29,964 nucleotides of DNA. It comes from a virus. This document shows positions 1 to 29,964 of this stretch, piece by piece. Below the pieces are notes generated by a model. That model was not told the origin of the DNA and searched no databases. It saw only the letters and a list, made by a program, of their open reading frames with translations. Position 1 is the first letter of the stretch. Every line of letters begins with the position of its first letter. The DNA is taken from IMG/VR virus record IMGVR_UViG_3300031920_000467, positions 1-29,964 of that record. The stretch is one strand, 5' to 3'. The position numbers and the translations under genes are program-made.

Positions 1-91
1 TATATTTAGGAGTTTCATTTATCGCATAATTAAATCGAAATTTAATCTTCTCCAAATGTTCATTCAGTAGATTATCATTATTTTCAGCCAT
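1..91 (-). CDS. Unknown protein, N-terminal fragment (cut by window edge)
   Basis: An open frame begins with ATG at 91 and runs out of the left edge after 30 codons. It starts MAENNDNLLNEHLEKIKF and is polar and probably helical. It lies 19 nt downstream of the preceding small gene on the same strand, so the two are probably co-transcribed. I do not recognise the family. The intact reading frame and good start spacing are the only support. Confidence 0.55.
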   Translation of the reverse strand, partial: MAENNDNLLNEHLEKIKFRFNYAINETPKY

Positions 92-110
92 TGATATTCA
101 GTTTTTAATA

Positions 111-260
111 TTACCCTCTTAATAATTGACGACCATCTTCAATAATGAATTCACGGTCAATTTTTTCAACTAAATCACATTTTGATGTAATTATTTTCTT
201 AGGTTCATTTTCATCCAAATCTAAAAATTCATCAATTACTTTTTCTGTTTTATTTTTCAT
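111..260 (-). CDS. Small acidic protein of unknown function (49 aa)
   Basis: This 49-aa frame starts at ATG 260 and stops at TAA 111-113. It has an N-terminal acidic helix-like part (VIDEFLDLDENEP) and a C-terminal part ending in REFIIEDGRQLLRG. It has no membrane segment. A GTATTTATA late-promoter-like motif lies exactly 15 nt upstream of the ATG, as for several virion genes in this window, which suggests late expression and supports the start. The gene is followed after 19 nt by another minus-strand gene. I do not recognise the family; a small structural or assembly role is only a guess. Confidence 0.6.
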   Translation of the reverse strand: MKNKTEKVIDEFLDLDENEPKKIITSKCDLVEKIDREFIIEDGRQLLRG

Positions 261-275
261 AAAATAATGTTTTAC

Positions 276-284
276 TATAAATAC
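276..284 (-). promoter_or_regulatory. Candidate late promoter motif GTATTTATA
   Basis: The minus strand reads GTATTTATA here, ending 15 nt before the ATG of the 49-aa gene. It is one of seven exact start-proximal copies in the window, all in the orientation of the downstream gene. Confidence 0.6.
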
Positions 285-301
285 ATTAAAATTAATTAAA
301 A

Positions 302-1390
302 TTATATGGATTTAAATTTACTACCACCTAACCCACCTGTTTTTCTTCGATTTAATTGTTTCCACCCCTCTGATATATATTTATTTAAATAAAATTTTTC
401 TAATATAATAGCTTCATCGACATTAACATAATTAGTCAGTTGTTTTATTTTTGGTTTTAATTTGGTTTCTTTTATATGAATAGTAACAGCATCGTTTAAA
501 TCTCTTTTTCTATTTTTTTTCCTCATATTGAAATTATATGTTAACCCAACATAAACATACATATCAGAAAATTCATAAGAATATATACATCTATTATATT
601 TATCACCTAATGGTTTCATATGTGAACAAATTTCATCTAACCAATCCATTTTTAATACAATATTATAAACATGTTGAGAATTTTTCACAAAATCACGTTT
701 ATTATTATATTTCAATGCTTCATTTTTACAATTATCAAAGGAATGCCAATATTTATTAGGCAATTTCTTAAAATTCATATGTGAACAAATTTCATCTAAC
801 CAACCATTATATCTTGCAGCACTATATGCATTTTTATTATTAACTTGAAATTCTTTTCTATGCTCATATTTTAATGCAATATATTGACATTTTTCTTTCG
901 ACCATTTAAAACTTTTAATGTATGATTTATACATGTGTTGACAAACATCATCTAACCAACTATTTCTAACACAAGCAGCATATGCATTCATTGAACCATT
1001 ATTAAAATCTATTCGATATTCATATTTATTTGCTTCTTCCTGACACTTTTCTTTCGTCCAAAAAATTGGTTTTTTATAAGATTCCATATGTCCACAAATA
1101 TCAATAAACCAATTATTATCTTTTATCACTTTATATACATATTTAAAATCTTTTCTAAAATTATTAATATTTTTATATTTTTTCACTTCATTTTTACATT
1201 TATCATATGTCCATTTTAATTTTATATTTTTAGGTCTTTCCATATGTAAACATGCCTCACATAACCAATCATTTTTTCTTAATAGTTCATATGCTGCAAT
1301 GTATCTCTTCTTAAAATCTCTTTTATTCTTAAATTCCAACGCTTTACTAAAAGCAGTCTCTTTATTCCAATAATTTCTTTTTTTTCTCAT
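302..1390 (-). CDS. GIY-YIG endonuclease-like protein with five N-terminal repeats
   Basis: This 362-aa protein has two parts. Residues 1-258 hold five copies of a 51-53-residue repeat, each ending in a W-L/F-x-x-x-C-x-H-M signature (HM at 49-50, 101-102, 152-153, 204-205 and 257-258), with the pattern W-(T/S)-K-E-K-C near the start of each unit and R-x-(D/E)-F in the middle. Residues 268-360 resemble a GIY-YIG nuclease domain: IYSYEF then YVYVGLT for the two signature strands, basic residues after them, and Glu331 in LEKFYLNKY as candidate metal ligand. Such proteins are usually free-standing phage homing or DNA-processing endonucleases; the repeats are probably the DNA-binding part (inference). 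A GTATTTATA motif lies 15 nt before the start. No intron or split gene is visible nearby. Confidence 0.75.
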   Translation of the reverse strand: MRKKRNYWNKETAFSKALEFKNKRDFKKRYIAAYELLRKNDWLCEACLHMERPKNIKLKWTYDKCKNEVKKYKNINNFRKDFKYVYKVIKDNNWFIDICGHMESYKKPIFWTKEKCQEEANKYEYRIDFNNGSMNAYAACVRNSWLDDVCQHMYKSYIKSFKWSKEKCQYIALKYEHRKEFQVNNKNAYSAARYNGWLDEICSHMNFKKLPNKYWHSFDNCKNEALKYNNKRDFVKNSQHVYNIVLKMDWLDEICSHMKPLGDKYNRCIYSYEFSDMYVYVGLTYNFNMRKKNRKRDLNDAVTIHIKETKLKPKIKQLTNYVNVDEAIILEKFYLNKYISEGWKQLNRRKTGGLGGSKFKSI

Positions 1391-1405
1391 ATAAAAATCA
1401 TTTAA

Positions 1406-1414
1406 TATAAATAC
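1406..1414 (-). promoter_or_regulatory. Candidate late promoter motif GTATTTATA
   Basis: The minus strand reads GTATTTATA, ending exactly 15 nt before the ATG of the GIY-YIG repeat protein. This is the same spacing as at 276-284 and 17848-17856. Confidence 0.6.
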
Positions 1415-1460
1415 TAAACGATTCGATAATATAATAACATAAAATAATATGAAAAGATTT

Positions 1461-1553
1461 TTACGTTTTTAATTCACTAACATAGTCATATACACCATCT
1501 TCTAAACACGTGAATTTATAATCGCATTTACCCTCAATTCTTAATTTTTTCAT
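1461..1553 (-). CDS. Possible 30-aa ORF or gene remnant
   Basis: An ATG at 1553 opens a 30-aa frame ending in TAA at 1461. The same frame is open further upstream to about 1590, reading LKDRYQYETQAW before the Met, but offers no ATG, GTG or TTG start there. It lies in a different frame from the nucleotidyltransferase gene that ends at 1586, overlapping its last codons. It may be a small gene, the tail of a former longer protein, or chance. I do not recognise the sequence. Confidence 0.3.
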   Translation of the reverse strand: MKKLRIEGKCDYKFTCLEDGVYDYVSELKT

Positions 1554-1585
1554 CCAAGCTTGTGTTTCATATTGATATCTATCCT

Positions 1586-1951
1586 TTAAACATCAGTTGG
1601 GTAATAAACCACACCATATCTTGTACATTCTGAACCAACAACTTCTTTATCTTTATAATGATCACCAACCACCATATAATCAATTTCATGATTAGTAATG
1701 AAATCTTTTAATTCTTTATCTGAATCAAATATATATGCCTGATCCACACATTTGAGTGACATCAAAAATCTCTTTCGTTCAAAATGATCATTAATCGGTC
1801 TTTTTTTCCCTTTAAGTATTTTCACTCTTCGGTCTGAATCAACACCAACTAACAACTTATTATAATTATTATGTAAACTCTTGGCAAATTCAAGTAAATC
1901 TAAATGCCCGGTATGTAATACATCAAAACAACCATTTATCCAAATATTCAT
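1586..1951 (-). CDS. HldE C-terminal-type sugar-phosphate nucleotidyltransferase
   Basis: This 121-aa protein belongs to the cytidylyltransferase-like fold. It shows GCFDVLHTGH at 7-16 (the HxGH nucleotide-binding motif), VDSDRRV at 37-43, and the KRP/ERKRF segment at 50-62. This pattern is that of the adenylyltransferase half of HldE (RfaE domain II), which joins ATP to D-glycero-beta-D-manno-heptose 1-phosphate to give ADP-heptose. In many bacteria the domain is fused to the kinase; here the kinase is a separate gene 56 nt upstream on the same strand. The short C-terminus lacks the usual extended end of the family. Glycerol-3-phosphate cytidylyltransferase is a related alternative, but the adjoining heptokinase-like gene argues for HldE. 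Confidence 0.85.
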   Translation of the reverse strand: MNIWINGCFDVLHTGHLDLLEFAKSLHNNYNKLLVGVDSDRRVKILKGKKRPINDHFERKRFLMSLKCVDQAYIFDSDKELKDFITNHEIDYMVVGDHYKDKEVVGSECTRYGVVYYPTDV

Positions 1952-2007
1952 TATTTTTCTATTTTAGTTTAACCAGCACCAACTTTAACACTAAAACTGT
2001 CATTTTT

Positions 2008-2766
2008 TTAGATTAATTCAGGATTTACCGCAACCACACCCTTTTGTGTTACTACCCATGATGCACATTTATTTGCGAAGTTTATTGCTTCATTAATATT
2101 ATTTTTTTCAAGATATTTAACAACCAATGCAGCTAAAAAAGTATCACCTGCACCTGATAAATCCCTAACCTGATGTTCATCTACAATATGAAAATGATCT
2201 ATTTGATTTAACTGTGCACCGTTTTTACCATGTGTTACAATTATATCATATTTATAATTATCAGCTAACCAATCACCATTCTCTTTAAATTCTTTATTGT
2301 TAATCTTTATAAATTTAATGTTTTCAACCCACGTACCCAATTTCTTCTTAGTATCAAGGAATGTTAGTGAATGATTTTCAGAAATATATTTAATATCATT
2401 TTCAGATAAAAATCCTTTATTATAGTCAGATATAATAACAGCATTATATTTATTAAAATCAATCTTTTCTAATATTTCTTTTGATAATGGTTCAACATTA
2501 TCGTTTTCATCAATCCGGATTAATATTTGATTTGAAACCTCATCAACATATCTAATCTTTACTGGTCTAATATCATTAGTAATTATATCACAAGTAATGC
2601 CAAGTGCTTTTACATTATCAATAACATTAACACACATACCACCGTTCTGTTTGGTTGTTGTTGGTTTAAATATTGGCACAGGTGCTTCCGGTGATAATCT
2701 TTCACAAATACCATATCTAAACATATCTAAACAACTATCCCCAATTATTAATATCTTTACACCCAT
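2008..2766 (-). CDS. HldE N-terminal-type PfkB sugar kinase
   Basis: This 252-aa PfkB/ribokinase-family kinase matches the HldE kinase domain. It has GDSCLDMFRYG at 9-19, the characteristic SPEAPVP at 25-31, an NGG at 41-43, SDYNKG at 113-118, and the catalytic anion-hole motif DLSGAGDTF at 202-210. The expected role is phosphorylation of heptose 7-phosphate at C1 in the ADP-heptose pathway. It is about 60 residues shorter than the bacterial domain, mostly in the segment after residue 60, though the core motifs are intact. Its start overlaps the end of the upstream GT2 gene. After its TAA stop the same frame continues for 11 codons to a second TAA, perhaps a relic of a longer or fused protein. 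Confidence 0.87.
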   Translation of the reverse strand: MGVKILIIGDSCLDMFRYGICERLSPEAPVPIFKPTTTKQNGGMCVNVIDNVKALGITCDIITNDIRPVKIRYVDEVSNQILIRIDENDNVEPLSKEILEKIDFNKYNAVIISDYNKGFLSENDIKYISENHSLTFLDTKKKLGTWVENIKFIKINNKEFKENGDWLADNYKYDIIVTHGKNGAQLNQIDHFHIVDEHQVRDLSGAGDTFLAALVVKYLEKNNINEAINFANKCASWVVTQKGVVAVNPELI

Positions 2767-3434
2767 TTATATTTATTTATTGTTGGTTTTACATTAATAC
2801 CTACTCTCACACCCTTGAATTTTTTATGATAACTAATTCTTTGACTCATCGGTATTGTTCTAGTTAAACTACCATTATGTTGTCTATATAGAAATAATCT
2901 TTTTTTTAATTTAACTTCCTTAAAACAATTTATTTGATTAAACCTTTGTAAAAATTCAGTATCTGCAGCACATTTCCAAGGTTGATACCCACCTAATATA
3001 TTATAAACCTTCCTATTAATATAATAAACACCATTAGCAAATCCATGCCATTCTCTTCTCTTTTTATTTCCACCATCATAAAAATAATACATAAACCTTA
3101 CTAAATCAGCTTTTACATCAATGACATCTTGAACTAGTGTTGGTAACATTATATCATCACTATCAAATTTAATAATATGATCATATTTTGCCAAGGTTAA
3201 TAATGTGTTTAATGTTATAAATAAACCACCATTATTATCCATAGATGCTATTTTAAGATTCGGATATTTACCTCTAATTTCTAAAAGTTTATTTAATGTA
3301 GGTAGACACGCATCTACACCCACAATTACTTCATATTCTTTATTATTTTTAAAATATGTTTGTGATTTTATTGAATCCAGACATTCTTCAATATATTTTT
3401 CTGTTTTATACGCTGGTATTAATATTGATATCAT
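2757..3434 (-). CDS. Family 2 glycosyltransferase (GT-A), short paralog
   Basis: This 225-aa protein starts with the GT2 signature ISILIPAYKTEKYIEECLDS and carries FDSDD (residues 90-94), the DxD metal/nucleotide-sugar site. Further on it has GGYQPW, shared with the second GT2 gene at 5362-6348. The two proteins align almost end to end (for example QTYFKN and the FDSDD block) and are clearly paralogs. It should transfer a sugar from a nucleotide donor; donor and acceptor cannot be deduced. Its ATG overlaps the stop codon of the upstream methyltransferase (TAATG), which suggests translational coupling. There is no membrane segment, so it is probably soluble. Confidence 0.9.
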   Translation of the reverse strand: MISILIPAYKTEKYIEECLDSIKSQTYFKNNKEYEVIVGVDACLPTLNKLLEIRGKYPNLKIASMDNNGGLFITLNTLLTLAKYDHIIKFDSDDIMLPTLVQDVIDVKADLVRFMYYFYDGGNKKRREWHGFANGVYYINRKVYNILGGYQPWKCAADTEFLQRFNQINCFKEVKLKKRLFLYRQHNGSLTRTIPMSQRISYHKKFKGVRVGINVKPTINKYKWV

Positions 3435-4042
3435 TATACTAATTCTTTTGGTTTACAATGAATTACTTGACCATATTCAATTTGTATTTTTCTTTGATCA
3501 ATAACATCGAAATGATGTTTCATATAATTATAAAATTCAGAACTGGTCCACTCCCTAATATGATATTGATTACCCGGAGGACCTAAAATTGGTCGCCCTA
3601 ACATATTAACTAATAAATCTCTATCAGGTGTAGATATGATAATATGTTTTGGATTCATTCCCTTTATCCAATTAATTAAATCGTCAGGATTTAATACGTG
3701 TTCGATAACATCAGCACATATAACCATATCAACAGTATCTGTTACTGAATTAAAATCAGATAAATACCATTTTTCATTTGGATATTTTATTTTTAATTCA
3801 GAAATAGTCGGTTCTAAATCATAACCAATAACATCAAAATCTGAAAAATATTTTTTTAATTTATAACCAGAACCACATCCAACATCTGCAATTTTATTTA
3901 TTGAAAATTTAGATGAGATTTCATGTGCTAATTTATACACATCATCTTGATATTCATCAGTTTTATTTGATGTATCTAAAAATTTAATTTCATCACGAAT
4001 GATATAATCCTCTCTAATAAAATAATTATTATTCAATTCCAT
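3434..4042 (-). CDS. Class I SAM-dependent methyltransferase
   Basis: This 202-aa protein has a Methyltransferase_11/23-type fold: motif I ADVGCGSGY at 52-60, an acidic end of strand 2 (GYDLEPT), and motif IV ICADVIEHV at 108-116, as in UbiE- and sugar-methylating enzymes. In a cluster of glycosyltransferases the likely substrate is a sugar or glycan (inference from context). It overlaps the upstream GT gene by 14 nt and the downstream GT2 by the TAATG junction, so it sits inside one operon. DNA methylation is unlikely because no target-recognition region or NPPY motif is present. Confidence 0.85.
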   Translation of the reverse strand: MELNNNYFIREDYIIRDEIKFLDTSNKTDEYQDDVYKLAHEISSKFSINKIADVGCGSGYKLKKYFSDFDVIGYDLEPTISELKIKYPNEKWYLSDFNSVTDTVDMVICADVIEHVLNPDDLINWIKGMNPKHIIISTPDRDLLVNMLGRPILGPPGNQYHIREWTSSEFYNYMKHHFDVIDQRKIQIEYGQVIHCKPKELV

Positions 4043-4721
4043 AATCTTTTTTGTTAAATACTATTGGGTGTCCATATAATCTATTAATTAAATTAAGTCC
4101 ATGAATAACCTGCATGGCATATAAATCATTCACCTTTTTACCCGGTAAGTGTTTATTAACTAAATTATGATCGACCAATAGTGATATACATTTAATTTTA
4201 TTGTTTATTATTTTTTCGTGTGTAGACACAAATGGTGATACAAAAGTATTAAAATATTTTTTAGAATTATGAGCAACAGATTTCTCGTTATCATATGTTA
4301 ATGAATTATTTAAATCAATATAACTGTCCGGCTTTTCTTGTAAATATTTTTTAACGTTTTTTATAAAATCACTTCGTAAAGCATCATCCCTATCTAATCT
4401 TGTTAATATAACAGAATCATATCCCTCTAAATTACCAATATATTCATTGATTACATCAATCATATTACTTTTAGGGTATTCATTATTTACTGAATTTACT
4501 TTTAAAATAACTTCATTATCTAAAACATTACCATATTCATTAATATCCTGATCAACTATAGACAACAATGTAAAATCTTGATCCGTTTGGTTTTTTAATG
4601 ATGATCTACAAAATCTATCCATTAAACTGATACTACTTTTTACCCATTGATCCCATGTTAGATTTGTTTCTGAAAATCTCCATTTAATGGCTAATCTCGT
4701 TACTATAATATGTTTTACCAT
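4029..4721 (-). CDS. Putative rhamnosyltransferase-like glycosyltransferase
   Basis: This 230-aa protein resembles the 'putative rhamnosyl transferase' family (PF11316-type). It has an N-terminal HIIVTRLAIKW segment, a FTLLSIVDQDI strand, and LDRDDAL at 109-115, which is the DxDD-like metal/nucleotide-sugar site. It is shorter than typical bacterial members, roughly the catalytic core. It lies 3 nt after the upstream methyltransferase gene and overlaps the following one by 14 nt, consistent with coordinated expression. The sugar donor is not determinable from sequence; the family name should not be read as proof of rhamnose. Confidence 0.75.
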   Translation of the reverse strand: MVKHIIVTRLAIKWRFSETNLTWDQWVKSSISLMDRFCRSSLKNQTDQDFTLLSIVDQDINEYGNVLDNEVILKVNSVNNEYPKSNMIDVINEYIGNLEGYDSVILTRLDRDDALRSDFIKNVKKYLQEKPDSYIDLNNSLTYDNEKSVAHNSKKYFNTFVSPFVSTHEKIINNKIKCISLLVDHNLVNKHLPGKKVNDLYAMQVIHGLNLINRLYGHPIVFNKKDYGIE

Positions 4722-4724
4722 CTT

Positions 4725-5375
4725 TTATCTTTTTTTTATGAAACAAATTGTATCATCAACAAATAAATCAACACTAGATATATTATCCAATAGATATTTA
4801 TATTCGTCTTTATTTAAATAATTACTGGTATAATCGTTACCTTCTTTTAAATTTTTCAATAATTCGACTGTTGTTGTTTCGTTTTTCGAATCATAAAAAT
4901 GTTTATGTTTTGACGTATGAAGGTCCTCAATTACATAAACACCACCACTTCTTAGATATTTAAACAAGACTTTAAATGATACTTGTTGATGTTTCATTCT
5001 ATGTGAACCATCATCAACAATGAAATCAAATGAAATATCTTTAAATTCATTGAGGAATGTAATATTACCTTGATCACCTAGTTTTATTTTAATGTTTGAT
5101 GTTTCAATTGATTTCTTTTTAAATCGATTCTCATTAATATCAACACCATATATTAACGTTTTTTTATTAAAATATTCATCCCACATTTTAATAGATGCAC
5201 CCCAAGACACACCAATTTCAAGCATTTTACTTACATTAATATCTTCTAATGTTTTATCATAATGAACGGCATAATTATGACCAAGAATACCATTATAACA
5301 CTTTTTACCATCATTCATTCTTTTATCTGTGTCATATTTCTTTGATAGCTCTACAATTGTTTTATTTTTCGACAT
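4725..5375 (-). CDS. TylF/CmcI-like class I methyltransferase
   Basis: This 216-aa protein has a SAM-binding motif MLEIGVSWGAS at 51-61, VDIN at 78-81, an acidic DDGSH at 121-125, and GGVYVIEDLH at 144-153. The combination of W/S-rich motif I, DGSH and YVIED is that of the macrocin O-methyltransferase/cephalosporin-hydroxylase-like family, whose members often O-methylate sugars on antibiotics or surface glycans. The DGSH aspartate and IED are the probable metal ligands. Its start lies within the end of the upstream GT2 gene (14-nt overlap). In this operon it probably methylates a glycan unit (inference). Confidence 0.82.
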   Translation of the reverse strand: MSKNKTIVELSKKYDTDKRMNDGKKCYNGILGHNYAVHYDKTLEDINVSKMLEIGVSWGASIKMWDEYFNKKTLIYGVDINENRFKKKSIETSNIKIKLGDQGNITFLNEFKDISFDFIVDDGSHRMKHQQVSFKVLFKYLRSGGVYVIEDLHTSKHKHFYDSKNETTTVELLKNLKEGNDYTSNYLNKDEYKYLLDNISSVDLFVDDTICFIKKR

Positions 5376-6348
5376 ATTTACCAGTTACTCTTTTTATTTT
5401 TTTAAGTTTATTTTTAACATTCCTTTCAATCTTTTTATGATATATTTTTCTTATTTCGGACTTCATACCAGTTTTTTCGTTTTGAGTTAAACTCATATCA
5501 TGAATCCTTCTATGAAATAAACCAAGATTAATTTCTTTTGTTTTTAAATCATCCCCAATTCTTTTTAAGATTTCACCTTCAGATGTACATACCCAAGGTT
5601 GATACCCACCATATATATCAAAAACTTCTTTATTGAAATAAATCACACCAGCAGCGTATGGATTTCCTAATTTTTTTAATCTAGGTTCTCCAATCACATT
5701 AAAATTATAATAACTAAATTTAATTATTTGATAATCGTTAATGTATTGCATTATTTCATTAACCATCTCAGGCAACATATAATCATCACTATCAAATCTA
5801 ATATAATTTTCTGTATTCATTAACCCAATTAAAGTGTTTGATGTAATAAATGTACCAACATTTTTATCCATCATGAATATTCTAAGATTTCTATATTTAT
5901 CTCGAATCTCCATTACCTTATCCAATGTCGTTTTACAATCATCAATGCCCAACAATACCTCAAAATCATCGTTATTTTTAAAATACGTTTGATTTTCTAT
6001 CGAATCAAGACACTCTTCAATATAATCAGATGTTTTATAAGCAGTAACTACAATGGTAACTGGTTTCTTCACCTTAGACACTGGTGAATATTCTATTATT
6101 TCTGGTTTTTTTATTCTCGGATTATTTCTAACATATCTGAAATTAGCAATTTTATCCAAACGTTTTATTTCAACACTTTTATCTTTAGGTTTTTTAATGA
6201 TAGGAGTAGAATTAACAACAGGATTATCCTTCTTAGATGATTTGTTTTTATTTATCAATGTATTTTGATTTTTGTCGTTTATTTTAATTTCCTCTAAAAA
6301 TATCCCTTTATTAATTATTCTTTTAATATCTCCTTTTTTTCTTTTCAT
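5362..6348 (-). CDS. Family 2 glycosyltransferase with Lys-rich N-terminal extension
   Basis: This 328-aa protein has a GT-A domain from about residue 97 (VTIVVTAYKTSDYIEECLDS) with FDSDD at 185-189 and GGYQPW downstream, closely matching the shorter GT2 at 2757-3434. The pair reflects a duplication. Residues 1-96 are an added low-complexity region rich in Lys, Asn and Ile and absent from the paralog; it may bind an acidic partner such as a polymer or nucleic acid (inference). Its ATG overlaps the stop of the upstream gene (TAATG). Donor and acceptor are unknown. Confidence 0.88.
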   Translation of the reverse strand: MKRKKGDIKRIINKGIFLEEIKINDKNQNTLINKNKSSKKDNPVVNSTPIIKKPKDKSVEIKRLDKIANFRYVRNNPRIKKPEIIEYSPVSKVKKPVTIVVTAYKTSDYIEECLDSIENQTYFKNNDDFEVLLGIDDCKTTLDKVMEIRDKYRNLRIFMMDKNVGTFITSNTLIGLMNTENYIRFDSDDYMLPEMVNEIMQYINDYQIIKFSYYNFNVIGEPRLKKLGNPYAAGVIYFNKEVFDIYGGYQPWVCTSEGEILKRIGDDLKTKEINLGLFHRRIHDMSLTQNEKTGMKSEIRKIYHKKIERNVKNKLKKIKRVTGKYVEK

Positions 6349-7979
6349 TATTCAAACCAAGTTTCATTAATAACCTTCTTATATAGATTAAATACTTGTT
6401 TTGCTGAAAAATCACTACTATATTTTTTAACATCAGTTGGAACTTGTGTTAATTCTTTATTAAGAATTTTACCCTCTTTATCTACTTTATATATCCATCC
6501 CGGTTTACCACATAGAAAACCTTCAATAGTGCTACGACCTTTAAAAATCCCAGCAGTATAACTACATCGTTTATAATATGTTTCAACCTTAGATTGTACA
6601 CCTAAATAGATTACATCATCATCAACTAATTCTTTAACATAACCACCATTATCTGCACCAATAATCCAAAGTTCTTGATTATTTTCCTTTACCATTTGTT
6701 TCAAATCAAATAAAATATTCTTTCTTAAATGATCTAATGTACCAACAAATAACACACTTTCTTTAATACTTAACCATTTTTCTTTATTATAATCCACATT
6801 AAAACGAGCACAATCAAAGGGGTTGTCGATAGTTACAATACTATCTTCTTTAACACCAAATCCTTTAATGTATTCGGTGATAGAATCCCGGATACTAATG
6901 TATCTCTTAATATTTGGATTGATTATTGGTTCTTCAAATGTTGGTATAACTTCACTTCTTACATGCATAACAGCAGGAGTGTTTGGATACATTTTAAGTA
7001 CTTGTTCACCAATTGGTTTATGATTTATATGAATAATATCAAATTCTTTTTGATTTTTAAAAAACCCTAACTGTCCTTCATTTGTAATCATATAATTTGG
7101 TGAGTTCTGTACTGAATGTACTTTAACACCTGCTTTTTTTGCTTTTGATAATAATGGTTCACCAATCATTGTTGATACTAATGTAACATCACAACCTAAT
7201 TTCTTCAATTCTTTAGATAATTCATAATTAGATACCTCTGATCCGGTGTAATTTTTAAAAAACTGACAACAAATTAATACCCTTAATTTTTCTTCATTAG
7301 GTACATCTCTCAATGGTAAATATTCTCTATAGTCCTCAACGAATTTAAGTCGATTATCTTCCCAACTTTGATAAGTTGCACCTACCGACTTATGTAAAAT
7401 ACGTATATCTGTAGTAACACCAATTAAAACTTCTTCAAGATAATTATCAACACAAAATGTTAAATCATAAAAATGAAATTTACCATAGTTTTCATTATAT
7501 TTCTTCTCAATTCTATATGGGTCAACTGCCATGAAAAGACCATCAACATGAACAACACTTTGAATCCCGGTAATTTTTTCTGAATATTCGCTGGTCCATT
7601 CACTTATCTGATCTGAATGTTCAACAATACCATACATTTTACTTCGATCATCCCACCACGTACCTGATTGAGGAACAAATGTAGTACCAGCAATACCGAT
7701 AATACCATATTCAGTATGATTAAATTTTCTTAGTAGAATTTTACCCCAATCTTTAGTTTTGAAAACTATATCATTGTGACAGAAAACAAATATTACATTA
7801 TCTTCAGTGTTATCATTAAGTGCCTCATTGTAAATTTGAGACAATGAAAATTCATTATGGTTGATAAATCTTGATATTGAATGATCAACACCTATAGTAT
7901 TTTCAATCTGTTCATTAAATTTACTATCTTCCTCATCCCCCAAATGTGAGGAATATACTACTATGATTTTATTTTTCAT
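6348..7979 (-). CDS. Two-domain glycosyltransferase (GT2-like plus GT4-like)
   Basis: I place the start at ATG 7979 (MKNKIIVVYSSH, 543 aa) rather than the in-frame ATG at 8015, because the latter lies deeper inside the upstream gene and adds a residue string unlike the family. Residues 1 to about 225 look like a GT2 family 5-type domain (FVFCHNDIVF, GIIGIAGTTF, HVDGLFMAVD). From about 245 to the end is a GT-B/GT4-like domain (VLICCQFFKNYTGSEVSNYE, HINHKP, VLFVGTLDHLRKN, and an E near the C-terminus in RSTIEGFLCGKPG). The fusion suggests two successive sugar transfers by one polypeptide (inference). It overlaps the Bro-N gene by 11 nt. Confidence 0.85.
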   Translation of the reverse strand: MKNKIIVVYSSHLGDEEDSKFNEQIENTIGVDHSISRFINHNEFSLSQIYNEALNDNTEDNVIFVFCHNDIVFKTKDWGKILLRKFNHTEYGIIGIAGTTFVPQSGTWWDDRSKMYGIVEHSDQISEWTSEYSEKITGIQSVVHVDGLFMAVDPYRIEKKYNENYGKFHFYDLTFCVDNYLEEVLIGVTTDIRILHKSVGATYQSWEDNRLKFVEDYREYLPLRDVPNEEKLRVLICCQFFKNYTGSEVSNYELSKELKKLGCDVTLVSTMIGEPLLSKAKKAGVKVHSVQNSPNYMITNEGQLGFFKNQKEFDIIHINHKPIGEQVLKMYPNTPAVMHVRSEVIPTFEEPIINPNIKRYISIRDSITEYIKGFGVKEDSIVTIDNPFDCARFNVDYNKEKWLSIKESVLFVGTLDHLRKNILFDLKQMVKENNQELWIIGADNGGYVKELVDDDVIYLGVQSKVETYYKRCSYTAGIFKGRSTIEGFLCGKPGWIYKVDKEGKILNKELTQVPTDVKKYSSDFSAKQVFNLYKKVINETWFE

Positions 7980-8847
7980 TATAATACAATTCGTTAGGTA
8001 ATATATTATTATCAAGTAAAAATTTAAAATTATTTTTACTTATTTCTGAATTACTAATAAAAAATGCTTTTTCTTCAGGAAGACCTAATCTTAATAATTC
8101 TTTATGTTGACTAATTGAACAACTTTCTTCAGGGAATACTAATCTTAAACCATCAAGTCCACTTGATATTTTAGATGGTGCAATTCCTCTATTTATTGCT
8201 TCTTCTTTCCCTATTTTTTTCCAATATGATGGTGGTTTATTTGTATGTTTAATTGATATATTTTTATTATTATTAATTGTTCGATCAGTACCACCTTCTT
8301 TAAAACTAACATAATTATACCATTTAGATTGTAATTTTTGATAATTGAAATCTAAATGTAGATCAATATCATTTTTTAATTTTATATCATTATATAATTC
8401 AAATAATTTTCTAAATGCAGGTAATGCATCTCTTCTTAACCAAGTTTGTAATTTTCTACCTATTTCTTTTCTGGAATTCATAGCTAAACCATAAAAACCT
8501 GATTCAGAAATTAAAGTAATACTCCCCGTATGTTTAGAAAATAAAGGGGTTTCAGAACCTTCTATGTTTAACATATAAGGTTCAGATGTAAAATTATCTA
8601 TAAATAGTTTAAATAATTCACCATTTTCTTTTAATGTTAAGAACATGGTTTCATCATCATATAAATTTGAATTATTAATTGCTTGTGTTAAATTTTGAAA
8701 ACCTAAAATATTTTGAACTTCTTTTCCAATAAACCAATATTTTTCATCTTCATTTTTACTTTTAATTATTGTTAAATTACCAAAAATTTCATGTGGAAAT
8801 GTTTTTACATAATCATAAAATTTATACTTTTTTACTGAAGTTTCCAT
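7969..8847 (-). CDS. Bro-N domain protein with unrecognised C-terminal domain
   Basis: This 292-aa protein has a Bro-N (phage antirepressor-like DNA-binding) region over roughly residues 15-140, with WFIGKEVQNILGFQNLTQAI, LISESGFYGLAMNSRK and FRKLFE as matching blocks. Bro-N proteins of phages and insect DNA viruses bind DNA or chromatin and often act as regulators. The C-terminal 120 residues (WKKIGKEEAINRGIAPSKIS and later EEKAFFISNSEISK) match no standard partner I recognise (ANT, KilA-C). It is the first gene of the overlapping sugar operon, so control of that operon is possible but unproven. The start at 8847 has an A/T-rich leader; no clear host promoter or GTATTTATA is present upstream. 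Confidence 0.8.
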   Translation of the reverse strand: METSVKKYKFYDYVKTFPHEIFGNLTIIKSKNEDEKYWFIGKEVQNILGFQNLTQAINNSNLYDDETMFLTLKENGELFKLFIDNFTSEPYMLNIEGSETPLFSKHTGSITLISESGFYGLAMNSRKEIGRKLQTWLRRDALPAFRKLFELYNDIKLKNDIDLHLDFNYQKLQSKWYNYVSFKEGGTDRTINNNKNISIKHTNKPPSYWKKIGKEEAINRGIAPSKISSGLDGLRLVFPEESCSISQHKELLRLGLPEEKAFFISNSEISKNNFKFLLDNNILPNELYYNEK

Positions 8848-8915
8848 ATTTACTATTATATTTATTAATTAAAAAATATAACAAACATATGAAAAAAAAT
8901 AGGAAGAGTCAAGGA

Positions 8916-9230
8916 TTATTTATTTTTAATTATTAATAAATTAGATTCAAAATCATTAACTGCTTGTAATAGTGGGAATGGAATGCGAATAACGGCATTG
9001 TCCGGAATATCAAATTGGGAACGATATTGTGGATTTGCATTTAAAATTAAAAAATCATAAAATGGATTATCATAATACATGTTTGCAATTTTATCCAGTC
9101 TACTAAAACCTACATTCCAATATTCATATTTATCACTTGGTCTTTCTGGAATAGGTACAAATGGCATACTATTAACAGTACCATCAGTATTCTTTAAAAG
9201 AGCATATCTATCGTAACCCGGTTTTGGCAT
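8916..9230 (-). CDS. gp53-like baseplate wedge protein (LysM-like)
   Basis: This 104-aa protein resembles the T4 gp53 family of baseplate wedge subunits, which have a LysM-like core. The recognisable part is the segment RLDKIANMYYDNPFYDFLIL followed by NANPQ and an IPDNAVIRIPFPL strand, equivalent to the D-x-I-A ... W...I...N ... I...G..L.IP layout of LysM. The N-terminus MPKPGYDRYALLKN is typical of these wedge proteins. It follows the large baseplate gene by 28 nt on the same strand and is presumably co-transcribed with it. In the virion it would help join wedges around the hub. Confidence 0.75.
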   Translation of the reverse strand: MPKPGYDRYALLKNTDGTVNSMPFVPIPERPSDKYEYWNVGFSRLDKIANMYYDNPFYDFLILNANPQYRSQFDIPDNAVIRIPFPLLQAVNDFESNLLIIKNK

Positions 9231-9258
9231 TTTTATTTATATTTTTTAATTAAAATTA

Positions 9259-12200
9259 TTAAATTTCATCTTCACTTGTTATATTTAGATTATCATTTGC
9301 GTAATTAGTCTCACCATATTTACTCTTATATTGTTCAATTAATTTAGTTTGTTCTTCACTTAAAACACCATTAATATGTCCTTCCTGTAAATTAGCAGCA
9401 TTTGATGGTTTACTATAAATACCTTTATCTGAAAAAGTAGAATTCGCATAATAATTATATGAAACAGCATTTTGAAGTGCATCTATAGGTCCTTTAAGTG
9501 ATTGACCACCTATGATCTTAATTTGCATAGTAACATTCGCTAACATTGGTTGCATACCAAAACCTTCTGGATTTAAATCCCAAGGTGAATCAATATAATC
9601 CATAGTAATAGTATCAATAATAATTTTAGTATTAAAAAAATCACCTATTCTTAAAACACATATTGGTTGACGACCAAACACTGAATTTTTAACTCTACCA
9701 ACACCACTACTATCTTTTTCAGAACCACCTCTAATAGCAGAACCTTGTCTAGTACACTGTTGTAAAAATGTTAGTCTTCTATGAAAATTTTCAGGGGTTT
9801 GAGAATGAAATGCTGAATAAAAATAATTACCAGTAATTGATTTATAACCACTTAATATACCACCATCTTCATTAGAAAGATCAGAAGATGTTCTTTCATT
9901 CATTGTATAATCATTAGCATCACCATGTCTTTTTAATTGATTTCTTCTTTTTTCTAATAGTTCTTTTTCTTTTTTTAATGTCTCAATTTTTTTCTGATCT
10001 TCAGTTGATATTTCTGGTTCTTTTTTATCTGTAGAAATATCAGTTTCATTAAATATTATTGTTGCCATTCTTTCTGATTTGGTAATTTGTTCATCCTTAC
10101 CTTCAAGTGTTTCACCTATATCTGATCCACCCGAATCGCCTATAGGTTCTTCAGTAATTTTAATTACATCTACTGCACTTGGACCAAATAATGCTTTTAT
10201 TCTTGCTTGAATAAATGTTTTAGTAACTTCTACTCTTCTTTCAGATATAGCTTGATTATATTTAATAGAAGCTTCAGTGTCTACTTCATTAGTAACACCC
10301 GGAGTATATAATTTAGATGCTCTACCTAAAATATTAATTTTATAATATTTTCTATTATCGGGATTATTAAATAAAATAAATAAACTTTCATCTAATTTAC
10401 TCTTTTGTCCTTTATACGTATATTGACTAAAACCGGGAGGTACATTAACAACAGCAAAACTCTTATCATCTCTAGTTAAACCAACTGGATAATATATATC
10501 TTTATTCATACCCAAACTACGTGCATCAACACTACTATAATATTTTTCTTTAATCTCATATTTATCTTCAGTGTATAATTTATCAACAAGACTACTAAGA
10601 TTATCATTCTCAGATGGTATATTATTTGGAAAAGCTAAACTAATTGGTTCAGGTAAATCAATTTCTGGTCTTTTTTGGTCAGTACGACCTTCAACTTCTA
10701 CTATTATTTTATCATTTTCCTGTTCCTTTTTAATCATGGTATTAGGATTTTCAGGTAAATCATATGAATCACCACCAAATGCAAAGAATTTAGCAAGTGC
10801 ATCATGACTCGCACTTGAATTACTATTATTTGAATTGTAATTATTTACTTGAGGTGGATAATCAATAAGTAATTTAAAGTTTATTGTTGCAGTTCTTTCA
10901 GAATGCATATATGTATAAACAGGTTCACTTCTACCAACAAAAACATTACTATCCCATTTAGCAATAGCAACTTCATTAATTTCAATACCATATGGTGGAA
11001 ACCACATCATACGTCCGTTAAATGGTCCAACTTCACTTTTAGGTATTTGTGTACCTATTTCATCATCTATAAGTCCAAATTCAGGTGTATCTATTGTTCT
11101 AACCGCCAGATTTTCAATAGAAAACATTAAATTTCTATTATCTATTTTTTTACTTTCTTCATGAATTGTTGGATGAATTCTAGGTATTACTGATTTATTT
11201 ATTACTGAATTTATATTACCACCATATTTAATATTACCATCAAATCTAATTGCTTTAGCAAAACGATCATATTGATCTAAAATAGTATGTTGACGAATAC
11301 CTTCTTTACCTTTTTTATCATCTCTAAGATAATTACTATTATTTGCTTTCCATAGACCAGAACCATTAAAACCATCATCATCCTGAAAAGACTTATTAGT
11401 TTGCTTTTTTTTAGTTTGATCAACAACCTTACCATTGGTTGCATTTAACAATTCTGAAGTATATTTTAATAAACCAGTTTTAACTTTAAACTTAACATCT
11501 AAATTAAATTTTTCAGTTAAATTATTATTAAAATCACCACGTAATGAACTAAGTCTAGTATTTGCAGCATCAGAAACACCATCTCTACCCCAAATAATTT
11601 GATTATCAAGATTAGTATCAAAACCATCTTCTTTTTTAAGGTATTCAGATAAAGTTTCTACCTTAATAACACCAACACCTAAATTATTATCTATATATTC
11701 TAAATCTGGAGCATATTCTTGACCTTTAGCAATTGCTACATCAGAATTTGATTTTACCATTCTTTTATTTGCAGTTTCCTCAGCATTTTGTTGTGCTAAT
11801 AAGGTTTCAGGATTATATTTTTCATATTTATGGGATGGTTTATATGAGAAATTAAAATATTTTTTAGTTGCATTAGTACCATATTTACCATCTAAAATCC
11901 AACTCATTGGTTTGATATCTTCTTTAATCTCTTCAGCTATATCAGAATAAACTTTACTATTTGTTTTATATAAATTTTTATTTATTTGTCTAAATAAAAA
12001 TACTTGTTGGGCACTACCTGTTTTTCTTAAAAATTCATCATTAGAAGCATCTTTAGTATATGGGTAAAAATTTGCCGGAGTAAAACCAACAAATCTTTCT
12101 AAAAATCCTTCAACTGTATTAAAAAAACCTTTATCTCTTTTTGTTATTCTATAATTTTTTTGAAGTGTAAATAAATGAGTTGATGGATCACCATCCCACA

Positions 12201-12585
12201 TATTAGATAGATTAATAGTTGGAAATACTTCTTGAGCTAAATTAGATTGAAAAGTATGTTGAAATTGTTTTCCTAATAAAATTAAACCAATATCAGTAAG
12301 GGGGGTATTTGGTGCAGTTATTAATCTACCAAATGGACTATTATTTAAATCAAAACCTTTAAATGGTGCAACAGCATCAATAACAGCATCAACAGCATTT
12401 ACAATCCATTGTGTTGTTGTTGGTTGTAGGGGATATGCTCTAAAATCATTATATAGATTTCTTGACATTAACGCATCCCTTAAATCTTCAGTAGACTCAG
12501 TTAATCTTGAAGGTGTGAGGACATTTCTACTACTTGTTGATGCACCAGCTAATATCGTTACAGGTTTAATCTTTGGACTTCCCAT
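9259..12585 (-). CDS. Large baseplate/tail structural protein with OmpA-like domain
   Basis: This 1108-aa protein has several parts. Around residues 520-580 is a block (MMWFPPYGIEINEVAIAKW, then EPVYTYMHSERTATINF) typical of tail-tube/baseplate-hub-like folds in large myophages. Around 745-850 is an OmpA_C-like peptidoglycan-binding module (INILGRASK, KYNQAISERRVEVTKTFI and later ERMATIIF). After a charged coiled segment near 870-900, residues about 970-1050 (ICVLRIGDFFNTKIIIDTI, MLANVTMQIKIIGGQSL) look like a second tube-like domain. It is probably a baseplate or tail-cap component that contacts the cell wall. A GTATTTATA motif lies 14 nt before the start, and the gp53-like gene follows directly. 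The exact T4 equivalent is uncertain. Confidence 0.7.
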   Translation of the reverse strand: MGSPKIKPVTILAGASTSSRNVLTPSRLTESTEDLRDALMSRNLYNDFRAYPLQPTTTQWIVNAVDAVIDAVAPFKGFDLNNSPFGRLITAPNTPLTDIGLILLGKQFQHTFQSNLAQEVFPTINLSNMWDGDPSTHLFTLQKNYRITKRDKGFFNTVEGFLERFVGFTPANFYPYTKDASNDEFLRKTGSAQQVFLFRQINKNLYKTNSKVYSDIAEEIKEDIKPMSWILDGKYGTNATKKYFNFSYKPSHKYEKYNPETLLAQQNAEETANKRMVKSNSDVAIAKGQEYAPDLEYIDNNLGVGVIKVETLSEYLKKEDGFDTNLDNQIIWGRDGVSDAANTRLSSLRGDFNNNLTEKFNLDVKFKVKTGLLKYTSELLNATNGKVVDQTKKKQTNKSFQDDDGFNGSGLWKANNSNYLRDDKKGKEGIRQHTILDQYDRFAKAIRFDGNIKYGGNINSVINKSVIPRIHPTIHEESKKIDNRNLMFSIENLAVRTIDTPEFGLIDDEIGTQIPKSEVGPFNGRMMWFPPYGIEINEVAIAKWDSNVFVGRSEPVYTYMHSERTATINFKLLIDYPPQVNNYNSNNSNSSASHDALAKFFAFGGDSYDLPENPNTMIKKEQENDKIIVEVEGRTDQKRPEIDLPEPISLAFPNNIPSENDNLSSLVDKLYTEDKYEIKEKYYSSVDARSLGMNKDIYYPVGLTRDDKSFAVVNVPPGFSQYTYKGQKSKLDESLFILFNNPDNRKYYKINILGRASKLYTPGVTNEVDTEASIKYNQAISERRVEVTKTFIQARIKALFGPSAVDVIKITEEPIGDSGGSDIGETLEGKDEQITKSERMATIIFNETDISTDKKEPEISTEDQKKIETLKKEKELLEKRRNQLKRHGDANDYTMNERTSSDLSNEDGGILSGYKSITGNYFYSAFHSQTPENFHRRLTFLQQCTRQGSAIRGGSEKDSSGVGRVKNSVFGRQPICVLRIGDFFNTKIIIDTITMDYIDSPWDLNPEGFGMQPMLANVTMQIKIIGGQSLKGPIDALQNAVSYNYYANSTFSDKGIYSKPSNAANLQEGHINGVLSEEQTKLIEQYKSKYGETNYANDNLNITSEDEI
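9414..9422 (-). promoter_or_regulatory. Internal GTATTTATA copy, possible promoter for gp53-like gene
   Basis: This is an exact minus-strand GTATTTATA inside the 3' end of the 1108-aa gene, about 183 nt before the gp53-like start. It is the only exact copy that is not immediately upstream of a gene start. It may be a chance match within the codons for Gly-Ile-Tyr, or a weak internal promoter. Confidence 0.25.
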
Positions 12586-12599
12586 TACATTGATTTTTA

Positions 12600-12608
12600 T
12601 ATAAATAC
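12600..12608 (-). promoter_or_regulatory. Candidate late promoter motif GTATTTATA
   Basis: The minus strand reads GTATTTATA, ending 14 nt before the ATG of the 1108-aa baseplate gene. Confidence 0.65.
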
Positions 12609-12645
12609 TTACATAACTATTTTCTTTAATTGATATGATTCTAAT

Positions 12646-12840
12646 AAAAAAACGAACGAACCCCTAAATATAATTAATATAATATTATAGTTTTTTATTA
12701 TTAATTATACTTATATATCTCTATATAAGAGAGTTATGTTATAAAACTTACCCTCCAAATATTTTAATACGTTCGTATATATATATATAAGGGAAGATGT
12801 ATTTATATAGAAAAAGTTACGTTCGTTCGTTCGTTTTTTT
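12646..12840. repeat. Perfect 16-nt inverted repeat flanking 163 nt
   Basis: The left arm 12646-12661 reads AAAAAAACGAACGAAC and the right arm 12825-12840 is its exact reverse complement. The right arm extends as tandem GTTC/CGTT units from 12819. The arms bracket most of the divergent intergenic region. Candidate roles are operator or replication-protein binding sites, or a large cruciform. Confidence 0.8.
12799..12807 (+). promoter_or_regulatory. Candidate late promoter motif GTATTTATA (plus strand)
   Basis: The plus-strand motif lies 103 nt before the chosen primase start. An in-frame ATG at 12797 overlaps the motif itself, which argues against that ATG as the translation start. The spacing is unlike that of the 14-15 nt set, so confidence is lower. 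Confidence 0.4.
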
Positions 12841-12910
12841 AAAAAAAGATTGTTTATTAAGATTTAAATATATATGTTTGCATAACACAAAAATAACTAA
12901 AGAAAATAAT

Positions 12911-15313
12911 ATGGAAAATGATATTACAACAGTAGAGGGAATTGATACAATTGAGATTGAATTTTTTCAAAAGGTTAATGATAGAAAAAACCATAAACCA
13001 ATTAATTTAATTAAATTTCTTAATTGGGCACAGAAAGACGAAAAATTAGAAAAGAGAACTAAACAATATCATAATTTTTTAAAACAAAATCCTAATGCAA
13101 CTAAAAAAGAAATATCTGGAAAAAAACTTGATTTATTTCCTTCAGTTATTTTTGGTGGTACATTTACTGGAACAGGTAAAGCATCAGACATAAATGTAAT
13201 GTCCGGTTTGATTGTTATTGATATAGATCATTTAGGTAAAACCTTTGAAGATGTAAAACGTGATTTAGAAAATGATCAATATACATATTTATTATTTGTA
13301 AGTCCATCGGGGGATGGATTAAAGGTGGTGGTTAAACATGATTTAACTGATTCAGAAAATTGGGAATTTTTATATAATGAACTTGAAGAGTATTATGTTC
13401 AAACACATTTAATTAATATAGATGCATCAGGTAAAGATATTTCCAGAATGTGTTATATTCCATTCTTAAATGATCTAATCATTAATGAAAATCCTGTAAT
13501 CTATAAATATGATGGTAAATTTGAGAGACAACAAAGGGCAATAAAAGAAGCTGAAGATAAATCAGATGTTGAGTTTACAAAACCGAAAATAACTGATGAG
13601 TTATATACTGAATGTTTTTATATGTCTAAATTTTTGAAAGATAATAAAATAAACATTACTGATAATTATGAAGATTGGTTAGGTTTTGGTTTTTCACTTG
13701 CAGAATTCGGTCAAAACGGTAGAGAAATTTTCCATAATATATCATCAGTATCTGAAAAATATGATGAAGGTGAAACAGATGCTAAATTTGATAATCTTCT
13801 TGAGGAATTTAATGGTGATAAGTCCGGGATTAAGAAGTTTCTTGTTGTTGCTAAAGAACAAACAAATAGATTATTAAATCATAAGATTAAAAATGATATA
13901 ATTTTACCCCCAAAGGAGTTATATCATGATTTACCAAGTATATTAAAATTACCATTAACTAAATATCAAGGGGTTCAAAAGTTTATGGCACTTATTGCAG
14001 GTATTGCTAATATTAGTGGGGTTTTACCTAAATTAAGAGTAAAACACTATGGTACTTATGAATACGGTGCTAATTTATTTGCTTGGATTATTGCTCGACA
14101 ATCAACAGGTAAGAATGTTATTAATGAAATGCAAAAGTTAACTGAATTAATTGAGAAAAAAATTGAAAAGGATTGTAAGAGAGAATATGCAATGTTTATG
14201 GAGAGAAAAACTACTGCAGAAACAAATGGTGAAGTTTTTACTGAATCATATCCAGATTTTAAATCACTATATTTAGGTGCTGATTTAACTAAGGCAGCTT
14301 TAGTTCAAAAACTAAAAAAGAATGATGGACGTGCAATTATATCAACAACAGAAGCAGCTACTTTAATTGGTTCAAATAAATCTAAATTTGGTTCATTCAT
14401 TGATTTAATATTAGCTGCGTATGGACATGAGAGATATCAAAAGGACTTAAATGATAAACAATATATCATAGCAGAACCATATTTATCACTATCATTATCA
14501 TCAACACCGGAAACAGCATATAGTTTTTTTGGTGCTGATAATGTTGAAAATGGTTTATTAAGTAGATTTTTAACTTTTGAAATAAGTTCGGAAAATGAAT
14601 TGAAATTTATTAAAGATCATTTTTCAGTTGAGGGGTTTGATGATGTTCTTGAAACAAATAAGAAAAATATTTATAGAATTTGGTCTCAATTATCTAATTT
14701 AAAAGAATATCTATATTTGGAAATATCTGATGAAGTTGATAAACATTTATTTGATCAATATGCTACCTACGAAAAAGAAGCTAAATATATATATAAATTT
14801 ACTCCGGATGTTGTAAAGAGAATGTGGGTAATGCATAAGAGATTGTTATTAATATTTTCAGCGTTATTTCATTATGAAAAATATTCAACATTTGATATTG
14901 AATGGTTAAACGAAACAAATGCTAAAGGTTGGGAATTTTCAGATAAAATTAAATGTGATAAAAGAGCAATTAATCTAAGTGATTCTATTATGTTTATTTA
15001 TCGTGAAGCATTTATAAGATTAATGTATGGTATTGAACGTCAACAATATAAAAACATGAATGTTTCAACAAGAAATGATAGTATCATGAAAATGAAAATG
15101 AACGGATATACCAATGAATATGTTGCAAACTTATTTGATATACCAATAACTATGGTTGAAAATACATCAGCATCTGGAAGGGTTAAATTTACTCCAGAAC
15201 AAAAAGATGCTGTTGTACAATTAGTTATTTTAGGTATTGATAAAAAAACATTAGGTAAAGCTATGGGTGTTGGTGAAAGAACAATACAAAAATGGTGTAA
15301 AATGGATGTTTAA
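12911..15313 (+). CDS. VirE_N/DUF3987 primase-helicase-like replication protein
   Basis: I start this 800-aa protein at ATG 12911 (MENDITTVEG), preceded by an A-rich tract. The upstream in-frame ATG at 12797 would add residues encoded by the promoter motif and inverted repeat. Residues about 70-180 form a VirE_N/BT4734-like domain with VIDIDH and FVSPSGDGLKVVV, resembling archaeo-eukaryotic primase elements. A middle segment (YEDWLGFGFSLAE) resembles the primase C-terminal helical type. From about 340 follows a DUF3987 ATPase-like domain with a P-loop-like ARQSTGKN near 394. The last 30 residues form a helix-turn-helix (KTLGKAMGVGERTIQKW). Expected role: primer synthesis or helicase loading in phage replication. 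It is the only evident replication gene here, lying between minus-strand tail genes, and it ends 5 nt from the convergent tape measure gene. Confidence 0.82.
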   Translation: MENDITTVEGIDTIEIEFFQKVNDRKNHKPINLIKFLNWAQKDEKLEKRTKQYHNFLKQNPNATKKEISGKKLDLFPSVIFGGTFTGTGKASDINVMSGLIVIDIDHLGKTFEDVKRDLENDQYTYLLFVSPSGDGLKVVVKHDLTDSENWEFLYNELEEYYVQTHLINIDASGKDISRMCYIPFLNDLIINENPVIYKYDGKFERQQRAIKEAEDKSDVEFTKPKITDELYTECFYMSKFLKDNKINITDNYEDWLGFGFSLAEFGQNGREIFHNISSVSEKYDEGETDAKFDNLLEEFNGDKSGIKKFLVVAKEQTNRLLNHKIKNDIILPPKELYHDLPSILKLPLTKYQGVQKFMALIAGIANISGVLPKLRVKHYGTYEYGANLFAWIIARQSTGKNVINEMQKLTELIEKKIEKDCKREYAMFMERKTTAETNGEVFTESYPDFKSLYLGADLTKAALVQKLKKNDGRAIISTTEAATLIGSNKSKFGSFIDLILAAYGHERYQKDLNDKQYIIAEPYLSLSLSSTPETAYSFFGADNVENGLLSRFLTFEISSENELKFIKDHFSVEGFDDVLETNKKNIYRIWSQLSNLKEYLYLEISDEVDKHLFDQYATYEKEAKYIYKFTPDVVKRMWVMHKRLLLIFSALFHYEKYSTFDIEWLNETNAKGWEFSDKIKCDKRAINLSDSIMFIYREAFIRLMYGIERQQYKNMNVSTRNDSIMKMKMNGYTNEYVANLFDIPITMVENTSASGRVKFTPEQKDAVVQLVILGIDKKTLGKAMGVGERTIQKWCKMDV

Positions 15314-15318
15314 TATTA

Positions 15319-17832
15319 TTATCCATTTCTCATTTCATTTTCTGTACTAACTTTAGCCTTTATCATTTTTCTATTTTCACCGATTTTTTTACCGTCAAGA
15401 ATTGAACTTACATTTACAGAAATTGCAACGGATTCTTCTGCAAATTTTACTTGAAGTGGTTTTTTAAAGAATTCTGTTAATTGTTTAAGTGGTCTTGTTT
15501 TATTTGAGTTAATATTTGAAATACTTTTAATCATTTCATCAAGTTGACTAAAATCTGCATTATCACCAGTTAATAATGTGTTTATTTCTTTTAATGCAAA
15601 ACTAACATCCTTTAAACTATCTGAATGTTTTGCAATTAATTTTACTGTTTTACCGAGAATAAGTGCACCACCTAAACCAGCTTTAAGACCTATTAACGAT
15701 GTTGATAATACACCAATACCAGCACCCATTTCCTTTAATGATTCACCACCATTAGGTGCAATTTTGAATAATTCAGTAAAATTATTAGTCATATTACCAA
15801 CACCACCACCAACCATTTTAACAGCAAGACCTAAACCCATTAAAGCACTTGTGATAATTCCAATACCCGGTCCTCCTAGTGCTCCAATTAAACCAGCACC
15901 AGCAATACCAGTAGCAACTTTTGGTAACATCCCCAATATTGATTTCATTGAATTAATTTGTTCTGGTGTTAAATCTTTTACGGCATCTGAAATACTTTTA
16001 ATTCCTTTACCTGCCATATTTAAACCAGCACCAATACCAGCAGCACCAATACCAACACCAGCACCGATACCAAGTGCAGCCATAGCAGTACCTTTACCAC
16101 CAATGCTTTTACCAATGCCTTTTTTAATACTACCTTTACCTTTATTATTACCACCATTACCACTATTATCACCAAATACACTACCTAATAAACCAGTAGC
16201 TTGTTTAAATAAAAAAGCACCTGCAATAAAAATACCACCAGCTTTCGACATATTACCGGAAATATCCAAACCTGTTAATTTATCAATCCATTCACTAATT
16301 TTATGATCTCCCTCTGCCCATTTCAAAAATTTATCAATTTGTGGTCTTGCTTTTTCAAGTACTACATTAATACCTCTTATCATTGGCAACATTAATGTTT
16401 TTAATGAATTAATTGTAGCTTTAAAAGCTTCATCAAAAGTTTGTGCCGATTTTGCTCTTTCTTCTAAAGATTTTGATCTTTCTCTTAGTGCTTCAATTTC
16501 TGTTTTTGATAGCTCATTAATATTTTTACTTGAGTTACCTATATGAACCATAAATTTACCTGTTTCAGAATTTAAAAAACCTACACCCTCAACAACATCT
16601 TTCTCTTTTTTAGTTAACCCCATTCCCATCATTTGTTTTCTCATTAATTGAATGTCTTTCGTTCTTAGAGCTTGTTCTGTAAGATTTTCAGCAGATATAC
16701 CTAATGATTTTGCCACACTTGCAATACGATCTCTATCCGCAGGTGATATAAATTTTTCAAATTGATCAGTATCCATGTTTTTTCTAAGTGTTACCAAACC
16801 AACAGTCATTTGGTTTAATTTCTTAGCATATGCAGCAGGATCATTACGTGATAAAAATAGTAATTCAAATGGATCGGTTTTTGCAAATTCACCACCCATT
16901 ACTTGTAAATTTGCTGCCATTTCAATAGCACCTTCCAAACCTCTTGCATTTTTTGCAGAATCCAATGTTTCACTAATATCAATTTTAAATTTCTCAGCAT
17001 ATTGTGCCATTTCTGCAAAACCCTGAACTCCTTGTCTAAATGTAAATTGTTGAAGTTTTTTAAAATTAGTTGTAATGCCTTTAAACACAGCACTTGTGTT
17101 AATACCCATTAGTTCTGATGTTTCAACAATACCATTAACATATTGCATGGTACTTTTAACATCCACACCCATTAATTCAAATTGAGCAGCTAATTGAGTA
17201 GCACCATCAATACCTAAAGAAGTACCTTTACCCATCAAAGTAATATCTTTTACCATCTCAGCAGATAATACTCTTGCTCTACCAGTTTCATTAGCGAAAC
17301 CAGTCATCATTGTTTTAATATCTTCTAAATCACCACCTAAATATGCTACAAATCCACTAGAATCTTCAAATGATTTTCTCATCATTTCAGCTTTAGTGGC
17401 ACTTATTCCTAAACTAAGAATTGTTTGTCGAATAACCTTATCTGACATCATTAGATATTCATATTGACTCGTGAAGATATTAAATGAGTTTTTTGCTACG
17501 TTGGCAAGTGTTTTTTTTAATTTAATTTTTTTATTTAATTGTTTTATTTCATCATTATGCATTCCAATTCTTTTATTGATTGCATCTGTTGTTTGTTTAG
17601 TTATCTGATAACCATCTTCACTAGCATCATTATATGCCTCTTGCATTGCATTAGCAATCTTTTGTTTTTCATTTTGGATATCTTGTTCAATGGAAATTCT
17701 TTTTCTCACATTGAAAACATTACCTAGTTCATTTAATTCATTCTTCGATAAAGCAATTTGTTGTTCAGACAATTGCTTTTGCGCTTGATATGCTCTTTCT
17801 AAGTCACTAAGGTTTTTTCTTTTATCAGCCAT
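15319..17832 (-). CDS. Tail tape measure protein
   Basis: This 837-aa protein begins with about 100 residues of charged coiled coil (ERAYQAQKQLSEQQIALSKN), continues with the alpha-helical TMP-like core (TGFANETGRARVLSAEMVKD, GIDGATQLAAQFELMGVD), and contains Gly/Ala-rich hydrophobic helices around residues 545-700 (GKSIGGKGTAMAALGIGAG, GLIGALGGPGIGIITSALMG). Coiled coil plus hydrophobic stretches is the normal layout of a tape measure, which sets tail length and may insert into the host membrane. At 837 aa it would span roughly 120 nm if fully helical (inference). A GTATTTATA lies 15 nt before the ATG, and a terminator precedes that promoter, so it has its own transcription unit. The chaperone pair lies just upstream, as expected. 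Confidence 0.85.
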   Translation of the reverse strand: MADKRKNLSDLERAYQAQKQLSEQQIALSKNELNELGNVFNVRKRISIEQDIQNEKQKIANAMQEAYNDASEDGYQITKQTTDAINKRIGMHNDEIKQLNKKIKLKKTLANVAKNSFNIFTSQYEYLMMSDKVIRQTILSLGISATKAEMMRKSFEDSSGFVAYLGGDLEDIKTMMTGFANETGRARVLSAEMVKDITLMGKGTSLGIDGATQLAAQFELMGVDVKSTMQYVNGIVETSELMGINTSAVFKGITTNFKKLQQFTFRQGVQGFAEMAQYAEKFKIDISETLDSAKNARGLEGAIEMAANLQVMGGEFAKTDPFELLFLSRNDPAAYAKKLNQMTVGLVTLRKNMDTDQFEKFISPADRDRIASVAKSLGISAENLTEQALRTKDIQLMRKQMMGMGLTKKEKDVVEGVGFLNSETGKFMVHIGNSSKNINELSKTEIEALRERSKSLEERAKSAQTFDEAFKATINSLKTLMLPMIRGINVVLEKARPQIDKFLKWAEGDHKISEWIDKLTGLDISGNMSKAGGIFIAGAFLFKQATGLLGSVFGDNSGNGGNNKGKGSIKKGIGKSIGGKGTAMAALGIGAGVGIGAAGIGAGLNMAGKGIKSISDAVKDLTPEQINSMKSILGMLPKVATGIAGAGLIGALGGPGIGIITSALMGLGLAVKMVGGGVGNMTNNFTELFKIAPNGGESLKEMGAGIGVLSTSLIGLKAGLGGALILGKTVKLIAKHSDSLKDVSFALKEINTLLTGDNADFSQLDEMIKSISNINSNKTRPLKQLTEFFKKPLQVKFAEESVAISVNVSSILDGKKIGENRKMIKAKVSTENEMRNG

Positions 17833-17847
17833 TTAGGTTGCTTTAAG

Positions 17848-17856
17848 TATAAATAC
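17848..17856 (-). promoter_or_regulatory. Candidate late promoter motif GTATTTATA
   Basis: The minus strand reads GTATTTATA, ending exactly 15 nt before the tape measure ATG and directly after the terminator hairpin of the upstream chaperone unit. A promoter immediately after a terminator is a strong positional argument. Confidence 0.7.
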
Positions 17857-17886
17857 AAAAAGACCAAGTTTTATCTTGATCTTTTT
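17857..17886 (-). terminator. Rho-independent terminator after the chaperone genes
   Basis: Arms 17857-17868 and 17875-17886 form a 12-bp stem with a 6-nt loop. On the minus-strand RNA all 12 positions pair (one G-U), and the 3' arm ends in five U. On the plus strand the same position is a C-A mismatch, which supports minus-strand use. Confidence 0.75.
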
Positions 17887-17888
17887 AA

Positions 17889-18044
17889 TTATGTACCGAT
17901 ATTATTATTTTGTGCTTCTATTTTATCGAATTCTTTCTGAAGAATATGTAAAAAGTGTCTTCTACGATAGATTGGTATTTTTTCAACATAATCAGCTTGA
18001 AAACCACCGTGTTTAGTTAATAGATAGATTTCTTCATCTAACAT
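17889..18044 (-). CDS. 51-aa ORF, candidate frameshift-fused tail assembly chaperone
   Basis: ATG 18044 opens a 51-aa protein starting MLDEEIYLLTKHGGF and containing IPIYRRRHFLHIL, the kind of short helical sequence with P-x-Y-x-R-R seen in small tail/baseplate assembly chaperones of phages. It lies between the gp26-like gene and the tape measure, which is the chaperone position in tailed phages (gpT in lambda; gp51 is a loose T4 analogue). Its frame is -1 relative to the gp26-like gene and is open without a stop from the slippery heptamer at 18077-18083. It may therefore be made both as a fusion and alone; an A-rich tract precedes its own ATG. A terminator follows 3 nt after the stop codon. 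Confidence 0.65.
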   Translation of the reverse strand: MLDEEIYLLTKHGGFQADYVEKIPIYRRRHFLHILQKEFDKIEAQNNNIGT

Positions 18045-18056
18045 TTTTTTATATTC

Positions 18057-18083
18057 CCCGGCTAAATTCCGGGAGAAAAAAAA
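18057..18083 (-). promoter_or_regulatory. Candidate -1 ribosomal frameshift site (slippery T7/T8 plus hairpin)
   Basis: On the minus strand the heptamer T TTT TTT occupies 18083-18077 in exact X XXY YYZ phase relative to the gp26-like frame (GAT TTT TTT TCT). Three nt later a hairpin forms: CCCGG at 18073-18069 and CCGGG at 18061-18057, with the zero-frame TAG (18064-18062) in the loop. After a -1 slip, 13 sense codons lead without a stop to the ATG of the 51-aa ORF. The spacer is shorter than usual, so efficiency is uncertain. Confidence 0.6.
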
Positions 18084-19072
18084 TCCACACCGACAGTCAA
18101 TACACTTTTAAATTTAAATCCATCTTTTGCTGTAAATTCATACTCCATGTCAACATCAGGAGACACTTCTAATATTTTTCTACGTACTGTTGTTGAATCT
18201 AATCCCGGCATTGCATCAACAAATTTACTTATATAATCTTTATCAACTTTATCACCAATTGATACAATTTGTGCTTTTATTTTCATTGTGTTATATTCAC
18301 TAAATTCAACACCCATTGCTTCTTTTATTTCATCAGCTTGTTGAAATATTGCATTTTCTTCACTACCACTAATTAATCTGAATTTAACTAATTTTTTTCT
18401 CATTGGTAATTCTACAGAAAAATAACCATTTTCATCCGGTGTTTCAGTAACTTCTTTATATTGAAGTTGTGATAGATTAACAACAGTTTCAAAAGGAACA
18501 CCTGTTCTTGGATCATAAACACTAACACCATAATCATTACCATATGATGATATTCTTAAAAATAGAAGAATTGCATTTTTATCTCCGGGTAATAATTCAC
18601 TTGCCACAACACCCTGTGTTTTAATTTTTCTATTTAATAATAAATCATTTACTTTACCGCTTTCAATTAAAGATGGTGTTGTTATTAAATCTTCATCTTT
18701 TGATGTCATATACTCAATTTCAATTTCACCAATTTTATGTTTATAATGAGCACCTTTAGATGGTAATTTAATTAATTCATATGCTGTCATTAAATCAGGA
18801 TCGGTTTCCTTTTTCATAACTTTCTCGAAATCATTAGATTTATATTGTGGTGCTGGTGGAATATTAGGTTTCGATGTGGCTTGTTGTGGTGATTTATCAA
18901 CAATAATACCTTCTTTAATATTCTCTTTATTAATAATATCTTGATAAAATTCTTTAGGTAATCCTTCTGGAATTTTTGGTGCTTCTTCTGACATCTGATG
19001 TTGTTCTTTAAATTTTTTAACAGTATCAGTTACTGAAGGTTTTTGAGGTGGTTTATTATTATCTGTTTCCAT
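18062..19072 (-). CDS. gp26-like baseplate/tail assembly protein
   Basis: This 336-aa protein matches the T4 baseplate gp26 family pattern (PF12322-type). After a Pro/Lys-rich leader of about 105 residues come ELIKLPSKGAHYKHKIGEIE, a YMTSKDEDLITTPSLIESG block, the G-V-V-A-S-E-LLPGDKNAILLFLRISSYG core, and a YDPRTGVPFE segment where homologs have a Cys-rich knuckle. In T4, gp26 is needed to build the hub and is thought to act as an assembly factor rather than a lasting structural part. The gene ends in the only TAG stop I noted, beside the candidate frameshift site, so a longer fusion with the 51-aa ORF is expected. A variant late motif (GTATTTATT) lies 26 nt before the ATG. Confidence 0.75.
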   Translation of the reverse strand: METDNNKPPQKPSVTDTVKKFKEQHQMSEEAPKIPEGLPKEFYQDIINKENIKEGIIVDKSPQQATSKPNIPPAPQYKSNDFEKVMKKETDPDLMTAYELIKLPSKGAHYKHKIGEIEIEYMTSKDEDLITTPSLIESGKVNDLLLNRKIKTQGVVASELLPGDKNAILLFLRISSYGNDYGVSVYDPRTGVPFETVVNLSQLQYKEVTETPDENGYFSVELPMRKKLVKFRLISGSEENAIFQQADEIKEAMGVEFSEYNTMKIKAQIVSIGDKVDKDYISKFVDAMPGLDSTTVRRKILEVSPDVDMEYEFTAKDGFKFKSVLTVGVDFFSPGI

Positions 19073-19098
19073 AGTATTATAAATTTTTATAGTTTTTT

Positions 19099-19107
19099 AA
19101 TAAATAC
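19099..19107 (-). promoter_or_regulatory. Variant late promoter motif GTATTTATT
   Basis: This has one mismatch to GTATTTATA in the last position. It lies 26 nt before the gp26-like ATG and is preceded by TTA as in other copies. Confidence 0.45.
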
Positions 19108-19183
19108 TAAGAAAAAAATAAATGAAGAAAAATTCAAGATTATTCTCTGAAATACGTATAAGTAATTAGAAGCAATTTAATTT

Positions 19184-19939
19184 ATGTCGAAAAATAATTA
19201 TCAAAAACAAGAAAAAGAGTTTAAGGAAATAACTAAAGACGTTGATTTATTGAGTGTTAAAGATGTAATGAGTAAAATCATACCAGAAAAAATGAAATTA
19301 CTCGCTAAAAACGATAATCAAAAGAAATTAATGAATTCAATTAGACAAAATGAAATTACAATAGTAAAAGGACCTCCGGGGTGTGGTAAAACTTTTGTCA
19401 GTGTTGGTTTTTCATTAGGTTTATTAAGAAAAAAAGAAAATAGATTTAAAAAGATATATTTAGTGAAGTCAGTAACTACATTGAAAGGGGAGGAAGTTGG
19501 ATTTTTAAAAGGTGATTTGAAAGAAAAGATTGAACCAGTAATGTGGAGTTTTACAATTAACATGGAAAAATTAATTAAAGTTAGTTCAATAAATAAATTA
19601 TATGAATCTGATATTATTCGACCATTTCCACTGGCATATATGAGAGGTGCAAGTTTTGATGATTGTATTATAATTGCTGATGAAATGCAAAATGTTAGTT
19701 TAGATAATTCTCGAACGTTATTAACTAGAATTGGTAGTAACTGTAAACTCATTTTACTTGGTGACACTAAACAAATAGATATAAAAAATAAAAAAATAAG
19801 TTCTTTAGAAAAATTATTAGAAATGTTTAAAGACACTAAAGGAATTGGTGTTATTAACATGAATGAAGGGGATACTGAGAACATTAGAAATCCATTAATA
19901 ACTGTTATTGAAAAAACATATGATGAATATGGAGAATAA
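19184..19939 (+). CDS. phoH: PhoH-like P-loop ATPase
   Basis: This 251-aa protein has Walker A GPPGCGKT at 63-70, Walker B CIIIADEMQN at 161-170 with the Q-N that marks PhoH, and the sensor-like LLGD at 191-194. GAS(F)DD just before Walker B also fits. PhoH proteins are RNA/DNA-associated ATPases with SF1-helicase-like fold, very common in T4-type phages; the role in infection is not settled. It is the first gene of the plus-strand block, divergent from the gp26-like gene. No GTATTTATA precedes it, which suggests early or middle rather than late control. It overlaps the next gene. Confidence 0.92.
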   Translation: MSKNNYQKQEKEFKEITKDVDLLSVKDVMSKIIPEKMKLLAKNDNQKKLMNSIRQNEITIVKGPPGCGKTFVSVGFSLGLLRKKENRFKKIYLVKSVTTLKGEEVGFLKGDLKEKIEPVMWSFTINMEKLIKVSSINKLYESDIIRPFPLAYMRGASFDDCIIIADEMQNVSLDNSRTLLTRIGSNCKLILLGDTKQIDIKNKKISSLEKLLEMFKDTKGIGVINMNEGDTENIRNPLITVIEKTYDEYGE

Positions 19940-20213
19940 AGTATATGTTATATATGTAGGTGTTGCTGGATTAAGATCGGAAGATATTCCGGATTATGTT
20001 AACAGAATAACAAATAGTTTAGTACTTGAATCAGTTAAAGGTGAATTTATTGGTATACCAACATTTAGTACTGCGGATACTACAATGGTTTGTATTAATC
20101 CAAAATATATAACTGAAGAAAGTTTAATTATTGAACATAGACAAAATATGGAAACATTAAATGAATTGGTTCAAGCAGAAATAAAATTAAAACAAGAAAA
20201 AATTAAAGAATAA
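19929..20213 (+). CDS. Small protein of unknown function (94 aa)
   Basis: The chosen start is ATG 19929 (MENKVYVIYVG); ATGs at 19920 and 19923 are also possible. Whichever is used, the gene overlaps the end of phoH, so it is probably translationally coupled. The sequence is alpha/beta: a first hydrophobic strand (KVYVIYVGVAG), a helix (IPDYVNRITNSLV), a strand pair (GEFIGIPTF, TTMVCINPKYI), then a long C-terminal helix rich in Glu and Lys. I do not recognise the family. It ends one base into the ATG of the next gene (TAATGG). Confidence 0.7.
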   Translation: MENKVYVIYVGVAGLRSEDIPDYVNRITNSLVLESVKGEFIGIPTFSTADTTMVCINPKYITEESLIIEHRQNMETLNELVQAEIKLKQEKIKE

Positions 20214-21082
20214 TGGAAGTAAAAAAATTAGTAATAGGTATAGATATCGATGAGGTTTTAAGACATAAATGGTTACAATTTGATAGGTATTATGCTGCTG
20301 AATATGGTGAAGATGATATTCCAGAACAACCATATTGTTTTGATTATTTTAAGCATTATAAGTGGGAAGATACTGTTGAAAAAGAAAACTATCTAAATGA
20401 AGACATCCCTGATGATATTAATCCTCTTGATTACCAAATTGATAAAGAAACAGGAGAAGCACCTGTAGATGCAATTGCATTTAGAAGTGGATCAACCGAA
20501 TTAACAGCTAAAGAGGTTTATAATCGCTTTATGTATCAAGATTTTCTATTTGAAATATATGGGTCTGCTCCAATTATGTATAAACAAATGGATTTACATG
20601 TAGAGAGATTCTATAGAAAATATAAAGATACTGTTGATTTTATTATCGTTTCAAAAGAAAATTCATTATCAATTCCATCAACAATGTTCTTTTTAAGTAG
20701 AATGTTTTCACGATTTAAGAATTATAAATTTGTTGAAACCACTGAAGAAAAGTGGGAAGGTATTGATGTTTTAATTACTACTGATCCGGAAATATTAGAT
20801 GCAGGTACACCTGATGGTAAAAAGGTAATTAAATTAGCACGTCCATATAATGTTGATTGTCAGGATGGTGAAATTAAAACAGTTAAAGAAGAAATACCGC
20901 AAATAACTAAAGAAGAAACATCCGAAACAGTTAAAGAAGAAACCCCTGAAGATAATAAAGAAGAAATCCCTGAAAAAGTAATAAAAGAAAGAGAACTATT
21001 ACAAATCAATGATCTAATAGATAATGAGGATTTTCATAAAATAATAAAATACGAACTAAAAAATATTGAAGACAATGAGTGA
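20213..21082 (+). CDS. HAD-like protein with Lys/Glu-rich tail
   Basis: This 289-aa protein begins with a strand ending in DIDEVL (residues 11-16), the DxD motif of HAD-superfamily phosphatases and nucleotidases. A later strand (DFIIVSKENS) gives motif II-like Ser, and VLITTDPEIL may correspond to motif IV. The insertion between motifs is long and not of a type I can name. From about 222 to 258 there is an imperfect repeat of K-E-E-(I/T)-P/S units, a flexible acidic/basic tail. It overlaps both neighbours and precedes two glycosyltransferases, so a sugar-phosphate or nucleotide phosphatase is plausible, but the substrate is unknown. Confidence 0.65.
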   Translation: MEVKKLVIGIDIDEVLRHKWLQFDRYYAAEYGEDDIPEQPYCFDYFKHYKWEDTVEKENYLNEDIPDDINPLDYQIDKETGEAPVDAIAFRSGSTELTAKEVYNRFMYQDFLFEIYGSAPIMYKQMDLHVERFYRKYKDTVDFIIVSKENSLSIPSTMFFLSRMFSRFKNYKFVETTEEKWEGIDVLITTDPEILDAGTPDGKKVIKLARPYNVDCQDGEIKTVKEEIPQITKEETSETVKEETPEDNKEEIPEKVIKERELLQINDLIDNEDFHKIIKYELKNIEDNE

Positions 21083-22271
21083 AGAATTATTAAATAACGA
21101 AGCAAATAAAGCAGAACAGGAAAAAATAGAAAACATAAAAAAATCTTTAGATAAATTAAAAAATAAAGAATCTAAATTCCTATTTACCATTCCTGAAGTT
21201 CCACATCCATCAGCATCAGTGTATGAAATGTATTTTCATGCTAATGTAGTTAAAAGAATGGGTTATAAGGTTATTGTTTTAACCGAAAAAGAAGATTACG
21301 AAGTACCAAAGTGGATAGATAAAGAATTAACTGATTTAGAATTTGCACCAATGTCAAAACCAAATTTAATTGTTGGTCCTGAAGATATTATGGTAATTCC
21401 TGAAGTATTTTCGAATGTGATGGAACAAACTAAAAATTTACCATGTAAAAGAGTTGGTTTATTGCAATCAGTGGATTATATGTTAAATGCATTAGTTCCG
21501 GGTACAACATGGAAATCATTTCAAATAAATGATATAATTACAACATCTAGGACATTAAAAGAATTCATGGATTCATATTATGGTGTTGGTGTGTTTAATA
21601 TTAAAGTATATAATCCGGGGATTCCTGATTACTTTAAAAGAACTGATGAACCACAAAAACCTATTATATCTGTGATTGGTAGAAACCCTAATGAAATTTC
21701 GAAAATTGTTAAATTATTTTTCAGTAGATATCCACAATATAGTTGGGTAGGTTTTGATCCTATGTTAACAAAGAGTAAGCCACCACAACCAATGAGAAGA
21801 AAAGATTTCGCAAAGAGATTACGTGGTAATTTTGCTGCTATTTGGGTTGATCGTATTTCATCGTGGGGTACTTTTCCACTTGAATGTATGAAAAGTGGTG
21901 TTCTTCCGATTTGTTTAAAACCAGATATTACTCCGGAATATATTCTTGATAGAAAAGAAGGTAGTGATGAAATTGAATATAAACAAAACCTTGGATTATG
22001 GACCGATAATTTATATGATGTTCCTGTGTATATTGGTGAAGCATTGGTTAAATTTTTAGATGATAATATTGATGATGAATTATATGATGATATGGAAAAA
22101 GCAGCATCCGAATTTACTATGGATAATGCTGAAAATCAATTAATATCAACATATCAGGCACTTCTTGATGAAAGAATTTCAACATTTACATCAATAGTTA
22201 ATTCTGAAAATAAATTACCTGAAGATAAACCTGAAGAAAAATCAGAAGATAAACCTGAAGAAAAAAAATAA
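21075..22271 (+). CDS. GT-B type glycosyltransferase-like protein
   Basis: Starting at ATG 21075 (MSEELLNNEA; 398 aa), this gene overlaps the stop of the HAD-like gene by 8 nt. After a charged helical leader come TIPEVPHPSASVYEMYFHAN and a Rossmann-like VVKRMGYKVIVL, then VGLLQSVDYM, VYNPGIPDYF, ISVIGRNPNE and WGTFPLECMKSGVLPICLK. The last segment is the E-x(7)-E-like donor region of GT4/GT1 enzymes. The C-terminus is a (D/E)-K-P-E repeat tail, like the HAD-like neighbour. It should transfer a sugar; donor and acceptor are unknown. Confidence 0.72.
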   Translation: MSEELLNNEANKAEQEKIENIKKSLDKLKNKESKFLFTIPEVPHPSASVYEMYFHANVVKRMGYKVIVLTEKEDYEVPKWIDKELTDLEFAPMSKPNLIVGPEDIMVIPEVFSNVMEQTKNLPCKRVGLLQSVDYMLNALVPGTTWKSFQINDIITTSRTLKEFMDSYYGVGVFNIKVYNPGIPDYFKRTDEPQKPIISVIGRNPNEISKIVKLFFSRYPQYSWVGFDPMLTKSKPPQPMRRKDFAKRLRGNFAAIWVDRISSWGTFPLECMKSGVLPICLKPDITPEYILDRKEGSDEIEYKQNLGLWTDNLYDVPVYIGEALVKFLDDNIDDELYDDMEKAASEFTMDNAENQLISTYQALLDERISTFTSIVNSENKLPEDKPEEKSEDKPEEKK

Positions 22272-22295
22272 GATTAAATTTTAAAAACATATAAA

Positions 22296-23120
22296 ATGAA
22301 TATAAGCGTAATAATTCCAATACATGAATACAGTGATGAAATTTCAGTGATGTTGGGAAAGGCAGTTGAAACTATCGAAACACAAGAAAAAATTAAAGAA
22401 TTACCTGTGATTTATATTGTTTATCCTACATCAATTGAGAAAGATATTGTAGGTTTTCGTGATTCAATGTTAAGAAAAGAACAAGGGAAAATAAAAATTG
22501 AATTAGTTAAAAATGATGGTGATTCTGATTTCCAATCACAAATTAATTTAGCTGTGAAAAGTGTTAAAACTGATTATTTTTCAATACTTGAATTTGATGA
22601 TGAGTATAGTACAACATACTTCAAAAATGCTGAGAAATATATTAAATTCTACCCTAAGATTAATTTTTTCCTTTCACTTATTATCGAAACAAACGGTGAA
22701 GATAAGGGAATAAAAACAACCAATGAAATGGTTTGGTCTCAACAATTTGTTGGTGAAAACGGTGAATTAGGTTATTTAAATGCATCTGTATTAAAACAAT
22801 ATACGGATTTTAAAATGTCTGGTTCGGTTCTTAATAAAGCTGATTTTATTGATATTGGTGGGTTTAAGAAAAACATAAAATTAACTTTCATGTACGAGTT
22901 TTTACTAAGAGCATTGGTTAATACGTGTAAAATATATGTAATACCTAAAATAGGTTATAAACATATAGCAACAAGGGAAGGTTCTTTATTTGATGTATAT
23001 CAAAAGAAAATGCCAATGGCTGAACGTAAATTCTGGTTTGATACGGCAACAAAGGAATCAAATTTTAACAACGATAGACAGATAGACATATCACCGTTAA
23101 ATGTTGTTGATAAAAAATAA
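22296..23120 (+). CDS. GT-A (family 2-like) glycosyltransferase
   Basis: This 274-aa protein begins NISVIIPIHEYSDEIS, the first strand of GT2 enzymes, and contains LEFDDEYS as the DxD-equivalent site. A later GSVLNKADFIDIGGFKKNI block matches the acceptor-side region common in GT2 proteins. It is divergent from the two GT2 paralogs on the minus strand, so it does not look like a third duplicate. It lies 24 nt after the GT-B type gene and 23 nt before the late sigma gene, placing sugar transfer genes in the same strand block as late control and structure. Confidence 0.75.
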   Translation: MNISVIIPIHEYSDEISVMLGKAVETIETQEKIKELPVIYIVYPTSIEKDIVGFRDSMLRKEQGKIKIELVKNDGDSDFQSQINLAVKSVKTDYFSILEFDDEYSTTYFKNAEKYIKFYPKINFFLSLIIETNGEDKGIKTTNEMVWSQQFVGENGELGYLNASVLKQYTDFKMSGSVLNKADFIDIGGFKKNIKLTFMYEFLLRALVNTCKIYVIPKIGYKHIATREGSLFDVYQKKMPMAERKFWFDTATKESNFNNDRQIDISPLNVVDKK

Positions 23121-23143
23121 CATGAAGTGGTAATGTGGGTTAA

Positions 23144-24010
23144 ATGGGGAAAAAAACAAACTATTATTTTGCAGAACGTGAAGAAAAGGCAGTGATCGAT
23201 TACATTGGTTCAGATTCTGGTAAATTAAAAAATCAAATATACAACGAGGTTTTGATTGAACCATTTCGTATAATGATTGAAGTGATATTAAGAAAATATC
23301 CAATACATATTGGTAATTATACAATGGAAGAGGTTGAACAGTTTGCTTTAAACCATCTTATTGATCAAATGGTTAAATATAAAACATATATAATTGAAAG
23401 TAAACCATATGATATTGATGATAAATGGATTAAACTTGGTGATGGTTACCGATTTATTAATTTAGATGATGTAGAAAATAAATTAGATACTTTAATTAAT
23501 GTTGAAGATGGGTTTGATTATAGAATTTTTAAATCTAAAGCATATAGTTATTGTCAAACAATAGTTAGAAATTATTTTAAAGATTGGAGCAAAAAAACAT
23601 ATGCAGATAAAATTATTAATTTAAATTATGATGATTATTTTGATGAAATTAATCAAAAATCAGAATTTATATATGAAATATCTAGTGATGATAGTTCATT
23701 GTTAGATAAACTTATGATAAAAATCGTTTCTGAAATTGAAAATAAACTAGATAACGATACAAATATTAAGAAAAATGAACTTATTGTTGGTGAAGCGGTT
23801 GTTAATGTGTTAAAACATTGGGACTTGTTATTTTTAGAAGAAACCCCGGAAGGTACATATAATAAAAAAGTCACCAATAAATTCGCAAAAAATAAAGTAC
23901 TTTTATTTCTAAAAGAACAAACCGGATTAAATACAAAAGAAATTAGAATGGCACTTAAACCATTTAAAGAACTATATTTCCTTGAAAAGGAGGGTTTATT
24001 AAGTGAATAA
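23144..24010 (+). CDS. Late-transcription sigma factor, T4 gp55-like
   Basis: This 288-aa protein resembles the phage late sigma factor family. The N-terminal block YYFAEREEKAVIDYIGSD, followed by RNQIY-like LKNQIYNEVLIEPFRIMIEV and ILRKYPIHIG, then KAYSYCQTIVRNYFKDWSKK, corresponds to the conserved region-2-like segment used by gp55 to bind core polymerase and the late -10 element. The C-terminal 110 residues are less conserved and end in an acidic/hydrophobic tail (ELYFLEKEGLLSE), similar in character to the sliding-clamp binding tail of gp55 (inference). It lies just before the first late-type structural gene and its GTATTTATA motif. It would direct host RNA polymerase to the late motifs in this window. 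Confidence 0.72.
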   Translation: MGKKTNYYFAEREEKAVIDYIGSDSGKLKNQIYNEVLIEPFRIMIEVILRKYPIHIGNYTMEEVEQFALNHLIDQMVKYKTYIIESKPYDIDDKWIKLGDGYRFINLDDVENKLDTLINVEDGFDYRIFKSKAYSYCQTIVRNYFKDWSKKTYADKIINLNYDDYFDEINQKSEFIYEISSDDSSLLDKLMIKIVSEIENKLDNDTNIKKNELIVGEAVVNVLKHWDLLFLEETPEGTYNKKVTNKFAKNKVLLFLKEQTGLNTKEIRMALKPFKELYFLEKEGLLSE

Positions 24011-24028
24011 TTGATTTTTAATTATTGG

Positions 24029-24037
24029 GTATTTATA
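24029..24037 (+). promoter_or_regulatory. Candidate late promoter motif GTATTTATA (plus strand)
   Basis: The plus-strand motif ends 14 nt before ATG 24052, matching the minus-strand spacing. It sits after the late sigma gene and starts the virion block, so it both supports the motif on the opposite strand and decides the start of the next gene. Confidence 0.65.
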
Positions 24038-24051
24038 ATAAACAAAATAAA

Positions 24052-24426
24052 ATGCCAAGACCTACAAGAAAAAAATTAAAATTTAATGAAGATAGTGTAA
24101 ATGATCTTTTACAGGAAATTTATAATGACAGCCATAATCTTAAAGCTAAACTAACTCGTTTATTTACTAAATGGGAAACAAAAGCATCAGAAGGTGGTGA
24201 GATTGCTGCAATCGGTGATCAGATAGTGAAAATTATTAATGCCGAAGCTAAAAATCAAGATCAAAAAATTATGCTTCTTAAATATTTAAAGGAAGTTGTT
24301 TTTGATAAAAACAAATCATTAAGTAATGATAGTGAACAAGGAAAAGATGTTAGTTCATCATCAAGAAATGAATTAATTCATATGGTTGAAGAACATACAA
24401 ACAATTCAAAAGATAAAAAGAAATAA
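24052..24426 (+). CDS. Small helical protein of unknown function (124 aa)
   Basis: I take ATG 24052 (MPRPTRKKLKFNED) rather than an upstream in-frame TTG at 24025, because the late-promoter motif lies between them. The protein is helical: NDLLQEIYNDSHNLKAKLTR, a central AAIGDQIVKIINAEAKNQDQ, and MLLKYLKEVVFD. The C-terminus is polar and Ser/Lys-rich. The N-terminus is basic. Size and charge are compatible with a small terminase subunit or a DNA-associated assembly factor, but I do not recognise a clear family. It leads the late structural genes and is followed by a 5-nt gap. Confidence 0.7.
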   Translation: MPRPTRKKLKFNEDSVNDLLQEIYNDSHNLKAKLTRLFTKWETKASEGGEIAAIGDQIVKIINAEAKNQDQKIMLLKYLKEVVFDKNKSLSNDSEQGKDVSSSSRNELIHMVEEHTNNSKDKKK

Positions 24427-24431
24427 TTAAA

Positions 24432-25733
24432 ATGGGGTTAATTGATGATAAAAAGAATATTTTTACAACAATCGGGGCATATTTATCTTTAAACGAACGA
24501 CCAGATTTGCCCGATATGAGTGATCTATTCCCATCAATTAACAATAAAGATGATATAATGTCGTTTTTATTGGATGCCTTAAAGGTGATGGTCGGTAGTA
24601 CTGGATTACAGGATTTAACTGGTGAATTATTAACTAATTTAACAGATAAAGCAGAACCAAAACTAAAAAAATCAGCAAATAAACAATTCATTCAATTTAA
24701 TTCTGGTCAAGCATTACCATCTTTTTTTGTGAATGATGGAATATCAATACCTATTAAAATTTTTGATATTTTTGGGAAATTAAAAACTGATCCCGCATCA
24801 GAAACAGGTTCGTTATTATTTGACAATGCTAAACCTAATTTTGATAGTCAATTATATTCAGCACTTCAAAGTAATGGTGGTTGGGTTGATTATAATAATA
24901 TCACTATGAAATATATTTCACATAATGATACTATGACATTTAGACCAACATCATCTTCAGGTAATATAGGTGATTGGTTTAGTGGTTTCATTGGGGAAAC
25001 AACATTCATCAATAAATTTGAATTTGTTACTAATGTTTTAAATTCTGTATATGGAACTATTTCAGCAAATCAGGATAAAACCCCGGAAGAAATATATGAT
25101 GAATTACAAGTAACTCAACAACTTGAACAGGTAACAAATGGTGACGATAGTTTTGTAATATCTCAAGATGTCCTCGATCAATTATTTAACACAGCAAAAC
25201 AAATGTCTGAGGGTGTAGTTATTCATGATATGGGTTGTGGTTTAATTGAAACAAGTTTATCATTAGATGATTTAAGTAGTACTGTTAATGAGATAGCTGA
25301 TTCTACTGATCCATTTGCGGTGGGTAATGCAATGGCAAACACTGTAAGTACTAGTTTTGAAGGTAATGAAGAAGTTGGTGAAGAAAATTCAGAAACAATA
25401 AAAGACGATTTTTTTTCTATAATAATTGAGGCGATTAAAGCTGAATTTGTTAAATCATTGGTTACTTCACCACAAATGAGGGTGTTATTTTCAATATTTG
25501 GCGCATTAACTAATAATGGTGTTGTGCAAACTGGTGATCCAAAAGTAGATTTAAAAAGTTTAAGTACAGTAATTCAATGTTTAATTAAAGAAATATTAGC
25601 AGCAATATATGAATTTATTTTTAATCTTGTTCTTACAGAGTTACTTAAAATATTAAAACCAGTAATAATTAAAATTATCCGGGAAAAAATAACACAATTT
25701 ATTAATATGATCCGAAGTTTAGCAGGAAGGTAA
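24432..25733 (+). CDS. Probable virion structural protein (433 aa)
   Basis: This protein is not from a family I can name. The N-terminal half is mixed alpha/beta (GQALPSFFVNDGISIPIKIF, GGWVDYNNITMKYISHNDTM), the middle is acidic with helices (PEEIYDELQVTQQLEQVTN), and the last 110 residues are strongly hydrophobic and helical (FSIIIEAIKAEFVKSLVTSP, CLIKEILAAIYEFIFNLVLT). The context (late-type promoter two genes back, gp5-like spike downstream) suggests a tail or baseplate component. The hydrophobic C-terminus could enter or cross a membrane at injection (inference). Confidence 0.7.
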   Translation: MGLIDDKKNIFTTIGAYLSLNERPDLPDMSDLFPSINNKDDIMSFLLDALKVMVGSTGLQDLTGELLTNLTDKAEPKLKKSANKQFIQFNSGQALPSFFVNDGISIPIKIFDIFGKLKTDPASETGSLLFDNAKPNFDSQLYSALQSNGGWVDYNNITMKYISHNDTMTFRPTSSSGNIGDWFSGFIGETTFINKFEFVTNVLNSVYGTISANQDKTPEEIYDELQVTQQLEQVTNGDDSFVISQDVLDQLFNTAKQMSEGVVIHDMGCGLIETSLSLDDLSSTVNEIADSTDPFAVGNAMANTVSTSFEGNEEVGEENSETIKDDFFSIIIEAIKAEFVKSLVTSPQMRVLFSIFGALTNNGVVQTGDPKVDLKSLSTVIQCLIKEILAAIYEFIFNLVLTELLKILKPVIIKIIREKITQFINMIRSLAGR

Positions 25734-25738
25734 AAATT

Positions 25739-25927
25739 ATGATAGTAGATAGAATAGTAAAGAAAAATTACATTGGTGGGTATTTAATTGATGGGGCATA
25801 TGATGGAACTATCTTAGGTACAACAGTGAAACCAACAAAAATAAAAAGAATTTTAATTGAAAAGACATTTGGTTGGAAATGGATATCAATTGATGAAATG
25901 AAAGAATTAAAAAAAGATGGCAATTAA
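25739..25927 (+). CDS. Small protein of unknown function (62 aa)
   Basis: This 62-aa protein (MIVDRIVKKNYIGGYLIDGA to MKELKKDGN) starts 6 nt after the structural gene and overlaps the next gene by 11 nt, so it is embedded in the operon. It has beta-like segments (GYLIDGAYDGTILGTT) and a basic C-terminus. The compact spacing on both sides supports expression. I do not recognise the family. Confidence 0.6.
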   Translation: MIVDRIVKKNYIGGYLIDGAYDGTILGTTVKPTKIKRILIEKTFGWKWISIDEMKELKKDGN

Positions 25928-26324
25928 TTTTAATAATATAGATTCAATTATTGGTGGGTTTACAAAAGTGTTAAACTTAAATAGTTTAGGTGGTCCACCT
26001 AGTATACCTACTGTACTATTACTTGTTGGTGCATCCAGAAGACCGGGTTTATCACCAACAAAGATAGCATCTAAAATAATTGCACGTAAATCTGAAGCAG
26101 GTGTTCCGGTAGGTGCATTACCATCGGGTAGTGACAATCCGGAAGAAATTATGTGGCGTATAGCTGTCGAAGAAATAATTCATGCAATTCAACAAGATTG
26201 TGTTATTAGTGTTGCAGTACCAAGGGGAATTACTGTACAAGCAGCAGGTAGTGGTCCAACAGGACCTGTTACTGTTGTAGGTCAAAGTATTTTACCAATT
26301 AAAGCATATGGAGTAATTCAATAA
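25917..26324 (+). CDS. Probable structural protein (135 aa)
   Basis: This 135-aa protein (MAINFNNIDSIIGGFTKVLN) is Gly-, Pro- and Val-rich, with LLLVGASRRPGLSPTKIASK and a C-terminal beta-rich AVPRGITVQAAGSGPTGPVT. The composition and its place two genes before the gp5-like spike suggest a virion component. No catalytic motif is visible. It overlaps the upstream gene by 11 nt and ends 1 nt before the next ATG. I do not recognise the family. Confidence 0.65.
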   Translation: MAINFNNIDSIIGGFTKVLNLNSLGGPPSIPTVLLLVGASRRPGLSPTKIASKIIARKSEAGVPVGALPSGSDNPEEIMWRIAVEEIIHAIQQDCVISVAVPRGITVQAAGSGPTGPVTVVGQSILPIKAYGVIQ

Positions 26325-26325
26325 A

Positions 26326-26541
26326 ATGGAAGATATAACAAAAAAAACACCAACAGAATTATTGGTTTTGGTTAATAAAACTAAAGATGCTCATGATATT
26401 TTAAAAAAAGAGATTATTGATAACACTTATGTTATTGATGAATTGCGAAAATTAGAAAACGATATAAATTTAAAAATAGCTGAATTAACTAAGTTAGAAG
26501 AATTTTATGTTCTATTAGTAGGTGAAATGGATAAAAGATAA
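26326..26541 (+). CDS. Small coiled-coil protein (71 aa)
   Basis: This 71-aa protein is almost entirely helical, with heptad-like spacing (TELLVLVNKTKDAHDILKKE, LRKLENDINLKIAELTKLEE). It is packed between the 135-aa gene (1-nt gap) and the gp5-like spike gene (3-nt gap). It may be a small assembly factor or tail-fibre-proximal coil; that is inference from structure and context only. Confidence 0.65.
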   Translation: MEDITKKTPTELLVLVNKTKDAHDILKKEIIDNTYVIDELRKLENDINLKIAELTKLEEFYVLLVGEMDKR

Positions 26542-26544
26542 GAA

Positions 26545-27429
26545 ATGGATAAAAAATATATACAACGTAGTGATCCTTATAAAAAGGTAGGTATAGATGA
26601 TAAAAAAACTCGAAGCATTTATTATGGTGAGGTTGTTTCTATTAATGATAATACTGATGGTGGTAGAATTAAAGTGAAAATTTTAGATTTAGATAATCAG
26701 ATCACAGACAATTCTAAACTTCCGGATTGTTACCCTATGTTGCCTAAATTTTTTCATTTATTCCCTAAAGTTGGGGAAATTGTTCGTGTGTTTATTGAAG
26801 ACGTTAAATACCCACAAAGAAGTAGATTTTGGATGGGTAGTATAATATCACAACCACAAAAGATTAATTTCGATTCTATTTACACAGCATTATCGACCAC
26901 TAATATGGCATTAACTGCACCAGAACCATCACCAACAAAAAATCCAGATGCTGAAGGTGTTTTCCCAACAAAAAATGATGTAGCTATTGTTGGTAGAACC
27001 AACGTTGATATTGTTTTAAGAGATAATCAAATGGAATTACGTGTAGGTAAACACGAAAATAATAACATATTAAAATTAAATACTACCAATCCTGCCAGTA
27101 CATTAATGACGTTTGAAGTAAATCCTGATGGTGATTATTACAGTAATACTATTATGATGAGCGATAAAATGGCATTAATCACACATGATGGTGTACCTCA
27201 ATTTAAATCAGCTAAATTAACTGCTGATGATAGAGTAAAAATATTTGAACAGGGACATCCATTAGCACGTGCAGATGTTTTAGTTGAAGCGTTAAACATC
27301 ATAAGAAGTGCTATATTACAACATTTACACCCATATCCATCACTTCCTGCGGATAAAAATGATATAATTAATGCATTAGAAGAAATTAATTTTGAAGCAA
27401 TTTTACAGAAAAATATAGTTACAAATTAA
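26545..27429 (+). CDS. gp5-like baseplate hub/spike protein with OB-fold
   Basis: This 294-aa protein has a gp5/VgrG N-terminal OB-fold: RSIYYGEVVSINDNTDGGRI through VKILDLDNQI, the LPDCYPMLPKFFHLFPKVGE segment, and VRVFIEDVKYPQRSRFWMGS (about residues 25-97). The middle is beta-rich and includes NDVAIVGRTNVDIVLRDNQM. Towards the end, LNIIRSAILQHLHPYPSLPA is a conserved signature of spike proteins in T4-like phages. Unlike T4 gp5, no lysozyme domain is present; the cell-wall function may lie elsewhere. It should sit at the tip of the tail tube. Confidence 0.83.
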   Translation: MDKKYIQRSDPYKKVGIDDKKTRSIYYGEVVSINDNTDGGRIKVKILDLDNQITDNSKLPDCYPMLPKFFHLFPKVGEIVRVFIEDVKYPQRSRFWMGSIISQPQKINFDSIYTALSTTNMALTAPEPSPTKNPDAEGVFPTKNDVAIVGRTNVDIVLRDNQMELRVGKHENNNILKLNTTNPASTLMTFEVNPDGDYYSNTIMMSDKMALITHDGVPQFKSAKLTADDRVKIFEQGHPLARADVLVEALNIIRSAILQHLHPYPSLPADKNDIINALEEINFEAILQKNIVTN

Positions 27430-27438
27430 TTATTTTCA

Positions 27439-27446
27439 TATCTTTG
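27439..27446 (+). promoter_or_regulatory. Possible Bacteroidota host promoter -7 element (TATCTTTG)
   Basis: TATCTTTG fits the TAnnTTTG -7 consensus of Bacteroidota sigma-70-type promoters and lies in the 22-nt gap before the nuclease gene at 27452. A clear -33 TTTG is not seen, and the start would then be nearly leaderless, so this is tentative. Confidence 0.25.
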
Positions 27447-27451
27447 TCTTT

Positions 27452-28243
27452 ATGGATAATTTTGAACATGTATCATCTGAACTATTTACAGCGTTTAATG
27501 ATATTGTTTATCATGATGAACCACATAAATATTATCTTAATAATCAAGAACTTATATCAGTTACAACATTAATTCATCAATATCAACAACCCTTTGATGT
27601 TGAATATTGGTCACAAGTTAAAGGAGATGAATTTGGTTTAACTCCGGAAAAAATTAAAGAAGGGTGGGAGTTTATTAATTTAAAAGGTACAACTAAGGGT
27701 AGTATTATCCATGATTATGTTGAAAATTTATTATTGAATAAAGTTTTTGAATATCCTAAAGATAAAATATTAAAACAATTTGGTTTTGATCCAATATGGA
27801 ATGAATATTTAATCACTAAAAAACACGTTGATAATTTTTATAACGATATTAAAGGTAAATTAATACCGATTAAAACTGAAATGATTGTTTGTGATCAAGA
27901 AACATTGATTGGTGGAATGTTAGATGTTCTTTTTTATAATGTTAGAGCAAAAGAGTTTCAAATTTGGGATCATAAAACAAATAAAAAACTTGAATTAGAA
28001 AATAGTGAAAATCGACTATTAGATGAATTTAATTTATTACCTGATACTGATTTAGAGATTTATTCATTACAATTGGAATCATACAAACAGATCATTGAAA
28101 AAAACACATCAATAAAATTAGGGAAATCGTATATTATTTGGTATTCACATAATAATGAGAATTATCAAGTGATTGAAACAAAAAATAGGAAACATTATGT
28201 TAATCAAATGTTTCAAAACAGAATTGAATCATTAAAAAGTTAA
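27452..28243 (+). CDS. PD-(D/E)XK family nuclease
   Basis: This 263-aa protein is a RecB/Cas4-like PD-(D/E)XK nuclease. The visible elements are GTTKGSIIHDYVE at 79-91 (the helix with the conserved His), Glu143 in KTEMIV, GGMLDVLF with Asp158, and IWDHKTNKK with Asp173 and Lys175 as the D-x-K catalytic pair. YLNNQELISVTTLI near residue 30 is typical of the start of such phage exonucleases. Likely role: DNA degradation or recombination, in the phage DNA metabolism set. It is separated from the spike gene by 22 nt and from the ClpP-like gene by 4 nt. Confidence 0.85.
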   Translation: MDNFEHVSSELFTAFNDIVYHDEPHKYYLNNQELISVTTLIHQYQQPFDVEYWSQVKGDEFGLTPEKIKEGWEFINLKGTTKGSIIHDYVENLLLNKVFEYPKDKILKQFGFDPIWNEYLITKKHVDNFYNDIKGKLIPIKTEMIVCDQETLIGGMLDVLFYNVRAKEFQIWDHKTNKKLELENSENRLLDEFNLLPDTDLEIYSLQLESYKQIIEKNTSIKLGKSYIIWYSHNNENYQVIETKNRKHYVNQMFQNRIESLKS

Positions 28244-28247
28244 GAAA

Positions 28248-28829
28248 ATGACAGATACAAAACAGGGATTGCCTCCAATACCAAGAGGAAAAGAACGTAA
28301 TTTATTTTTTGGTAAACAAGTTGATCAAGAAACGATTGAAGCGTTATCTAGAGAAATTATTTTAATTAATGAAAATGATGTGGAATTAGTTAAATTATAT
28401 GCAATTTATGATTTGGAATATAAACCAAAGCCAATTAAGATATATATTGATTCTTACGGTGGTTATGTTTATCAAGTATTAGGATTGGTAGGTATAATGG
28501 AAAAATCTAAAACAGGTATTCATACCATATGTACTGGTGCTGCTATGTCATGTGGATTTATAATGTTAATTTTTGGACATAAAAGATTTTGTTATGAACA
28601 TGGTACACCTCTTTATCATCAAATTGGTACAGGTTTCAGTGGTAAAGTAGAAGATTTGGAACAAAAATTTGTTGAATCTAAAAGACTTCAAAATAAAATT
28701 GAAGAAATGACAATTAGAAAAACTAAAATATCAAAAGAAAAGTTAGATGATATTCGTGAAAAGAAAATTGATTGGTATATGACAGCGAAAGAAGCGTTAG
28801 ATTTAGAGGTTATTGATGAAATAATTTAA
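28248..28829 (+). CDS. ClpP-like serine protease (S14), probable maturation protease
   Basis: This 193-aa ClpP-fold protein has IYIDSYGGYVYQ (residues 65-76, the S-P-G-G-like glycine strand), GAAMSCG at 97-103 with nucleophile Ser101, PLYHQ with His124, and DWYMTAKEALDLEVID with Asp175 completing the triad. All three catalytic residues are therefore present. Phage ClpP-like enzymes often process the prohead, but no scaffold or capsid gene is visible in the window, so the substrate is open. It lies 4 nt after the nuclease gene and 3 nt before a small gene. Confidence 0.88.
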   Translation: MTDTKQGLPPIPRGKERNLFFGKQVDQETIEALSREIILINENDVELVKLYAIYDLEYKPKPIKIYIDSYGGYVYQVLGLVGIMEKSKTGIHTICTGAAMSCGFIMLIFGHKRFCYEHGTPLYHQIGTGFSGKVEDLEQKFVESKRLQNKIEEMTIRKTKISKEKLDDIREKKIDWYMTAKEALDLEVIDEII

Positions 28830-28832
28830 ATT

Positions 28833-29030
28833 ATGAATTTATTACAACTATTTTGGGAATGTGTTTTACATAGTAAATGTGAAACATTAAAGAAACAGGA
28901 TATACTTCAAGATTATAGAATGGAAAGTACTGAAGAGGGTGTTATTGATTTATATGTAATACCAAAAAAAATAATACAACATATAAATATTGATATTATT
29001 GTATCACCATCAGGTGCAACATTCTCATAA
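28833..29030 (+). CDS. Small protein of unknown function (65 aa)
   Basis: This 65-aa protein (MNLLQLFWECVLHSKCETLK to IIVSPSGATFS) follows the ClpP-like gene after 3 nt and precedes the terminator, so it is the last gene of the block. It has two Cys residues and a beta-like second half (VIDLYVIPKKII). I do not recognise the family; expression is likely from context. Confidence 0.6.
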   Translation: MNLLQLFWECVLHSKCETLKKQDILQDYRMESTEEGVIDLYVIPKKIIQHINIDIIVSPSGATFS

Positions 29031-29036
29031 ATAAAA

Positions 29037-29062
29037 AAAACCACACTAAAAAGGGTGGTTTT
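29037..29062. terminator. Bidirectional terminator between convergent genes
   Basis: Arms AAAACCAC (29037-29044) and GTGGTTTT (29055-29062), with an inner CT/AG pair, form a stem around an AAAA loop. A runs lie on the left and T-rich sequence on the right, so it can end transcription in both directions between the plus-strand block and the tail tube gene. Confidence 0.85.
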
Positions 29063-29087
29063 ATATTTTAAATTAAAAATTTGTTTA

Positions 29088-29576
29088 TTAAAGATTAAGA
29101 ATACATCTCCAAGGTTGGAAAGTTACAACAATATTTGATAGATCATCACTAGTGTAATCATTGTCACCGAAATCAACACCTGTTACCATACACTGTTCTA
29201 AATACCATTTTTCAACTTCAATACCTGTAGGGTCTAATGCTTTAAGTATTAAATTTTTCTTATATCCTGCAGCATAACCCATTCTACCTGTTAATGATTC
29301 TGCATGTAATCGAACCCACTCCATTACTTGTTGTGATGTCGATGGTCCAATTGGATCAAGAAATGTTACCGTCATTTCGTCCCAAGTATATTTACCTGCA
29401 ACATAATTTTGTTCGTTAACAAATGGAATTGGCACAGAATTTATTTTCTTCGATGGTCTTTTAATTTTTTGAACTTTCCACACTTCTATACCTAATTCAT
29501 CTGGAAATTCAACAAAGAAACGATTAACTCGTTTTGGTTCGTAGTCGAAAGGGATACCCCTTAATAATTCAGCCAT
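29088..29576 (-). CDS. Tail tube protein, T4 gp19-like
   Basis: This 162-aa protein is the size of T4 gp19 and has its pattern: an N-terminal RVNRFFVEFPDELGIEVWKV strand pair, a loop with RPSKKINSVPIPFVNEQNYV, the GKYTWDEMTVTFLDPIGPST strand, VMEWVRLHAES, a GYAAGYKKNLILKALDPTG block, and YLEQCMVTGVDFGDN with a C-terminal VVTFQPWRC strand. Tube rings stack to form the DNA channel inside the sheath. A GTATTTATA motif lies 34 nt before the ATG. The neighbouring gene on this strand is the acidic repeat protein upstream; the sheath gene is not in the window. Confidence 0.92.
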   Translation of the reverse strand: MAELLRGIPFDYEPKRVNRFFVEFPDELGIEVWKVQKIKRPSKKINSVPIPFVNEQNYVAGKYTWDEMTVTFLDPIGPSTSQQVMEWVRLHAESLTGRMGYAAGYKKNLILKALDPTGIEVEKWYLEQCMVTGVDFGDNDYTSDDLSNIVVTFQPWRCILNL

Positions 29577-29610
29577 ATCTTTTATATATTATTTAATATT
29601 CTTATTCTCC

Positions 29611-29619
29611 TATAAATAC
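29611..29619 (-). promoter_or_regulatory. Candidate late promoter motif GTATTTATA
   Basis: The minus strand reads GTATTTATA 34 nt before the tail tube ATG, in the gap after the acidic repeat gene. The longer spacing than the 14-15 nt class leaves room for a leader. Confidence 0.6.
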
Positions 29620-29654
29620 TTAAAGAATTGAAAATAATAATAACAGTGAACAAA

Positions 29655-29964
29655 TTATTGTGGAATTATACCAGTTCTTTTATAAAAACGAAGTTCTTCA
29701 CCGTTTAAATCAGCAACAGTTCTTGGTTTATCTTCTTCTATTTCTTCAATTGTTTCTTCAATTGTTTCTTCATCTTCTTCTTCTGTAGATGTTTCTTCTT
29801 TTATTTCTTCTTCTGCAAGGATTTCTTCGTTATTTTCAATAACCTCTTCTTTTATTTCTTCTTCTGCAAGGATTTCTTCGTTATTTTCAATAACCTCTTC
29901 GTTTATTTCTTCTTCTTCTGCAAGGATTTCTTCGTTATTTTCAATAACCTCTTCGTTTATTTCT
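29655..29964 (-). CDS. Glu-rich repeat protein, C-terminal fragment (cut by window edge)
   Basis: The minus-strand frame enters from the right edge and ends in TAA at 29655-29657. The visible part consists of tandem repeats of about 17 residues rich in Glu, Ile and Asn (EEVIENNEEILAEEE), then a shorter Glu/Thr/Ile run, then a non-repetitive C-terminus PRTVADLNGEELRFYKRTG. The C-terminal motif suggests the repeats are a flexible acidic arm joined to a small conserved end. Function is unknown; it lies directly upstream of the tail tube gene on the same strand. Confidence 0.65.
   Translation of the reverse strand, partial: EINEEVIENNEEILAEEEEINEEVIENNEEILAEEEIKEEVIENNEEILAEEEIKEETSTEEEDEETIEETIEEIEEDKPRTVADLNGEELRFYKRTGIIPQ
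29798..29964 (-). repeat. Tandem 51-54 nt repeats in the acidic protein gene
   Basis: Near-identical units recur with the CTGCAAGG landmark at 29813, 29864 and 29918 (spacing 51 then 54 nt, the extra 3 nt adding one Glu codon). The array reaches the window edge. Confidence 0.85.

Follow-up and report, generated by a model that had tools for sequence, protein, structure and literature searches.

A putative T4-related late promoter element with two changed central bases in a large clade of mostly uncultured giant phages

The 8-mer GTATTTAT is almost certainly the signal that starts late genes in an extensive family of giant phages, most of which are uncultured, as judged by comparing related genomes. 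In our favoured explanation, which we consider probable, it is the -10-like late promoter element of a large T4-related clade, many of whose members are giant, and is read by a gp55-like sigma factor on the host RNA polymerase. The motif has a characteristic position and orientation relative to gene starts, is conserved among orthologues, precedes a distinct class of genes and is absent from early blocks; we infer both late transcription from it and the gp55-like protein as its reader.

Distribution of the motif in the window and in related phages

The window, that is, the whole stretch of 29,964 bases analysed, is an entire IMG/VR record. It holds 8 exact copies of the 9-mer GTATTTATA, compared with a mean of 1.5 and a largest count of 6 in 100 dinucleotide shuffles. 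When one mismatch is allowed the count stays at chance level (39 versus 38), so only the exact 9-mer is special. A sequence-only reading of this DNA had proposed the 9-mer as the core of a late promoter. Re-scanning the window returned its seven exact copies and its one-mismatch copy at the same positions, as well as an eighth exact copy that it had overlooked (9414-9422, minus strand, within 9259-12585). The 9-mer is indeed an enriched word, but the true core is GTATTTAT, with a weakly preferred ninth base, and the copy at 19099, a mismatch to the 9-mer, matches this core exactly. Ten copies of the core lie in the window: seven clearly ahead of genes, a doubtful one at 12799, and two intragenic ones at 9414 and 3759. 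These copies, and the gene of the proposed reader, are the following.

277..284, minus strand: core GTATTTAT, exact match, ahead of a 49-aa ORF (111-260, minus strand); 16 nt between the 8-mer and the ATG, with A at +12/+13
1407..1414, minus strand: candidate late promoter core, exact match, ahead of 302-1390 (phrog_20046, unknown function); spacer of 16 from the 8-mer
3760..3767, minus strand: 8-mer copy within coding sequence (ORF 3434-4042), without A at +12/+13; probably chance
9415..9422, minus strand: copy within coding sequence (ORF 9259-12585); probably chance
12601..12608, minus strand: candidate late promoter core upstream of ORF 9259-12585 (1108 aa); 31 of 34 orthologues keep the motif, at 11-18 nt
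12799..12806, plus strand: doubtful copy, separated by 104 nt from 12911, where the downstream primase/helicase probably starts; zero orthologues for comparison
17849..17856, minus strand: candidate late promoter core upstream of 15319-17832, an 837-aa ORF and probable tape measure; the motif is conserved in 40 of 42 orthologues
19100..19107, minus strand: candidate late promoter core upstream of 18062-19072, which encodes a T4-type baseplate protein (PF12322); the motif is conserved in 45 of 49 orthologues
23144..24010, plus strand: gene of the gp55-like sigma factor that is proposed to read GTATTTAT; conserved family A1
24029..24036, plus strand: candidate late promoter core upstream of 24052-24426; the motif is conserved in 52 of 61 orthologues
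29612..29619, minus strand: candidate late promoter core upstream of 29088-29576, a tail tube gene by its match to phrog_4542; the motif is conserved in 37 of 37 orthologues

The strands and gene starts assigned earlier hold for the copies placed just upstream of genes, with the exception of the plus-strand copy at 12799, whose probable gene start is 12911. Five spacers of 14-15 nt were also correctly measured (ATG at 260, 1390, 12585, 17832 and 24052). As a fixed spacing, however, this value fails: among orthologous promoters the distance to the start codon ranges between 11 and about 80 nt.

Because the window is the entire record, the genome-wide test of the motif was done on relatives. A search of IMG/VR with the gp55-like protein gave 133 encoding stretches, from which we retained 80 loci, the longest contig being 349 kb; the 1108-aa protein gave 44 matches. 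The enrichment set comprised 77 non-redundant related loci and the window (1.2 Mb), with the 60 bases upstream of 1,234 ATG genes no shorter than 80 aa. We counted the motif and its reverse complement upstream of these starts, as the sequence-only reading had suggested. GTATTTAT was the top enriched 8-mer (256 occurrences versus 10.6 expected), and its reverse complement occurred 5 times. Separations between motif and start codon are commonest at 14-16 and 19-21 nt, and a second hump lies at 30-45. As a positive control, the same pipeline recovered TATAAATA in T4 (11 of 50 genes) and ATAAATA in P-RSM4 and Phosso; in P-RSM4, ATAAATA precedes structural genes.

No other single result is as strong as the orthologue test. 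Among the orthologues of motif-bearing window genes, 205 of 223 keep the motif, these orthologues being kin and hence non-independent. The motif was found in 1 of 578 orthologues of the well-sampled window genes that lack it (at least 26 orthologues each), and in 0 orthologues of the poorly sampled ones. Gene 302-1390 carries the motif in the window, yet it is absent from the only 3 orthologues of this gene. In the gene-start shift control, 89 occurrences were seen compared with a mean of 7.1 and a maximum of 13, and whole-contig counts of GTATTTAT exceed the reversed-letter control about 1.4- to 3-fold in every clade contig searched. A chance enrichment of an A+T-rich word might be suspected in a window of 24-31% G+C; orthologue conservation, orientation and the gene-start shift control refute it, and we give it practically no credence.

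Anatomy of the element and comparison with T4

The anatomy of the element was derived from G009 (321 kb) and G001 (340 kb), two contigs read almost in full, at spacing 10-24. The core was seen 60 times versus 1.9 expected. All its single-base changes are at background except CTATTTAT, with C at the first place (8 versus 0.6), and a few cases of GTATTTGT, in small excess (3 versus 0.5). The T4 core TATAAATA was seen 7 times versus 3.2 expected, and the core in these contigs is GTATTTAT. The element is single and -10-like. The earlier statement that the copies share no -35 was right, none being seen in the motif upstream regions of the clade loci and the two contigs, save for a weak block, poor in G and rich in A/T, that precedes the G by about 11-14 nt. 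Downstream, a stretch of A is conserved at +11 to +13 counted from the G, in short and long leaders alike and regardless of the spacing to the ATG; this tract likely marks the start region. In the two contigs the motif sits at operon starts: the upstream gap of motif genes has a median of 102 nt and is never below 20, as against a median of 20 nt, with 50% below 20, for other genes.

These features bear on whether the motif might act in the mRNA leader, as a signal for translation or processing. Its location, mostly 11-66 nt from start codons, would suit such a role. However, motifs lie at very different distances from the start codon, yet the A tract is fixed to the motif, and the motif is restricted to sites that could open an operon, does not precede early genes and excludes another promoter class, the TGTAAC-CGTATA form described below. 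We rejected the leader element on spacing and operon position, and regard it as very improbable. As a promoter, GTATTTAT would be melted by host RNA polymerase with the phage gp55-like sigma, its non-template strand being read in the same orientation as T4 TATAAATA. The transcription start would follow within a few bases, close to the A tract (+11 to +14 from the G), and a -35 element would not be needed.

The late promoter element of T4 spans -13 to -6, consistent with the positions in the T4 structure. There, gp55 opens TATAAATA, flips the non-template A-12, A-9 and A-8, and holds A-12 and A-8 in deep pockets (PMC7892883). Compared with TATAAATA on the same strand, TATTTATA keeps A-12 and A-8 and differs only at positions 4 and 5, where AA at -10/-9 becomes TT. 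The clade element thus reads as a two-letter variant of the T4 late signal. The earlier idea of a reverse complement used in another register is unnecessary, and the match to the T4 reverse complement appears to be a coincidence of spelling. Recognition of TATAAATA on the template strand, with the element used in reverse, would make use of that exact reverse-complement spelling and has a precedent in AR9 nvRNAP (PMC9209446). Nevertheless, same-strand reading needs just two substitutions and keeps both contacted adenines, and AR9 has its own RNA polymerase, whereas our search of the clade for a multisubunit RNA polymerase found no RpoB-like gene; template-strand reading therefore seems to us most improbable.

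Like the T4 late promoter, that of the clade has a single -10-like element and no -35, lies ahead of virion genes and would depend on a small phage-encoded sigma on the host polymerase. It differs from T4 in the TT for AA, in a near-obligatory G (rarely C) at -14, in an optional last A, in a leader without a Shine-Dalgarno sequence and in the lack of a recognised gp45 clamp; a search with PF02916 recognised no gp45-type clamp in the clade, nor in other distant T4-like phages. The T4-type late promoters of cyanophages (ATAAATA, P-RSM4) share this architecture but, unlike those of the clade, retain the AAA of T4 in their core. The elements of Flavobacterium phage immuto and Microcystis phage Mel-JY01 resemble those of the clade in that A/CTATTTAT(A) stands ahead of structural genes in phages encoding a gp55-like homologue, whereas their first base is A or C and that of the clade G. 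In RM378, TTATTTAA is often found 6 nt from the ATG, and we do not claim it as the same promoter. The tail-tube tree is poorly resolved outside the clade, so that single and several origins of TATTTAT are indistinguishable. In the literature searched we found no description of the promoters of immuto, Mel-JY01 or RM378, and only the T4 structure paper was relevant to the motif; most subscription journals lay outside this coverage, so novelty is unproven.

Presumed late and early genes and the other candidate promoter classes

The genes preceded by the motif belong to a distinct class. Among the larger motif genes of G009, PHROG functions include terminase, portal, tail fibre, baseplate hub and tail tube, together with the non-virion functions tRNA nucleotidyltransferase and glycosyltransferase. 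Conversely, the motif lies upstream of 0 of 145 genes in the 200-260 kb block of G009 and of 0 of 88 genes in the 20-60 kb block of G001. By homology and block distribution, GTATTTAT appears to mark late virion genes, with timing read from gene class. Altogether, orthologue, orientation and gene-class data support the phage late promoter of the sequence-only reading as a directional, single-element signal.

The motif-free block of G009 carries a second element, TGTAAC-N16-CGTATA, in which 58 of 63 spacings are exactly 16, and this element precedes rIIA and rIIB. Its TGTAAC-CGTATA form and GTATTTAT never occur at the same gene; with the looser CGTAT form, one G001 gene has both. Promoters of ECF sigma factors carry AAC at -35 and CGT at -10. 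TGTAAC-N16-CGTATA has this ECF form, yet it represents an early class and not a late one. A further type was found in the window.

19134..19161, plus strand: TCAAGA-N15-CGTATAA, second promoter type, upstream of the PhoH gene 19184-19939; this gene is the first of the operon that includes the gp55-like gene

In the clade, TCAAGA-N15-CGTATW occurs 49 times at exactly N15, compared with 0 in the reversed-letter control. Wherever the gp55-like operon could be traced up to a recognised promoter, this was TTCAAG/CGTAT, in 41 loci that are not all independent, and never GTATTTAT or TGTAAC; of the other loci, 24 reach the contig end, 11 are motif-free and 2 have CGTAT only. Clade genomes also carry two or more ORFs with sigma region 4, and the six examined carry Sigma70_r2 as well. 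These two further promoter classes are apparently ECF-type and, together with the phage ECF sigma genes, point to a sigma cascade. A three-step version, which we are nearly as ready to accept as to doubt, would have one ECF-type factor acting on TGTAAC-N16-CGTATA in the early block, another on TTCAAGA-N15-CGTATW, whose best-conserved target is the PhoH/gp55-like operon, and the gp55-like protein on GTATTTAT at virion genes; we infer the pairing of factors with promoters.

The gp55-like protein and the biology of the clade

A gp55-like gene within the window, as anticipated by the sequence-only reading, was found at 23144..24010 on the plus strand. Homologues of its product are present in immuto and Mel-JY01, both annotated as hypothetical, and in the unannotated LR756508. 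Aligned by hhalign, T4-type gp55 matches the wider family with E 2.5e-4 and a probability of 43% over 75 columns, and phrog_234, the profile of T4 gp55, matches the same immuto ORF (E 0.008). T4 Y97 (Tyr97), whose aromatic side chain stacks on A-12, aligns with Y136, which is invariant in A3, a correspondence that rests on the remote alignment; the segment NPFAYFTQI of cyanophage gp55 aligns to KAFSYCQTI of the family. Profile comparison of the clade alignment alone gave no gp55 match, family searches gave weak sigma matches at best, and a PDB sequence search returned nothing relevant. Structure models of the protein are of modest confidence. A fold search with the first found nothing; for a second, poorer clade model, the PDB ranking placed WhiG first and sigma-A domain 2 third, with E values of 0.13 and 1.1 that are not significant. 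The protein is likely a remote homologue of gp55 and likely the reader of GTATTTAT.

The late promoter could instead be read by a phage ECF-type sigma or a modified host sigma. The clade genomes do carry region-4 and Sigma70_r2 ORFs that might supply such a reader. However, ECF sigmas normally use two-part promoters, of which the clade offers two classes, and TATTTAT-type elements precede structural genes in immuto and Mel-JY01, which also encode the gp55-like protein, while no region-4 sigma was detected in them; the giant clade carries both kinds of factor. Hence, we consider this alternative unlikely. LR756508, in which the homologue is present and the motif was not detected, counts against a simple rule linking the gp55-like reader to the element.

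The window encodes a BT4734-type primase domain, and Shine-Dalgarno sequences are nearly absent (2% of genes, versus 54% in T4). The hosts of immuto and RM378 are Bacteroidota; Mel-JY01 is listed on a cyanobacterium. The primase domain, the scarcity of Shine-Dalgarno sequences and the immuto and RM378 hosts suggest that the clade probably infects Bacteroidota.

For decades, late transcription in T4 has served as a model, and to our knowledge its promoter is known essentially in one spelling. A clade in which two central bases appear changed would represent a natural experiment on how gp55-type sigma factors choose their sequence. The motif may also allow late genes and operons to be called in many unannotated giant-phage contigs. 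Together with the two ECF-type classes, GTATTTAT would provide a regulatory map for uncultured phages.

Two-part promoters

The two-part promoter TGTAAC-N16-CGTATA is present in the giant-phage contigs G009 (321 kb; L164-L179) and G001 (340 kb; L180-L196) and in 12 further contigs of the clade that were searched. Across the clade contigs searched we found up to 58 copies per genome, as against 0-1 for a control with the same letters in reverse order. Searches of T4, immuto, RM378 and Mel-JY01 for this promoter returned none. In form, it resembles the promoters of ECF sigma factors. An additional promoter type lies ahead of the PhoH operon:

19134-19161 of the window, and orthologous loci: TTCAAGA-N15-CGTATW

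In the window and at the orthologous loci, the operon behind it includes the gp55-like gene.

Words upstream of genes in other phages, and further window regions

In Rhodothermus phage RM378 (L134, L197-L203), about 40 of the 147 genes are preceded by a TTATTTAA-type word, often just 6 nt from the ATG, a distance that would imply very short leaders if the word is a promoter. In Flavobacterium phage immuto (L216-L223), a second word found upstream is ATATTTAGGTA, with 20 occurrences of ATATTTAG against 1.6 expected.

Two regions of the window were also noted:

1586-8015: gene block seldom found in relatives and lacking late promoters; its genes, assigned by eye, are nucleotidyltransferase, kinase-like, glycosyltransferase-like and methyltransferase-like
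29655-29963: ORF rich in Glu, made up of tandem repeats that are nearly identical, and continuing past the window end

Matches to the gp55 profile, and ECF-type sigma factors encoded by the phages

Short ORFs (112-119 aa) distinct from the gp55-like gene match the T4 gp55 profile, at profile positions 72-130 only:

G007, 98389-98535
G003, 23421-23531
G006, 149513-149683, with two internal stops

ECF-type sigma factors are encoded as follows:

L237, L238, L239 and L244
L178, 14176-14742
L173, 5699-6265

Apparently, each phage genome carries at least two kinds of these ECF-type factors.

Follow-up and report, generated by a model that had tools for sequence, protein, structure and literature searches.

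Gene content and motif copies of the window

We analyzed a complete virus record of 29,964 bases (~27% GC), referred to here as the window. Its predicted gene content marks it as a T4-like phage. The window encodes a tail tube protein (gp19-like; 29088-29576, minus strand; phrog_4542, E = 4e-25), a T4-type baseplate hub protein (18062-19072, minus strand; PF12322, E = 4e-8, above the cut-off), PhoH, and a primase/helicase; the best named relatives of the latter belong to phages of Flavobacteriia. On the plus strand, the gene for a 288-amino acid sigma-like protein (23144-24010) is followed directly by a small gene (24052-24426).

A sequence-only reading of this DNA had proposed that a nine-letter word, GTATTTATA, is a phage late promoter. 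All of the 9-mers that it listed are present. The window holds 8 exact copies of GTATTTATA compared with 1.5 expected, a count attained in 0 of 100 shuffles; the one exact copy missing from the list (9414-9422, minus strand) lies inside a coding gene. When one mismatch is allowed, the count is 39 compared with 37.9 expected. The absence of an excess among these inexact copies indicates that the signal is the exact word. The motif is real, but its conserved part is shorter by one letter. It is the 8-mer GTATTTAT, and the ninth base is free, being A in only 51% of sites. The copy at 19099-19107, previously regarded as a one-mismatch site, carries a perfect copy of the core. Upstream of the 31 genes called in the window, the core was found 6 times; 168 words matched to it in composition averaged 0.40.

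Seven copies of GTATTTAT precede gene starts and are oriented toward them. Six of these are on the minus strand. The copy at 277-284 lies 16 nt before a 49-amino acid open reading frame (111-260) and has AAA at the conserved distance described below. The copies at 1407-1414 (before gene 302-1390) and 12601-12608 (before gene 9259-12585) are likewise exact cores with AAA, and the box is also found in one of three homologues of the former gene and in the single homologue of the latter. The product of gene 9259-12585 is 1,108 amino acids long, has no assigned function, and is flanked by baseplate-type genes. The copy at 17849-17856 is an exact core before gene 15319-17832, the single homologue of which also carries the box. 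A terminator-like hairpin and T-run on the same strand (17857-17883; AAGATCAAG-ATAAAA-CTTGGTCTT-TTT) ends at the base immediately preceding this copy. The copy at 19100-19107, an exact core with AAA, precedes the baseplate hub gene and is present in all six homologues, and the copy at 29612-29619 precedes the tail tube gene. The seventh copy, on the plus strand (24029-24036; exact core with AAA), lies between the sigma-like gene and the small gene 24052-24426. The 9-mer is separated from the ATG by 14-15 nt at the sites beginning at 276, 1406, 12600, 17848, and 24029, in agreement with the five such spacers noted before, by 26 nt at 19099, and by 34 nt at 29611.

The remaining copies are of a different kind. 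The plus-strand copy at 12799-12806, which had been counted among the sites upstream of genes, overlaps the called ATG at 12797 and lies ~100 nt before a plausible start at 12911. We consider its function doubtful because the primase/helicase gene, with its plausible ATG at 12911, has a host-type (Bacteroidota) promoter-like site, TTG...TATGTTTG, at 12850-12880 (plus strand), a pattern match 30 nt before that ATG. The copy at 12799 therefore probably does not serve the primase/helicase gene. Two minus-strand copies inside coding genes (9415-9422 and 3760-3767) are probably due to chance.

Enrichment, orientation, and conservation in relatives

Since the window is the whole record and no larger genome is available for it, the genome-wide test of the motif was done on relatives. 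These are metagenomic, and for each long open frame the first ATG was taken as the gene start. A search with the tail tube protein yielded 34 close relatives (75-82% identity), one relative at 62%, and many at ~45%. GTATTTAT is located before the tail tube gene in all 34 close relatives, ~30-60 nt from the ATG, in flanks that have otherwise diverged. It was found before this gene in none of the more distant relatives. GTATTTAT is carried by a large group of uncultured T4-like viruses of Bacteroidota, many of them giant, with genomes of ~27-31% GC.

Across 437 kb of close loci, GTATTTAT is the top over-represented 8-mer (212 occurrences compared with an order-6 expectation of 113). The regions upstream of 412 unique genes contain 138 sense and 27 antisense copies, compared with an average of 5.8 for 168 permuted words. 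Among intergenic copies with a neighboring gene, 163 of 164 are aimed at a gene start. In the relative G008 (327,676 bases), 76 copies lie in the sense orientation within 120 nt of a gene start, 12 lie farther away, 4 are antisense, and 30 are inside genes; 168 permutations of the word average 3.5, 4.4, and 47.7 in the sense, antisense, and in-gene classes, respectively. In each of the 18 virus records from the group for which whole-record counts were made, GTATTTAT is more common than the same word read backwards. The bias in upstream position and orientation that the sequence-only reading predicted for a genome-wide count against control words is thus present in the relatives. The gap between box and ATG in G008 has a median of 18 nt and a preferred range of ~14-20 nt, and varies from ~5 to >60 nt across relatives.

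A logo of 145 sites consists of A (75%), GTATTTAT, three free bases, and AAA (78, 89, and 84%). It contains no -35 box, as the sequence-only reading had noted. The logo is asymmetric, with G first and the A-run 3 nt past the core on the gene side. One-base variants of GTATTTAT are nearly absent before genes in G008, with a trace only for CTATTTAT (3 sense, 0 antisense). As a positive control, the same pipeline was run on the late region of T4, where it ranked TATAAATA first among 8-mers (12 sense).

The motif marks the first gene of operons

Among homologues of window genes, the motif is found upstream of the tail tube gene in 26 of 28 (a stricter, 100-nt count), of the hub gene in 6 of 6, and of the small gene 24052-24426 in 18 of 18. 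It precedes none of 15 homologues of the sigma-like gene and none of 112 genes that follow the small gene; the gap after the sigma-like gene carries it in 26 of 34 cases. A terminator-like hairpin with a T-run lies directly upstream of 22 of 145 sites, compared with 1 of 273 motif-free genes. The motif therefore marks the first gene of operons. Together with the enrichment and orientation, these operon starts in relatives support use of the element on both strands as a phage late promoter.

In G008, the genes under the motif include those for the terminase large subunit, portal, tail sheath, tail tube, and virion structural proteins. Judging from this gene content, expression would be late. 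The motif also precedes genes for ribonucleotide reductase, a repair exonuclease, and homing endonucleases, and in view of these metabolic and homing genes "late" may mean "middle and late."

We considered the small gene 24052-24426 as a candidate gp33-like co-activator and set this aside, as the gene heads a late operon. A similar small gene, compared by eye, follows the sigma gene in the phages immuto and Mel-JY01.

A sigma-like protein is the candidate reader of the box

The 288-amino acid protein had no Pfam match and no significant PHROG match of its own. Its structural model (mean pLDDT of 75.6) resembles sigma factors, mainly in domain 2. The leading rows of a VIA-align comparison are sigma factors: Staphylococcus aureus SigB (Z = 8.1), E. 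coli SigE (Z = 7.4), and SigI6 (Z = 6.7), the last aligned at 3.8 Å over 94 residues in the N-terminal part of the model. The Z scores are modest, yet the list is coherent. Foldseek searches of the model against the PDB and viral models gave no significant match, the family profile returned nothing meaningful from PDB sequences, and the C-terminal domain alone had no clear match, including as sigma region 4.

At the sequence level, five members of the family weakly match a sigma-factor PHROG (best E = 0.0013). Relatives of the protein are encoded in G008, G010, G004, G002, immuto (gp118, E = 2.9e-5), and Mel-JY01 (E = 2.0e-6), and none was found in phage RM378 or T4 by the same search. In bacterial genomes, the gene was found only on one contig of a Bacteroidota metagenome-assembled genome. 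The gp55 profile phrog_234 matches immuto gp118 at E = 0.008 and matches nothing in the close group, and hhalign of the family against a gp55 alignment returned nothing. The phrog_12791 profile matches T4 only. We therefore call the protein sigma-like and possibly gp55-related rather than filing it as gp55. The gp55-like gene previously noted in the window is thus present as a sigma-like gene, and its kinship to gp55 is weakly supported by these profiles.

The family occurs where TATTTAT is used (G008, G004, G002, immuto, and Mel-JY01), with RM378 as the exception. In no case does the motif precede the sigma-like gene itself, which fits a factor whose synthesis comes ahead of late expression. 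Taken with the structural model, these patterns suggest that the protein encoded at 23144-24010 is the likely reader of the box.

Proposed function and alternatives

We propose that GTATTTAT is very probably a late promoter and, more specifically and still with good probability, a single-box, -10-like promoter of the late genes of T4-related Bacteroidota phages that is read by a phage sigma-like protein. The sigma-like protein would bind host RNA polymerase and recognize the box on its non-template strand once the DNA has melted. In the T4 register, the box would be G(-14) T A T T T A T(-7); relative to T4, T(-13), A(-12), T(-11), A(-8), and T(-7) would be kept, and A at -10 and -9 would be replaced by T. 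Transcription would start ~6-7 nt beyond the box and give short A-rich leaders. The position of the A-run is suggestive as to the transcription start, and we read nothing firmer into it.

A promoter read by some other factor, either a phage ECF-type sigma factor or a host alternative sigma factor, is an unlikely competitor; in its favor, the genomes of the large relatives contain genes for one or two sigma factors of the ECF type (PF04542 in G008, G010, and G004). The same genomes, however, contain a separate ECF-type class of two-box sites, GTAAC-N16/17-CGTATAAT, that fits those factors, and the sigma-like family accompanies use of TATTTAT, except in RM378. On the host side, none of the six promoter motifs mapped in Flavobacterium psychrophilum resembles GTATTTAT; the published description lists variants of TAnnTTTG, a sigma-54 type, TAnnTTGY, and a CGT box (PMC9723704). 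The proximity of the box to start codons, with the preferred gap seen in G008, would also suit an mRNA element such as a translation-start signal or a leader processing site. We regard this as very improbable, given that the gap is so variable across relatives, that genes inside operons lack the box (0 of 112), and that the box can follow immediately after a terminator. Moreover, Bacteroidota translation signals are of a different kind.

The sequence-only reading took the element for the T4 late core in reverse, which would require a gp55-like protein bound in the opposite polarity. It is true that TATTTATA is the exact reverse complement of TATAAATA, but words of this type are nearly self-complementary, so a reverse-complement match is almost automatic and a reversed reading is unnecessary. 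Aligned on the same strand and in the same register, TATAAAT and TATTTAT share 5 of 7 bases, so that only two changes are required. The leading G and the A-run on the gene side give the asymmetric logo a fixed direction, the ninth base needed to complete the reversed octamer is not conserved, and other distant clades have further AT-rich boxes. We therefore did not retain the reversed core and give it even less weight than the mRNA element. Least probable of all, to the point of being negligible, is an effect of base composition. The genomes are AT-rich, and an AT-rich word could be common between genes, but the permutation control in G008 (76 sense and 4 antisense compared with means of 3.5 and 4.4) refutes this explanation. 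Thus, a late promoter read by the phage sigma-like protein is the reading that we favor.

Comparison with T4, cultured phages, and host promoters

In T4, the late promoter TATAAATA works with gp55, gp33, and gp45 (PMC2988020, PMC7892883). The octamer lies one helical turn before the start, without a -35 box (PMC2988020), and non-template bases -12, -9, and -8 are seated in pockets of gp55 (PMC7892883). The system described here similarly has one AT-rich octamer and no -35 box, is used on both strands and before virion genes, and is AT-rich just downstream; its reader would likewise be host polymerase with a sigma-like phage protein. Unlike T4, it has TATTTAT in place of TATAAAT, requires G in front, and leaves the ninth base free. 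A gp45-type clamp was found only in T4 among eight records by the profile phrog_223, which distant clamps could escape, and sequence profiles do not join the sigma-like protein to gp55. In G008, sense-strand TATAAATA occurs before genes 11 times compared with 77 for GTATTTAT, indicating that the T4 octamer is not the box here. Our verdict is that the GTATTTAT system is a variant of the T4-type late promoter system.

Related boxes are present in two named phages. In the Flavobacterium phage immuto, TATTTATA leads 25 genes compared with 8 for TATAAATA, and TATTTAT precedes the annotated terminase, gp20, tail sheath, tail tube, baseplate hub, and tape measure genes. TATTTAA stands before 39 of the 147 genes of the Rhodothermus phage RM378 (binomial, 1e-34) and is followed by three free bases and an A-run, the same arrangement as in the GTATTTAT group. 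Both boxes share the core TATTTA and the orientation with GTATTTAT, but neither has a G in front. RM378 further differs in that the box is often just 6 nt from the ATG and in the lack of a detected sigma-like relative. Clades at ~45% identity have other boxes, for example ATAGTTA (35 sense, 1 antisense) and GATATATA (11 sense, 0 antisense).

The Bacteroidota host promoter consists of a TTG near -33 and a TAnnTTTG -7 box (PMC9723704). GTATTTAT resembles it in being an AT-rich box near the predicted start point but lacks both the TTTG and the -33 box. Host-type promoter sites form a separate class in the same phages.

Implications

A broader reading, which we offer tentatively and hold at somewhat less than even chances, is that distant T4-like phages have a single late-promoter frame in common, TA-N3-A(T/A), in which each clade has altered the inner bases in step with a rapidly evolving sigma factor, and that an ECF-type sigma factor in jumbo phages makes this part of a three-step program. 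If this is true, the inner bases would be AA in T4, GTT in a marine clade, and TT in immuto, RM378, and the group studied here. The sigma family would change rapidly alongside the box, to the point that sequence profiles no longer join it to gp55. The ECF-type sigma factor of jumbo Bacteroidota members would have its own two-box promoters, serving rIIA and rIIB, and two phage sigma factors together with the host sigma factor would run a three-step program on host polymerase.

Our search, which covered part of the literature, found no report of the GTATTTAT motif. Bacteroidota are a phylum with atypical host promoters, and GTATTTAT provides a rule for locating late operons in many of their uncultured phages. 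With immuto available as a cultured phage, the joint change of phage sigma factor and promoter becomes testable.

Promoter-like classes other than the late box

In G008, a 327-kb relative (loci L169-L185), we observed a second promoter-like class of the ECF-sigma type, GTAAC-N16/17-CGTATAAT. This pattern occurs in the sense orientation at 23 genes versus 2 in antisense, and the genes that carry it, including the rIIA-like (L184:15074-17368) and rIIB-like (L184:11836-13035) genes, are grouped apart from most virion genes. The class is present in eight of nine large relatives, and the reversed control yielded zero.

G008 also encodes a phage ECF-type sigma factor on the minus strand (L169:10693-11481; phrog_1740, E = 2e-21). 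Because a host-type site resembling Bacteroidota promoters, TTG...TAnnTTTG, lies upstream of this gene, the sequence suggests a cascade in which the host sigma turns on the phage ECF sigma, followed by the late sigma.

In the cultured Flavobacterium phage immuto, GTTGC...TATATTTAGGTA is common to the upstream regions of 14 small, mostly hypothetical genes (L191:10988-26897 and L190:22125-22685), and is likely an early, host-sigma-like promoter class separate from TATTTATA. In the window, a host-type promoter-like site, TTG...CATATGTTTG (8882-8912, minus strand), takes the place of the late box upstream of an anti-repressor-like gene (7969-8847, minus strand). A minus-strand run of genes at 1586-7979, which sits amid the virion genes, lacks the late-box motif; judged by eye, its members resemble genes for sugars and surface polymers, being nucleotidyltransferase-, kinase-, glycosyltransferase-, and methyltransferase-like.

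Sequence context downstream of the box

In the gap 3′ of the sigma-like gene, whose product is the proposed reader of the late box, conservation extends past the box into the leader, ATGTACTAAAACTAT (loci such as L097, L114, and L155). Among 65 distinct contexts of GTACTAAAA, 46 directly follow GTATTTAT. The conserved leader is possibly an mRNA control element or an extended promoter.

In the cultured Rhodothermus phage RM378 (L212-L217 and L187), TATTTAA is often located exactly 6 nt upstream of the ATG. Therefore, if TATTTAA is a promoter, RM378 transcripts would be leaderless at these sites.
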